Source: Heligmosomoides polygyrus polygyrus (lineage: Eukaryota; Nematoda; Chromadorea; Rhabditida; Heligmosomidae). From it: a stretch of 64,000 bases of DNA. The translations under genes and the position numbers were made by a program. Location: NCBI GenBank assembly GCA_947396885.1, contig OX377203.1, positions 1,302,001 to 1,366,000 on the forward strand. The letters run 5' to 3'. Below, one piece after another: positions 1 through 64,000 of the stretch (its first letter is position 1; each line of letters starts with the position of its first letter). The notes beneath the pieces are model-generated. The model did no database searches and was not told the DNA's origin. It saw only the letters and a program-made list of their open reading frames with translations.

Positions 1-395
1 AAAACGATTTTTAAGGAACATTTCTATTAAATGTCACTAAAAAGTGCATACAGGTAGCCGTGACTCAATGGAAGCGTTTCATACACATAATATTTTCACC
101 TCAAACTGAACAGTTTCCAAAGCGAACTCTTGAAATTTTGAGATTTTGACAACATCTGAAACTGAACAACATTTACATTAAAAAGGAACGCCTTCCAAAC
201 TAGCTGTCTTTCAAAAAGGTCACTCTTCTTATACCAGCGGCTGGCTCATCCCGATACGGAGAGGAAAGTCAAAGGTACGCAAGGAGAAGTAAGACAAAGT
301 GCTAATTCTGGTTGCGAGACCAAGAGGGTCGGTGGATTTTTTGTTGTTGTTGAAAATTTTGAGCATTTCAAACGCAGTGCATGCCATTCTAATCG
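1..395. other. Unassigned AT-rich sequence
   Basis: No gene is recognised here. Phrases such as TTTCCAAAGCGAACTCTTG at about 109-127 resemble the AT-rich interspersed repeat seen near 16.8, 23.6 and 33.0 kb, so this is probably old repeat. The next BTBD9 exons were looked for here on the minus strand and not found. Confidence 0.4.
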
Positions 396-400
396 CTGGA

Positions 401-587
401 ACATGTCGCGAATGTGGGCAGCGTTGGGAAGTGCAACACGCCAGCCAATAATAAACAATCAGAGCACCGACCGAACAAACGCAAGAGAATCAGTGTACCG
501 ATCGTGTATACGCCCTAAATGGCGTGCCGAGTCTGACTGGCTGGGGCGTCATCACCTCTCAATGCTGCCCATAATCGCGACTAGTAC
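401..587. mobile_element. MITE family A (termini ACATGTCGCGA)
   Basis: This short palindromic element has inverted ends. ACATGTCGCGAATGTGGGCA at the left is mirrored by the GCTGCCCATAATCGCGACTAGT region near 560-585, and GCGTG..ACGCC-like subterminal sequence is also mirrored. There is no coding capacity. Copies sharing the ends are at 29611-29812, 34362-34549 and 40013-40190, which is what makes it a family. The superfamily is not determined. Confidence 0.7.
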
Positions 588-759
588 CGACATCTGTGCA
601 GCCCTAGCTGGGGTCCACCTGATAATCTCATACTGATCCATAGAGGTGTAATATGCTGATGGGTCCCACGAGGTGTACACTATGCGCCATAAGTATGACC
701 ACTTCTTTCGCTCGTCATTTTTTGCATTTTTGGGTCAGTTTGACAAAATGAGCCGGCCG

Positions 760-850
760 CTGATATCAGCACGGAAGGCGAAGGCGTAGCATCCTGCCCC
801 GAACTCAGAGGGTGCGGTTCCGAGTCCCGCCTGGCGCAAGAGCCTTGTTC
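760..850 (+). repeat. tRNA-like SINE head or tRNA relic
   Basis: The 3' part has a T-arm and acceptor-like stretch, GGTTCCGAGTCCCGCCTGGC, nearly identical to the one at 15635-15655 and related to 32250-32275. The 5' tRNA half is degraded. This looks like a polymerase III-type promoter relic, not a working tRNA. Confidence 0.45.
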
Positions 851-1089
851 GGAACTAATCGTTCTGCTAAGAGCTTGCGGACTTATTCGTCCCTTTGTTG
901 TAGACTTCAACACCATTGGGAACTGCTCACCGAGTCACACGAGCGTCGAAGACCAGCGTCTGCGAGGAAGTGCATTGGTGGTTCACTTGCTTGGCGACAC
1001 TCTCCCACTTACGGCGATCCATACTCGTCTGAAGTTATGGGCTACATTCTGCTGTCGAACGACTATAGCACACCTACAAAGGTATAAAA

Positions 1090-1690
1090 ATGGGTTACCT
1101 TTTCCAAGTCGTTAAACTCAAGGAGTAGGGGATCCTTGAAGTCACAATGGAATCACGAGTTTGGGGTCTTGTACGCCCGCGATGCCTATTCCGGTAAGCG
1201 GCTCGGAGCGCAGTGGATAGTGGCGTTGCTTCATGCGTGGAAGGTCGGGAGTTTGGTTCCTCTGCGGTGCTGTATTTTTGCATTTCAACTGATTGGTTGA
1301 GATTTGAAGGATTCTGACGTCTATGCCACTTTCAGAGTTTTTCTTTTGCACAATTTGCCAGCTGCATGCTGGAGTATTCAACATGTCGCGAGAAAGTTGC
1401 TATCCACAGCGTACGGCTCGCAAGATACGCAGAAAATGTCTGAAAATTGCATAGACGTCAGAAGCCCTCAAATTTGAATTAATCGGTTGAAATGCAAAAA
1501 CGCAGCAGCGCAGAGGAATCGAACCCTCGGCCTCAGTCGCATGAAGCAACATCACTATCCACTGCGCTCCGGACCGCCTGCGAACAGAGGCACCGCAGGC
1601 GTACAAGACCCCAAACTCGTGATTCCATTGTGACTTCAAGGACTCCCTACTCCTTTGGTTTAACGACTTGGCAAAAAATGAACACATTTT
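1090..1690. repeat. Inverted pair of a tRNA-like repeat forming a 590-bp hairpin
   Basis: The arm at about 1098-1335 is repeated in reverse complement at about 1447-1680. For example, GGAATCACGAGTTTGGGGTC at 1149-1168 is mirrored near 1610-1630, and TAGACGTCAGAAGCCCTCAA near 1451-1470 is mirrored near 1300-1322. Each arm has a B-box-like stretch (near GAATCGAACCC at about 1515 on the plus strand, read on minus). The unit resembles a tRNA-headed SINE inserted twice in opposite orientation around a spacer of about 110 bp. Short open frames inside are not genes. Confidence 0.7.
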
Positions 1691-1823
1691 TATACTAATT
1701 GAGGGGTGAGGATTCTTCCTATATGACTCGCTCTCCCCCTAGCCATTTTAGCTCTGATTCCTAGGAGAGATGAATGCTGGTTTACCCTGGTTTCCTATGT
1801 TTAAGGAAGCGTGAGTGCCTCAC

Positions 1824-1938
1824 CTCGATGTCACAGGAGTAACCAGTTTCCACCTGCCATTTCGGCTGCTGCAGCACGATGGTGTTGATCGTGTAAGGCC
1901 GGCCGAGTTTCACGATGATGCCCTCTTTCTTTCCAATT
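1824..1938 (-). CDS. hpo-9: BTBD9-like exon 8 (F5/8C-like module start)
   Basis: The exon encodes [20 protein letters not shown] then QQPKW and ETGYSCDIE, then GAG|GTGAGG. The domain match is clear. With the ATAG acceptor the exon needs two carried bases but exon 7 supplies one. A base error, an unseen splice choice or decay are all possible. Confidence 0.65.
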
Positions 1939-4900
1939 CTATGGTGTGTTAGAAGGACGCTGACATCAGTGTTAGTAGATTCTTAAAGAAAACAACCTTA
2001 TTCTTACGTAGAGGAAATGAAGCTGTATCAACTAGACCTGATTCACGACTTTTCAGCAGCTTCTCTGTGTTTATTCCGGAAACGACGGCAGCCCCTAGTT
2101 CTAGGGTAGCAACGTTTTTGTCGGCTACTGAGAAAGCGAGGTTAAGGAGGAGATCAAGTGGAGTATCAGAAGTAGAACGCAGACTCACATAGTGACCCGC
2201 GAAAACCAGTAGCCGTGCCTGTATGCTTTCTATCCATCGCATCTAGGATGAATACGTCAAAAGTGGGCCAGTTCGCTTCAAACAGCGCTGAGTGTCGGAC
2301 TGTGGTCAGGAGCTCATTCCGGCTCACTAGATGAAGCCGAAGGCAGTTCTTTGACACGAGGCTTTTAATGAGCATCTCCAAAGGAGTCGCCTAAAGCAGA
2401 AGACAAAGCGATTCCTTGAAGGAATGAGTGACGGCGCCATAAATACTCTATCACCGGTTGTGCTTGAATCCATTTGCACACAGCATGGAAGACGTGAATC
2501 TCCTGAGTCACGCAGAACGAGTCCCTACTCAAAATCTGCATGACCGTCTTTAGAGGCAGAGTCACGAATTCCTGAAACGCTTCTCGCAAAGAAATCGCAT
2601 TGTATTATATTGTATTATATTGTAATATATAGTTGTGCTGCAGCTGAATCTTACGAAGACGATGTTCGTGAGGAACGGATGGGTTTCTGATGCCCCATTC
2701 TCGCTCAACGGAACGAACATCTCCGAATGCTTCAGCTACGTGTATCTGGGTCGCGAAGTCAACATGGCCAACGACCTAACACCAGAGCTGAGCAGGAGGA
2801 AAAGAGCGGCTTGGGGAGCTTTCAAGAGCGTCGAAGAAGTCGCGAAGAAGACGAAGAACGTCCGATTCCGTGCCCACCTATTCGACTCCACTGTTCTTCC
2901 TGCCCTAACATACGCCTCAGAGACCTGGGCTATACGAAAGCAGGATGAACATGAGATCAGCGTGCTCGGAGTGACACGACTCACGCAGGTGAGAGAAGGT
3001 CCGGAGTTCCGAGCTTCGCCGACGTTCGAAGATCAGAGACGCTGTCGAGTGCGCCAAGTTGTCGAAAATTAGGTGAGCCGGCCACGTAATGCGCTTCGCA
3101 GACACCCGCTGGACGAGAGCCGTTACCGACTGGATTCCGCGGGATGTCAGGAGAACACAAGGATGCCCACCAATGCGTTGGTCGGACTTCTTCGTGAAAG
3201 CCCTGAACGACCGCTACGACGCCCTTCGTGTCCCTCGAGCGAGGAGGATCCATTGGAGCACTCTGGCACGCGACAGGGACGAATGTAGTCGCTGCTGGCG
3301 CCCGCTAGAGCAAGTAGATTATCAAGGGGACGACAGGTGATACAGGTGATACAGGTTTTTTCGTAATGCTGAAACAGTTTGAACCTTAGCCCGAACTTTT
3401 CAGCCACCCTGCATGTCCAGTGTGCATCGCAGAGCGGTAATGTTGTACAGCACCACGTGATTATTCGCGCCACAAAGTAAATAAATAAAAAATGATATGT
3501 AAATAAATAAATAAATAACATCACAACAGTTTACCTTGGCAACGAGGACTTTTGAGGCGTTTTCATCAGCAAACTGTAAGCAGTATTCGGTCAAATCCTT
3601 GCACTGCAGCAATATTGAAGTCCCAAGAACGACGAAGACATTGTTGATGTTCAGCTTCTTCTAAATTGCTAGCAATTGAAGTGATTTACTGAGCGGGCTG
3701 CCGAGCAGGGACGTACTACGTCCTGATTTTCGTGTTCCGCTTTTTTGTTCCGGAAAGCGAAAGCTGAAAGAGGCATGGCTCCATCTGAGTGCTGTGTTGG
3801 AAACTATTCATCTCAAGAATATAGATAGCTGCCCTACAAGCATCTGTGAATATGGTTTGAATTAAATATTATTATTCTGGGAACGCGGGAGCGTGGAGCG
3901 CAGTCGGAGAGGGCGCCGGCTGTCGCCTGCACCCGATACCAGGTTCCTGGTTCGGGTTTTCCGTCCAGGCCAACCAAGCCTTCCATCCCTTCGGGGTCGG
4001 TGAATTGGTACCAGACTTGTCTGGGAAGGATAAAGCGCTGACTTGTCCATGGCTGGCCACCGCAAGTCATTGTATGGCGAAATACGCATTCATGTCGCCT
4101 CCACGACATCCCTTAGAAGTAGAATGCGTGGCGCATCCCAAAGGGGATTGAATAACGCCGTCCTTTATCCTTTCTATCCTAGGAACAAGGTTAAGTAAGC
4201 GACTTAGAAAAGACTGACAATGTCATGTCAGATTTCAGACCACGTTGTACACTCTTCTAAGCAAGCGTGCGCTTTTAAAACCATTCAACAATTTCCAAAT
4301 CAAAATAAGCGCTTTTGAGCGTCTGGGCACTCTTAGAGATGGTAAAAAAAATGTGCAATAGAAAATTAGTATGTCTTTCTTTGAGGTAAACACAGTGTTT
4401 GAATTTTTATAAAATTTTCGTTTCCAATAAAAATAGTTGATAACAGCTTATTTAAAAGCGCAGAAAGGGAACCAATTTTTAGTGTTGAAAAGAGAGTTTG
4501 CGCCATGCACTTGTTCAAGACGTCGCGATTGTATTTGATTGATAAAAATCTAGTTTCTCTGGGGTTTCACACTTGTCGTGCAGCTAAAACAGCTCGTTGG
4601 ACGTGAAAATTACCTTCAGATACTCAATCACTGCCTGCTGAAGACTGGCCAGCCGATATTCATGAGAAAGACGAAGGATCTCTAACAGTTGGCCATGTTT
4701 GTTTGTTTGCAGGTCGACTTTTCCGCAGTATATGAACCTAGAATAGAGCAACAATCGTCCTGAAACCAGTGTGGAGCTTTTCCAAACCCCGTTACCGTCT
4801 GCCCCTCGGGAACAAAACACTAAACAAAAGCACGGAATGGGGAAGCTTTGTATCGTTTGGGGCAGTTTCGCATAAAACATTCCGAGAAAAGGTGCTATAG

Positions 4901-6636
4901 GACGACTTTGTTGTGCTCGGTCCACGATATATTCCCCATCCAAGTCTAAGATCCTGCCCCATCTTTCAGACAGCCTTTCAATTTCGGTCTGTCAGAAATC
5001 CGAAGGCTGTGAGGAAAGGAATTCAGAGACCTCCATTTCCAGTTGACGTCAATCATCGAAGCCTCTATCTCGATAATGCTGCTTCAGAGCTACGAACAGG
5101 TGGTAGTCAGAACGAACGAGGTCAAGAGAGTACGGTGGATGGGGCAAAACTTCCCAGCCTAACTCCTGGATTTTCTCGCGACTCACTTCTGCGACCCGAG
5201 GACGCGCGTTGTCGTGCAGCAGGTAGACATTCTCCCGTTCTGGACGTTTTTGGCGCATGGTGTCGGCCAAGTTCTGGAGCTGGGTAGCGTAGACAGATGC
5301 TGTGACTGTGGTCTCACTATCCAACAACTCCCAGTGAAGCATGCCTCCTGATGGTGAGTCCCACCAGCAACACGGAAGGACCTTCGGTTCGTGGTGTCGA
5401 CGTTTCGGCTGTCTTGGAGCCGGTTCTCCTCGTGGGAGCCATTGGCTCTTGCGGGTTGGTTGACATAAAGGACCAGCTTTCATCACCAGTAACAATGTCT
5501 TTCAGAAAGTCCTTTCTGTGCGGGCGAAGCAGCAGCGACCCAGCAACACTGACTCGGCATGCCTTGTCAGAGTCCCGCTGCTCATGTAGTATTCAAGGAA
5601 GGCTTCGCGCAAGCTGTCTTCTTCCACAACAGAGGGGCGTCCGGAACGAGGTCGATCTTCGAGAGGGAGATATGTCCAGCCTTGAAACGCTGATACCAAC
5701 GGGCCACTGTGGAATAGTGAATGACTTCCTCCTTGAATGCAGCGCAGATGTTGCGGCTGCTGCTCTTGCGGAATGGCCTTGCAGAAATTCGTAGTAGACG
5801 ATAGGTCGTAGGATGCTGCTGCTTATCACTGACATTGATGCTGTATTCCTACTCGACGAGGTCTTACATAGTATGATGATTGAGGAAGTTTCGAGAATGC
5901 ACTGTGACGTCACCACACAAGACCAATACTGTAAGAGCTTCAACAATGTTAGCAGTCTGTAACAGCCCCGATCCAATAGAAGATGAGCGAGCAGCGCCTG
6001 AGGTGGTATGGACACGTCCTCAGAAGACCAGAGGATCACCCCACAAGGTTGGCCCTAGATTTCGAGGCACCCGGAAAGCGTCGGAGAAGAGCCTCAAGGA
6101 AAAGGTGGAAGGACGTCATTAAGAGAGATCTGGCCGAAGTCGGTGCTACGGCAGATGACGCCCTTGATAGGATGAGGTGGCGACAGATCACAAGAACACT
6201 GGACCTTGCGACTGCGCGGAACTAAACGCTCAGGAGGAGACGAAGAAGAAGAAGAAGAGCAGGCAGTAGCGCAAAGTGTTGCAGGACTTTTCCAACAACC
6301 TAATAATACTCACCTCAAAATAGTACGGAAGGCGAGAAGGTTCGTCCCCCTGAGCTCATGTTCTGCTTCGACGCTCTCCTTCATTCCGCCGTACAGCATG
6401 TCCCTATAAAATGAAAAAGATGGTGGTTAATCACTCCAGCGAAGAAGCTGAAGCGCTTCTCGCCTGAAGTGTTCACTTCGTGCGGCCAAGATAAGTCGAT
6501 GAGCATAGACCCGTTCACCCTCAATCAAAAATGTGACGTCCGAGAAGTCTTGTTTCGAGAACAAGGCATCTATGGCACCGACCAATGCCACAGAATCATC
6601 GACCAGACCGGATGATTCCTCTAGAAGCACAGGCAT
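1824..6636 (-). CDS. hpo-9: BTBD9-type BTB/BACK protein, partial gene (8 exons)
   Basis: BTBD9 proteins are BTB-BACK adaptors with two F5/8-type-C-like modules; family members are thought to act as Cullin-3 adaptors and affect dopamine and iron biology in animals (established knowledge). Here the minus-strand exons at 6636-6464, 6403-6314, 4737-4614, 3660-3535, 2571-2455, 2390-2189, 2127-2008 and 1938-1824 encode, in order, a BTB domain (motif [20 protein letters not shown]), the BACK domain and the start of the first F5/8C-like module (motif [14 protein letters not shown]). Exons 1-7 join in frame. Exon 8 is one base out of phase with exon 7 at the visible splice sites. The second half of the module and everything after it are absent from 1-1800, so the gene runs off the left edge or is truncated. 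The ATG at 6636 was chosen because the frame is open into the BTB domain. Introns hold a LINE, a SINE, a mariner and LINE debris. The C. elegans name is a homology guess. Confidence 0.85.
2008..2127 (-). CDS. hpo-9: BTBD9-like exon 7
   Basis: The exon follows TTTCTCAG and completes a Leu codon, giving [20 protein letters not shown]. This aligns with the RGML..ENIAT..YGAQVV region of BTBD9. The donor is CTAC|GTAAGA. Divergence rises after VVSGIN. Confidence 0.8.
2189..2390 (-). CDS. hpo-9: BTBD9-like exon 6 (end of BACK domain)
   Basis: The exon starts after CTTTAG in phase 0 with [20 protein letters not shown], then [17 protein letters not shown] and FILDAMDRK. This is the BACK region corresponding to AVRLPLMS..ELL..VRPS in the animal proteins. 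The donor is CTAT|GTGAGT, phase 1. The preceding intron is 64 nt. Confidence 0.8.
2455..2571 (-). CDS. hpo-9: BTBD9-like exon 5 (BACK domain)
   Basis: The exon is 39 codons, phase 0, with acceptor TTTCAG and donor CCG|GTGATA. It contains [15 protein letters not shown] and [14 protein letters not shown], the BACK signature (LxxILxRDSF; VFxAxxxW). Confidence 0.85.
2592..2633. repeat. Short TATTA microsatellite
   Basis: Repeats of GTATTATATT abut the 5' end of the truncated RTE fragment. Confidence 0.6.
2634..3355 (+). mobile_element. RTE-type LINE, 5'-truncated 3' end
   Basis: This is the C-terminal part of a non-LTR reverse transcriptase protein, lying in a BTBD9 intron. Visible blocks are [51 protein letters not shown] and, after frameshifts near 2950-3070, CGKS-free remnants of [41 protein letters not shown]. 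It ends in a short tandem tail (GGTGATACAGGTGATACAGG), typical of RTE elements. It is the same family as 40672-41838. Frameshifts make it dead. Confidence 0.85.
3358..3412. mobile_element. Solitary end of the Tc1-like fold-back family
   Basis: GCCCGAACTTTTCAGCCACC at about 3391-3410 is the terminal sequence of the elements at 52079-53140 and 62533-63512. Only about 50 bp of one end is present, directly against the RTE tail. Confidence 0.6.
3535..3660 (-). CDS. hpo-9: BTBD9-like exon 4 (start of BACK domain)
   Basis: The exon is 42 codons, phase 0 on both sides, between an ATTTAG acceptor and an AAG|GTAAAC donor. It reads [20 protein letters not shown] then [18 protein letters not shown], the usual first BACK helices. 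Confidence 0.8.
3882..4180 (+). mobile_element. SINE copy 1 (tRNA-derived family)
   Basis: The head GGAGCGCAGTCGG resembles an A box and GGTTCGGGTTTTCC a B box. The body ends GATGCG..CCAAAGGGGATTG and the tail is CCTTTATCC. It lies in the BTBD9 intron between exons 4 and 3. Open frames on its minus strand (up to 91 codons) are a side effect of its composition. Confidence 0.85.
4200..4600. repeat. AT-rich interspersed repeat
   Basis: It shares the blocks TGCGCCATGC, a CGTCGCGATT stretch and GATTGATAA with the sequences at about 17.9, 23.8 and 33.6 kb. It is noncoding and its class is unknown. Confidence 0.6.
4614..4737 (-). CDS. hpo-9: BTBD9-like exon 3 (end of BTB domain)
   Basis: The acceptor is TTCTAG and the donor AAG|GTAATT. 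The exon encodes [10 protein letters not shown], then [20 protein letters not shown] and IEYLK, the typical end of a BTB fold. It joins exon 2 in phase through an Arg codon. A mariner relic sits in the intron between them. Confidence 0.85.
4898..5843 (-). pseudogene. mariner transposase relic (copy 1)
   Basis: This is a DD34D-type mariner in reverse orientation in the BTBD9 intron between exons 3 and 2. N-terminal helix-turn-helix fragments ([30 protein letters not shown]) lie at about 5650-5830. The catalytic core is seen at [10 protein letters not shown] (second Asp) and [12 protein letters not shown] (third Asp) near 5080-5200. The C-terminus ([15 protein letters not shown]) is near 4920. 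Several frameshifts break the frame near 5500-5600. Confidence 0.85.
5975..6262 (+). pseudogene. Non-LTR retrotransposon 3' fragment (second LINE family)
   Basis: Open for about 80 codons: [40 protein letters not shown], then [11 protein letters not shown]. It ends in a GAA-rich tail at 6238-6260. The family is that of 10899-11470, where a target-site duplication is visible. It lies inside the BTBD9 intron before exon 2. Confidence 0.85.
6314..6403 (-). CDS. hpo-9: BTBD9-like exon 2 (BTB domain)
   Basis: The exon follows a TTTATAG acceptor and ends at GAG|GTGAGT. It reads [17 protein letters not shown] then a stretch ending FRTILR, matching the position in BTBD9 where the BTB domain reads LLYGGMRES. 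The intron before it is only 60 nt. Confidence 0.85.
6464..6636 (-). CDS. hpo-9: BTBD9-like exon 1 (BTB N-terminal half)
   Basis: Fifty-seven codons plus two bases run from ATG at 6636 to the end of EHF-R. They contain the BTB core [20 protein letters not shown]. The exon ends CAG followed by GCGAGA, so the intron appears to be of the GC-AG class. The phase (2) fits the next exon exactly and completes an Arg codon. Confidence 0.85.
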
Positions 6637-6639
6637 TCA

Positions 6640-7555
6640 ATCAGCAGACCAATTTCCATAGCCTTTCCTAAGTGATTAGGATATGTGAGGCGTTAAGGTA
6701 CTTCATCCTATCCTAACCTTCAACTTTTCGTGATCGTCGTCTTCTTGATGTTGAATTGAGCTTGTCCATTCCTGAAAACAATTCTATTCTTCAGATGTGC
6801 CCCTTTAAAATTCCTCTTCAGCGCCTTGACACAGACTACAAGAACATACTGTGGGAAATGATTTTGAGATGAGAGAGATGACCTTCTAGGGCAGCGTACA
6901 TAGTCGCGACCGCAAACGCCATCGATATCGATAACTCGCGCGGTCTAATCAATACCGGTCGATAAGTCACGCAGAAGCTCAAGTATACTCAAGTACACTT
7001 AGGGGAGACGGGCTTGAAACATGTGTCAGAATAAAGTCAGACAATCATTTAGAAAGAACCGCTATCCGTACACAGAACCCCAAAACTACTACAAGCTGGA
7101 GAAGGTCAAAGGATAGCGTGTCCTCAAACAAAAAGAAAAACGGCTAGGTCAGGCGACGTAGCACGTCACCAATGAAATCAGAAGGCACGTCCCGGCCAGT
7201 GGCCTAGCAGATGGAATGTCTAGTGATTCTATCGGTATAGGAGAACTAAAGACTTGCCGGGGTGTGATGAAATACAACTCAAGGAAAGAGGCAGCGGAGA
7301 AAATGGGGGTGGGGAGCCCTCTGACCGCAGGAGCCGATCCGGCGATGTCGAAATAGGAGGAAGTACAAGGTACCGTTCGGGTGTTGTTTATGGAAAAACG
7401 TAACTACAACCGCGCGTCCGAAAAGGACAAACCTCGAACAACTTCATAGTTCTCGGTTCGTCGTACATCACGCAGGTATAAAGGCCGACGCGGATGTGCT
7501 TCACATCGGGTGGAAAGTTACATCGTTCGGGCAATCAATATTGGTCGATATGATG
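6640..7555. other. No gene recognised upstream of BTBD9-like ATG
   Basis: This is mixed-composition sequence. It contains ATCGATATCGATAA near 6931-6944 and a second half site near 6950, a dispersed motif discussed in the findings. No exon of either host gene could be supported. Confidence 0.4.
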
Positions 7556-7559
7556 AATT

Positions 7560-7762
7560 TGCGTTGAATGTCGATTGCACCGGATAGCAGGTTCTTGGTT
7601 CCAGTCTTCGATCCTTCCAGGGCCAGACTTCGAAGTCGAATTGGTACCAGACTTCTGTGGAACTGACCTGTCCACCGCAAATCATTGTATAGGACAAATA
7701 CGCACTCAAATCGCCTCCATGAAGGTCGTGGGAGTAGAATGCGTGGCGCACCCCAAGTAACC
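7560..7762 (+). mobile_element. SINE copy 2, degenerate
   Basis: The head is largely eroded. The middle (AATTGGTACCAGACTT), CACCGCAAATCATTGTAT and the end GTAGAATGCGTGGCGCA identify the family. Confidence 0.7.
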
Positions 7763-8400
7763 GATGGGTGGGCTTCACAGCAGATGAACAGATTCCACAA
7801 GGCCTGATCGAAGGCTTATCGCGGCGGTCTTATAGTCTTTTTCAGATGTTGCAAGTAGCGTTAGGAAGAGAGCGGGATTATTCAGAAAGCGAAAATGGCG
7901 ATTTTTTCGATCGGCCTAATATTGACATATGAAGACATTCCTGTTGATCAACTTCTAGTAAAGAATGACACCATTCCATTCAAGTGTTTAGCTTATAGTG
8001 TACAATGTTTCAACACGCTTCCGTTTCTCCTGAGACGTCAAAGCATGTGGTACGACTCGAGGCAACTTTGCGACTTTGTCAGAAGACCGAAGAACATCTG
8101 TGGCTGTTCAATGGTTCCATTGAAGCCCAATTAGCTACTGGTATTCCCAGTGTCTCTTCGAAGTGGAGACTGACCGTTGGCTATTCCGCGGTACGAGGAA
8201 CACAACTTAGATAGCAAGTTTATGGTGAACACAAAATCAATGGTGAGGCAAACAGTGGAGCTGCTGGAGTCGTGTGTGAGATCCTTGTCGCTCGAATCTG
8301 CTCCCTATGTGCACATCCGCTCACCAGGGCGTGGCTAAATTCAAACAGAAGAGTGGAAGACGGTGGGGCAGGCGATGACCTCTCCCGACGGTGGTGTATC
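7763..8400. other. No feature recognised
   Basis: Short open frames of up to 79 codons show no recognisable domain and no splice context that fits a host gene. Confidence 0.3.
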
Positions 8401-8403
8401 TGC

Positions 8404-8756
8404 CGGTCATTCCACCGTGGGCACCGTCAACAGCATGGCTTACGGTAGGAGGGAAGTGAGCACAACTCAACATACGGTGGCCAGCCGATGAACAAGTCAA
8501 CGCTTTGTCCTTCCCAGACAAGTCTCGTACCAATTCACCGACCCCGGAGCTATGGAAGGATCGTAGGCCTGGGCTTGAAATCCGAACAAGGAACCCGGTA
8601 TCGGGTGCAGGCGACAGTCGGCGCCTCCTCCGACTGCGCTGCACGCGCCAATTCCCACTAAACACGACACGAAGTACATGGCGCATTCCAAACCAGTCGA
8701 TCAAGGTCATTCCATCGTAGGCACCGTCAACAGCATGGATTACGGTAGGGAAGGAG
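8404..8756. repeat. Direct repeat of about 50 bp flanking a SINE
   Basis: GGTCATTCCACCGTGGGCAC with the following CGTCAACAGCATGG at 8404-8440 recurs with few changes at about 8705-8742. SINE copy 3 lies between. This is much longer than a usual SINE target duplication. Confidence 0.6.
8463..8665 (-). mobile_element. SINE copy 3
   Basis: Reverse orientation: ACGGTGGCCAGCCGATGAAC through TCGGGTGCAGGCGACAGTCG to the tRNA-like end GCGCTGCACGCGCC. The tail side is replaced by the flanking direct repeat. Confidence 0.8.
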
Positions 8757-9055
8757 CCCAACCCCACACATCGTGTACTGTGGACTTAGAATGTCTGTAA
8801 GGTCTGAAAGTTCGCGTACGGAAAGATCAGGTCGAGCACCGCAGTTGGTCAGTACGAGCTGCGTATGTGGCGTCGGGAATCGTCGAGCGATTTGTCGCCG
8901 TTGTCGAACTTGCGGTGCCAATTGAAGCACGTCGCCCGAGAGGCGGCCTGCTCCTTCATTGTCTCCTGTAGAAAGTGATGGGCCTCGTTCGCCGACCGGC
9001 CGGAGCGGTGCTGTAGAAGGAGAGCTGGTCGGTAGAACATCTTCTTGTCGTCCAT
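8735..9055 (-). pseudogene. mariner N-terminal fragment (copy 2)
   Basis: The minus strand from 9055 reads MDDKKMFYRPALLLQHRSGR, ANEAHHFLQ and CFNWHRKFDNGDKSLDDSRR, a mariner helix-turn-helix N-terminus (the usual form is W/Y..KLGRSAAEA ... WF.KF..GD.SLED). It then breaks by frameshift and nothing of the catalytic domain follows. Confidence 0.75.
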
Positions 9056-9113
9056 CGCGAAGGCGCCACTGGGAACAGGAGACTGCTTCTAAGAAAAATT
9101 AGGAGCTGTCTAA

Positions 9114-9174
9114 GTGTGCCAGTTGATCTATTCGGTCATTTCATATGAAACGACCGAACGATCAACTGGCACAC
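9114..9174. repeat. Near-perfect 61-nt hairpin
   Basis: GTGTGCCAGTTGATC at 9114 pairs with GATCAACTGGCACAC ending at 9174. The intervening TTCGGTC/GACCGAA and TTTCAT/ATGAAA also pair, with one indel and one mismatch. There is almost no loop. It is likely the nucleus of a tiny MITE; a small-RNA hairpin is an alternative. Confidence 0.7.
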
Positions 9175-9289
9175 CGAGCAACCACCCCATAAATGAGTAG
9201 TTTATCGCATTTACCGCGAAATTTCTTTCGCTGACCGCAGTCGGTAAAAACACTGCCGGCCACAATTCAACCGCACACCCGTGATTCAC

Positions 9290-9640
9290 ACCTTGCTCTG
9301 TCGTTTAGCGGTCGACGATGAATCACTGCGAACGGCCGGCGGCCCGCTTGTTCTTCGCCAGGTGGACGGACAGCCGCCGCCGCCGCCCTGACGGCCGGCC
9401 GGGGCCCGCCGGCGGGACCCCGACTGCCCGCCCGCAGTGCTGCTGCTGCCTCTTTTGCGACAAGTTTTCGTCATCGATTTCCGCCCGACGATATCGACGC
9501 GCCGCCGCGTTTTCCTTCGTCCTCTCCGCTCTTCTCTCTTCTCCGCTGTAGTCCTCAAGAGCCCTTCTGAACTCGCCCCGTCTACCATCGCCAATAGAGA
9601 ACGTCTCCTGAATCCAGGACCGTGGGGTGAAGATCTTCGC
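9290..9640. promoter_or_regulatory. CpG- and GC-rich block, promoter-like
   Basis: This is a sharp GC-rich island with GCCGCCGCCGCC-type runs (about 9370-9385) and CGACGATATCGACGCGCCGC. It lies upstream of the BTBD9-like gene in the right direction to be its promoter or 5' untranslated exon, but that is inference. Open frames on both strands (up to 130 codons) are low-complexity and not called as genes. Confidence 0.35.
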
Positions 9641-10040
9641 CTCATGGATTTTCCTTCAATTTTAACTGAATTGATCACTTTTTGATTACCTTCGAATTTC
9701 CGTTAAAGAACCAACCAATTCATTCGTCGTTTCGCTGTCGTTGAAGACTGCCTATTAAACCTGCCTGCTGACTGAATGAAATTAACTCAACCTTTTTCCA
9801 CGATTCGGACGTTCTTTTCCGCCTACGTAGTCAACCGTCATCCTCCATAGTGAGTCAGGTTCATCTGGGACTTCTACCCGGCCATTTGATGTTTATGTTC
9901 CTGTTTTCGCGTTCCTTTCATGCTTTCGCATCATTGTTTCCGGCAGTCATAGACATAAAACCGGCGATAGTCTGGGTTGTTTCTTCTCTTCCAATTCTCC
10001 TTTTCTTGCTTTTTTCTCCATTTTCTTATTTTTTTGTCCC
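9640..10040. other. No feature recognised
   Basis: This is CT-rich, intron-like sequence without a recognisable exon or repeat. Confidence 0.3.
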
Positions 10041-10044
10041 CATT

Positions 10045-10342
10045 GGGGGCGCGGGGAGCGCAGCCAGAGGAGCCGCCGACTGTCGTTTGCACCCGATACC
10101 AGGTTCCGGGTTCGGATTTCCCGCCCAGGCCAACCAAGCCTGCCATCCCTCCGGGATCGGTGACTTGGTACCAGACTTGTCTGGGAAGGATAAAGCGCTG
10201 ATATGTTCATCGGCTGGCCACCGCAAGTCATTGTATGGCCAAATATGCATTCAACTCGCCTCTACGACATCCCGTAGAAGTAGAATGCGTGGCGCATCCC
10301 AAAGGGGATTGAATAACGCCGTCCTTTATCCTTATCCTTATC
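10045..10342 (+). mobile_element. SINE copy 4 (well preserved)
   Basis: Full-length copy from GGGGCGCGGGGAGCGCAGCC to the tail TTATCC repeated at 10326-10341. TCCCCATT is present before the head (about 10037) and after the tail (about 10341), a possible short target duplication. Confidence 0.9.
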
Positions 10343-10349
10343 CCCATTA

Positions 10350-10710
10350 GGCAGATTCTTCAAAAAGAACGTCCTTATGAAATTGGTGGCGTGAATTTAT
10401 GTCTTAAGTTTGTTGAAATGATGCTTTTTTTCAAATTATTTTTATTAAATTTTTGGGCGAAATGCTCACGGTTGACCGTACTGCAGCAGTTTTCGCTAGT
10501 CTACCTTCTGTGGTGGCCTAGACGTCGATGTATTCTGAATCCATGAGCTGGTTTGGGTGTCAGAAGACGTGGAAACGTCGAAGAGGTCGGAACGTCGGCT
10601 CTTTTTTTTTGCAAGGCCCCTAGACTGAACTGGATAACCTAATAACCGCGTCTGGTGCACTGGTCCAGAGTGTTGACCCAACGGCTTCACGAGGAACGAG
10701 CCTGAAGATC
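10350..10710. other. No gene; repeat-like fragment
   Basis: TTTTGGGCGAAATGCTCACG near 10455 and GACGTCGATGTATTCTGAAT near 10520 recur at about 31410-31490, so at least part is an unnamed interspersed repeat. Confidence 0.5.
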
Positions 10711-10714
10711 ATCA

Positions 10715-10883
10715 GGGACCGGATTCATCAACGACTTACAGAGATTTGACAGTGAAATTACAGCGGAAACACCTAAAAAAACGCGCATTAACGCGGGCGA
10801 TATGGTGAGATGTTGGCGTTATCAGAAATTTCGGCTGTAATTTCTCCGTTAAATTTCTGTAATTCGTTGATGAGTCTGGCCCC
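10715..10883. mobile_element. MITE family B (termini GGGNCCGGATTCATCAACGA)
   Basis: A 169-bp palindrome. GGATTCATCAACGACTTACA at the left is mirrored by TGTAATTCGTTGATGAGTC at the right, with GAAATTACAGC/GCTGTAATTTC inside. Copies at 13818-13985 and 61867-62031 have the same ends and length. Confidence 0.85.
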
Positions 10884-11488
10884 TAGTGGGATTCCTACTT
10901 CTTCTCCTGAGCGTTTTAGTCCCGCGCAGTCGCAGGGTCCGCTGTTCTTGTGATCTGTCGCCACCCCATCCTATCAAGGGCGTCATCTGCTGTGGCGCCG
11001 ACTTCGGCGAGATCTCTCCTGATGACGTCCTTCCATCTTTCCCTTGGGGCTTCCCTCGGACGCTTTCCGGGTGCCTCGAAATCTGGGGCCAACCTTGTGG
11101 GGTGATCCTCTGGTCTTCTGAGGACGTGCCCATACCACCTCAGACGCTGATCCCTCATCTTCAGCTGGATCGGGGCTGTCTTCATCACTGCCCTAACATC
11201 CTCGTTTCGCACCCTGTCCCGACGGGTCCATCCACACGCCCACCTCAGCATCCTCATCTCCGCCGCGTGCAGTTGCCGCTACTGCGCCTTACCCAGGGCC
11301 CAGCACTCACTGCCGTAGAGGAGGACAGGTCTCACAACTGTTCTATAGAGCTTGCCTTTGAGCGTCCTGGAGCATCTGCGGTCGCAGAGGATCCCTGTGA
11401 ACTCCGTCCACTTGAGCCAGGCTGCGTTTATCCGCCCCTGACCGCCTGGTCCACACTTCCTTCCTCGGATCCCTAGTGGGATTCCTAC
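10881..11488 (-). mobile_element. 5'-truncated LINE with 18-bp target-site duplication
   Basis: The LINE body is 10899-11470, flanked by identical CCCTAGTGGGATTCCTAC at 10881-10898 and 11471-11488. On the minus strand it encodes the reverse-transcriptase C-terminal region: LYRTVVRPVLLYGSECWALG, then after a frameshift [38 protein letters not shown] and [25 protein letters not shown]-rich tail lies at the 10899 side. The duplication overlaps the right end of MITE B, so the LINE landed at the edge of an existing MITE. Confidence 0.9.
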
Positions 11489-11726
11489 GATCTTCGGAAA
11501 AGATCGGATGAACGAGAGACGTGAAAGGAATGTTTCATGTGTGTCAAATTTGTCAAACAACTGTCAAATCAGTTTCGAGTCAAGTCATCATTTCCATGTT
11601 CTTCCACTGTGTATAAAATTAATTTTTATAGCAGATGTTTTATAGCATAGCAGAGATATAAAAGAACAAGCGTACCCTCCTTAGTTTCCTAACCTATCCT
11701 AAGCGGAGGGGCTATGCGGTGTGCTT

Positions 11727-11869
11727 TAGCCCTGGTTTATACTTGCACCGCTACGCGGCGCGACACGATGGTTGGGATAGATATCGATCGGAAAAAAGGC
11801 GCGAAAAATCGATATCTACGGCGATTGTGGTGCCGTGCCGCGTGTCGGCGCGAGAATAAACCAGGGCTT
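11727..11869. mobile_element. MITE family E (termini TAGCCCTGGTTTATACT)
   Basis: Inverted ends AGCCCTGGTTTATACT and GAATAAACCAGGGCT enclose a GC-rich core (GCACCGCTACGCGGCGCG / CGTGCCGCGTGTCGGCGC) and a centre with ATCGATATCTACGG. A second copy lies at 25440-25589. Confidence 0.85.
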
Positions 11870-11884
11870 ACCTCGCCATTCCCT

Positions 11885-12045
11885 AGCTTGAGTTTGTCCC
11901 CGATCCTCAGCTACTGTGAAGTGATACGATGGAATTCGTACGAACTAAGGTAGCGCTCCCCCCTCCCGACTAGGATAGATCCTAGCATCTTGTCATCCAT
12001 TTTTCGTGTTAAGAAAGAAGGAATATTAATGCACCGGTCTTCCGT
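11885..12045 (+). repeat. Interspersed repeat with CCCTCCCGACTAGGAT
   Basis: GAGTTTGTCCCCGATCCTCAG through CTACTGTGAAGTGATACGAT, CCCTCCCGACTAGGATAGAT and TTTTTCGTGTTAAGAAAGAA is found again in reverse complement at about 26380-26520. It is noncoding; the class is unknown. Shorter pieces (CTAGTCGG..GGGG) occur at 35695 and 36040. Confidence 0.75.
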
Positions 12046-12057
12046 GGGAGCAAGATA

Positions 12058-12330
12058 AAGTGTGTAGAATAAAGAATGGCTTTAATGAATCCCTTTGCGG
12101 GACACGCCACGCATTCCGATTTTATAGGGTATCGTGGAGACGGATTGAAGGCCTATATGATGAATGGCGGTGGCCAACCGATGGACAAGTCATTGTTTCA
12201 GTCAGACAAGTCTGCTACCAATTCACCGACCTTGAAATGATGGAAGGCTTGGTTGACCTGGGCGGGTCCCGAGCCAAGAATCTCGAGTCGGGATGCAAAC
12301 GACGGCCGGCACCCCTTCTGACTGAAGTTT
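12058..12330 (-). mobile_element. SINE copy 5, degenerate
   Basis: The blocks GCCACGCATTCCGATTTTAT, GGTGGCCAACCGATGGACAA and GCTACCAATTCACCGACC place it in the family. The tRNA-like end is eroded. Confidence 0.75.
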
Positions 12331-12980
12331 AGACAAAATTTGTCCAACCAAGTGAAGGTTATCTTTTTTAGCGGAAATGTTAAATGAATAAATGCAAATT
12401 TCTTGTTAGAATTTGTCATCAAACAATATTTTAGGCTTATTCTAACGTGGTGGCCATCAGCGAATTTGCTAGCTATGGATTGCGCCGTGCAGTCGTTTTA
12501 TGCGTTGCATTGTCTATTGGAATGATAGGCACGTTCTCTTCCAGAGAAGAATTCTTTATGTCGAAACACTTCAGAATGCACCTAGCACACTGTTTTGGTC
12601 AAAGAAACACGAATTCGTTCAAAAACTCGTGCATTTCCTCATAGGTCACCTTCTGCAGGATTTTTTCACATAAATTTTCTTAAGGCAAAGGATCACTTTG
12701 ACTTTGTTATAAGGTTTCTATGTTGAATTTAAATACCTTGGCTTTCGTTTAAAAGGTGTTCAGTCTAAAATGAAAATGGTATATGCCTACTCCTTCATAG
12801 ATCATAAACAATGTCTATGAATCATTAGCGTCTTGGGGCTGTAGCGATGTTCAGCCACTGTTTAGCCACTTTTTATGTTTGCCGAGTAGTATGATGAGAA
12901 ATGACTTATATAACCTTCCCAAATATAATATTTATATATTCTTTAAAAAATTCTCGATCAGTTCATAGATTCTCTTATTT
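12331..12980. other. No feature recognised
   Basis: AT-rich; no domain or known repeat block seen. Confidence 0.3.
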
Positions 12981-12984
12981 TTCT

Positions 12985-13271
12985 GGGGCGCTTGGTAGCG
13001 CAGTTGGAGGAGGCGGCGGCTGTCGCGCGCGCACGATTACGGGTTCTTGGCTCGCGTTCCGCCCAGGCCAGCAAAACCTTCCCTGTGGGGGCCGTTGGAT
13101 TGACACGAGCTTGTGTGGGAACTATATGCTCGCTGAGTTGTTCATCAGCTGGCCACCGGAGGCCAATGTGTGGCCAAATACCTTCCAAGACGTACAGTGG
13201 AAGTATAATGCGTGGCTCATCCTTAATGGGGTTGTTTCACGTCATCCTTTAATCGTTATCCTTCTCTTATC
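12985..13271 (+). mobile_element. SINE copy 6
   Basis: The head GGGGCGCTTGGTAGCGCAGT and the GCGCGCACGATTACGGGTTC region are intact. The body is more diverged than in copies 4, 9 and 13. Confidence 0.85.
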
Positions 13272-13815
13272 AGTGGGATTGATTAAAGCTGATCTTTTGT
13301 TACTTAATTTATAAACAGAGACGGCCAGCTCTGGTCAACCGTGCCCAGGATGCACCAGGCGTTCTACTTCTGCGAGATTTGAGAGCGTATTCCTCCCATA
13401 CAATCTGACGTCCTGCGTGGGGCAGGCGGTGGACTACTCACTAAAAATCCATCAATCTGCCCTTGGCAATGGTTTTACAGCCTACTGAATGAGAATCCGA
13501 GCGGCAGTTGCTTCCATCTGCCCTTCATACGTCAATTCCAGGGCCTTTCTCCGCCGACTGCTTTTTACATGCTCTATAGAGATGCACGCAGTGGCACATC
13601 TTGTTAGTATCTATCTGAAGCGACGTCCCAGTCAGTTTCTCGGCAAATTTTGCCGCCTAGACTTGTGCCTTCGCCAGCCTCTGCTCGCAGTTGCTCCGCT
13701 GACAGCGTCAATCTTCTGTTAGGAGACGGTTCAGGCTACCAGCTACATGCGCGATTGGATAGAGTGTAGGTTCCTGGAAGACCGCTCGTTGGATTGTTCC
13801 CTTCAACAGCCCGAC
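13272..13815. other. No gene recognised
   Basis: GCGTTCTACTTCTGCGAGAT near 13358 looks like an inverted SINE end remnant. The rest is unassigned. Confidence 0.35.
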
Positions 13816-13817
13816 CT

Positions 13818-13985
13818 GGGACCGGATTCATCAACGACTTACAGCAATTTAACAGAGAAAATTACAGCCGAATTCCCTGATAGCGTGGCTTATCAAGCGA
13901 TATGGTGAGCGGTAAGCCGCGCTATCAGGAATTTCGGCTGCGATTTCTCTGTTAAACTGCTGTAGGTCATTGATGAATCCGGCCC
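13818..13985. mobile_element. MITE family B, second copy
   Basis: GGATTCATCAACGACTTACA at the left and TCATTGATGAATCC at the right. The inner arms TTACAGCCGAATTCCCTGAT and the complementary ATCAGGAATTTCGGCTG are nearly perfect. Confidence 0.9.
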
Positions 13986-14197
13986 TTGGAACCTTCATTT
14001 TTCGCCTAACGGCCTGGCTTTACAGAAGTGTCGCATTGACGAGACTTGAAGAAAATGAGATGTTCAGGAGTTTACATGGACTCTTCAGGCACAGCTTTTC
14101 GGTATCCTCTGCTTCTCACTCCTCTAGAGAGAGTACTCTGTTCAAGTCACGGTGTATTCAGCCTTCTTTTGCTTGAAATATAGTAACCTCAGCAAGA

Positions 14198-14491
14198 GGG
14201 CGCGTGTAGCGCAGTCGGAGGAGGCGCCGACGGTCGCGTGCACCCGATGCCAGCTTCCTAGTTCGGATTTTCCGCCCAGACCACCCAAGCCTTCCATCAC
14301 TCCGGGGTCGGTAAATTGTTACCAGACGTGTCTGGGAAGGATGAGGTGATGACTTGTTCATCGGCTGGCCACAGCAAGTGACTGTCTAGGCCAAATACGC
14401 ATTTATATCGCTTCCACGACATCCCGTAGAAGTAGAATGCGTGGCGCATCCCAAAAGGGATTGAGTAACGCCGTCCTTTATCCTTATCCTT
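14198..14491 (+). mobile_element. SINE copy 7
   Basis: Full-length copy with an intact head (GGGCGCGTGTAGCGCAGTCG) and a CCTTTATCCTTATCC tail. CCTCAGCAA before and TCTCAGTAA after may be a diverged target duplication. Confidence 0.9.
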
Positions 14492-14499
14492 TAATCTCA

Positions 14500-14985
14500 G
14501 TAATACATAATTTGTCAGTCCTACTGGAGTTTCAATTTCTTCTCTGAATTTGAGAAGTCTAGAGAGATTTACTGGTTAATGACGAACATTTGGTAGATCG
14601 TGCTGTACGACTTCTGAACTCTTTCTACTTACTGGGAGATGATCTATGCGGCTAAAAATTCCAGAAGCCTAACTATGGCGATGGGCTAGCCGAGCAAAGA
14701 TCTTTCCGGGCCGCGTCAAGTGGGAATTGGCGTCGAAATTGGTTCTCCTGGTGGGAAGCGTGAGACGAGCAAGGGCATAACCAATCTACAAGACGCGCAT
14801 TTTCTTCGGCCAAGGGTGACGGCTTTTTTATGACAGCTTTTAAGGAAAATTGTACATATTGAGACAGGTAAACTAAAGCATTTCAAAGAAAGTACTGCCA
14901 AATTTTCCTTGAGCAAAAAATTTAACCATCCTGTTGAGCAAACTACGGTATGACGAAGAGGAACTGGCCCGAGAAAGTGAATCTG
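14500..14985. other. No gene; AT-rich repeat fragments
   Basis: TTTCAAAGAAAGTACTGCCA then AAATTTTCC near 14880 is repeated at about 24150-24190 in the AT-rich family. Nothing else is assigned. Confidence 0.35.
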
Positions 14986-14986
14986 C

Positions 14987-15060
14987 CATGACGTCCATCA
15001 GTGGTAGAATGCTCGCTTGCCACGCGGGCGGCCCGGGTTCGATTCCCGGCCGATGCACCA
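14987..15060 (+). tRNA. tRNA-Gly(GCC) pseudogene with encoded CCA
   Basis: The D arm (CAGTGGTAGAATG), anticodon arm CTCGC-TTGCCAC-GCGGG (anticodon GCC), variable loop and T arm (GGGTTCGATTCCC) are those of a eukaryotic tRNA-Gly. The 3' acceptor strand CCGATGC is followed by discriminator A and CCA, the last three not normally encoded in nuclear genes. The first 13 bases do not pair with the 3' strand. It is therefore best read as a retroposed tRNA or SINE head, not a working gene. An SL1 antisense copy lies 130 bp downstream. Confidence 0.7.
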
Positions 15061-15192
15061 TAAAGCGAGCCAACTCTTCCGAATTTGCTCTCCAAAACTG
15101 CTGCCACGCGGGACGACGTCTTGACTAGGCTCGCTTTCGACTCGATTACGATACGACCACGAACACGACCACGACCACGACACGTCCCAATC

Positions 15193-15214
15193 CTCAAACT
15201 TGGGTAACTAAACC
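15193..15214 (-). repeat. SL1 spliced-leader copy 1 (21/22)
   Basis: On the minus strand the nematode SL1 sequence (GGTTTA.TTACCCAAGTTTG then AG) is present with one change at the seventh base (A to G). After it comes GATTGGGACG, not the SL RNA continuation GTAAAC. Confidence 0.9.
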
Positions 15215-15578
15215 AATTTATTAAAGAGTAATAACACGATTTAACAAGGAATCAGGTTCTGCAGCAAAAATGACGGAAATTGTAAAAGTGACAAAATGCG
15301 AGCAAGTAAAACGGTCATCGGCGGGGTCGAACGGTCGTCGGCGGCGTAGAATGCCCTCTCGTTGTTTAGGCGGAGTTCTTATACAGAAGCACGCGGTTTC
15401 TGATGCAGAGCGCGATAAGCCTATGCTTCTTTAGCGCGGCCCTTTCATCGCTGAGCTAAGTTCAGTAGTTCAGTTCACTTTAATGCATGTGTGCTTCTCT
15501 TCTTCACTGAAGCGTTGAATAAAGGTTCATCCGAAGAAGATCGCGAATCGAATCATTTGATGTTGCATCCGATCAAAT

Positions 15579-15652
15579 GTGCCGGTGGTGTAATGGCGTA
15601 GAGTCTTCCCGCCTAGTCAGCAGGAGGAGCGGGTTCGAGTCCCGCCTGGCGC
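15579..15652 (+). repeat. tRNA-like element with pairing acceptor arms
   Basis: GTGCCGG at 15579-15585 can pair (with G-U pairs) with CTGGCGC at about 15646-15652. The T arm GCGGGTTCGAGTCCCGC is perfect. The anticodon stem does not fold well, so it may be a tRNA pseudogene or SINE head. It belongs to the same group as 760-850. Confidence 0.55.
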
Positions 15653-15768
15653 TAGAGTTTCGATCGCAGCAGGCTTCTGATCGCTTTCCCTAATCCTTCC
15701 TCCTCATCCAACATTTTTCATTATTCATTCTCTAAATTCCAATATCTTACCCTATTCAAAGCGTGATA

Positions 15769-16015
15769 GGCCGCGCGGTAGCTTAGTCGGAGGAAGCGCC
15801 GGCTGCCGCGAGCACCCTGATTCGAGGCTATTGGTTCGGGTTTTCCCTAGACCAATCAAGGCTTTCCTTCAGGCATGGTGAATTTGTACTAGACTTCTAT
15901 TTTTCTATTCCACTTCTATACTGACGTCTATTGGGTGACCGACACCCTATGTCATTGTTCAGATGTTCCTTAGAAGTAGAATGCGCGGTGTACACCTCCG
16001 CAAGGAGGGAATGTG
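15769..16015 (+). mobile_element. SINE copy 8, degenerate
   Basis: GCCGCGCGGTAGCTTAGTCG and the GAGGAAGCGCCGGCTG head are recognisable. The middle is rearranged before TTAGAAGTAGAATGCGCGG. Confidence 0.7.
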
Positions 16016-16249
16016 GATCAGACACTTGCTAGTAGGTGCTTCAGACTTCGATAGACGTGCTTATCCGACGACGTAGAATAAGTATCTTAGTTCTTTATTT
16101 CCTTTTTGCTTTTGCAGATGAAAAATTTGTGAACTACGATTTGCAACAGGATTTCAGCGTTTCCTTCACAATCCTTATCTTCCACCATCCTTATCTTCCA
16201 CGTTTGTTGAAGTGGAATCCACTTTGAATGGTAATGGAATACGCATGTC

Positions 16250-16640
16250 GAATTTGCTTCCGAAGCGTTTTGAAGTTACTCCACGGCAGAAGAGCTCGTT
16301 CTGTCAACACTCGAACCCGGGGGACTCAAATTTCATTCCGCCGACGCAGCGGCGTAGGTTGGCTCGGCAGAAGCAGCGCGAGTCGTGCTCAGTCGTCGAT
16401 TGGGCTTAGTTGAACTCGACTCGGCCCTTTGAGTGGAGTCGAGAGCCTCTTCGTCCGTTCAGAAACGTCGTCGTCGTCGTCGGAGCGACGCAGACGTGCG
16501 CCTACGGGAAGTCATGTGGCCGGCCGGCGACTCGTTTGGCTTTCCACGGGCGTCGATATGCGCTTATTCGGTCGTTAGGACTTCTTGTTGTCAGTGCTCT
16601 TCTAGGCTCGCTCAGACTTCGTCGATAAGTCTCCACTCCA
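16250..16640. other. CpG-rich unassigned block
   Basis: GC- and CG-rich sequence (CGTCGTCGTCGTCGGAGCG near 16467-16485) unlike its AT-rich neighbours. Open frames exist in two frames but show no domain. It could be an old MITE, a promoter or an untranslated exon. Confidence 0.3.
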
Positions 16641-16865
16641 TTGGGTTGCTTTGGAAGGGCTTTCTCCTGAGTCGTTCAAATCGCTACCCTGTAATTCATC
16701 TCGATTTTATGCGCTTTTTATACAATTTTCATGTCAACTTGGACTCTTTTCAAATGAAATTGTAAGCTGTTCTAAGCTGGCTTTAAAACTTTTGAAGTCA
16801 ATGCGAACTCTTCCAAATCAGGTGAGCTTCTTCTGCATTAAACTAAAGGCTCACCATAAAAGTTA
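16640..16865. repeat. AT-rich interspersed repeat fragment
   Basis: TGCGAACTCTTCCAAATCA with GGTGAGCTTCTTCTGCATTA at 16802-16840 is repeated at about 23570-23615. Confidence 0.6.
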
Positions 16866-17158
16866 AAAGGATAAAGGATAAAGGACGGCGTTACTCAATC
16901 TCTTTTGGGATGCGCCACGTATTCTCCTTCTACGGGATGTCGTGGAGGTGAGATGAATGCGTATTTGGCCATACAATGACTTGCGGTGGCCAGCCGATGA
17001 ACAAGTCAGCGCTTTATCCTTCCCAGACAAGTCTGGTACCAATTCACGGACCCCGGAGAGATGGAAGGCTTGGTTGGCCTGGGCGGGAAATCCGAACCAG
17101 GAACATGGTATCGGGTGCACGCGACAGTCGGCGCCTCTTCCGACTGCGCTACTACACC
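16866..17158 (-). mobile_element. SINE copy 9 with 13-bp target duplication
   Basis: A full-length copy in reverse. ACCATAAAAGTTA at 16853-16865 and again at 17172-17184 flanks it, as expected for LINE-driven insertion. Confidence 0.95.
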
Positions 17159-17238
17159 CTACCATAAAAGTACCATAAAAGTTAGAATAATTTTTTGTCC
17201 ACGGAAAACTTTAGTATGCCTTGCTTTGAAGCTTTGTT

Positions 17239-17316
<78 letters not shown>

Positions 17317-17317
17317 T
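17239..17317. repeat. (TAA)n microsatellite
   Basis: About 26 uninterrupted TAA units lie between two oppositely oriented SINE copies. The poly-Tyr and poly-Leu open frames reading through it are artefacts. Confidence 0.98.
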
Positions 17318-17331
17318 CATTACCACGTGTA

Positions 17332-17622
17332 GGGTGCACGTAGCGCAGTCGGACAAGGCGCCGGCTGTCGCGTGCACCCGATATCAGGTTCCTGGTTCGG
17401 ATTTCCCGCCCAGGCCAACCAAGCCTTCCATCCCTCCGGGGTCGGTGAATTGGTACCAGACTCCTCTGGGAAGGATAAAGCGCTGACTTGTTTATCGGCT
17501 GGTCACCGCAAGTCATTGTATGGCCAAATACGCATTCAAATCGCCTCCACGACATACCGTAGAAGTAGAATGCATGGCGCATCCCAAAAAGTATTAAGTA
17601 CCGCCGTCCTTTATCCTTTATT
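17332..17622 (+). mobile_element. SINE copy 10
   Basis: Full length with the head GGGTGCACGTAGCGCAGTCG and tail CCTTTATCCTTTATTCC. It is oriented opposite to copy 9, so the two could fold into a 270-bp duplex around the TAA tract. Confidence 0.9.
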
Positions 17623-17639
17623 CCCACGTATAAGACAAT

Positions 17640-18110
17640 TGTGAGAGAAGTGAACAACGGAACACAAATCTAAGAAAAGAAAAACGGAAAGAGACGCAAT
17701 CGCTTTAAGCATAAGAATAGTTTTCACTTTCGTTTTCAAAGGTTTTTTAAATAGTTTTTCATTTCACTTTACAGTATGTGAAATGAAAAATGAAGTTTTT
17801 ATAAAATTTCTAAGCAGTGGAAAGTTTCAAAAGATTTTTGAAACTTTCCATTGCTTGGAAATTTTATTTAAAAAAAACTTTATTTTGTTGAGGAAAATAT
17901 TAGTTTAAAGATTGCTTTGAAGAGCAGCAAGGGGCCATTTCTTTTGGTGCCAAAAGAGAGACTGCGCCATGCCTTCTTCCAAGAAACGATCTTGTTTCGG
18001 CGATTTTTCATCGATTGATAGGAAAACTTCTGTTTGCATGGATCTTGACATCTCTTGACGATACAACAAAAAGAACTATAAAACAACTGCATGCGCTCAT
18101 TTAGATTATG
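17640..18110. repeat. AT-rich interspersed repeat
   Basis: It contains an internal inverted repeat (TTTTATAAAATTTCTAAGCA then GTGGAAAGTTTCA against TGAAACTTTCCATTGCTTGG then AAATTTTA, about 17798-17870) and the shared GACTGCGCCATGC block at 17960. Confidence 0.65.
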
Positions 18111-18254
18111 CCTCCTGTAAGGAGGGTTACACTATCAACCAAATAAATAGCACGACGAGCTTTTCGAGTGCATGGCGAGATCTGTTCTTTTAATGCGCTG
18201 TGTAATTGCTTCTTTGCAGTGCTTTAAAGACAATTTGTAATTGATTACACATTG

Positions 18255-18495
18255 CGTGCATTCCGAATCGAGGGTTCTTGTTTCCGGTCCCGCCCAGGCG
18301 AAGCAAGCCGTCCATGGTCCGTGGTAGGTGAATTGCTACCGTATCTACTTGTCTGGGATAATAACACACTGTTTATCTACAATCCTGCCACCGCATTTCA
18401 TTCATTCTATACGCTACATACGTATTTTAGCGGTATTCTGTAGAAGTAGAATGCGTGGCGCCTTCCAAATAGGGACTGATTAACGCTGACTGTAA
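18255..18495 (+). mobile_element. SINE copy 11, degenerate
   Basis: The head is lost. CGCCCAGGCGAAGCAAGCC, the TCTACTTGTCTGGGA region and GTAGAAGTAGAATGCGTGGC remain. Confidence 0.7.
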
Positions 18496-18499
18496 TCCT

Positions 18500-18825
18500 G
18501 TGTCTTTTCAACCGAATAAGTCACTAAAAACCACAGTTGGAGAAGGGATAGCAAGCGTAGCTATCTGCTTTATGCCCAGACATTTTTCCCGAATATAGGA
18601 GAGGCCCATGCGTTGTGTGCTGTCGTCTAATGTTCTCGCTTGCCGCATAACAAGCCGATTTTTCATTTCACGGAGATGTTTTGCGTCCCAGTGGTAGAGA
18701 ACTCCACATCATCGACCAAGAACTCAATCATTTGTAGCGTCGTGAATCCGTGCACCAGTGTGAGCTATCTTTTTCCCTCGCACGAAGCGCTCTTATCGCT
18801 AGAATGAACCCCGGCTTTGGTCAGG
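18500..18825. other. Sequence preceding an SL1 copy
   Basis: TGTTCTCGCTTGCCGC at 18641 recalls the anticodon arm of tRNA-Gly but does not fold into a tRNA. No gene is recognised. Confidence 0.3.
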
Positions 18826-18828
18826 CGA

Positions 18829-18850
18829 GGTTTAATTACCCAAGTTTGAG
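18829..18850 (+). repeat. SL1 spliced-leader copy 2 (22/22, perfect)
   Basis: All 22 bases of nematode SL1 are present on the plus strand, followed by GTTTCGAAGAACGCGACAAC. The flanks GGCGAG before and CGACAACGCC..ATTAGCTGCA after also flank copy 3, so both belong to one repeat unit. Confidence 0.95.
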
Positions 18851-18943
18851 GTTTCGAAGAACGCGACAACGCCGAAACATTAGCTGCAGTAAAGTATATT
18901 AGCAGCAATCTTGATTCAACTGAACAAATATTTCAAGAGAATA

Positions 18944-19020
18944 AAAGGATAAAGGAGAAAGGAGAGCCTTGACCAATTCCTTTTGGGATGCGCCACGCGT
19001 TTTGCTTCCACGAGTCGTAG
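18944..19020 (-). mobile_element. SINE copy 12, truncated
   Basis: Only the tail and end are left (AAAAGGATAAAGGAG then GATGCGCCACGCGTTTTGCT). A possible remainder with GGTGGACTGGGCAGGGAT appears at about 19207 beyond MITE C, which may have inserted into it. Confidence 0.7.
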
Positions 19021-19046
19021 TAGGCAGATTGCAGACACGTCTGGCA

Positions 19047-19177
19047 GGCCTATTTTATACTTCGGCGACGCTGTTGTCGGCGACAGTGTTGCGCGAGCGG
19101 TTACGCACTACTTAGCTCCCGCTCAACACTGTCGCCGACGTCGCCGACAATAGCGTCACCGAAGTATAACATAGGCC
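19047..19177. mobile_element. MITE family C (termini GGCCTATNTTATACTTCGG)
   Basis: A 131-bp palindrome with arms GGCCTATTTTATACTTCGGC / CACCGAAGTATAACATAGGCC and a core built on GTCGGCGACAGTGTTGCGCG. Related copies lie at 49895-50093. Confidence 0.9.
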
Positions 19178-19479
19178 GTAGCAGTACACCGAAGCGATAA
19201 AGGACCTGGTGGACTGGGCAGGGATTTAGACTTGAGAGGGCTGAATCTTGAGACGGAAGCTTCCAATACTTAGCCGATCAGGACTTCTCAGAAACGTTAG
19301 TTCTAAGAATTCATTGGAGCTTGGCGATGAAAAACCGCACCTGACTTTGCACCTGCTCTCAGCAGTCTTCTCGGGAGTACATATTGACTTGACAACAAAA
19401 AATAGCAGAAGTGGGTACTCGACAGTCTCGCCGAAGAGCAGCTGATGACTTGCTGCACCCCATAAACTAGTCCTTGTCA

Positions 19480-19790
19480 CCATTTTGCAGTTTTAAAATC
19501 AAACCGCTCATCTAAAAAAATCAAAATGGGTTTCTCCAGATTTCACACGAGAGTCTACGAGACAATTGAAAGAATTTTTTGTTCAAGGAAACTTCTTAAT
19601 TCACCTGCCCCAACAAATTACCGTACTGTTTGAAGCTTTATAGAATTTCATCTTTTTCAAGAAAAATAGGGAATATCGTGCCATGCACATGCCTAGCTGG
19701 TCACGGTTTTCGTTTGATTAATTGTAGAAATTATTGAAATCATTGAATGATTTTTGATAATTTTAAAGGTTTTTAAAGCCAATGATATTT
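19480..19790. repeat. AT-rich interspersed repeat
   Basis: The blocks TTGTTCAAGGAAACTTCTTA and TCGTGCCATGCACATGCC match the family near 4.5 and 23.7 kb. Confidence 0.6.
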
Positions 19791-20090
19791 TAAAGGATAA
19801 AATGATAAAAGACGGCGTTATTCAATCCCTTTTGGGATGCGCCACGCATTCTACTTCTACGGGATGTCGTAGAGGCGATTTGAATGCATATTTGGCCATA
19901 CAATAACTTGCGGTGGCCAGCCGATGAACAAGTCAGCGCTCTATCCTTCCCAGACAAGTCTGGTACCAATTCACCGACCCCGGAGAGATGGAAGGCTTGG
20001 TTGGCCTGGGCGGGAAATCCGAACCAGGTACCTGGTATCGGGTGCACGCGACAGCCGGCGCCTCCTCCGACTGCGCAACACGCGCCCTTG
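19791..20090 (-). mobile_element. SINE copy 13 (well preserved)
   Basis: Full length in reverse, ending GCGCAACACGCGCCC. GATATTTTAAAG before and GATACTTTTAAAG after suggest a target duplication with one added base. Confidence 0.95.
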
Positions 20091-20488
20091 ATACTTTTAA
20101 AGTTTTCAAAATATTAAATGAAATTAATAAAATCTCTAAATCGTTAAATGTTTACGTGGAATCGCAACGATCTAGTCGAATCTCTTATTTTAATATTTCA
20201 AATGGCTACAACTTTCTGCGCTTTGAAAAACAATTTAATTTGTTATTTTTCTTAGAAATAGATTTTTATGAAATTTCGAAGAAAATGATTTTAAATTTTT
20301 TGTCGGCAAAAGATTATTATTCTAACCCTCTCCAAAAGCGTCTGGCTGGATGTGGATCGCTCGCTTTGATTTGGAAGACGTTCAGTTGGATTTGACAGCG
20401 TCAGGCTTGCTAAGAAGAGTATCCAGATTAACGTAAAAATGGTATAAACTATACCCTATTGACATGCATGACACAGTTGGATTAAGCA
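20091..20488. repeat. AT-rich interspersed repeat
   Basis: Noncoding AT-rich sequence with weak similarity to the 23.7-kb copy. No exon seen. Confidence 0.45.
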
Positions 20489-20489
20489 T

Positions 20490-20640
20490 CTGCTCCCAGT
20501 CCTGCCAAAGTTCAGAGCTCTCCCAGGAAAACTAAGCCTTCTATACCCATTGGGTCGTTATATTGCTGCCAGACTTGTCTATAAATGATACAGCGCTGAA
20601 TTACCCTTCGGCTGGCCACCGTAAGTCATTGTATGGGCCA
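20490..20640 (+). mobile_element. SINE copy 14, partial
   Basis: The fragment runs from CTCCCAGTCCTGCC to CTGGCCACCGTAAGTCATTG. It abuts copy 15 tail to tail, so the two form an inverted pair. Confidence 0.65.
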
Positions 20641-20643
20641 GAT

Positions 20644-20942
20644 AAGGATAGGATAAGGATAAGGGACGGCGTTACTCAATCCCTTCTGGGATGCGCCAGC
20701 GCATTCTACTTCTACGGGATGTCGTGGGGGTGAGTTGAACGCGTATTTGACCCTACAATGACTTGCGGTGGCCAGCCGATGAACAAGTCAGTGCTTTATC
20801 CTTCCCAGACAAGTCTAGTACCAATTCACCGACCCCGGGGGGATGGAAGGCTTGTTTGGCCTGGGCGGGAAATTCGAACCAGGAACCTGGTATCGGGTGC
20901 ACGCGACAGTCGCGCCTCCTCCGACTGCGCTACACGCGCCCA
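20644..20942 (-). mobile_element. SINE copy 15
   Basis: Full length in reverse, from the GGATAAGGATAAGG tail to GCGCTACACGCGCCC. Confidence 0.95.
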
Positions 20943-21440
20943 TGGGCCAAATACGCATTCAAATTCTCCTCATAATATTCCATAAAGGTCGAACACGTGG
21001 CGTATTCCTGCATACCTTTGTAGGGTTTCCGGATTCGGTTGGACAAAATCTTCCTTCTGAAGGATGTCCCACTCTAGTCCAGGGAGATATTTAGCTGTCA
21101 GCTTTGCTTTGATGCTCTTGGCTTCTAAAAAGCTGTCCGAAGTGTGCTGTGTCCATCGTCAGGAATCGGAATTGGATTGCTGCATGACAAACTTCAGAAG
21201 AATCTCTCTTCCACAAAGCTTTTTGCATAGAACTGATGGGATTCTGGAGCCGTTTAAGCCTCCGGGTAAGCTCTAACTCTCCTTGCTATCCTGACTACTC
21301 CGAGCCTGTTTAACAGAGACGTTACGCTGTAGACGAGGGCGTCCACTATGGGTAACTCGAGCCTGTTGTTTTCTGTGGATCGGGTTTCTTCCCTCCTCAC
21401 GAAAGGTACCATTCTTTAATGAAAGTGGAATACATAAACG
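20943..21440. other. No gene recognised
   Basis: The first 70 bases (GGGCCAAATACGCATTCAAA...) are a split remnant of copy 14, interrupted by copy 15. The rest is unassigned. Confidence 0.4.
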
Positions 21441-21444
21441 ATAA

Positions 21445-21797
21445 ATTATGTACTGTAAAGGTTAGCGTTAGTCAGTGCTCGTTTAGGATGCGCCACACCT
21501 TCTACTTCTACACGACCTCGTTGATCGATTCGAAGGCATGTCTGGCCTCTGTAAGAAGTAGAATGCGTGGCGCATGTCCTAATGGAGTTGACGAATGCCG
21601 ACCTCTATACAATGCACTGTCGGTGGCTAACAATTGGACAAGTGAGTGGCCTAAACTTCCTAGAAATGTCTGGTACCAATTCAACAGCCCCTAAGGGATG
21701 TAAGGCTCTGTTGACCTGGACGGGATCCGAACCAAGAGTCCAGTTCGGGGTGCACACGACAGCCTGCCCCTGCTCCGACTGGGTCACCACGCGCCCA
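21445..21797 (-). mobile_element. SINE copy 16, composite
   Basis: Two overlapping pieces: a reversed end (TAGGATGCGCCACACCTTCT) and then GTAGAATGCGTGGCGCATG in the other sense, followed by a reversed body ending GGTCACCACGCGCCC. It is probably a nested or rearranged pair. Confidence 0.7.
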
Positions 21798-21844
21798 AAA
21801 GCAATGTTCTGTCACTAAAAAATACTTTTTTTTTGAAATTTTTC

Positions 21845-21950
21845 AGGCTCTGACGGCCAACCCGCGGAAAAAGCAAGCCGAGCTAGATAAGCTTGGTAAC
21901 AACCTTATCTACCTTAAATCAGCAGCTCAGCAAGACAACATCGATATAAA
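21845..21950 (+). other. Exon-like open segment, unassigned
   Basis: It follows a good acceptor (GAAATTTTTCAG) and is open: ALTANPRKKQAELDKLGNNL, IYLKSAAQQDNIDIK. The codon content looks protein-like, and a donor-like CTTG|GTAACA lies at about 21895. No family is recognised and no partner exon was found, so it may be a transposon piece or chance. Confidence 0.25.
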
Positions 21951-22019
21951 AGCTGGAAATATTTTTACTCTATTATGCTTGTTTCACTACCAGCTCCGAC
22001 TAGTTGTTAGTAGATTTAG

Positions 22020-22275
22020 TGCGCATGGCGGCGCAGCCGGAGGAGGCGCCATCTGTCGCGTGAGCACGATTCCAGGTTCTTGGTTCAGATTTCCTTAGTC
22101 AAGCTCTCCCCATCCTTCCGGAACGACGGCAAGTTGGTATCAGATTTGTCTGGGAAGGGTAGCACATTGACTTGTCCATGAGCTGGTCACCACAAGTCAT
22201 TGTATCGCCAAATACGCACTCAAATTGCCTCCGCGACATCCCGTAGAAGTAGAATGCATGGCGCATCCCAAAATC
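22020..22275 (+). mobile_element. SINE copy 17
   Basis: The head GGCGGCGCAGCCGGAGGAGG and end GTAGAAGTAGAATGCATGGC are clear. The tail is missing. Confidence 0.85.
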
Positions 22276-22379
22276 TTTATCACTATTTTTATTCGCTTAA
22301 AATGTTTGTTCCTTTGAGCCATCATTGTTGCAAAGACTTATTGCAGCTAATCTTTTGGCGTTGTCGTGTCCTGCGCAGC

Positions 22380-22401
22380 CTCAAACTTGGGTAATTAAAT
22401 C
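22380..22401 (-). repeat. SL1 spliced-leader copy 3 (21/22)
   Basis: Antisense on the plus strand, one mismatch near the 5' end of SL1. Reading the minus strand, GGCGA precedes it and ACACGACAACGCC..ATTAGCTGCA follows, as at copy 2. Confidence 0.9.
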
Positions 22402-22429
22402 TCGCCAAACACCTAACAACAACCTAAGC

Positions 22430-22485
22430 AGAATGCGTGGCGCATCCCGCAAAGGAATGATTAACGATGTCCTTTATCACTGTCA
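22430..22485 (+). mobile_element. SINE copy 18, 3' end only
   Basis: AGAATGCGTGGCGCATCCC through TGTCCTTTATC, immediately downstream of SL1 copy 3. Confidence 0.7.
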
Positions 22486-22589
22486 CTATTACCAAATATG
22501 ATTGTCGAAAAGGTATCAGTTGGGAATTGTGCAACAACTTCCGCGTTTGCAGCGAGCACTATAAGGACATATGTCATAAGGAGCAAGGT

Positions 22590-22848
22590 TGCAGGGATAA
22601 AGGACAGCGTTACTCAACCCCCTATGGGATGCGCCACGCATTCTACTTCTACGGGATGTCGTGGAGGCGATTTGAATGCGTATCTGAACAAGTAAGCGCT
22701 TTATGCATCCCACACAAAACTAGTAACAATTCGCCGACCCCGGAGGGGTGGTAAGCTTGGTTGGCCTGGGCCAGAGATCCGAACCAGGAACCTTGTATCG
22801 GGTGCAGGCGATAGCTAGCACCTCCTCTGACTGCGCTTCACGAGGCCA
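22590..22848 (-). mobile_element. SINE copy 19
   Basis: Reverse orientation with an internal deletion of about 30 bp between TGAATGCGTATC and GAACAAGTAAGCGC. Confidence 0.85.
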
Positions 22849-22849
22849 T

Positions 22850-23125
22850 GTTCTTACAAACGTTTACTTTTATTTTTAAACACCCGTGGCGAGGTTTGTT
22901 CACATTACCACGGCGATGCTCATCAACAGCTGCAACCCGCTTATTATCGATGTGCTATGTGCGGCATCCAATTAACAGAGACAAGCTGAGCCAGATTTTC
23001 GGAGGGCGATTACGCAGGGGATGTCTTGTCAGGAAGAAGGAGATTTGTTCCACAATGTATGTAAACAGGCCGCCCAGCTCCAAATCCAGTTACAGTTTTG
23101 CTTCATTTAAGATGTTATCCTAAAC
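22850..23125. other. No feature recognised
   Basis: Mixed sequence with a 91-codon open frame lacking any recognisable domain. Confidence 0.3.
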
Positions 23126-23138
23126 TTTTTCATCTATA

Positions 23139-23427
23139 AAGGATAAAGGATAAAGGACGGCATTACTCAATCCCTCTTGGGATGCGCCACGCATTCTACT
23201 TCTACGGGATGTCGTGGAGGCGACATGAATGCGTATTTGGCCATACAATGACTTGCGGTGGCCAGCCGATGAACAGCGCTTTATCCTTCCCAGACAAGTC
23301 TGGTACCAATTCACCGACCCCGGAGGGATGGAAGGCTTGGTTGGCCTGGGCGGGAAATCCGAACCAGGAACCTGGTATCGGGTGCACGCGACAGTCGCGC
23401 CTCCTCCGACTGCGCCACACGCGCCCG
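23139..23427 (-). mobile_element. SINE copy 20 with 11-bp target duplication
   Basis: TTTTCATCTAT at 23127-23137 and 23428-23438 flanks a nearly full copy. A 5-bp deletion near GATGAACAGCGC is private to it. Confidence 0.95.
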
Positions 23428-23439
23428 TTTTCATCTATG

Positions 23440-24393
23440 CAGCTTATGAGTCACTAATAAATCGCTCATGCATCCGTTCAATAATAAACGAACACTTTCC
23501 AAATTGCATTGGACACTTTTCACGTCAAACTGGGCGTTATTCCAAGCTGGCCTAAGATTTCTGAAATGAAAGCGAACTCTACCAAATTAACGTGAGCTTT
23601 TTCTACATTAAACTAGACACTCCAAAAAGCTCAGAGTAATTTTTTATTCAGGAAACTTCTTGGTATAACCTTCTTTTAAGCTTTAAGTTACTTCCCAATA
23701 AGTGAACCTGATTGTTTAAAATTTTATAAATTTTTATTTCTTTTAGGAATAATAATGATTTGAAGCTTGTTTTAAACACCAAGAAGGGGCCATTTTTTAA
23801 CGCTAAAAAAGACTGCGTCATGCTGCCCTCGTCGAGAACGTCGCGATTTTTGTTCGATTGATAACAAAATTTCTGTTTGTCTGGAGTTTGAGACCTGTTC
23901 ACGGTACAACAACTAAAACAACTGTAAAAAAACACACAGATCCTCACTTTGATAGCTAATGTAGGTAGCATTTAAAGCATCTATCAAACAAAAGTTGCGG
24001 CGAACTTTTCAATAGGCATGGCGCAATCTGATCTTTTGATGCGCTGCATGCGTGCTTCTTTGCTGCGCTTTAAGGCAATTTTTAATTTATTATTTTCTCT
24101 AAAAGTGGAAATTTTATAGAATTTTTTAATATTTATTGGAACAGGTGAACTGAAAAATTTCAAAGAAAGTTCTACCAAATTTTTCCTAAACAAAAAATTA
24201 TTCAAACCATCTTATTGAGTCTGCAGTTTAACCAGCTCAAAGGTTATTTCGATTTGGAAGAGTTCACTTCTGTTTCAAAATTCTTTCTATTTCATGACGC
24301 TAGGCTTAGAAGAATTTTCGATTTGAGTCAAAAATGTTCAAAAACGCAAAAATATACAGGATAAATCAAATCGGACACTTTTCAGATCAAATC

Positions 24394-24428
<35 letters not shown>

Positions 24429-24515
24429 ATAGGACACTTTTCAAATAATATTGGACACTTTTAAAAATTTAAATTAAAAAAAAAGTCTAAAAAAATAAAA
24501 TCTGGTAGTAGGTTT
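23440..24515. repeat. AT-rich interspersed repeat (longest copy) and (AAAT)n
   Basis: The longest stretch of the AT family, with TTCAGGAAACTTCTTGGTAT, GACTGCGTCATGCTGCC, CGTCGCGATTTTTGTTCGAT and CACTTTTCACGTCAAAC. Repeated GGACACTTTT phrases recur near 32765 and 24430. An AAAT-type microsatellite lies at 24397-24432. No transposase was recognised. Confidence 0.65.
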
Positions 24516-24519
24516 CATA

Positions 24520-24640
24520 CACCTTGGGGGATGACAGGTTTGGTTGGCATGGGTGGAAAATCTGAACAAGGAACCTGGTTTCGGGTGCATGCGATAGCCA
24601 GCACCACCTCTGACTGCGCTACACTCCGTCCTGTCAAAGT
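24520..24640 (-). mobile_element. SINE copy 21, head half
   Basis: GTTTGGTTGGCATGGGTGG through GACTGCGCTACACTCCGTCC. Confidence 0.75.
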
Positions 24641-24674
24641 AATATACGAAATATAAAGATATATGTTATAAAAG

Positions 24675-24962
24675 GGCGCGTGTAGCGCAGTCGGAGGAGG
24701 CGCGACTGTCGCGTGCACCCGATACCAGGTTCCTGGTTCGGATTTCCCACCCAGGCCAACCAAGCCTTCCATCCCTCCGGGGTCGGTGAATTGGTACCAG
24801 ACTTGTCTGGGAAGGATAGAGCGCTGACTTGTTCATCGGCTGGCCACCGCAAGTCATTGTATGGCCAAATACGAATTCAACTCGCCTCCACGACATCCCG
24901 TAGAAGTAGAATGCGTGGCGCATTCCAAAAGGCATTGACTAACGCCGTCCTTTATCCTTTTA
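24675..24962 (+). mobile_element. SINE copy 22 (well preserved)
   Basis: Full length from GGGCGCGTGTAGCGCAGTCG to CCTTTATCCTTTT. It is back to back with copy 21. Confidence 0.95.
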
Positions 24963-25028
24963 TTCTTTAATTTATGAGTCACTAACAAATTGTTCATACA
25001 TTTATGCGGTATAAAAATTTTGCCAACA

Positions 25029-25125
25029 GGCCACTCCCGCCGCGATGCGGCGCGTCAATTAAGGGCGCGGCGCGGCCAATCGCGCCGCGCCCTGAATTTG
25101 ACGCGCCGCTCCGCGATTGCAAGCG
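25029..25125. mobile_element. MITE family F (GCCGCGATGCGGCGCGTCAA arms)
   Basis: A short palindrome: GCGGCGCGTCAATTAAGGGC and GCGCGGC against GCCGCGCCCTGAATTTGACG and CGCCGC. A degenerate second unit may follow up to 25290 (AATCGCGCCGCGCCGTTCC). Confidence 0.75.
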
Positions 25126-25321
25126 TAATAAGCAAAACGGATGCAAGATTCGTGATCAGCACCCCAAATAACTCCCATAGTCGAAGTTCGACATAATGAT
25201 TCACCCGGTGGTGAAATCTCCCACTCCACACCGAGTTTGCCGTAGCTAATCGCGCCGCGCCGTTCCTTCCAGCGGCGCGATTCGCCGAATACCGTAACCC
25301 GAGATTCCGTTAAATATGGTG

Positions 25322-25440
25322 TTTTGGTTGGGGCGACGGAGTATGAAAGCGATACGGTGCCGCCGGGCGGTGCAAAAAATCGATAGTTATGTCAACCATC
25401 ACGCCGCGCCACGCGACTGCGCGAGTATAAAAGGCGCCTT
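25322..25440 (-). mobile_element. MITE family E, fused or truncated copy
   Basis: Read on the minus strand, GGCGCCTTTTATACTCGCGC, the GTGGCGCGGCGTGATGGTTG region and CGATTTTTTGC follow the order of family E. It lies directly beside the next copy in inverted orientation. Confidence 0.6.
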
Positions 25441-25589
25441 AGCCCTAGTTTATACTCGCACCGCTGCGCGGCGCGGCACGATGGTCAGCCGTTATAAAAA
25501 TAGGTATCGACTGGGCGGCGGGAAAAATCGATATCCATGGCGATCGCGGTGCCGTGCCGCGCGGCGGTGGAAGTGTAAACTAGGGTTTA
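25440..25589. mobile_element. MITE family E, second copy
   Basis: TAGCCCTAGTTTATACTCGC at the left and AAGTGTAAACTAGGGTTTA at the right. The core GCACCGCTGCGCGGCGCGGC mirrors GTGCCGTGCCGCGCGGCGG. Confidence 0.9.
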
Positions 25590-26210
25590 GGCTTCTTAGC
25601 GAAATTGTAGTCTAACGTGGAAACGAGGTTGAGACTATTCAGAGCGACATTACCGGTGACTTTTTAGACGTCAAAGCAATCTCTTCAGAATGCTGATTGT
25701 ACAGTTCTCCATCGGTTCCTTGTTCTGCGTTTTAATCGGAGCTGGTTTGTCCACTTCACGAGTGTGTTTACACAGGAATGTGCAAGCTCCGAAACGGAGC
25801 CTTTCTATGCGGGTGTGAAGACGCAGCGTTCGAAAAATAGCCCTTGTTCCCTTTCTTCTCGGGAGATTGCCCCTTTTTTGGTCTGCCTGGTGTCTGTAGC
25901 GTTCACATTTGTGAGGCAATGCAGACTTGGACTGCTCGAAGAGCTGTCTCCTTCCACTATAAATCAGCCCTCCGCTAAGCTAGGATTACGAGGTTTCTTG
26001 CTCGGAGAGTTTGCGCTGTGTGGCAGTGTTTCTGAAAAAGCCAAAGCATTCTAGATATCTTGTTATTGGAGTAAAATTGCGAGGGGAAAAAGCCGTTATG
26101 AAAATTTTGGGCGTTCCTCTTGAAATTCTCTATGCAATGAGATTTTGCTTGTCCGGAAGGTTCTCAGCGTTATGTGTGTTCACAGTATTTAACGGTGAAA
26201 CAGCCCTGAA
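25590..26210. other. No feature recognised
   Basis: Open frames of 80-96 codons occur on both strands over 25671-26054 without recognisable domains. Confidence 0.3.
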
Positions 26211-26211
26211 C

Positions 26212-26335
26212 ACTTGCCCATCAGTTGGCCGCCGCCAGTCATCGTATAGGCCTTCAATCCGTCTCCACGATATCCCATAGAAGTAGAATGCGTGGCGTAT
26301 CTCGCTAAGGAATTTACTGACGACCTTCTTTATTT
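26212..26335 (+). mobile_element. SINE copy 23, 3' half
   Basis: CTTGCCCATCAGTTGGCCGC through CATAGAAGTAGAATGCGTGG. Confidence 0.75.
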
Positions 26336-26374
26336 TGTTTCCTCAATTCTGCTCCCAAGTGGGAAGGGCACTAT

Positions 26375-26530
26375 AACATAATATACCTTCTTTCTTAACA
26401 CGAAAAAATGACAGAAATGACAAGAAGCTAGGATCTATCCTAGTCGGGAGGGGGCAGCACTATGAATTTCATCGTATCACTTGACAGTAGCCGAAGCTCA
26501 GGGACAAACTCAGTTTGTGTCACTATTTTT
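26375..26530 (-). repeat. Interspersed repeat with CCCTCCCGACTAGGAT, second copy
   Basis: Reverse complement of 11885-12045, with TTCTTTCTTAACACGAAAAA, ATCTATCCTAGTCGGGAGGG and CACAAACTGAGTTTGTCCCT-like ends. Confidence 0.75.
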
Positions 26531-26639
26531 CGTAGGTCTATTATCAAGTAAAAATTCAACTTGCATTGCGCATTAATGCTACCTTCTGCACAGAATTTTT
26601 CGCTCTATCTGACCAAATAAATTATAATTGAACGTTGTT

Positions 26640-27430
26640 TTCTATTTCTGTTCTCGAAGGGCTTACTGAAGTAATATCGAGGGAGATCGATCCACAGCCG
26701 AGACAGCTCGACGAATCCAGTGTGTGGGCCTAATAGTGTTGGAGAAAGCACTGTGCGCCAGTGGTTCAGTGAACTTCGGAACGGAGATTTCGGCATCGAA
26801 GATGACCCCCGTAGTGGTCGACCTGGAGCAATCCTGGACGACGAGTTCAAGGAGTTGGTGGATGCTGGACCACCCCAAACAGTTCTCGGGATCGCGGAGG
26901 AGCTAGACGTCAGTGAAACTGCTGTGGCGGATGCTTTGAAGCGCCTTCGGAAGGTAAGAAGCTCGAAAAGTGGGTGCCCCACGACTTGAGTGAGCGGCAG
27001 AAATTGTCACCTTTCGAGTTTTGTTCTTCTCCACTTTTACGCAACAAAACTGACCCATTCTTGGGTCGAATCACCAGTTGCAACGAAAAGTGGATTTCGG
27101 ACAGTGGTTGGACACCGTCGAACCCCCTAGGCGTTTTCCAAACGCGAACCTTCACCAAAAAAGGTAATGTTCACTGTGTGGTGGCCGGCGACTGATGTGC
27201 TCCATTACAACTTTTTGGCAACGGGCCAAACGATCACAGCAGAGTCCTACTGTAAGGAAATCGACCGAAGAAATTCACCAAAAACTGCGTCAACTTCAGC
27301 CAGCATCGGTCGCCCACACCTCTCACAAATCCCTATTCGAAAACTGAACGAATTAATGGGTTGAAGTTCAGCCTCACCTGCCATATTCTCCAGACCTCCA
27401 TCAACCGGCTGCCACCATTTCAAACGCTTT
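26640..27430 (+). pseudogene. mariner transposase relic (copy 3)
   Basis: The plus-strand frame reads GPNSVGESTVRQWFSELRNG, DFGIEDDPRSGRPGAILDDE, GIAEELDVSETAVADALKRL: the helix-turn-helix and linker of mariner (GRP motif). After a stop near 26987 come KWISDSGWTPSN-type core remnants and SATDVLHYNFLATGQTI-like text in another frame. The second catalytic Asp region (HDNARPH) is destroyed. It resembles the cecropia/SETMAR branch; dead. Confidence 0.85.
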
Positions 27431-27534
27431 CAGAACTGCCTCCATGTTCGGTTTTCATAAAACCTGGGCATATTGATTGAGTAGTCTTAATGCTTCTGTG
27501 CCACTCAGGTTTGTTACAGTGGAACAACTTTATT

Positions 27535-27573
27535 CGGCCGACGTTTCGACAACTTCGTCGTTTTCAAAGGCCT
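27535..27573 (-). ncRNA. Degenerate hammerhead-like motif (PLE remnant)
   Basis: On the minus strand GGCC, TTTGAAAA (in place of CUGANGA), a 5-bp stem ACGAC/GTTGT, CGAAACGTC and GGCCG follow the order of a PLE-type hammerhead. Two core bases are changed, so activity is unlikely. It resembles the better motif at 46935-46976. Confidence 0.5.
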
Positions 27574-27599
27574 GAAAGGTGTTCGAAACCTAAGACCAG

Positions 27600-27970
27600 A
27601 CACTCATTTCGGCAAAGACGTCCTTCTCCAGCCCTGTCAGTCTCAATATTTCCTACGAGTGTCAAGCAGAATCTAACGGAAGCAAGCCGAACTCACCGTT
27701 GTTCCACAAGTACTTTCGGAACTTTCATAGCTTTCAGAACTTCCTCACTGGTAAAACCTTCACCAATCAGGACCCCAAAGCAGCCTTCGTGCATTTTGTC
27801 GAACCTCGTCCACCTAATCTTTTCGCTGATGGAATAACTGGACCGCTGGCCCATTGGCGAAAATGTGACGATTCGAACGGTGCCTATTTCGACTAAATCC
27901 GATAAGCTTTGAGAAAGTTGTGGTGGTTCAAAGTGAAGACCAAAACGCTGAGAACTTTCCAGACCAGCTA
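27600..27970. other. Unassigned, possible transposase N-terminus on minus strand
   Basis: A 95-codon minus-strand frame contains FTSEEVLKAMKVPKVLVEQR, which has the look of a Tc1/mariner-type helix-turn-helix. Nothing else supports it. Confidence 0.25.
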
Positions 27971-27974
27971 TTAA

Positions 27975-28160
27975 TGTCAATGGCGTGCGGTGGCTACTTT
28001 ATAGAAAAGTCAGTGTTCTGTTCTTTGAAATCAAGTCTGGTACCAACTCAGGGATGTTGAGCTCGATGGGCCTAGGCGGTAGACCTGAACCGAAAACCTC
28101 GAATTGGTGTACACGCGACAATCGGCGCCTCACCCGACTGCATCACCATGTGCTCCTAAT
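27975..28160 (-). mobile_element. SINE copy 24, degenerate
   Basis: GCGTGCGGTGGCTAC, CAAGTCTGGTACCAACTC and GTGTACACGCGACAATCGGC mark it. Confidence 0.7.
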
Positions 28161-29080
28161 TGGAGGGGAACATAGAGCATTTATTGACCCAAAATTGACA
28201 CAAAATCAATTCTGCACAAAAGATCACAGCAAAAGTTGGCTTTTTGAATATAATCAAAACTGATTTCTTCCATTGCAAATAGTAGAAAGTGCTATTCTCT
28301 CAGGGCACTTTAGTATTTTATTCAGTGAAAAGAAAAGAAAAGAAAAAAGACTGAAAAGTGACTCTTTAAGAAATATTTCTTTAGTTATTAACCTCACAAA
28401 TGGCCGGTTTAGGAAAATTTTCTAACTTGTTGTTGAAGGTTTTTGGCCAAGAATTAGGACCCCAACACGAGCCGAAAAAGATTCTTGAATTCTTTTGAGT
28501 GCAGTTTTTGCAGCAGAATTCTAGGATTGTGCCCTCTGGTATCCATTTCCATTGAATGAGGAAATTTTGAAGTTCTTTTTTATCAATATCGCTATCATTT
28601 TTATAAATACGGTTTTGAAATTGGATAATTCGCCTTGGTGACAACGAGGTAGTACCGAGCCGAGCCAATCTTTCGGGAGAATAAACACATAAAATTAGTC
28701 TCGATAGGCTCTGCTGATGTAAGAGGTGCATGCCGCCATTGACGGCCTATTGATCGTCTACTTAGAATCCAGTTCGTCAGGTAATTCCTCACCACGAACA
28801 TGCTGTAGTACAGCTGACTCCCCGATACCGCAGTAGCGTGTCCAATTCATCCTCTTGAAGAATCCTTCTTTGTTATAGCCAACTGGACTTTAGTTTATCA
28901 GCGTCGAATTGGTGAAGGCCGGCGCCCTTCATTATGTCTGCTGTTCGGGTTGCGCCATGAATTCCTCTTCTATACAGGTGTCGTGGAAGTCCTCCTACCA
29001 CTTGCGCCCCCCCCCTTTCCAAGCGGAAAACTTGGTAATCTGTAGAGCGTTTATTCAGTTTAGCATTGTCAAGCCGGCTG
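28160..29080. other. No gene recognised
   Basis: AT-rich, with overlapping minus-strand open frames (116 codons at 28381-28731) without a recognisable family. The AGTGACTCTTTAAG and AAAGAAAAGAAAAGAAAAAA stretches are simple sequence. Confidence 0.3.
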
Positions 29081-29084
29081 CTGA

Positions 29085-29225
29085 ATGAACGTGCGTGAAG
29101 TAATGAGATGGGATGATGTCCTGATAGGCTGGCATGTTCCCGGTTGGTGTTCTGATTGGTTGTGGTTTTCTGGCGCGTTCTCGTGTCCAAATGCTGCCCA
29201 CATTCTCGACATGGACCAAACAATC
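29085..29225. mobile_element. MITE family A, partial
   Basis: Only one side is clear: AAATGCTGCCCACATTCTCG followed by ACATG at about 29190-29215, with GGCTGGCATGTTCCCGG inside. Confidence 0.45.
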
Positions 29226-29610
29226 TCTGCCTACTGAGCGACTGCCGGGCATAACACACCTTAACGCTTAACGAAGCGTTTCTATACCTAAAAGACTATT
29301 TATATAATTCCAAGTCGCATTCGGTTTCTTGGGACTCTTAGACCGCTATTTTCCATGCAATTCCTTCAAATCCGAGCTGCTAGATTACCTACATGATTCT
29401 TTTAAGAACGACGGGTTCTAGGAAAATCCTTCAGACGATTTCTTGACTGTTTGAAGAATTGCTAGCGTTTCCTGCGGCTTCTTTTCGTTGGTCTTCTCAC
29501 AGCAAGCAGATGTATTACACTGGACGAAGGAAGCATGCATAATGTCGTGACTTGCTCTTCATTTTTACGCCCGAAAAGCGCAGGAATGTCAAAACGTCTG
29601 CCTCTTGGGC

Positions 29611-29812
29611 ATATGTCGCGAGCATGGACAGCATTGTGGGATGGGAACGCCCTATCCAATCAGACCACATTGAATGGGCAGGCCATTCAGAGAGCGCGTG
29701 TACAGTCGGTACCCTAATCGGCTGGCATGTGTTCGGTCTGTGCTTTGTTTGGTTATTATTATGTAGCTGGCGCGTCCCACCTACCAATGCTGCTCACCTT
29801 CTCGACATGTAC
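29611..29812. mobile_element. MITE family A, second copy
   Basis: ATATGTCGCGAGCATGGACA and CACCTTCTCGACATGTAC are the inverted ends. GGGAACGCC and GGCGCGTCCC are subterminal. Confidence 0.75.
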
Positions 29813-29941
29813 CGTCCACGGTATAGGATGTTACATTATAGCTTGAATAGATGGGTAGGCTGTAGTCAGAGAAAGCTCCGAGAAATTCACCCGGCGCCCT
29901 CAAGATGTTCACCCCCCCCCCCAACTCGTTAGTATATATCG

Positions 29942-30046
29942 ACGCGGAAGACTCTTGAGGCGCTCTGGATCACGGCTAGGAATCCCCAGGTCAACCGGAA
30001 GGAGGAGTATCTGGCGATAACCCAAGAACTGGCAAATTTCGTGCAA
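29942..30046 (+). pseudogene. Penelope-like element endonuclease C-terminal fragment
   Basis: In one open frame: TRKTLEALWITARNPQVNRK, EEYLAITQELANF. This lines up with [18 protein letters not shown] at the end of the GIY-YIG domain of the PLE at 47218-47844, including the Glu expected to be catalytic. The upstream part of the domain is absent. Confidence 0.65.
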
Positions 30047-30049
30047 AAT

Positions 30050-30900
30050 TTCGTGCAACACAACGTGACAATTGTGCTGTCTTCCCGCCATGTCGAAGAT
30101 CAAAAACATTTCGGCCCCATTTAGGTCCCCCTACGCCGCCCAGCGAGGGCTCTTCTACCGACCATTTCTGTGGCCATGTAGCAAAGTAGGACCAATGACA
30201 AGGAAACACTCGTATTTCTCAAATCTCAACTATTTAAGGACCTTAGTAGACGTCCCACCTCACCGGAAATTCACCGGCAGTTGACCGCTAGCGGTTTCAG
30301 AATAGTTTTCGACATACGTAGTTGTTCCTGCCGCTTATCGCCCTACATAAGCACCTAATAGAGAATGTCGTCCTTAACAATGCTCACCTCCCGAGCTCCC
30401 CGCTTCTCGCGAAATATTCAGAGCCAGCGAGGCCGCTGCCTGTTCGTTAGAGGCGGCCTCGGCTAAATGCGGTATTCATGTGACGAATCGCTTCCGCAGA
30501 TGTGTTGCCTGCTTTGAATTAACGGAGAAGGAGGCAGAGCGAAGAAGTTTCTTGCTTCTTGATGTTCGAGGCGCTTCATTGAAGTCAATCCGAATATTCA
30601 AGACCCCCTGCTGTTTCATACAATGTTTAGAATGCACATAATTTCCCAAACCAAAAACTAACACTGTAACTCAGCGGAATGCGTTGAATACCATTAGACA
30701 ATCCGGAAATAATGCAAGCTTCTAGGTGAACTTCTTCACTTAGAAGCTTTTTAAGATGCTGTGAAAGCACTGGAATCTAAGTCAATTCAAGAGTTAAGAC
30801 TTTTGGTGGAATGTTTCTTCTGACTGAAAATCTTGAGTTCTGGGAGCAATGAAACAGCTAACACTTCTCGAAAATGGGGCTGTGGAGGAGAAATATTGAA
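30050..30900. other. No feature recognised
   Basis: CTAGGTGAACTTCTTCACTT then AGAAG near 30722-30746 forms a small hairpin. No exon or known repeat otherwise. Confidence 0.3.
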
Positions 30901-30904
30901 TTAT

Positions 30905-31165
30905 TAAAGGACGGTGATAGTCAATCTGGTCTAGATGCGCCACGCATTCTATGTATGTACTTCATTGGGATTTCGTGGGGGCAAGATGATCTCGGATTTG
31001 GCCTATGTAAGAGTGATTTACGGTGGCCAGCCGATGGACAAGTCAGTGTTTCATCCTTTCCAGACAACCAAGGCTTGGTTGGCCTGGGCGGGGCTCAAAC
31101 CAAGAACCGAGATCTCGCGACAGCCGACGCCTCTGCACTGCACTGCTGCCACCCCAAATAATAAC
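30905..31165 (-). mobile_element. SINE copy 25, degenerate
   Basis: TAGATGCGCCACGCATTCTA, ACGGTGGCCAGCCGATGGAC and GGCTTGGTTGGCCTGGGCGG are kept; the tRNA end is eroded. Confidence 0.8.
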
Positions 31166-31187
31166 TAGGGAATATTAATAGTGATAA

Positions 31188-31405
31188 TGGGTAGTGCAGT
31201 CTGAGGAGGCGCCGACTGCTATGTGCACCTCGGTTCATGGTTCGGGTCCCGCCCAGGCCAGCCAAGCGTTTAAACCCTTCCAGACTTCGAACTCGCCCGC
31301 TGGCTGGTCACCGTAAATCGCTCGCTATGTAGCCAAATACCCATTGTACATCTTGGCTACACGATATCGCCCGGAAGTAGAGTACGCGGCGCACCCTAAT
31401 TTTGG
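31188..31405 (+). mobile_element. SINE copy 26, degenerate
   Basis: GGGTAGTGCAGTCTGAGGAG and the GCGCCGACTGCTATGTGC head, ending CGGAAGTAGAGTACGCGGC. Head to head with copy 25. Confidence 0.8.
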
Positions 31406-31544
31406 GCAAAATGCTTAGCTCACCGTATTCCAGCAGAACGCAGAACCTTGGATGCTTCGGAAGCATAGATGCCGACGTATTCTGAATCGTTGAACAAGTT
31501 TAAGAGTTCAGAAGACGTAAGGTCATGTCATAAAAAATAGAAAA

Positions 31545-31705
31545 TGCCTTCCAAAGGTCCAAAACCAAATTGTTTTTCGAATATTCGCACAATTTTTGAA
31601 TGTTCGAATTCGATTACACTCGAGAAATGCGATTTTTTTGAATATTCGAAGATTCAAGCTCGAATGAAAATCATTCGAATACCTATCCCTATAGGTCACT
31701 CGAGC
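31545..31705. repeat. TTCGAA-rich palindromic repeat
   Basis: GAATATTCG and TTCGAATGAAAATCATTCGA recur at short intervals. The block ending GAATACCTATCCCTATAGG is repeated at about 63625-63765. Confidence 0.75.
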
Positions 31706-32580
31706 TCTACTAAGCTGCTGGTCTACATTTTTAGAGTTTATCTGACCATTTCTATCCAGAAATATATATTTTCGCCTTGGGAAATGCTCCTATATATTCT
31801 CCAACGATAGAATCAAATCAGCCAGATGTTTTCTGAGCTCGTTGTTTCCCAAGCAGATTTTTAAAATTTAAAATCTATGGGATGGAGTGCATTTTGAGTC
31901 CATCCCACAGGGCTTTTGAATATAAAAAAAATATTTTTTTGCTGAAATAATTTCGGTAAAATTCTTTCAATCTCTTCCTTTTTAACCCTGACAAGCTGCT
32001 GAATACCCACATTTTCTGCTAATGCATCAAGCTACATGGAGTGAGAATTTCGGTGATGTAGGACACCACGTAGCGCTTCAGATTCGCACGTAGAGATTGG
32101 CGAACGGAAGTCTGCGTTGCTTTCCGAACAGCCTAATATATAGGCTCTTCTCTAAACGTTTAATGACCTGATGTGCATGAAGTGATGGGGGACGGACGTT
32201 GATGCGAATTCCTTTCTTCAGCAAGAGATTCGGATGCCAGAAGCAGGTTTCGAGGCCCGTCTGGCGCGGGTTTAATGAGCGAGGTACATCTTAAGTCTAT
32301 GACGCGTCGCTTCCAGCTTCTTCTTCTTCTTGTTTCGAACGATTTCTCTTCAAGAAGTAGTGGTGGTAGTACTAGTAGATCCCAGCGACTTCGAACTCGC
32401 ATGCGTTCCTGGGTAGAAGAGGTGGATTAACCCGGCCATCAGGTCGCGATGGTTGACGCGGAACAGCCTTTTGAATTCAAAATGTGTTCTGAATCCTGTG
32501 GAGAGGTCACCGCTGGGTAGAATGTACTTCCTTGTTCGAAATTCAGAAGAGTGTCCAATTTCCTTTGAAAAGCATCATCT
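31706..32580. other. No gene; tRNA-like fragment at about 32230-32280
   Basis: AGGTTTCGAGGCCCGTCTGG at 32249 resembles the T arm and acceptor of the elements at 830 and 15640. Otherwise unassigned AT-rich sequence. Confidence 0.35.
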
Positions 32581-32581
32581 G

Positions 32582-32716
32582 GGGCCAGATTCACCAGCCA
32601 CCTCCCTCTAACGGTGAAAATACCGCCAAATCCATTGATACGACATTTATCCAGCATCAGGTTTAGCGATATTTTCACCGTAAGAGAGCGGTAAGCGATG
32701 GATGAATCTGGTCAGT
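32582..32716. mobile_element. MITE related to family B
   Basis: GGGGCCAGATTCACCAGCC at the left and ATGGATGAATCTGG at the right. The inner arms CTCTAACGGTGAAAATACCG / GATATTTTCACCGTAAGAG are inverted. It shares only the outer GATTCAYCA ends with family B. Confidence 0.7.
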
Positions 32717-32806
32717 GATATGAAGTGGTATGTACCATTCTCAACTGTTTTTTTACGTCGAATCAGGACACTTTTCACGTCAAATCGGACACTCTTCTTC
32801 TTCTGC

Positions 32807-32943
32807 GCCCCGTTCATACTTCCGACGCCGAGCGACGCGACGCCATGTTAAGTGACCAGATTGAGCGACGTGATCGATTGATCGATCATGTCGCTCAATC
32901 AATGTGGCGTGGCATCGCTCGGCGTCGAAGTATAATCGGGGCC
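32807..32943. mobile_element. MITE family D (termini GCCCCGTTTATACTTC)
   Basis: CGCCCCGTTCATACTTCCGA and GTCGAAGTATAATCGGGGCC enclose inverted GACGCCGAGCGACGCGACGC arms. Copies at 50636-50769 and 59376-59502. Confidence 0.9.
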
Positions 32944-32944
32944 C

Positions 32945-33130
32945 TGGCCTATGAATTTTGAAATCATACTGAACTTTTTTCAAAAATCGAAACGAGCTTT
33001 TTACAGGTTAAACTTCAGGCTTCTCGAGATGGCTCGAATATTTTTTCTTCAAAGAAAATTTGGTATAACTTTTTAAAAAATGTTTTAGATTAAATAACAC
33101 TTTCATTTTTTTGGTAGAAAATCACCTTTA
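32945..33130. repeat. AT-rich interspersed repeat fragment
   Basis: Phrases on GAACTTTTTTCAAAAATCG and AGAAAATTTGGTATAACT match the AT family. Confidence 0.5.
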
Positions 33131-33325
33131 GCTCCTGTCGTTCTGCTGATCATTGAGTTGCTCGCGCAGCTAGCAGCGTCTGCGTCCGTCCCTGTCGTGT
33201 GCCAGAGTGCTCCAGTGGGTCCTCCTCGCTGGAGGGACACGAAGAGCGTCATATCGGTCGTTCAGGGCTTTCACGAAGAGGCTCAGAGCCTTCACGAACA
33301 TGTTATTGGGCGTCATGGTGTTCTC
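33130..33325 (-). pseudogene. RTE LINE 3' fragment
   Basis: The minus strand shows the same 3' coding end as 40672-40870 ([18 protein letters not shown] region): GTCCCTGTCGTGTGCCAGAG and GAAGAGCGTCATATCGGTCG. About 195 bp, 5'-truncated. Confidence 0.85.
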
Positions 33326-33399
33326 TTGACATATTGATTTATTGATTTATTGATTGATGTATATCTACATATACATACCTCGGAATCAAAAGCACAGCA

Positions 33400-33780
33400 G
33401 CAACAGCAGCAGAAGAAAGTCAAATTTCGTTTTAAGGGGTCAAGGCAATAGACCGGATTGCGCCATGCGTCCGAAAAGATTGTCGCGATTTTGATTGGAC
33501 TGATAGCGTAAATGCTGCTCAAGTGTACCATGTGAAAGTGAGGATATGTGCATTTTTAACAGCCATTTTTGTTGTCTGGTTTACAGGTGTGGTACTCCAA
33601 ACATCAATTTTGCTATGCTAAAGATAACGACGTTTTGGACGAGTGCATGGCGCAATCTCTTCTTTTGGCACTAAAAAATCGCCCGCCCTTCTGCTGTTTA
33701 ACACAAACCATAAATCATTATTTTTCCTGAAATATGAGAATTTTATAAGATTTCAAACAAAGTGTTCACTTATTAGGTAA
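33400..33780. repeat. AT-rich interspersed repeat
   Basis: GATTGCGCCATGCGTCCG, AGATTGTCGCGATTTTGATT and, inverted, GAGTGCATGGCGCAATCTC. The two GCGCAATC/GATTGCGC blocks face each other and may be the arms of one unit. Confidence 0.6.
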
Positions 33781-33782
33781 AA

Positions 33783-34073
33783 AAGGTAAAGGACGGCGTT
33801 ACTCAATCCCTTTTGGGATGCGCCACGCATTCTACTTCTACGGGATGTCATGGAAGCGATTTGAATGCGAATGTTAGGCCACAAAACGGCTTACGGTGGC
33901 AGCCGATGAACAAGTCAGCGCCCTGTCCTTCCCAGACAAGTCTCGTACCAATTCAACTACCCCGAGGGAATGAAAGGCTTGGTTGGCCTGGGCGGGAAAC
34001 TCGAACCAGGGACCTGGTATCGGGTGCACGTGACAGCCGGCATCTCCTCCGACTGCGCTACACCCGACCATGG
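33783..34073 (-). mobile_element. SINE copy 27
   Basis: Full length in reverse, to GACTGCGCTACACCCGACC. A fragment in the other sense follows to 34175 (GTAAAAGTACAATGCGTGGC). Confidence 0.9.
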
Positions 34074-34361
34074 CCAAATACTACACTTTCAAAATGTCTT
34101 TGCGACATCCCGTAAAAGTACAATGCGTGGCGCATCCTAAACGGAGTTTGACTAACGCCACCCTTTAACCTTTATTTCTTTATTTTGTCATTTATATTTA
34201 TTTAAAGACGCGGGTTACTGTTACACCTTCCAATGAAAAGAAAATAGTGACAGTGTCATAGAACAAGAAATACAACCCCTCTCCAAAAAAAGCAGATCAT
34301 TAAAACATTTTTTTAATACAACTATTTAACCTACTAGCTAGCTGGTAACGTTATAGTAATG

Positions 34362-34549
34362 GGTACATGTCGCGAAGAACGCACGCAGATGGTGCGGGAA
34401 CGCGCGCCTTTACTCCTACCGTAATCGCGACGGCCAATCACGTGCCCTGCGCATGCGGCTGAGGCGGTGCCTGATTGGCTGCCGGTGTTACGGTGGCGAG
34501 TAGCTGCGCGTTCCCGCACCCCTGCTGTGCGTCATGGCGACCTGTACCT
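34362..34549. mobile_element. MITE family A, copy with GC-rich core
   Basis: GGGTACATGTCGCGAAGAAC and GTCATGGCGACCTGTACC are the ends. The core differs from other A copies: GTGCGGGAACGCGCGCC mirrored by AGCTGCGCGTTCCCGCAC. Confidence 0.75.
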
Positions 34550-35025
34550 AGAAATGTAGTGTTTATCTCTAACAACAACATTCTGGAGAAGTGTTATATC
34601 AGCTTCAGTAGCAATTGATTGAATTGATTGGTAAAGCTTAAGATCGTCACTGATTGCACAATACTTCAGTTTTATCCCAGTTTCCTGAATGAAATTGAGA
34701 AAATCGTTCGTTTTCCTCGTCTTTCACGTCGCTCTATTGCACAGCTGATCAACCTGTTCGTTTCTGGTCCTCTGGTGCTCGTCATGGTTCTCGGCACGTA
34801 CCATTCCGACGATGACGCATTCGTTCTGACGCAATGACGCTCTCTCATGGAGTGTTCACATCTGTATTTGCCTCCATTGATCAGACCGTCGACCCCGTTA
34901 TGACTCATGAAATCGGCCAGTGAGCGCATCTGTAGAATCAATTCAGCTGAAAAATTTCTCCTCCTAATATCACTGAAAGACGAAAGAATTTCCGCAAATT
35001 TTCGTGTTATTCTTTGAGCTTTTGA
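34550..35025. other. No gene recognised
   Basis: Open frames of 69 and 89 codons face each other; no domain. Unassigned. Confidence 0.3.
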
Positions 35026-35027
35026 TG

Positions 35028-35200
35028 GGCGCCAGCTGTCGCCTGCATCCCAAATTGATTCGCGGCTGCTGCCCCGCCCAGGCCAACCAACCCTTCCACG
35101 TCTTCAGTAGCACTAAACCGGTCTCCTATTGTTTAGAGAGGGTTGCACACTGACTTGTCCGTCGACTGGCCACCGTATGTCATGATACAGTCATTTATCC
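35028..35200 (+). mobile_element. SINE copy 28, degenerate
   Basis: GGCGCCAGCTGTCGCCTGCA, CGCCCAGGCCAACCAACCCT and GGCCACCGTATGTCATGA remain. Confidence 0.65.
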
Positions 35201-36480
35201 TGTATTTTCAACTCTGAATTACACGTGTACTTCAATGAATGACTAATTATCAGAAGAGGGCGGGGGCGTGAATTCTGAATTCCCTCGATTCGCTGTCCTT
35301 TGCGCTCAATGTATAAATTTTCTGTATGTGAATCCCAAAGCAAAGCCCTATTTTGTAAAAGAAACGCCAACACGTCCGTGTGTCCGCGCAAAATTAATGG
35401 CCGGCAGTGAGGCCTTCAGTCCTGGATCGGAAGCTTCCACCACTGCTCAGGACTAGCCGTTTGAGGTGACTGCTACATGAAAATGGTGGTCGGTCGACGA
35501 CGAGATTCACAATATGTGAACAATATCGATCGCTCAATCAATATTGATCGATAACACCGAGTTATGGGGAAAGCCTGACCCTAGGTGGGCTGAAGGCTGG
35601 TACTCTGGTGAAGGAGAGATTTGTACAGAGTACACGGCACGTGGGCGTTCTGAGAACGACTTTTCCTTCCCGAATTCCTCGGGAGCTTGAAATCCTAGTC
35701 GGTAGGGGGGCAGTTCACCATGGTATACATATTCTTCAGCAATAGCAAAAATGGAACTATATCCGACTTAATCAGTGCGAGCATGGAGACTTGAAATTGT
35801 CTTGCATGGAGCTGCTATTCCCTAGGCCTTTTATTCGTTTTCTTAACAATGTCACCCCAGACTAGGACTCACTATCAGAAAGTGAATCCTTTTACCATTC
35901 GAGATTCTTCTGACACTGAACTTCCATTGCTCTGCTAGAATCTCGCAGTGAGTTCGAATCGGGTGAACTTGTTATGCGAATGTAAGCGGAGAGGCGTTGC
36001 AACCTACTTCTAACATATGCGGACACCCCTACCCCTCCCGACTAGGAAACCGTAAGATAACGCTAAGCAAGATAAGATAGGGTAAGAGAATCTCTGGAGA
36101 ATCGTAGTGCAAAGATGGCAATTGTTTTCTTTGCGGCAGACCGCTATCCACCTGTTTGATTATTGATTCGCCTTGGAGTCGGAAATATCGATTGATATTG
36201 ATTGATAGATCGACACTTTATTTTTATGGGCTCCACCCATCATTCACGGAACACATTCACGTAGTGCTCGTCGCAAACGACCAACTCTGAACACTTATCA
36301 AAGTTATCAGCCAGGTTGATGCTAATTTGATGAGCGGCAATTAATTTTGCGCGGACAGAAGGGCAGACGCACGGACTGACTGACTGGGACCCTGCCTGCT
36401 GACTAGCCGCAAGGCAACTCAATTTCAGCTCGCTTCCGCCTCGTCTGACATTATCGTCGCATCTGGCAAAGACTGACTGC
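35200..36480. other. Unassigned, with palindromic ATCGAT sites
   Basis: No gene. AATATCGATCGCTCAATC and AATATTGATCGATAAC near 35523-35555, and ATATCGATTGATATTGATTG near 36185, are part of the dispersed ATCGAT motif set. Short CTAGTCGG..GGGG pieces (35695, 36040) match the repeat at 11885. Confidence 0.4.
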
Positions 36481-36489
36481 GGCATGCGG

Positions 36490-36978
36490 GGCGACGTCTA
36501 GTTAGGTGTGTTCCGACCCCGAATCGCCGCGCCCCTGCCCGCCTTCTGGACCGGACCGCCCTTTTCCAGTCATCAGACGGCAGCCGCTGTACTCAGAGTG
36601 GCCGTGTGCTGCTGCCATCTTCGTGTGTCCGCCGGTCTCTACCGAATACCCCCCCCCCCCCCGCGTTACCGGTTTGGCGGCTCCATCTCCTCCTCCACCA
36701 CCGTGTCCGACTGGAGTACGACCGTTCGATAGTCGGCTCTGCCCCACCACCACCACCACCACCACCACCATCAGCACCGCCCGCCTTCAATCAAGCCGGC
36801 TGACTCATCCGGCCCCGGCCTCGCTCCTGCCGCCGCCGGCCATAGAAATCCCCTCCGCCCTGCTACCGTCCGTACTGTCGCGGACTGTTTGACCAGCAAG
36901 CAGCGTTCTCGACTACTATTCTCGACTGGTCATCGATCGATTATTGATCGGTGATTGATTATTCTGGCTGGCAGTGAG
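36490..36978 (+). promoter_or_regulatory. CpG-rich promoter and 5' leader of the RILP-like gene
   Basis: An abrupt GC- and CpG-rich block with a C homopolymer at about 36650-36662 and a (CCA)n tract at 36746-36772. It ends with the palindromic GGTCATCGATCGATTATTGA then TCGGTGATTG just before the ATG. It lies directly upstream of exon 1 on the same strand. No TATA box was picked out. Open frames here are low-complexity. Confidence 0.6.
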
Positions 36979-37131
36979 ATGTCGTCGTCGATGTGGCTAC
37001 CGTTGAACTGCAACTACGAGGTCTATGTTACAGAAGGCTGTCAGAAGCCCTATTGTGACTACCACGTACGCCATCGAATGGCTGCCATTCAACGAGGTGC
37101 CTCGCCGCAGAGCCCGTCCAAGCACATCACG
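36979..37131 (+). CDS. rilp-1: RILP-like exon 1
   Basis: Fifty-one codons from the first [23 protein letters not shown], then a Cys/His-rich [14 protein letters not shown], ending PSKHIT. The donor is ACG|GTGAGC, phase 0. The N-terminal extension before RH1 is not one I recognise from the vertebrate proteins; its C-x5-C-x2-H-x2-H-like spacing is worth noting. Confidence 0.8.
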
Positions 37132-40100
37132 GTGAGCGTTGATTGATTTTTGCATTTTTTCGTGTAATTTTTACGAACAATTATTGTGAATCGTTGCTGC
37201 TAATTCTAGCAGCGTGGAGTGTGACATAATGTCGGTGTTTTGAATGCTTTAATTTTTTGAATTTAATTTTATAATTGTTTATGATTAAAAAGGTGGCTAT
37301 AGCCAATTTCGATCTGAAATGGAGTGAGTGTCATTTTTTCTGAAAATAATCATACTATATAATAAGCCGCTAAGTGATGAGTCACAATATCGATCGACGC
37401 TGAGTCATAAAATGGGGGGAAATTACGGGGCACAAATTAAGGAGCGCGAAAATGGCGAAAATATCCAGACGTCTACTACGTGCCAGGGGAATCCGGAGAC
37501 GTCCCGAACACGCCGCCCAAAGTGCCTGAACGTTCAGAAGACATGCCGAATACGCCTGCCTAGGGATTCTGAAGATGTGCCGAAGACGTCGTCCGGTAAG
37601 GGAGGGGGGACCATTGAGGAGGACGAGCACCACTAAAGGGGATGAGTTCCACTAAGGGGGCGCCAGTTCCAGTAGGGCGGTAGTGGGGGCGATATTATAG
37701 ATTTTCTCTCAGATTTAACCGACCAGGGGCGAGAGTTAAGTGAATATGATCGTCGACGGGAGGCCTTCATGGCATGGAGAAAGGTAATCAATATCGATCG
37801 ACATTATCGCTTTTATTTTCAATGGGTAGGCCAATATCGATCGATACTGACGATGATGATTATAATGCAACATCGCGCGAAGCGCGCAAGCGTGAGGCAT
37901 GCCGATAGGCGTGACGGAGCACTTGTTAAATAATAAATAAAATATAAAATTTTTCTAAAAAGTTATGTTTTGTAGCTCTTTTCCGTTCGGCTTCGTTTTC
38001 TTTGTTTTTTTTTAAGCAAGCTGATTTATTTTTGAAATTGTTTCTGTTTTTTTTGCAATTTTTGCATTTTTGCAATTTTTGCGTGCAAATTAGTGTTCCT
38101 TTTTGATGTAGTCAGCCGCAACACTATAAGCTCTACGCCTACTGCTGGTTCCAATTCGAAAAAGAGGTCTGAATATAATTTTTAATTCATTTTAATTTTT
38201 TAATTTAATTTTTAAATTTATTTTTTTAAATTTTAGTGAATGGAATTTTGCTGATTTTTGCTTTTGCCACGTTCTTTAAATTGGTTTTTGCTATTTTCAA
38301 GCTGTTACGTTTCCATTTTCGGATACAGAATCTTCTGCATAGGTAAAAAATGAAAAATAAAAAAAATTAAAAAAACAATAAAAATAAAATAAAAATAAAT
38401 AAAAACAAGACAAACATGGCAGAACTGTAGACGGTTCTACATGGCGTGTCGCGGCGCTCAACGCAGACGTCACTTTTTCATTTGTCTACAATGTGTCACA
38501 CCCCACCTTCGCCTGCTTCCATCTAGGGTTTATACTTATTAAAATATTTGTATACTTTGTATGGGTATTAGATTTCAGAATGGCTCGTTTTTCTAGTGAG
38601 TTGCCTTTTTGACATTTTTTGTCAATTTTTCGTATAGGTGAACTCAACTATAAAATTATGAAACAGAACGCTCTGAACCTTCGGAAAACCGGCTCAAGAC
38701 CTTCTGACCAACCTAATGTAATCCAGCGAAAGTGTCCTTATTAAACACCTGTTTCTCACAGTCAAAACAAATGAACAATAAGGAAAGAGAAAGTAAAAAT
38801 GTGTAAAAATTCTAGGTCAGAAGAAGTGGAGCGTATCGATTCAGCAAAATACTTTATCAAAAACTTGTTTTTATGAAATAAAATCAAATAAGTATAGGCG
38901 ACAAGGTTGATCGAAGCAAAAAACGAACATTCCTCTCTCTCTCTTTCTGAAATAATGATTTCTACAAATAAAATAAGATAAAATAAATGCAAATCTGAGA
39001 AAGTACATAACAAAGTGAATTCGATTTCGATCCTGAATTGCTACTTGTAACAAACAAATTCAGTTTATTTGTTTTTATGTTAGTAAATCAGCGTTGTTGA
39101 TTATAAGCAACTAACTATGCATCGAAACAGGTTTGTGGGTTATTCATTTTGTTTTGTATTTTCTTAAGCAATAAAGAAAGAGAAAGTGAAAATCTGTATT
39201 AATTTTAGGTCAGAAGAAGTGGAGCATACCGATTCAGCGAAATATTCTCACCAAAAAGTCGTCTCTATGAAATAAATAGTGTATTTATTCATTTTATTTG
39301 CAAAAATCAGTTATTCCAGGAGTGTTTTGTGTTTAGTGGACTTTGTTTCTTTTCTCCTGCCGTTGATTCCAGACATGTTTTGGGAGGATAAAGCTCTGCC
39401 TAGTCCATCGGATGGCTACTGCTCAACTCTCTGTATAGACCAGGCACGCATTCAAATGGCCTCCACAATATCCTGTAGAAGCAGAATCCGTGGCGCATCC
39501 CAAATAAAGGATAAAAAGGATAAAGGACGGCGTTATTCAATCTTCTTGGGGATGCGCCACGCATTCTACTTCTACGGGATGTCGTGGAGGCGAGTTGAAT
39601 GCGTATTTGGCCATACACTGACTTGCGGTGGCCAGCCGATGAACAAGTCAGCGCTCTATCCTTCCCAGACAGGTCTCGTACCAATTCACCGACCCCGGAG
39701 GGATGGAAGGCTTGGTTGGCCTGGGCGGGAAATCCGAACCAGGGACCTGGTATCGGGTGCACGCGACAGTCGGCGCCTCCTCCGCCTGCGCTACACGCGT
39801 CCGCGTCCTAATAATGACTGACTAACTCCGTCTTTTGTCAATATCCTTTATTTCTATTCAATTTTTGTATTCTTGGAGGCACCTACTCGTCGAAAAAAGT
39901 GGGATAAATTTTTTACTTTATTCTTTTTTATTAACATTCTAGCTTCATATTAGTTCGCTTTAAATTTTAAATATATTATTAATATTTTTTCTTCTTCGCT
40001 CTCATTTTTTGCGGTACATGTCGCGAAATTGAGCAGCATTGGTAGATGGGAGCACGCCAGACAATAATAACCAAACAGACATGGTACTGACCGTATATAC

Positions 40101-43100
40101 GCCCTCACTGAATGGTGCGCACATTCAATGCGGTCTAATTGGCTGGGGCGTTCCCATCTTCCGATGCTGCCCGTCTTCGCGACATATACCTTTTTTTTGC
40201 TCAAATATTTGTTAAAGCTGGATACTCTGTGTTTAGATTTTTCATGGGCAGATGTCTAAATTATTTACTTTTTCTGTCATTAGTTATTACTGTTAGTGTT
40301 AGGTTATTTTGCTCCTGTATCCCTCCAATTTTGTTTGTTTAAAAAATTCTGTTGGAGATGGAAATTATGTCTTTTATATTGATCGCGCATTTATTATTTC
40401 TATTTCTTTCGCTTCTTTGAAGCAGTCTTTTATTTGAAAAAAGCATATGATTATTCGTTTTGCTCGATTTCTACAATACGATTCGGCTTCAAATTTCTAT
40501 TAATGAACTTATCAGGCGCTTATTTATGGTTCACTTTTTTGCTCTACTCTTCTATTTATTTATCTTTTCTGTTTGAAAGAACTAAATTATGAATATTTAG
40601 CACCATTTATTGACACACGGTTTGATTCGATTTAGTTTCGATTCAGTTTGTTAGCATTTTCATTTATTTTACCTGTATCACCTGTCGTCCATTTGATCAT
40701 CGACTTGCTCGAGCGGGTGCCAGCAGCGTCTCCATTCGTCCCTGTCGCGTGCCAGAGTGGTCCAATGGATCCTCCTCGCTCGAGGGACACGAAGAGCGTC
40801 ATATCGGTCGTTCAGGGCTTTCACGAAGAAGTCCGACCAACGCGTTGGTGGGCGTCCTGGTGTTCTTTTGACATCCCGCGGAATCCAGTCGGTGATGGCT
40901 CTCGTCCAGCGGGTGTCGGCGAAGCGCATTACGTGGCCGGCCCACCTAATTTTCGACGACTTGGCCCACGCGACAGCGTCTCTGATCTTCGAACGTCGGC
41001 GAAGCTCGGAACTCCGGAGGCCTTCTCTCACTTGCGTGACTCGTGCCACTCCGAGCATCGTCCTCTCGATTCCACGCAGCGCGACGCTGATCGCGTGTTC
41101 ATCCTGCTTTCGTATAGCCCAGGTCTCTGAGGCGTATGTTAGGGCAGGAAGAACAGCGGAGTCGAATAGGTGGGCACGGAGTCGGACGTTCTTCGTCTTC
41201 TTTGCGACTTCTTCGACGCTCTTGAAAGCTCCCCAAGCCGCTCTTTTCCTCCTGCTCAGCTCTGGTGCTAGGTCGTTGGCCATGTTGACTTCGCGACCCA
41301 GATACACATAGCTGGAGCACTCGGAGATGTTCGTCCCGTTGAGCGAGATGGGGCATCAGAAACCCATCCGTTCTTCATGAACATCGTCTTCGTAAGATTC
41401 AGCTGCAGTCCAACGCTTCCACATACACGATCGAAGTCGGCCAGCATTCGCTCCGCCTGGCTGATGCTCGGTGTTATGAGCACGATGTCGTCAGCGAAGC
41501 GAAGATGATGTAGTTGCCGGCCGTCGACCTTCACTCCCATGTCTTCCCATTCTAGTTCGCGCATGACGTTTTCGAATGTAGCGCTGAAGAGCTTCGGGGA
41601 TGTGGTATCCCCTGCCGAACCCCTCTCTTTACGCCGATGACGACGTCGTTGTAGAATGGAGAGATCTTGGTCGTGAATCCACTGTACAGCTCTCGAAGGA
41701 CTCTGATGTACTGAGTAGGAACCCCTGAGTGAGCAGGGCTTCGAGGACCGCTTCAGTCTCGACGGAGTCGAATGCCTTCTTCAGGTCGATGAATGTAAGG
41801 CAAAGCGGCAGCTTGTACTCTCGCGACACTTCGATGAGAGCAAAGTGTTTTTAAAAAATCAACTAATGTGAAATTTTTATTTTATTTCTACGCATTTTGC
41901 TTTCTTTTACTTTACTTATCTTTACTTTAGGAGCATATCTAAGGAGCATTTAATACTTCATTGTCCTTTTTTTGTTTTTATTTTGTTTGCTGAAAGTAAT
42001 CGGTTTAGTTTGCGGTTTTTTACGCTCAAATTTTTTTGGGGGCTTTGTCGGTTTCAGGGATTTCTTTCAAGAACTGGAACTGAAGCTTATCTTCACATTT
42101 TAACGGCTGCCTGACTTTTGACAGCGAAGACGGCACCAGTGCCCTGCTAGGAATCGCCGCAGTTTCCAATCTCGTTTTCCTGACCAGAACTGACATCTAC
42201 CAGCGCTGTGAATGTCATTTCTTGAAATCCAATAATTTTTTCCGCGAATTTGTCTCCACGATGGTGTCATGTGTCATTTAGGCCCGGCGCGGCTCGGAGA
42301 ACCTGGCCGCTTCTGGCGTCGGTTGATCAATAGAAAGCGCTTCTTAGGGAGTAGTCAGCGTTGCGAGACGGATACTAGGAGTCAGACTGAGTAGCCTAGA
42401 AGACGATGGCGGATTCTATCCGCACAAGATGTGCCGTTGCTGCACAGAGTCATCCATCGAGAAGATTAAACCACCCGAAAAACGCCGATCGATAGTGGCC
42501 CAATAGCGAAGACGTGGCTACGATGGTTACTGGTTGGGGACGATTGGAATGCTATGGGAAGTAGACATTTTCTGGCCTCAACGACAGCTTCCTACTAACA
42601 AATGCTGGCTTTAATAGAGAAAATTGGGTCCATTAAGGGGATATGCCAGGTCGCAGTAGGCTATATTCACTCTGACTTCTCCAGTAATATAGCGTAACCA
42701 GGCGCAGTAGAAGGAAGCACCTTCACTTCGAATCGAAGTTCTTGGTTTGGGTCCCCTTTCATCCATTTCTACCAAGCTTTCCCTTCCCTCTAGGATCAGC
42801 AAATTGGTTGTAGACTTGGGCAGGGTAACTTCTGTATCGGCTGGTACCGAAATTCACTGTATAGGCCAAACCAATTGTCTGTGCGTTATCTCATTGAGAA
42901 AGAATGCGTGTCGTATCCAAACAGCGGTTAATTAGCACCGTCGTTTATCTCTTTATCGTTTGTAGAATTACTTTCCTTATAATGTGATACCCCATTGCCA
43001 GTGATTTGCACGAACAGGCACTAAAGCCCTCTCCGTTCAACCAGGAAGCGTGCCAAACTAGCCCAGTCTCGTCGTTTGGGACTTGCATGAAGGAGTCGAT

Positions 43101-46100
43101 TGAATCGTTGACGAGCCTATCATTTGCAGGTCTCACCATCAGAATCCGATGGGAGGCCTACCTAACTTTTGACGACTTGTACGAGAGTCGGCCGCTGTAA
43201 TATTTGAATTAGACTCCATGATTGCACGGCATTTTTCCACTTTGTGCTCTGGGCAACGCCATCTTGCTGGTTCCTCTCTGCGTGACCGTGGTGGAGTGTT
43301 CCTCATGTTCTCGTACGGCCTAAACCAGACCGGCGCTAGACTCAATTGCCACACAGTTTCTACCTAGTAACTAAATCTATCGTGAAATCGCTTCATAATC
43401 AGATAGCGTAGTGTAGAGAGCATCGGCCTCAAACTTGGGTAATTGAACCCTGCATATTTATCGAGCGTAAATGATGTGTTAAATTAGAGAGATTGCGTGG
43501 AGACATTCTTGTCAAGTGGGCATCAACCTGCTTCATTCCTCACACTACGGAAGCTACTAGAGTTACATGCATTTAATTGCAGTGCGATTAGTTACAAATG
43601 ACTCGCGCAATGCTAGAGTACAACTTGTGGCTTACCTACACACAAGAAATTAGACGTAGTCAAGTCTCTTGGAGGTTTGAATGCACAAGTAAGTTAATTT
43701 GGAACTCCTATTGGGATAGAAGGAGGTTGATGGATGGACGTATCTGTCTAAAATTTTCTGACAACGAGATGGATCGGCAGCGGAAATGTATCTGTGGATA
43801 AAGCATTGATTTGGCGGATGAGTTGGCAACGGGCCAGGCTCGTTGCGTCGGGTCAGAATTCAGCGGCGGAGCAAAACCCTCGCTTTGGCGGTAAATGTTC
43901 TCAGACACGCTAGCCAGGAAGCATTCAAGTCGAAACTTGCCGCTGATTTCTTCCGCCGCGCGTTCATGAATCGCGGGTAAGTGGGTGGTGGAGGTAGATT
44001 TTACACTTACCGGCCGGTAAGTCATCCATGAATCCGTGCCGAGGTCTCGGAGGCTTATGTTAGGGCAGGAAGAACAGTGGAATCGCATAGGAGGGAACGA
44101 AGCCGGACGTTCTTCGTCTTCTTCACGACTTCTTTGACGCTCTTGAAACCTTCAAAAACGCTCGTTTCCTCCTGCTCAGCTCTGGCGCTAGGTCATTGGC
44201 CATATTGACTTCGCGACCCAGATAGACGTAGCTGGAGCATTCGAAGATGTTCGTTCCGTTGAGCGAGAATGGGGCATCAGAAACTCGTACGTTCCTCATA
44301 AATATCGTCTTCGTAAGATTCAGCAGCAGTCCAACGTCGGCCGGCATTCGTACCACTTTGCCAATACTCGCTGTTATGAGCACGATGTCGTCGGCCAAGC
44401 GTGGATGGCGGATTGGCCGGCCGTCGATCTTCCCTCCACGTCTTCCCGCTCTAGATCGCACATGACGTTTTCGAAGATAGCGCTGAAGAGCTTCGGGGAT
44501 ATGGTATCCCCTTGCCGAACCACTCTCTTCACACTGACGACGACCTGCTCTGCCACTTTCTTCCACAGTACTTGTTTTGCTGTGAAATACGATTCTGTAT
44601 TTGGCTTGAGATGGGGTTTATGACCCACTTTAGGCTGCACTTTCAAGCAACACGACTTCAAAGTATGATCGTACAGCTTGCTCTACAGGGCTCGCGGCCC
44701 GCACAGGTCTCGCACCCTCTCAGGAATGGCCTCTATCAAAGGGACTTTGGACATGCAAGGCAAACTGAAAATCACACATATACGCTGCAGTTCTTCGTTC
44801 TTAGCGGTGTAACACCGAAAGATTCCGCGCTGGGCTTCTTCCCGTTCACTCGCCATTACCAAGGGAATCCTTATTAGTTTCTTTTCCTCCGCTAAATTAG
44901 ACGGTAGTCACGCTTGAGCTCGGATTGTAAAAAAAATCCATCTGTAGAACTAGAGCCACGACGTTGTTGTTCAATGATGAGGCCTTGGTTGTGAGTCCTC
45001 TGTGCATCTCTCTCGAAGTAGTCTGAGTATTGAATCGGAACTCCCTGCTAAACCACGGCTTCTATTACCTTCCCAGTGCCGCCGGAATGCCTTCGAATGA
45101 CAAATTGTACTACGTCGAGTTTACTTTAGGCATAAAGGATGGCTATAAGGGAGAACATGGGCTTTAATTTATTCATTGGCTGCGATGTTTTTCACGGCCG
45201 CCCGTCAGGATGGTATGCATTAGAATTCCGAGCTTATAGCTGGCTGATGATAAATTGACCGGACGTGGCGAAACGAAGCTGAGCTGCTGGCGACGATGGG
45301 CGATTGGCTTGGATTTCCCTTGTTATTTTTAGGCGTAGAGCCAAATACGATGGTGCAGCCGAAAAGTTTGGAAGGTTATTTATTTATTTCATGCACTACA
45401 CGTGCGCCCAAACATGGATGACGGAAAATACAAAGTTAAGCATGATAACATCTAAAACTTAAAACACAAAACAGAGAAGCTAGCGTAACACGAGCGATAG
45501 AAAATGAACAGCCACTGCAGTATAAGACGAAAAAATGATAACTTCATCATTGATTTTCTTCTATCCTGTCAGCTACTGGCCAGACCAGCTCAAATAAGCG
45601 CACTAGTCCCATATTTTAATTAATCTAGTAGATTGAATTACAGCCAGCAGTGAAAGAGTGAATATAGAAATTGAGCATTGGAAGTGTTAAATACAGACTT
45701 CCACGCCAGGGTGCTCTAGCGCAACTGACAATGTTATTCCAGCGCGGGTGTATGGTAGCACCTCTTTAACACATTCGCGACGAGAGCGTTCTCGCGCACA
45801 ATGCGCGCGACGGCCCAGTGACTTGTTGGCGCGCGTGGGTGTGCACTTATTTGTGTGGACATCGTCCCTCGCGAGGTGTTACTTCCTGTAAGTAAATTTT
45901 AATCGATCTTTGGAAGATGATCTGAACATTGGTTTGTTACTATAATTTGGGAATTTGAAAAGAAAATCGAACAAAAATATCAAAAAAGAAAGTTCTTCCC
46001 AAGAATTCCCCGTCCACACATATGAGTGGACACCGTCCATCGCGCCCTCTTCGCTGTCCACTCATATGTGTGGACACTGTCGCGAATGAGTTAAGCTAAA

Positions 46101-49100
46101 TACGCACGTCGGGCACTGGCTCTGGGGAAGCAGCTGCATTGGATAAAAAAAGTAAGAAAGAATACTTCACTTCACAAAGCACTGCTGTGCCAGAGGACCT
46201 TTGAACACTAACCTCGTGTGTCATTCTACGGGCCCGAGATGACGGCTTAGCCAGACACTATAATGCGTAGAAGTTGTAACCTGGCTGGATAGGCAAAATG
46301 GAAATAAGAACTCAAAGGTAGCAGGGGCTGCAGTGGAGGAACAGGAGAATAAGGCAATAGAGAGTGTTAGCTAAGGAAAGCGATCTCGTCAACATATTCA
46401 AAGGAATTTAGTTTAGGGAAGTTTAGTGCTTGGCAATTTTCTGGTAAACATACATTTATGACTACAGTAGAATCCTATCCTTCAATTCTAAGCTTCATCC
46501 TTTTCTCGAATTGAGTTCGGTTTTCTTCCGGGATCAGTCATTTTCCCCACCTCGGGGTATTTTTGATTGATACGACGGCGGAATGAAGACAGCTACTCTA
46601 ATTTATGACCTGCGATTTGTCAAAGAAAAACTGAATTCACAATTAATAGCCAGCCTGAGGCGATGCAGTGAGGAGTGGTGCAAGGATAAGCCTGTAGCAT
46701 TACTGCGAGCTAAAATTGCTGCTCATGTCGAATTTGCCGAGCTTGAATAGTGACATAAGTCAAGCAGATTGCATCTGTGATACAGAACGCGATGGGAAGA
46801 GCGCCCATAGTTAGCCTAACCTTAGTTTCCAAAATGCCAATCACTCTCTTTAATCATTTAAAAAAATATTTCTTTTACATTTGTCAATATTTTGTTTGTG
46901 CCGCTCGAGGTTGTTACGGTGGATCTTTATTTGCCAGGCCTAACGTTTCGACGCTCCCGTCTTCTTCAGAGGCCTGAACGTGGTGCAACTATTGGATAAG
47001 CGACTTACCCCACCAAACGCTATCCCCACTCTAGCGGTTTCGCTTCCTTAGAGAAATCACCCCTGAAAATCCATTCAAAGAGGGATAAACTTGTGTTTGA
47101 TCCATCTATGGAGTGCTTTCACAACTCTCTGTTAGTACGACCGGGCGAATGGGACTTACTGTGCGGTGCTAGATAGTATACGATAAAGATAACGACCTGC
47201 ACATGCGCCCTTCCATTCTACAGCTCGCATTTTGGCACAAACGGCAGAAAATCGTTCGTAATTGACGGGCGTTCCTGGCGGTCGTTCATGCCAGGATTTC
47301 TTGCAAAAATCCAGAACGCTTCTATTGCCTTCCTTGCCGATATTTCTGTTTCTACTGCCAACACCTTGCACTTTATCTCAAAGTCGTTACCGTTATGCTG
47401 TTCAGCTCTGTGCTTTCCGAGAGGTGTTCTGATGTTACCACGTTGTTTATTAGCCAGGTGTTCTCTAATTCGAATGGCTAGTTTTCTCCCTGTTTCCCCT
47501 ATATATGTGGAGTTACATGCTTGGCTATACATCTGATAGACTGCTCCCTCCCGGGAACAATCTCCGACCTTGCCGTACGGACATGTAACACAACTTTCTG
47601 ATAAGCACTGGTTTTCGTAGAGCCTATTCCTGACCAGTTGGTGTTTAATATTGTCGTTTGGAATGTTGACTAAAACGACATCGTTTTGCAACTGGGTTTG
47701 AACTATGCTCCTTTGAATCGCAGCAGAGACTTTATCAGATATGAAAGGTATACATAAGGGTACCCTGTTATCACGTGGTCCATTTTGTCTGCGGGTAGAA
47801 CGAGCTCTGTGCTGACACCGTGGCGATACATAGCCATTTTGCATGGCTATTTTTCGCAGTGACTCTTGTCGCTCCTGTTCACCCGTACATATTTATTTAT
47901 TTATTTATTTATTTATTATATCTGCGACTTTTTGCCAAAGTGCTGGTGAATTGATTCGTTTTTGGTGGTTCACTAACGGATGCGTCTGTAGCGAATTGTA
48001 ATAAGTATTTTATTACTTCACAACTATCAGAGCACAACGCAAATAATATCTCATAGCAGTTTATATACGGAATTCCTAGAGCAGGAGCCTAGAAGTATGG
48101 CATATATTGGTCAGGGAGGCTGATAACCTCTAGTCTTAAAAGGGTGTCCCGCGGCTAGAGTGTAGTATTTGTGCATTATCTTATTTACCTTCTTGCGGTA
48201 TCGTTAGGTCATACCTGTAGATGCTATGCAACGATGCTTATCTTATATTGTTCACCTAGACGTGTTATCATTCATACCGCTTTGCTCTATATTGTTATAT
48301 AATATCATGCATTTATTAGGTTGTCCCATAAGTCCCCGCCGTTTTTTTTTCAACGATTCACTGCATTTCGCCGGCGATCTCTTGCATAGCGCTGCACAGC
48401 TTTCCAAAGACAATGATTTGCTCTATCAGAGCATGCATTGCTTTTCTTTTTTCTTCATGAATTTTGTCAATTTTTAGGTCGTTGAAGTGAAAAGTGAAAA
48501 AGTGAAAAAGTAGCCATTTGCGCACTTGTTCTCTCCGCTTAGGTTTGTAATTTTTTGCGCAGTTTTTTGTAGCATTTGGAAGAAAATGTGCTGTACTACA
48601 ATAATATGTGTTGGACCTATTTTCTCACTTGCCCTTTGTTGATTTTTAGACCATCAAATTGGGAATTCCGACTTTTCCGTCCGAATTTTTACCAAAGCTC
48701 CGTTTCTGTGGTTGGACTTTTTTGCTTGGTGTTATATGTCGTTTGGAAGAGGATGTCTTGCTCAGTAAGAATTTGTGTCACGTTTATTAGCTCACGCTGA
48801 TTTCTGTCGAATATCAACAACTGAAGAAGGAGAAGGAGTTGTTGGTGAAGACGATTTTTCTCTTTTTGGCATTTTGTTGGAATTCAATAGAAATCAATAA
48901 ACGCAACACATAATCTTATAGAGAGAGACATCCTCTTCCGAATGACATATAACTCCAACCTAAATAGACCAACCACAGAGCAGGAGCTGTCGGCAAAAAT
49001 AACCATCCTCCTTCGGACGTCCCAATTTGATGACCTAAAAATCAACAAAGGACAAATGTGCAAATAGGACCAACACATATTCTTGTAGTACAGAACATTG

Positions 49101-52100
49101 TCTTCCAAATGCTATGAAAAACTGCGCAAAAAATTACAAACCTAAGCGGAGAGAACAAGTGCGCAAATGGCTACTTTTTCACTTTTCACTTTCCACTTTA
49201 ACGACCTAAAATTGGCAAAATTCATGATGAAAAAAGAAGTGCAATATATGTTCTGATAGAGCAAATCATTGTCTTTCGAAAGCTTTGCAGCGCTATGCAA
49301 GAGACCGCCGGCGAAATCTGCAGCGAATCGTTGAATAAAACGGCGGGGAATTATGGGACAACCTAATATATAATCAGATGTAACCCTAGTTGGGTATTCG
49401 CAACATCCTTCACACCACCATTAAAATCATGATGTTAGTGTCATCAGAGGCCCTAATAAACCACCTGTTCAAGTCGACGTTCTACGAGTTAGGGCAAAGT
49501 CAGTACCTGAAGAAGGCTGAGGACTTGCCGTTACTGATGGCTACCAATTTGGAGAAGGTCAAAAATTTGCGCATCACATCTCTTATCGATAATACGCTTT
49601 GAATTGTCTCCTGTGTGATAGGAACTGTAGTTCCACGTCCTTCCCAGCTAGGGTAGTCAGAAGTTTGAACTGTATGTTTCTAGCCGGTGATTAAGTCATC
49701 GCCTGGGTGTTTCGCCGTCGAACAATAAATTCGTTGTGGGTTGGGGGACAGTACTCCATCCGCCACATTCCCCTGACATAAACACTTCAGATTTATTGGC
49801 TAAGAAAGGTTACACAAAATTTGAAGGCATAAGTCGAGCGGTTGCCGACTTCGACTCCCAGCCTCCTCAGTCGCTTCGATGCTAAAAATACGCTCCGATG
49901 CTCTCCTGTCGACGACGTCGCCGACGTCGGTGACAAGTCGCAGCGTCAGCGACACTTCTCCGAAGTATAACATAGGCCTATGTTATACTTCGGCGACGCT
50001 GTTGTCGGCGACGTCGGCGGCAGTGTTACACGGGTTGCTACGCAGTGCGTAGCAGCCCGCGCAACACAGCGTCGCCGAAGTATAACATTGGCCATAGGCC
50101 TAAATGGAGTTATGGCAAAGCGGAGAAAACGTCGGTTTTTGCGTCTATTCCGCTCAAAAACGAAAAGATAGTATCGGTGTTGTATTTAATTTTCTTGTAA
50201 TTTCTGCATGGAGTAATTGCCCAAGTTTGGGGTTTAGTGTTCGTGTTCAGTGTCAATCGTTATTCGTTGGCATTCTGACTCTCGTATTAAGACTCGTGTG
50301 AACAAATTAAACTGATTCCGAATAGACTTAAAATTGGTTGTGGTCTTAAAGTGCTAAATGCGCACCTGTTTAGTTTAGCTATCAGGAAGAGGGAACTACT
50401 TGACAAGTGCAGTTTTCAAGTGAGGAGTGAAGAAAGGATTGAAATGACCCATTTAGGTTGTCGACGTCTATGATCTAGCGGCCTCTATAGGAAAGGATTT
50501 CGAGAAGATCATCGAACTTCATGGAAACGACTGTGTGCGCGGCATTATGCCGAAGGTACGGTTTGTCTTGTCGTAAGTGTACACTTGTATCGGCTTTGAT
50601 GGAACAAAGGAGTAGCACATCTTAGTCCTCCGTAAGGCCCCGTTTACACTTCCGACGCCGAGCGAGGCGACGGCATGTAAAGTGGCCAAATTGATCGATC
50701 GCGTCGCTCAATCAATATTGTCACTATACGTGGCGTCGCGTCGCTCGGCGTCGAAGTATAAACGGAGCCTAAGGCAGATTTTTAGGCTGTTTTAAGTGAA
50801 TGAATATGATAAAAAAGGAACTTTTAAGGTCATTTCGGCGCTGGAGACGCTGGAATCGCTAGCGAACAATAACGAACGGGAGAACGAGGAGATATTGTCG
50901 TTACAGAAGACCGTTGAACGACTCGAGAACGAAAAACAGGCTCGGCAATTGCAAACAGCAAAATTTGAAGAGGTACCGCATTTAGAAATGAGAAAATGAT
51001 AATGAATTACGAGCTCGAGACCCTCTAACCGGAAAATCTTGCGGATGTTTATGAAGAAATGGTGTTAAAAGCTCTTAAAATGTGGAGGAAAATTAGAACA
51101 AGCCAAGTGGCGAGGCGACTTTCCCGTGCTCACTTCTGGAAAATCGAAGCGAACCAGCCGTGCGCAGGTCGTTCGGTTTGGCGCGACTATCTCAAACTTG
51201 GGTAATTAAACTTTATTCACAAAACGTAACAAAAAATGCATATACATCTGCATATGCTAAACTAAGAGAGGGAGAAATGAAATGTGATTGTGAGATTGTG
51301 AGATGTGGTCCTTGTATATGACTAGTTGTACCGGATGCCTTAGAAACAGTCCGAATACGTATTGGTCCTATATAGTGAGTTGTGGTGACCAAGCGACAAA
51401 CAGGTCAATGTTTTATTTTTCCTGAAAAATTTGGATCCAATTACCGACTTTAAAAGAACGGAAGGCAGGGACGACAGCGGATAAGTTTGAAGGCCTTGTG
51501 GTCAACTACTGGTGAACTTTGTGGAGTGGCAGTTGTTGCTAGGAATTCACCGGCAGGTGACCAGATTTTCGTCCACTGGTGACCATCTTTCCTCCTGTAG
51601 TTCAGCAGGATTTTAAACAAGAATGTTCCGAATCTAATTTTCGTGCTACGTTTGCAATTTCGCTTCTACGCAATCACACAGATTGCGCCTCTTTTCACGT
51701 CTTCATCTTAGATCATAGCCCAAGTTCACCCACAGTAGGCCGCTAGCAGTTCAGATGAACATTCCCCACAGCTGAGACTGTTGTCCTACATAGGCGAATG
51801 AAGGGCTTGGTGTGGCTTGAGTGGGATCCAATGACCTGGGCTCAGGATGCACATTTCAACCGACGCCTGTTTTGACTACGCGCCCACAGTATGAAGTAAG
51901 CGGAGCTAGATTACCGCTCCTGTGTTCAGATTCTTGGGCGGAGTCAACGCAAAAGACCGCCGTTCTCACCGTATTCCTATATCTTCCTTCAAGGTGGCCT
52001 ATTCAAAAATTAAATGCTAGCATTCAACCTCAATGTTGTAGACCTATCCAATAGGTATCATCCAGTGGTTTTAGAAAGATATACAGGATGGCTGGAAAGT

Positions 52101-55100
52101 TCGGGCAATTTTTCAAAGCATTTCAGCAGTACGAAAAAACTACATAAACAGAACTGATTTGCAAACAAAAATAAAAGCTACTCCATTAGATCAATAACAA
52201 CAGAATACAACAGAAAAATTCACACTAAGTGCTCAAAATTGCCTCCGTTGGCTTCAATAAATTTTCGTAGTCGCTTTGGGATGTCACAGACGATGGTCGC
52301 ACACTGATCCGCCGAGAAGACCTTCATGGTCCAGCCGGTTCACAACTGGCAGAATCGCTGGCAACTGCTCGAGAAGGATCAGCAGAAGACAAAGGCGACA
52401 AAGATCATCAGCCGCAGTTATTTTCCAGCGTCGGTGATGGTGTGGGCTGGGATATCCGCTACCGGAAAGACGCACTGGTCTTCATGGAGCACAGCGTCAA
52501 AATTAACGCCGCCAGCTACCAGCAATATGTCCTTCGCGATGTACTGGAGCCGTGGGAGAAGTGCCATTTTGGCGAAACTGGATTTTCTCTACAGCAGGAC
52601 TGGGTACCTGCGCATTCCGCCAAATCCACGATTGCCGTTTGCGAGGAGCTCTTCCCTGGCTTTTGGAGCAAGGACATCTGGCCATCCAACTCGCCTGATC
52701 TCAACCCTGTGGATTATTCGGTGTGGTGAATCATGGAGTAGATGGTATCCATTACAAGATACGACACTATGGAGCAGCTGAGAGCGGCGCCGATGCGATC
52801 CTGGGCGGCTGATTGTTTTTATCGCCGTCGTCTTCTGCTGACCTTCTTGAGCAGTTGCCCGCGATTGTGACGGTTGTGCACCGGCTGGACCGTGAAGATC
52901 TTCTCGGCGAATCATGTGCGGCCACTGTCAGCGACTTCCCAAAGCGACTGCGAAAATGTATTGGAGCCAAAGGAGGCAATTTTGAGCACTTGTTATGAAA
53001 TTTTCTGTTGTATTCTGTTGTTATTGATCTAAAGAAGTAGCTGCTATTTTGGTATCTAAATCTGTTTCCTTTATGTAGTTTTTCATACGCTGAAATGCTT
53101 CGAAAAATTGCCCGAACTTTTCAGCCACCGTGTAGACCTGGTGACCTATAAATCCTGACGGCGGCGACCCTTCTCCGTCGCTCGAGATAATTGCACCGAC
53201 AAGGTCCAGGTTTTGTAGGTTTCAGACCGATTTTTTCTAAAACTACTGTACGATATCTACGTTATTGGATTGTTCATCCACATTGGAATCGGATGGTAGC
53301 ATTTCTTTTTTTAAATAGGCACCTTTAAGGAGAGTTAAGGGGAAACTGCGAAAACGACAGTTTTTTTTTTGCGCCTATTTCCCCAAAACCAAAGGACGGG
53401 ATAGGTATTATAGTAGTGTGCGATCAGCCAGATGAGGGCTATTCATGAATCAGTCACCAATAAAATAGAGCGAATGCACGAAGTACTTTCCTTCACATTT
53501 AGGAGCTGGATCAAGTGGAAGAGACCTATAAGAAGGACATCAACGAGCTGCGATCAATGGTAAAGACACTGATGTCGGAGAACAAAACACTAAGCACGAC
53601 CGTCTCATCGTTACCGGGAACCACCGAGAGTCCAACGACAACAGCCAGTGGGTTCCGAATAATGCTGGCATCTGAAGACGTCTTGTTTTGTTGTGCATCG
53701 ATCTTCTGTAGTTGTACTGTAGATGAATACGGCCTGTAGCCGCAGAGAAGCGTCGGAATTCCTATCCATTTTCCTTTCAGTGCGTGAGGAAGACGTGCGG
53801 TTGTTATTCGAGTTGAAGGAGATGTCACATAGGCAGAAGGAGGAGATCAAAACGTTACAACGGGACATAGAGCACTACGCCTGCGAAGTGGAAAACGTTG
53901 GTGATACTTTTAAGTTGGCTTTCGAGTCCTACGAGAGCTGTGCCTATTCGTTTTCACTTTTCAGTTACAAAACTCCATAGAGAAGCTGATTCGACAGAAC
54001 GAGGAACTGCTACGGAAGAACGGTTCATTACAGAAGCAAGGTCGCATGATCGTCGAGGAAAAAATGGAGATCATTCGAAGGTTCGCTCCTGCGTTTAACC
54101 TGAAGATTTTCCGTCACAATTTGTCGCTAATTCGCATGGTTCCAGCCCTTCACATCTAGAAAAGTGTGGAATCTTTCCATTTGTCGGAAGACAAGTAGTT
54201 TTGTCGTATAGTGGTCAGAGCGTTCTTTCGAGTAATCTTTTAGAATGCGTTAGGTAGATGTGGGCTTCCATGTCTGAACTACTATTGTATCATGAAAAAC
54301 GATCAAGAAATACAAGTTATTAGGGCAGAAAGACACAAATAAGACAAGAACAGTGAGCAAAGAGGAGATCGTAGGAGAGCTACTAAGCAGGGAGGATAAA
54401 AGAAAGAATTCAAGGAAGTGAGGTTTGATCTCAGTTTCGCACGCGCCCTTAGAAGAACACCAAACTTAAAAATGCTCCTCCTCTCTGTCTTCGTCAGTAA
54501 AGGAAGGGGAGTTATCTATGGTGTAGGAATCTTAGGTGTAACTCACCTGAAAACAGCTTGTCGTTGAAGAATCACCCACGTGGTGGTTGTATGGGATTTG
54601 GAATATCTAGTGAATACATATTCAGCGGTGAGGAACGATAGTAGAGTGAATAAGGAGGTAATGGAAGGAGTCCTAGAAAACAAACTAAGCCAAGAGTGAA
54701 CCTGGTTCCTTAGACCTGACGGCTTCTATGGACTCTTCAGAAGGGCTTGCCTGCCGTGAGTTCCTCCCTGGCATATCCGCGAGGTCGTCCCTGGCATATC
54801 CGCGAGAGCAGATCGTAGACCTTCCCTGGATACGTTCCGCCACTTCATGCTGTTAACGAACACTTGCAGAATATACCGGTCCCGGAAAATTTACTAAAAC
54901 GAGCTGGTTATGTTGCAGTGGAAATCTGTCCACGTAATCTATTCCGGCTAAGAAGGACCAGACTTAAATGCTCCTCCCCTCTTTGCTCGTCAGTAAATGA
55001 AGGTGGCGAGTTGTCTATGGCGTCGGAACTGCTATAACTCACTTGGGAACAGCTTGTCGTTGAAGAATCACTCCAAATAGTGGTTAACTGTATAAGGTAT

Positions 55101-57278
55101 TGGAATGATTAGTGAATACGCATCCAGTGGAAAGGTACGATAGTAGAATGAAGAAGGAAGTAATGGAAGGGAGTCCTAGAAAAACAAACTAGACCAAGAC
55201 TGAACCTGGTTCCTTAGATCTGACGGCTTTTATGGACTCTTCAGAAGGGCTTGCCGCCTGCTGTGAGTTCCTCGGGCACTCTGTCCAGTGTGGTTTTGAG
55301 GTTCTAGGGCCGTTTCTGGCATATCAGCGAGAGCAGATCGTGGTCCTCCCCTGGATACCTTCCGCCACTTCATGCTGTTAACGAACACTTGCAGAATAGA
55401 CCGGTCACGGAAAATTTGACTAAAACGAGCTGGTTATGTTGCAGTGGAAATCTATCCATGTAATCTATTCCGGCTAGGAAGGACCAGACTTAAATGCTAC
55501 TCCCCTCTTTGCTCATCAGTAAATGAAGGGGAGGAACTGCTATAACTCACTTGGGAACAGCTTGTCGTTGAGGAATCACTCCAAATAGGGGACTAGTACG
55601 AGCTGGTTATGTTGCAGTGGAAATTTGTTGGTTTTTGCAAATACTGGCAGCAGGGCTGGGGTCGATGCTCTGCTGTATTCCTAGGCCCTCCAAGTCAGAG
55701 CTTTTCTGAATGAAGTTACTTCCGTCTTTCTAGTAAGTGTAAGCAGTTTACTCGTTGGTAAGGACAGGATGCGGGAGAAAATGTGGCACGCCATGTAGCG
55801 TCTTCTGTTTTATCCTACTATATATAAAGCAGCAAGCGTGCGTGTGTGCGTGTGTCACACTGTCCGTCCGTCCGTCACACTTGAGTTGGTGCGCGGCAGC
55901 CGAACACGTCGGCAACCGTGCATGGCGAGCCGTAGACGTGCCGAACATGTCGGCAACCGTGCATGGCGAGCCGCAGACGTGCCGAACATGTCGGCAACCG
56001 TGCATGGCGAGCCGCAGACGTGCCGAACACGTCGGCAACCTTGCATGGCGAGCCGTAGACGTGCCGAACACGTCGTCAACCGTGCATGGCGAGCCGTAGA
56101 CGTGCCGAACACGTCGGCAACCGTGCATGGCGAGCCGTAGACGTGCCGAACACGTCGGCAACCGTGCGTGGCGAGCCGCAGACGTGCCGAACACGTCGGC
56201 GGCACGAAACTTCGGCCCTGGGGGTAATCGAGGTCGCTGAACACGAATCTGAAGTCGACCAATCGATATCGATCGATATTATCGATTTTTTGAGGATGGC
56301 GCTCAAGTGGCACGAAACTTCGGCCCTGGGGTAATCGAGGTCGCTGAACACGAATCTGAAGTCGACCAATCGATATCGATCGATATTATCGATTTTTCGA
56401 GGATGGCGCTTAAGTGGCGCGAAACTTCGGCCCTGGGGTAATCGAGGTCGCTGAACACGAATCTGAAGTCGACCAATCGATATCGATCGATATTATCGAT
56501 TTTTTGAGGATGGCGCTCAAGTGGCCCGAAACTTCGGCTCTGGGGTAATTGAGATCTGACGTCGGATCAATCGATCCATCTCGATTAACATAAAAGTCAG
56601 AAGGCCTAGGGAAGAATAGGAAACCCGTAGCGGCCATAGCGTCCTATTGTCGAGGTTTGGGGGCGAAGCTCCCAACCAGTCGTAGGCGGCCGCTAGGCCG
56701 ACGCGCGACTGTTATTGTGTTATTTTTATTTTTGATATCACTGACGCAATTTCCATCAGGCATCTGCAGTTCAAGTGAAAACAGCAGACATCACAGTGCT
56801 TGGGTACTGTTTTTATTCGCGTATAATGTGCGCGCTCCATCCCCCCCCCCCCCCCAACTAATAAGAGCTCAACGATTCTATTGTTCTGTGTGTTTCAGGT
56901 TGGAGAGGACTGAAGAGGCAAACATTCAGTTAAGGCGTATGCTTAGCGACACCGATAGGGTTTGTAAAGACCTTCAGCAAGCCAATCAAGTAAGTGTGGA
57001 ATGTTTCATAAGATTTTGTGGTGGATGCGTTAATATAGCAGCCATCTTCACTAAGAATCGGTCGTCTTCCCCTGAGCACTCATCTGAAAAGGCTTTGATT
57101 AGTGCTAAAGGTTGGCTCACACGTTCCAGATTGACGATGAGCCGCGGTTCACTCTAGCCGAACTTCGCGAGGTACTGCAAGAGAAGAATGTGCTAAAAGG
57201 TCGCGTGATGGAGCTCGAAGAAGAACTGGAGACGCTCCGCCCCGGACGGAAAGAACGGGAAAGAGACGACTTGCTCTG
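36979..57278 (+). CDS. rilp-1: RILP-like protein (RH1 - coiled coil - RH2), 8 exons, C-terminus not found
   Basis: RILP family proteins are Rab effectors. RH1 contacts motor machinery, and RH2 binds Rab GTPases (Rab7 for RILP; phosphorylated Rab8/Rab10 for RILPL1/2). Exons 36979-37131, 50457-50555, 50829-50972, 53503-53647, 53781-53896, 53965-54080, 56899-56989 and 57130-57278 join in phase throughout (about 337 codons). RH1 is seen at residues about 50-100 ([37 protein letters not shown]). Long coiled coils follow ([33 protein letters not shown]), then RH2 ([33 protein letters not shown]) with its basic residues. The VVDVYD box is made only when exon 1 (...HIT) is joined to exon 2 across a 13.3-kb intron, which strongly supports that join. 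If the donor at 57279 is not used, the frame stops at 57309. JIP3/JIP4 share RH1 but not this RH2 spacing, so RILPL is preferred. The C. elegans symbol is from homology. Confidence 0.87.
37132..39365. other. RILP-like intron 1, proximal part
   Basis: No exon was found. ATATCGATCGAC-type palindromes at about 37388, 37795 and 37834 cluster close to exon 1. Tandem-like phrases (CCGAACACGCCGCC, CCGAATACGCCTGCC, CCGAAGACGTCGTCC) at 37490-37600 may be a short minisatellite. AT-rich from 37920. Two diverged direct repeats of about 100 bp (GAAAGAGAAAGTGAAAA.., GTCAGAAGAAGTGGAGC.., TTCAGC..AATA) lie at 38783-38865 and 39174-39260. Confidence 0.45.
39368..39503 (+). mobile_element. SINE copy 29, 3' half
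   Basis: CAGACATGTTTTGGGAGGAT through CTGTAGAAGCAGAATCCGTG. Confidence 0.7.
39507..39805 (-). mobile_element. SINE copy 30 (well preserved)
   Basis: Full length in reverse, tail to tail with copy 29. It ends GCGCTACACGCGTCCG. Confidence 0.95.
40013..40190. mobile_element. MITE family A, best copy
   Basis: GGTACATGTCGCGAAATTGA and GTCTTCGCGACATATACC. GCAGCAT..GGTAGATGGGA is mirrored by TCCCATCTTCCGATGCTGC. Confidence 0.85.
40195..40670. other. AT-rich intron sequence
   Basis: No feature recognised. Confidence 0.3.
40672..41838 (-). mobile_element. RTE-type LINE, 5'-truncated, longest copy
   Basis: Inserted antisense in RILP-like intron 1. Reverse transcriptase motif A is seen as [18 protein letters not shown] near 41790, motif C as [16 protein letters not shown] near 41500, then [35 protein letters not shown] and a C-terminal [40 protein letters not shown]. 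An open stretch of 209 codons covers 40678-41307. Frameshifts are near 41310-41350 and 41600. The tail ACCTGTATCACCTGTCGTCC (plus strand) is at 40672. Dead. Confidence 0.92.
41840..42688. other. No feature recognised
   Basis: Intronic sequence without a recognised repeat or exon. Confidence 0.3.
42690..42958 (+). mobile_element. SINE copy 31, degenerate
   Basis: The head is weak (AGGCGCAGTAGAAGGAAGCA). CTTGGTTTGGGTCCCCTTTC and CCGTCGTTTATCTCTTTATC show the family. Confidence 0.65.
43428..43449 (-). repeat. SL1 spliced-leader copy 4 (21/22)
   Basis: Antisense on the plus strand, one mismatch near the SL1 5' end. The preceding plus-strand GCATCGGC equals the end of the tRNA-Gly antisense strand; this may be coincidence. 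Confidence 0.85.
43848..44038. mobile_element. Possible MITE, distantly like family B
   Basis: GGGTCAGAATTCAGCGGCGG at the left, CATCCATGAATCCGTGCC at the right, and CGCCGCTGATTTCTTCCGCC inside. Weak inverted pairing. Confidence 0.35.
44038..44690 (-). pseudogene. RTE LINE fragment with internal deletion
   Basis: The minus strand shows [18 protein letters not shown], then [20 protein letters not shown] (a conserved RT block), [39 protein letters not shown]. Its 3' coding end is missing. A further piece of the same reverse transcriptase lies at about 44940-45130. Confidence 0.85.
44940..45135 (-). pseudogene. RTE LINE fragment (upstream part)
   Basis: The plus strand reads GAGTCCTCTGTGCATCTCTC, CTGAGTATTGAATCGGAACT and CCGGAATGCCTTCGAATGAC. 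This parallels 41680-41790 of the longer copy with many changes, and may be the same insertion as 44038-44690 split by about 250 bp of other sequence. Confidence 0.65.
45135..45765. other. No feature recognised
   Basis: Intronic; a TTATTTATTTATTT stretch is at 45377. CATGCACTACACGTGCGCCC at 45401 is partly palindromic. Confidence 0.3.
45766..46094. mobile_element. piggyBac-like MITE (TTAA flanks)
   Basis: TTAA at 45766-45769 and 46091-46094 flanks inverted ends CACATTCGCGAC / GTCGCGAATGAG. Inside, GTGTGGACATCGTCCCTCGC near the left and a perfect inverted repeat GTCCACACATATGAGTGGAC / GTCCACTCATATGTGTGGAC at about 46012-46075. No transposase. TTAA duplication is the hallmark of the piggyBac superfamily. 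Confidence 0.8.
46095..46930. other. No feature recognised
   Basis: Intronic AT-rich sequence upstream of the hammerhead-like motif. Confidence 0.3.
46935..46976 (-). ncRNA. Hammerhead-ribozyme-like motif of a Penelope-like element
   Basis: Minus strand, 42 nt in order: stem I CAGGCCT paired with AGGCCTG (7 perfect pairs); core CUGAAGA, which fits CUGANGA; one extra A; stem II GACG-GGAG-CGTC; GAAA; a minimal stem III made by ACGT; then U at the expected cleavage position. PLEs are known to carry minimal type I hammerheads with very short stem III in their terminal repeats. It lies 240 bp downstream, in the same orientation, of a PLE endonuclease. The unpaired A before stem II may weaken it. 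Confidence 0.75.
47218..47844 (-). pseudogene. Penelope-like element, GIY-YIG endonuclease end
   Basis: An open frame of 208 codons, inserted antisense in the RILP-like intron 1. Residues 80-96 hold a Cys cluster ([17 protein letters not shown]), YQMY is at 103-106 and YIGET at 114-118 (the GIY-YIG pair), RIREH at 124-129 (catalytic Arg region), and [12 protein letters not shown] at 173-184 (catalytic Glu). The frame is intact over the whole endonuclease, but the reverse transcriptase expected upstream (above 47844) was not found, so the copy is 5'-truncated. The linker with CxxC before the endonuclease is typical of the Penelope/Neptune-type branch. Confidence 0.88.
47888..47922. repeat. (TTTA)n microsatellite
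   Basis: About eight units, next to the truncated 5' side of the PLE. Confidence 0.9.
48316..49366. mobile_element. 1.05-kb fold-back element with mariner-type ends
   Basis: The whole element is an inverted repeat. TTAGGTTGTCCCATAAGTCC at the left is mirrored by TTATGGGACAACCTAA at the right, and arms of about 480 bp can be followed block by block (CGGCGATCTCTTGCATAGCG / GCTATGCAAGAGACCGCCGG; CCATTTGCGCACTTGTTCTC / GAGAACAAGTGCGCAAATGG). Only about 100 bp in the middle (48790-48890) is unpaired. The ends TTAGGTTG..CCATAAGT and flanking TA are of mariner type. No transposase. Confidence 0.92.
49367..49895. other. No feature recognised
   Basis: A 70-codon open frame at 49390-49602 has no recognisable domain. 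Confidence 0.3.
49895..50093. mobile_element. MITE family C, full copy abutting a half copy
   Basis: The full copy is 49975-50093 (GGCCTATGTTATACTTCGGC ... GCCGAAGTATAACATTGGCC). A half copy at 49895-49978 shares its GGCC end, producing a head-to-head joint with one common terminus. Confidence 0.85.
50210..50231 (+). repeat. Possible degenerate SL1 copy (18/22)
   Basis: GGAGTAATTGCCCAAGTTTG then GG differs from SL1 at four positions. Reported because six better copies are present. Confidence 0.4.
50457..50555 (+). CDS. rilp-1: RILP-like exon 2 (RH1)
   Basis: Acceptor CCATTTAG, then [20 protein letters not shown] and [13 protein letters not shown], donor AAG|GTACGG. This is the RH1 signature. 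Confidence 0.92.
50636..50769. mobile_element. MITE family D, second copy
   Basis: GGCCCCGTTTACACTTCCGA and GTCGAAGTATAAACGGAGCC, arms CGCCGAGCGAGGCGAC / GTCGCGTCGCTCGGCG. It occupies the short RILP-like intron between exons 2 and 3. Confidence 0.92.
50829..50972 (+). CDS. rilp-1: RILP-like exon 3 (RH1 end, coiled coil)
   Basis: Acceptor CTTTTAAG, 48 codons: [37 protein letters not shown], ending KFEE, donor GAG|GTACCG. Heptad-rich. Confidence 0.9.
51191..51212 (-). repeat. SL1 spliced-leader copy 5 (21/22)
   Basis: Antisense on the plus strand. On the minus strand it is followed by ATAGTCGCGCC. It lies in RILP-like intron 3. Confidence 0.9.
51353..51480 (-). mobile_element. SINE copy 32, very degenerate
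   Basis: GTGGTGACCAAGCGACAAAC, AGGTCAATG, then GGATCCAATTACCGACTTT follow the family order. Confidence 0.55.
51760..51895 (-). mobile_element. SINE copy 33, very degenerate
   Basis: GAAGGGCTTGGTGTGGCTTG, GGATCCAATGACCTGGGCTC, and an end GACTACGCGCCCAC. Confidence 0.55.
52079..53140. mobile_element. Tc1-like fold-back element, copy 1
   Basis: Ends GCTGGAAAGTTCGGGCAATT and AATTGCCCGAACTTTTCAGC are inverted. The inverted arms are about 330 bp (52080-52430 and 52795-53140). The unique middle encodes on the plus strand the catalytic part of a Tc1/mariner-type transposase: [28 protein letters not shown] (second Asp), [13 protein letters not shown] (third Asp). Each arm contains the protein's C-terminus ([17 protein letters not shown]) fused to a segment reading [11 protein letters not shown]. 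The first catalytic Asp region and the N-terminus are missing. Confidence 0.85.
53141..53500. other. RILP-like intron 3, distal part
   Basis: No repeat recognised. It ends at the exon 4 acceptor. Confidence 0.4.
53503..53647 (+). CDS. rilp-1: RILP-like exon 4 (coiled coil)
   Basis: Acceptor [48 protein letters not shown], then a Thr/Ser linker. The donor A|GTGGGT at 53648 gives phase 1, which the next exon completes as Met. Confidence 0.85.
53781..53896 (+). CDS. rilp-1: RILP-like exon 5 (coiled coil)
   Basis: Acceptor [49 protein letters not shown]. The donor AAC|GTTGGT was chosen because it keeps phase 0 with exon 6. Confidence 0.85.
53965..54080 (+). CDS. rilp-1: RILP-like exon 6 (coiled coil)
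   Basis: Acceptor [48 protein letters not shown], phase 2 at AG|GTTCGC. It corresponds to the segment between RH1 and RH2 in RILPL1 that reads LIEQKVELE. Confidence 0.88.
54300..55640. repeat. LTR-like repeat, tandem diverged copies in intron 6
   Basis: A unit of about 500 bp is repeated about 2.5 times: AGCTTGTCGTTGAAGAATCA at 54556, 55040 and (with GAGG) 55558; GAACACTTGCAGAATA at 54859 and 55381; CCGCCACTTCATGCTGTTAA at 54837 and 55364. Parts match the inverted repeats at 60871-61600 (ACACAAATAAGACAAG, GCAAAGAGGAGA). It may be solo-LTR-like sequence; no coding part is seen. Confidence 0.65.
55895..56200. repeat. 41-bp minisatellite
   Basis: Seven to eight units of 41 bp, each with GACGTGCCGAACAYGTCGGC, AACCGTGCATGGCGAGCCG. 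The unit contains the near-palindrome CCGAACACGTCGG. It has no stop codons, so long open frames appear on both strands (100-152 codons); these are artefacts. Confidence 0.97.
56201..56545. repeat. 107-bp minisatellite with ATCGAT palindrome
   Basis: Three full units of 107-108 bp starting GGCACGAAACTTCGGCCCTG at 56201, 56309, 56416 and a fourth start at 56523. Each contains CAATCGATATCGATCGATAT. It directly follows the 41-bp array. Confidence 0.97.
56899..56989 (+). CDS. rilp-1: RILP-like exon 7 (coiled coil)
   Basis: Acceptor GTGTTTCAG completes an Arg codon, then [30 protein letters not shown], donor CAA|GTAAGT. Confidence 0.88.
57130..57278 (+). CDS. rilp-1: RILP-like exon 8 (RH2)
   Basis: Acceptor [48 protein letters not shown], then a charged tail. 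The donor-like CTCTG|GTGGGC suggests at least one more exon; otherwise translation stops at 57309. Confidence 0.9.
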
Positions 57279-57309
57279 GTGGGCTGTTATTCTTCTCAAA
57301 GCTACCTAA

Positions 57310-58420
57310 ATAAGTTGGTGGCGAGCGAAAGACTTGCAGCGGTCTTGAAAGAGCTCATGAGCCAAGGTTTACAACATAATGTCGTGTATGAAAGGAAGCA
57401 GAAATAATCAGATACACTATGCGCGTCAGACGGGGTGGGGCAGCTTGTAGCTTTCTAGAGGTTAAGTGAAAGCTTCTTGCGAAACGAAAACATCATAATA
57501 TGCAGCAATCACTGCCATCAACATGATAGGAACAAAAATATATCAGAAAATGAAAAGAGAAACGAACAGATCCTAATGAAAGAACTTGTTTAATAGGACT
57601 GTCCTAGTTAGATTCCAATATATCATGCCACTGCCGAGTGGCACCTGCGTACGGTGCCCTTTAGCACATGGCTTCTTGTTCAGGAGGTGCAAGAGAGCAA
57701 ATGGTCCGACAGAATGTTGAATTTTTATGTCGGTGCACTTGTTCCGTGGTGCAATTCTAAGTAGGTGAGAGAACTAGCAAGAGAAGGCCCTATAGGATAT
57801 AGCCAATCCTAATGCGAGTAAGCTAGTGGGGCCATTTCCCGCAGTTAATCTCCTTGACTGGTTCTGTGTAGAGAACAAAACTGCATGGTTGGTAATTCAG
57901 AATGTGCACCTACCCTTTTGTTGAAAAATGGCTATTACATTCATGTTCTCCACCTAGATGTGTTTATTTTCACTTTTGCAGTTCCTCACTAAGAAGGTTG
58001 GTCATCCGGAGATCCTTACTCTTGGCTTCATATTTGATTATTGAAATATAAAAATTCAATTCCTGCTGAAGAAGGTCACGCTGAAAAGGCCTACTCTTTC
58101 TCGCCGTTAATTGTAAAGTAAAGGGGATTCTTCACTGGAAATTCTCCCAAGGCAATTACATGCAATGAAAAGATCGTACAGATAGCCCATTGCGTCGTTT
58201 ACAACTGGCCATTTGCACTGACGCCGATTACTGACCTTCAGACTGCCAGTTTCTTGCAACAACGCATGCATCTATCTCCAAGGGGTACCCTTGGAGAAAC
58301 AGTCATGTGCGAAACGTCACAGCAATAGTACAATCGTGAGGAGAGACGGTTTTCGAAGAGTATTGCAGAACGAACCACTCGCGTCAAAGTGTTAACACCT
58401 CTAAAGGGTCGGGCACACTT
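57310..58420. other. Downstream of RILP-like exon 8, no feature
   Basis: A further C-terminal RILP exon was looked for and not identified. Unassigned, mixed composition. Confidence 0.3.
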
Positions 58421-58622
58421 CGCTGCCTTTGCTGTGGCAGCAATGGTTGCGAATGGCGTCAATCCGCCGCCTCTTTGAGTCGCAGCAAGAAATGCCGGGC
58501 GATATTTCTTACCTGCAGCCACAGAGAAGAGCGCGTGCGGGGAACTGCAACGTGCCCTACAAGCAGGCAACAAACGGCGTTGCTAAAAAGCGCGCGCTGC
58601 TGTTTGCTGCGGGCATCCTTTA

Positions 58623-58782
58623 GGCCCCTGTTATACTCCCGCGGGAGCTTCCGCGGATGGGCGGAAATCGCGTCGGGACCCCGCGCCGGGCCACTCGTCG
58701 CGGCTCGCCACGCCCGCCTCCGCCGTGCACCATTGGTCCGCGGATGTTCCGCGGATGCTCCCGCGGGAGTATAACAGAGGCC
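58623..58782. mobile_element. MITE family G (termini GGCCCCTGTTATACTCCCG)
   Basis: GGCCCCTGTTATACTCCCGC and GCGGGAGTATAACAGAGGCC. The inner GGGAGCTTCCGCGGATG / CATCCGCGGAACATCCGCGG pair partly. The centre is about 70% GC by eye. Confidence 0.9.
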
Positions 58783-58784
58783 TT

Positions 58785-59370
58785 AGCCGCGTGCACACTC
58801 CGCTGCGGCAGCCACGCTGAAGCATAGCGCCGAGGGGCGGAGTCACACTGCGGCAGCGAAGCCCGCAGCGAGGGGTGTGCACACTTCGCTGCTGCAGTGC
58901 TGCCGGCAGCGGCCGCAGCGACAGTGGCAGCGAGGAATGACCCGGGCATTCCTCACTGTCGCTGCGTGCGGCCGCGGCGCAGTTCAACAGTGCCGCAGTG
59001 TGGTGTGCGAGACCAGCTCCGCCCACATTCCACTGCCCGCTGCAAAGTGTGCATGCGGCTTTTGCGAAACAGCGTGCACCCTCTTTTGCTGCTAAAGCCG
59101 GGTTTGTTGCCACAGCAAAGGTGCTTGGGCCTTAAAGGGCTCCGCGTACATTTGCGGCAAAGCGGCGGCCTTATGCTTAACCATAGAGCAGGGACGCAGA
59201 GATTGCCGCTTGTTGCGAACGATGGCGTGCAGTGTCGTGCTGCAGCTGCACAATTTTAGACGCGATTTTGGGCGATGGCGACGGCAGCTGCGCCGCAACT
59301 GCAGCAGCGGCAATAATGATTCACATCATTACTGTCGCCGCCGCTGTTTTGCCGCTGGCAAGACTGCGTG
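58785..59370. repeat. GC-rich block of nested inverted repeats
   Basis: GTGTGCACACTTCGCTGCTG, GGCAGCGAGGAATGACCCGG mirrored by CCGGGCATTCCTCACTGTCG then CTGC, and GTGCACACTCCGCTGCGGCA with GTTGCCACAGCAAAGG and TTTGCTGTGGCAGCAA-like partners from 58430. Several small MITEs probably lie against each other. Open frames of 109-160 codons are composition artefacts. Confidence 0.6.
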
Positions 59371-59375
59371 GATAA

Positions 59376-59502
59376 GGGCCCGTTTATACTTCGACGCCGA
59401 GCGACGCGACGCCACGTATAGTGGCCACATTGAACGCGATTGATCAATTTGGGCACTTTACATGCCGTCGCGTCGCTCGGCGTCCGAAGTATAAACGGGG
59501 CC
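59376..59502. mobile_element. MITE family D, third copy
   Basis: GGGCCCGTTTATACTTCGAC and CCGAAGTATAAACGGGGCC. Arms GCCGAGCGACGCGACGCC / GCCGTCGCGTCGCTCGGC. Confidence 0.93.
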
Positions 59503-59524
59503 TAGCATACGCTGACAAGACTGT

Positions 59525-60335
59525 GTGTGGATAGCATATCGCTGCTATGCACCGATCAGAACATTGAGAGAGCGGTGCTCGGTCAAAGGGCAACGCAGAC
59601 GCAGAAGCTGATGCCCGAAGAGTGTCGGACTAGCTGACCGTTGCAAATGGCGGCGACGGCCCTCTGTCCCCTTCGCCCGCACCCGTTCTCTTGCATTTTT
59701 TATCCTTTATTTTTTACACACTTATTTCTGTGTGATTTATTCGAGGCAGGCCTCTCCTGGTAATCGACTCTTACTCACAGAATACGCAGATTAAGTGCCA
59801 TTTCTTGTATTATGCTTTCGTATTTGGCTTGGTAACTTCTATCATAGATGGGCCTTGCTACTCGTTACATACGTTGTGATCTACCGTGTCTTATTTGGTT
59901 TAATTACCCAAGTCTGAGGTAAACGCTGTAGTAGCAAGTCTGTCAGTGTTTGGTGGATTCGCATAACTCGATCGAAGTCTGCCGCTGAACTACCTTAGCC
60001 GTTTCCGCCCTGTGGTGCATCGGCCGGGATTCCCGAAGGATGCAAAGCCAAATAGGAAAGGGTAATACAAGAAATGGCACTTTATCTGTGTATTCAGTAA
60101 GTGAGAGTCGATTACTATTAGTGGCCTGCGTCAAAATAAATCACACAGAAATAAACGTGTAAAAAATTGAGAATAAAAACGTACGGGAACGGGTGCAGGT
60201 GCCGCCACTTGCGACGGTCAGCTGGTTCGATACTGTTCCGAGGGCTGGGCATCAGCTTCTGCGTCTGCGTTGCCCTTTGACCGAGCCCGCTCTCTCAAAG
60301 TTCTGATCGCTGCATAGCAGCGATGTAACTAGTCC
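59525..60335. repeat. Large palindrome with SL1 in its loop
   Basis: Arm 59525-59830 (GGTCAAAGGGCAACGCAGAC, GTGTGATTTATT, AAGTGCCATTTCTTGTATTA) is mirrored at 60045-60335 (AATACAAGAAATGGCACTTT, AATAAATCACAC, GTCTGCGTTGCCCTTTGACC). The loop of about 210 bp holds SL1 copy 6 and a tRNA-Gly-like antisense end. No coding sequence. Confidence 0.85.
59897..59918 (+). repeat. SL1 spliced-leader copy 6 (21/22) followed by GTAAAC
   Basis: The match has one T-to-C change at position 18 of SL1. It is the only copy followed by GGTAAAC, the donor sequence of SL RNA itself. No SL RNA stem-loops or Sm site were recognised after it. TGGTGCATCGGCCGGGATTC at 60013 resembles the antisense 3' end of tRNA-Gly. 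Confidence 0.85.
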
Positions 60336-60868
60336 TAAAAATAGGCACGTTAAAGAAATCATAGAGGATTCAGAGCAACTACTAAAAATTGTAAGAACAC
60401 ATATGTTGATTCTAATTACATAAAAAAGGAACTCAAACCTCTAATTACTTGCTTATCCTCTTTTCTTACGACGCATTCATTCACTTCCCATTGCTGTTAG
60501 ATTGCTCACCACTAACTACGGTGCAAGGGATACTATGCTCTGCAGGCCATGCTTTTTCTTATGTTGCGGAAAAGTAAATTTAGCCACCATCGATGAGTTT
60601 TGTACTTGAATGGACAAAATGAGTAGGTTAACGTGAAAGCCCACGTGATCTAGATCAAACGTGGAGCAGCCACGACGCTAGATTTTCGGATGTTGCAGTA
60701 CCGCCCATATTTTTTTTTGGTAAAAAACCCTTTTCCACCGCTTTTTATTAGCGCTCTTCGCTACGGCTTAAAAAATCGGATATTTTGGACTAACACAGAA
60801 TAGTTTATCCGATGAGGTGAACAACGCCCATTAAATGATAAAAATGCTGATTCGATGAGCTATACTCA
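60336..60868. other. No feature recognised
   Basis: AT-rich unassigned sequence. Confidence 0.3.
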
Positions 60869-60870
60869 GA

Positions 60871-61605
60871 TGTGGAATATACCGGGACCGGTGTATTCTG
60901 CAAGGGTTCGTTAAGGGCATGAGGTGGCGGAACGTATCCAGGAGAGGTTTACGACCTGCTCCTGCGGATATGCCAGCGACGGCCCCAGAGCCATAAAACC
61001 GTACCGGACGGAGAGTCCGAGGAGCACACGGTAGACACGCCTCCGAGAGAGTCCGTAAAAGCTCCCAGATCTAAGCAACTAGGTTCAGTCTTGGCTTAGC
61101 TCTCCTCTAGTCTCCTCTTTGCTCTTGTCCTTGTCTTATTTTTATCATTCTGATTTAGTCGGACAGGTCTAGTGTCTTCCTGTCGTCGTGGTAATCTTTC
61201 CGATTACTGTAGGTGGAATCGGGTCCGATATACAGCGCTACGCTATGGTTCCGATGCACGAAGAACGAGCAGGGAATACAATTTATTAAGGGAAAAATCA
61301 GAATGATACAAATAAGATAAGGACAAGGAGCAAAGAGGAGACTAGAGGAGAGCCAAGCCAAGACTGAACCTAGTTGCTTACATCTGGGAGCTTTTATGGA
61401 CTCTCTCGGAGGCGTGTGTACCGTGTGCTCCTCGGATTCTCCATCGGTACGGTTTTATGGCTCTGGGGCCGTCGCTGGCATGTCCGCAGGCGGAGCAGGT
61501 CGTAAACCTCTCCTGGATACGTTCCGCCACCTCATGCTCTTAACGAACACTTGCAGAATACACCGGTCCCGGTATATTCCACACAGAATGTGACCATTGG
61601 TGTGA
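60871..61605. repeat. Inverted pair of LTR-like repeats
   Basis: TGTGGAATATACCGGGACCG at 60871 is mirrored by CCGGTCCCGGTATATTCCAC ending near 61600. The arms of about 285 bp include GGAACGTATCCAGGAGAGG / CTCTCCTGGATACGTTCC and ATCATTCTGATTT / AATCAGAATGAT. The spacer is 61160-61290. The TG...CA ends and kinship to 54300-55640 suggest LTRs, but no internal genes are present. Confidence 0.75.
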
Positions 61606-61866
61606 TTATCTCCCGCCAGGGAGGGGGTCCGCTAAGCCGACGAGATTCTAGCTCATCTAATCAACACTTTAGGACTTTACTGGGCGTTCCTCACTTCATC
61701 GGATAGGATCACTCAAAGGAAATCCCAAATATGGGATTTATTTGGAAAACTACGCAATCTGAAGAGCACTGATGGCGTTTTTTAACCCTTTCCGCCCAAA
61801 GGCCAAAAGATACGGCCAGTATTGTAGGTATTATCTACCTCTATCAATACAGTCTCAGGCCCTCCT

Positions 61867-62031
61867 GGGTCGGATTCATCAACGACTTATATAACTATAA
61901 CAGAGAATTTACAGCGGAAAACCCAGATAACGCTGCTTATCGCTTGCCACATATCTTGATTAGCCGCGCTATCTGAGTTTTCCGCTGTGAATTCTCTGTT
62001 AAAGTTATGCAAGTCGTTGATGAATCCGACT
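61867..62031. mobile_element. MITE family B, third copy
   Basis: GGATTCATCAACGACTTATA ... AAGTCGTTGATGAATCC, with AATTTACAGCGGAAAACCCA mirrored by GAGTTTTCCGCTGTGAATTC. Confidence 0.9.
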
Positions 62032-62044
62032 TCAGGTGTTGTAG

Positions 62045-62530
62045 ATGAAAGCAAAAGCTAAATACCGTACTCTTGCGATGCATACCCGGGAGATACAGCA
62101 ATCTGTGGCTTCGGAGGAGAAATTTGCCGCTACCTACTCCCAGGGAAGGAGGATGAGGATAGGAGCACGCATGTTTAGCATTAGAGCAGAGATGCTACTA
62201 GTACAACAGCGTTTTCAGCATGTGTCTTCGCAAAAAGAGGAGCTTGCCAAACGGAAGACGATTTCGAAAACGTTTTCATTGGTTTTTTGAGCACAGGAGA
62301 GGCTTGGCAAGGTTGTTTTCCAAGAATTGCTGAATTGCTTAGCACTAAAGGAGCTTGAAAACGCTTCGTCATTTTTAGGTATAGCAAGCATTTTCTGATT
62401 TTTTAAAGCAAGGTCTAACTGTAGATGCTTTGGAGCTTTCAATAGTTTTTTTTAAATATTAGAGAGACTAACGTTATCTCTACACTGCATAGACTGCATT
62501 CAATTGTGATCGTGTTCCACTTGCACGCAA
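62045..62530. other. Unassigned; 81-codon open frame
   Basis: The plus-strand frame 62045-62290 reads EKFAATYSQGRRMRIGARMF and QKEELAKRKTISKTF. It is charged, but no family, splice context or RILP similarity was recognised. Confidence 0.25.
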
Positions 62531-62532
62531 TT

Positions 62533-63512
62533 TAACATTGGCTGAAAAGTTCGGGCAATTTTCAAAGTATTTCAGGAGTACGAAGAAACTACACAATCGA
62601 AACAGATTTACAAGCAAAAATAACAGCCACTTCACTAGCTCAATAACAGTAGAATACAACAGAAAAATTCGCAAGAAGTGCTCAAAATTGCCTGCTTTGG
62701 TCTCAATACATTTTCGCAGTCGCTCTGGGAAGTCACCGATGATGGTCGCACAATGATCACGATCACCTGTGAATTCGTCACAGGATTGCATCAACGCCGC
62801 TTTCAGCTGCTCCACAGTGGCATGCCTTATAGTAGAGATTTTCTGCTCCATGACTCACCACACTGAATAATCCACAGGGTTGAGATCAGGCGAGTTAGAT
62901 GGTCAGATGTCCTCGCTCCAGAAGCGTGGAAAGAGCTTCTCGCAAACGGCAATCATGGATTTGGCGGAAAGCGCAGGTGCTCAGTTCTGCTGGAGAGAAA
63001 ATCCAGTTTCGCCAAAATGGCACGTCGCCCACGGCTCCAGTACGTCGCGGAGGACATATTGCTCGTAGCTGCCGGCGATAATTTTGACGTTGGGCTCCGA
63101 AAGGACCATGCGTCTTTCCGGTAGCGCATATCTCAGCCAACACCATCACCGAAGCTGGAAAATGACTGCGGCTGATGATCTTTGTCGCCGTCGTCTTCTG
63201 CTGACCCTTCTTGAGAAGTTGCCGGCGATTCTGACAGCTGTGAACCGGCTGGACCTTGAAGATCTTCTCGGCGGATCATGTGTGACCATCGTCAGCGACT
63301 TCCCAAAGCGATTGCGAAAATGTATAGAAACAATTGCTCAAAAGTGGGCACTTTTGAGCAATTGTTCATTTTTCTGTTGCATTCTGTTGTGATTGATATA
63401 ATGAAGTAGCTGTTATTTTGGTTTCTAAATCTGTTTCGTTTATGTGGTCTTTTCGTACTGCTGAAATTCTTTGAAAATTTGCCCGAACTTTTCAGCCACC
63501 CCGTATACTTCA
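62533..63512. mobile_element. Tc1-like fold-back element, copy 2
   Basis: The same ends as copy 1 (GCTGAAAAGTTCGGGCAATT / GCCCGAACTTTTCAGCCACC). The transposase part is on the minus strand: PASVMVLAEICATGKTHG, then frameshifted core, then ATVEQLKAALMQSCDEFTGD and IGDFPERLRKCIETKAGNFE. The second arm (63210-63512) carries the C-terminal segment again in inverted orientation. A private 10-bp palindrome TTGCTCAAAAGTGGGCACTT then TTGAGCAA is at 63332-63363. Confidence 0.85.
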
Positions 63513-63589
63513 GGCACATAAATAAGGAGATGTTTTAATAGTTAGTCGCAAAATCACAATATAATGACGTAATGTAGCCGCGCGGCTTA

Positions 63590-63770
63590 ATCGATATTGG
63601 TGTGCCGCGCAGCGAACGAATGCCTAAAATTTTTTGAATATTCGAGTCCGAATGTTCAAAAATCGAACTCGAATATTCGAAAAACGCGGTTTTTTGAACG
63701 TCCAAATTCAAATGTTCAAATTCGAATGAAAATCATTTGAATACCTACCCGAATAGGCCATTCTACCACA
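63590..63770. repeat. ATCGAT site and TTCGAA-rich repeat, second copy
   Basis: TTAATCGATATTGG at 63587, then GAATATTCGAGTCCGAATGT, AATCGAACTCGAATATTCGA, and AAAATCATTTGAATACCTAC parallel to 31545-31705. Confidence 0.7.
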
Positions 63771-64000
63771 ACTATATCATGTTGCAATCCACAAACATAA
63801 AATTAACCATCGAAACTCCTTCAACCCTTCTGGGGCCTCCAGAAAATCAGATTTCTAGCGACATGCTAAACTTGTTTCTCGTCTCCAAAAATATGTTGAT
63901 TGTAATGGCTTTTACTTTGTCTAAAAAAGTATTTCTTTATATTGAAATATGTGCATTTAAAAGCAGAAAGAAATCGACAGCTTCATATTACGCGACACAG
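63771..64000. other. No feature recognised
   Basis: AT-rich window end. Confidence 0.3.

Follow-up and report, generated by a model that had tools for sequence, protein, structure and literature searches.

SL1 spliced-leader sequences within BEL/Pao-type long terminal repeats of Heligmosomoides polygyrus polygyrus

Main finding

The largest class of genomic SL1 sequences in Heligmosomoides polygyrus polygyrus is read here as long terminal repeats (LTRs) of the BEL/Pao type with SL1 at the front of R. SL1 would have been captured by trans-splicing in an ancestral element and kept since as a 5' leader, and the same SL1-bearing RNA would also have given rise to mRNA copies and to a short SL1 element (family A). 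A probability of about 0.6 is given to this reading as a whole. The SL1-bearing LTRs themselves belong to BEL/Pao-type retrotransposons: they occur as pairs on the same strand, and the elements have 5-bp target duplications, primer sites for tRNA-Gly, and gag and reverse transcriptase domains.

SL1 sites in the window and in the genome

Allowing up to two mismatches, SL1 is present at 6,218 places genome-wide (3,194 forward, 3,024 reverse), and the reversed-pattern control at 0. The window, which is the whole 64,000-nucleotide stretch analysed, holds six sites versus a genome mean of about 0.6 per 64 kb, an approximately tenfold density. Re-scanning the window recovered all six SL1 sites of the sequence-only reading together with its 18/22 site; its view that six in 64 kb is far above chance agrees with our own estimate (< 1e-6 for a 22-mer with at most one mismatch). 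The features are as follows.

15036..15060 (-): primer binding site of the 15193 LTR, 25 nt complementary to the 3' end of a tRNA, CCA included (= C27:1317036-1317060)
15061..15192 (-): presumed U5 of the 15193 LTR, containing the CCGCGTGGCA motif
15193..15214 (-): SL1, 21/22, where R of an LTR presumably starts; AATAAA 8 bp upstream
18829..18917 (+): short SL1 element (family A), SL1 22/22; 77.5% to L028
22320..22401 (-): short SL1 element (family A), low end approximate; SL1, 21/22, at 22380..22401
43428..43449 (-): SL1, 21/22, possible worn LTR (loose motif matches only; the stricter test found none)
47221..47892 (-): GIY-YIG endonuclease fragment (163 residues aligned, 56% identity with the Penelope-like ORF in L024)
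50210..50231 (+): SL1-like, 18/22, placed in no class
51191..51212 (-): SL1, 21/22, AATAA immediately upstream; class uncertain (the class-mark test found none)
59897..59918 (+): SL1 of an LTR, 21/22, with GTAAAC after it
59919..60012 (+): presumed U5 of the 59897 LTR
60013..60029 (+): primer binding site of the 59897 LTR, tRNA-Gly-type, 17/17

The sites at 15193 and 59897 are clearly LTRs of the SL1-bearing kind. At the former, an Rfam tRNA match lies at window positions 14995-15057, and the CCGCGTGGCA motif is the complement of the anticodon arm of what we take to be tRNA-Gly; the latter shares 70% similarity with L033 between -225 and +98. Primer sites are present at these LTRs, no pol was found near them, and the reverse transcriptase and integrase pieces of L089 have no match in the window, which counts against the main reading. 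The sites at 18829 and 22380 belong to the short SL1 element. Perhaps two further window sites are also SL1 inside LTRs, and that at 43428 is a possible worn LTR.

Classes of exact SL1 places were established on 100 exact places among the matches listed, every one on one chromosome. LTRs account for 56 of these 100 (7 of them on weak evidence), the short SL1 element, which resembles a Penelope-like 3' end, for 14, SL1-tagged mRNA copies for 8 and a further family for 3, while the remaining 19 fall in no class. L061 clustered with L053 and L054 and was counted outside the classes.

SL1 inside the LTRs

SL1 precedes the primer site by 70-161 bp, at the expected start of R. Within an element the two LTRs carry it at matching positions, and in L089 both copies are exact. 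Two C1 elements have paired LTRs, 5-bp target-site duplications (TGTCC and CACAC) and the primer site TGGTGCATCGG 0-2 bp after the 5' LTR, presumably matching tRNA-Gly or tRNA-Arg. Pfam searches with pieces of these C1 elements gave DUF1759 (5e-27) and RVT_1 (2e-9) above the cut-off and aspartyl protease families and integrase (rve) below it; one of the five pieces had no match. Solo LTRs of the GTAAAC class are flanked by an exact 5-bp target-site duplication in 4 of 13 cases, with one mismatch in 2 more; the TTCAC duplication of L032, seen by eye since the script misplaced the end of this LTR, is excluded from the 4. Target-site duplications had been proposed as a check of the SL1 sites, and for LTRs the check was positive. 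AATAAA joined to SL1 occurs at 1,015 places genome-wide, and the 100 exact ones listed include 11 same-strand pairs within 12 kb and 0 opposite-strand pairs (random mean 0.26). AATAAA or ATTAAA lies near SL1 in only 18 of the 38 LTR sites listed and was rejected as a universal mark. Among 20 lineage representatives, 15 have GT directly after SL1, a feature for which trans-splice capture alone gives no explanation.

A blind set was formed by 20 primer sites chosen regardless of SL1, 17 from C1 and 3 from C13, omitting two adjacent C13 places (3439266, 3439350). SL1 was found 70-161 bp upstream of 5 of these 20 and in none of the reversed controls; therefore only some lineages carry SL1. The 15 sites without SL1 count against the reading of SL1 as R. 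Exact 22-nt SL1 is found in LTR classes whose flanks do not align with one another, in a sample that was chosen for exact SL1.

SL1-tagged mRNA copies and the short SL1 element

The 8 mRNA copies among the 100 exact places listed begin with SL1, which is joined to mRNA-like coding sequence. The SL1 copy of TMA7 is contiguous, whereas its match at another locus is broken into three blocks by gaps of about 55 bp each. The TMA7 copy has lost both gaps, presumably introns, and provides one case of a processed mRNA. Target-site duplications were not seen for the mRNA copies within the 500 bp downstream that were searched. Direct repeats of at least 9 bp were found there at 6 of 81 sites (2.9 expected), all of them repeat-family loci and none a retrocopy. 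The idea that SL1-bearing transcripts were retroposed is supported by the 8 mRNA-like copies, TMA7 included, but the largest class, of 56 places, is SL1 that sits within LTRs and was propagated along with the element.

Family A is about 110-130 nt long with SL1 at the 5' end, and some copies form a head-to-head palindrome. These palindromic copies were considered as miRNA families, but all Rfam matches were under the gathering scores. Hammerhead families of Rfam (E up to 1) were absent from the 17 loci searched, and the likeness of family A is one seen by eye. The ORF of L024 contains RVT_1 and GIY-YIG; GIY-YIG is below the Pfam cut-off in L024 and above it in the window. Like Penelope-like elements, L024 has this ORF with a family-A-like module downstream, whereas family A has only its 110-130 nt, led by SL1. 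Family A itself is too short for reverse transcriptase and GIY-YIG coding and has none; such coding was found only in L024, nearby and on the opposite strand.

Proposed origin and alternatives

The findings support that SL1-bearing RNA underwent reverse transcription and insertion, and suggest that some LTR elements took over the host leader as the 5' end of their own RNA. In the proposed course of events, the genomic RNA of an ancestral element would have been trans-spliced to SL1. Reverse transcription to the first base of the leader, followed by first-strand transfer, would have fixed SL1 between U3 and U5. Many lineages whose LTRs otherwise no longer align would have retained SL1 from then on, with SL1 serving as the 5' leader of the element, and SL1-bearing RNA would also be the source of the SL1-tagged mRNA copies and of the short SL1 element. 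We infer that element RNA starts at the first base of SL1, that the capture was by trans-splicing and that selection keeps SL1 in the LTRs.

The best-surviving alternative, which we hold to be somewhat short of an even chance, is that the LTRs mimic the leader: transcription from the element's own promoter begins at the encoded SL1, no trans-splicing takes part in current cycles, and SL1 plus GT serves as a built-in first exon with its splice donor, so that element RNAs resemble host SL1 mRNAs. The GT after SL1 in the lineage representatives (15/20) is in its favor, whereas a TATA box at constant distance from SL1 is absent in the 38 LTR sites listed. It is doubtful that SL1 is instead added anew in every cycle, by trans-splicing to an AG of the element RNA that either lies within the encoded SL1 or ends it, with the added leader annealing to the 3'-encoded SL1 for first-strand transfer; host SL RNA genes would therefore keep renewing R. 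Equally doubtful is the corresponding retrotransposon lineage that replicates via host trans-splicing, where SL RNA supplies the 5' R, the 3' SL1 receives the transfer and the terminal repeat is renewed. A doubled TTTGAG, as splicing at the inner AG would give, was found in 2 of the 158 sites fetched, each of them a member of the blind set, and at 29 places genome-wide with at most one mismatch (reversed control 0). Of these 29, 6 are exact, 12 have C at base 1 and probably form a single lineage, and 11 are others. No other suffix doublings of SL1 occur in the 158 sites. However, six-base slippage can produce the same mark, at most about 1.5 exact doublings are expected by chance (our own estimate from 6,218), and GAG is a poor nematode splice acceptor, which counts against addition in every cycle. 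That SL1 entered one LTR ancestor a single time and has been carried unused is unlikely, and slightly more so; retrotransposition copies any LTR sequence, used or not, but exact SL1 persists where the flanks of LTR classes no longer align, in the sample chosen for exact SL1.

The SL RNA genes of H. polygyrus polygyrus read SL1 followed by GTACTTTTAAG, with GTACTT as the donor, and their array on C13 matches Rfam SL1 below the family's cut-off. That the SL1 sites are such genes or pseudogenes thereof is refuted for most places and has very little probability left, since the local gene is matched at about 398 places versus 6,218 for SL1, the window is without an SL1 RNA match at the Rfam gathering score, and 17 other loci are without one at E up to 1. 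The sequence-only reading had named, as a result that would refute it, a genome-wide SL1 count no higher than the number of SL RNA genes; the 6,218 places exceed the about 398 genes. The GTAAAC after SL1 at 59897 had been taken for the SL RNA donor; this was wrong, as the local donor is GTACTT and this copy has a primer site at 60013. SL RNA genes were also considered for the GTAAAC class as a whole, but the query, which we take to be a C. elegans-type SL RNA stretch, matched at 0 places, and the genes found are of the GTACTT type.

Comparison with known systems

Spliced-leader trans-splicing is here linked with LTR retrotransposition, which raises a testable question: how do LTR elements, dependent on a defined 5' R, persist where the host exchanges the 5' ends of its mRNAs? 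In this genome a copy of SL1 does not identify an SL RNA gene, a point to heed when transcripts are mapped by their leader. In strongylid nematodes, Heligmosomoides among them, solo LTRs are reported to be a favored origin of exWAGO small RNAs (PMC13195028); therefore SL1-bearing LTRs might yield antisense-SL1 small RNAs.

Literature searches found no report of SL1 inside LTRs of nematodes. The elements share with BEL/Pao (Belpaoviridae, e.g. Ascaris Tas) the LTR pair, 5-bp target duplications, a tRNA-Gly-type primer site, and gag and reverse transcriptase domains; the family profile names tRNA-Arg or tRNA-Gly as primer (PMC8742986). They differ in that a host spliced leader, unmentioned in that profile, sits where R should begin. 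Cer1 of C. elegans is likewise a nematode LTR element with one SL1 trans-spliced RNA: its spliced 2.4-kb mRNA was reported with and without SL1 and its 8-kb RNA as not trans-spliced at that site, whereas SL1 in LTR DNA is unmentioned in the accessible part of that report (PMC3315495). The relict-SL retrogenes of dinoflagellates belong to another phylum and carry another leader, and the accessible parts of the reports do not mention leaders in LTRs; they nevertheless resemble the 8/100 mRNA copies described here in that the reverse-transcribed mRNAs begin with a leader encoded in the DNA (PMC6050394, PMC12014239).

Occurrence of SL1 in the window and the genome

The six sites of the 22-nt spliced leader SL1 and the one 18/22 site that the sequence-only reading had placed in the window were all recovered by pattern search. 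In the list, the primer site is the tRNA-Gly-type primer binding site of BEL/Pao-type LTR retrotransposons, and family A is a short SL1 element of ~110-130 nt.

15193, minus strand: SL1, with a primer site at 15060
18829, plus strand: SL1 of the family A cluster
22380, minus strand: SL1 of the family A cluster
43428, minus strand: SL1 with loose LTR motifs only; fails the stricter clustering/motif test
50210, plus strand: 18/22 site
51191, minus strand: SL1 preceded only by AATAA; fails the stricter clustering/motif test
59897, plus strand: SL1, with a primer site at 60013
3887-39802: commonest window repeat, ~290 bp and containing GGGATGCGCCACGCATTCTACTTCTACGG, present many times in both direct and inverted orientation
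15579-15653: ARAGORN-predicted tRNA-Thr (agt) gene
44560-44905, minus strand: large-subunit rRNA fragment (119 bits)
55899-56553: two tandem arrays side by side, with units of 41 bp and 107 bp

Genome-wide, 6,218 places match SL1 with at most two mismatches in the assembly (656.2 Mb, 1,130 contigs), against 398 that share the SL RNA gene form (at most three mismatches), so that SL RNA genes make up about 6% of the SL1 places. The reversed SL1 pattern, searched in the same assembly with at most two mismatches, gave 0 places. An Rfam SL1 profile search of the genome, in which 50 candidates were scored, yielded at least 42 matches, every one under Rfam's cut-off and about 40 of them in a tandem array on contig C13 that repeats roughly every 1,117 bp. 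In the SL RNA units examined (L129-L132) SL1 is followed by GTACTTTTAAGAT(C/T)CGACCC and by an Sm-like site recognized by eye, AAATTTTGG; 5S genes lie between the units, on the opposite strand, in L129 and L130.

Classes of SL1 places

Classes were assigned by clustering, motif tests and reading of the fetched surroundings. Among the 100 exact SL1 places listed, a sample selected for exact SL1 and one chromosome (all on contig C1), 56 belong to the LTR class, 14 to family A, 8 are mRNA copies, 3 form a further family (L015, L034, L056) and 19 are unassigned. The LTR class comprises 48 clustered places and 8 singletons and includes seven weak assignments, each supported by one motif, one likeness or one pairing (L033, L042, L043, L053, L054, L055, L064); 6 of the 22 members of its largest cluster come from one tandem array, at L026. 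This array (L026:4001-5033) is a run of six SL1+GTAAAC LTR pieces spaced ~200 bp apart. The tRNA anticodon-complement motif was found at 27 of 106 sites tested vs 2.3% of random stretches, and the primer site at 10 of 106 vs 1.6%; the CTGAACCACC motif was also used, without a random control. GTAA directly follows SL1 at 7 of 27 mRNA-copy or unassigned sites (L029, L037, L045, L057, L063, L069, L082), which is above expectation.

SL1 within LTR retrotransposons

Locus L089 carries exact SL1 in both LTRs (~815 bp) at the identical position, with TGTCC on either side of the element; a second element has LTRs of 449 bp and CACAC on either side. The 5' LTR is separated from the primer site downstream of it by 2 bp and 0 bp, respectively. 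Compared with Pfam, the five pieces of L089 gave DUF1759 and RVT_1 above cut-off and aspartyl protease families and rve under it, and one piece had no match. The reverse transcriptase and integrase pieces of L089 match locus L090 at 73% and 67%. LTR pair identities are 98.9-99.4%, 99.1%, 100% (over 384 bp) and 92.9%. No match to the BEL/Pao pieces was found in the window.

SL1+GTAAAC occurs at 996 places genome-wide (at most two mismatches). Members of the GTAAAC class are repeats of ~325 bp and are taken as solo LTRs; among 13 copies, exact 5-bp duplications flank 4, 2 are one mismatch off, and 7 are unclear or have lost an end. AATAAA joined to SL1 occurs at 1,015 places (at most two mismatches over 28 bases). 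The 100 exact ones listed include 11 same-strand pairs within 12 kb (random placement: mean 0.26, maximum 4), five of them spaced 7.4-7.7 kb, and 0 opposite-strand pairs within that distance.

The 25-base primer site occurs at 175 places (at most two mismatches), 72 of them exact. When 380 bp upstream were read for 20 exact primer sites chosen irrespective of SL1, SL1 (at most two mismatches) lay 70-161 bp upstream in 5; the other 15 had none in the 380 bp (best 9-12 mismatches), and the reversed-SL1 control reached 7 mismatches at best. SL1 is therefore restricted to some of the lineages using this primer.

Beside the 15193 LTR the primer site extends into a near full-length tRNA copy with CCA (14995-15060, plus strand; Rfam tRNA 30.9 bits), where ARAGORN called no tRNA; the stretch looks like a copy of the entire primer tRNA. 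The U5 motif CCGCGTGGCA, which we take to be complementary to the anticodon arm of tRNA-Gly(GCC), is separate from the primer site in LTR-class loci such as L074, L010 and L059 and in the window at 15061-15192, and may offer the primer tRNA a second contact.

Position of SL1 in the LTR and its origin

At 18 of the 38 LTR sites listed a poly(A) signal lies close to SL1, either upstream by up to 17 bp or downstream by 3-6 bp. Since this signal adjoins SL1, and U5 and then the primer site come downstream, R is expected to begin near SL1. On the simplest reading of the sequence, the RNA 5' end would be the first base of SL1. Capture of SL1 from trans-spliced genomic RNA would account for the exact 5' boundary. 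GT directly after SL1, present in 15 of 20 lineage representatives, favours the encoded SL1 acting as a splice donor or being itself transcribed. Re-splicing onto the encoded SL1 is favoured by a doubled TTTGAG, seen in 2 of 158 sites (both among the primer sites chosen irrespective of SL1) and at 29 places genome-wide, including 6 exact and 12 near copies, although slippage would give the same doubling.

mRNA copies and family A

SL1 lies directly 5' of coding sequence with Pfam support in four mRNA copies. In 8/8 copies SL1 is followed directly by A or G, as expected after a splice acceptor.

Table. mRNA copies carrying SL1
L044: WD40, RACK1-like (Pfam)
L081: zinc knuckle (Pfam)
L072: TMA7 (Pfam)
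L057: ribosomal L38e (Pfam)
L045: RPL29 (named by eye from translation)
L082: RPL17 (named by eye from translation; no Pfam match)
L058: ALKBH6-like (named by eye from translation; no Pfam match)
L097: NEDD8 (named by eye from translation)

A genome search with TMA7 gave six matches including L072 itself; contig C39 accounts for three of them, blocks with gaps of 55 and 54 bp between them, and C27 and C52 for one partial block each.

Family A consists of SL1, then GCTCTGAAGAAGGCG..CGCCGAAACGTTAGCC and AATAAAG; some copies are palindromes in which two SL1s meet at or near their 5' ends. In locus L024 an ORF matches RVT_1 and, weakly, GIY-YIG; a module similar to family A lies downstream of this ORF. 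We infer that in family A SL1 is linked to a Penelope-like 3' end, which mobilises it. By eye, family A resembles a hammerhead; Rfam reported no hammerhead among the loci searched. In a shuffled-sequence test family A was unremarkable (z -0.64) and the L024 module strong (z -4.4). The further family shares, by eye, a hammerhead-like stretch, CTGATGAG..CGAAAC, ~100 bp 3' of SL1.

Comparison with known systems

Among the open-licence PMC papers found in literature searches, none reports SL1 in nematode LTRs. The nearest accounts found concern Cer1 (PMC3315495), SL1 in Meloidogyne satellite DNA (PMC9673304), and exWAGO and LTRs (PMC13195028), where the passages on this subject mention neither a spliced leader nor SL1. 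The relict leaders of dinoflagellates are the known precedent for the SL1-tagged mRNA copies (PMC6050394, PMC12014239).
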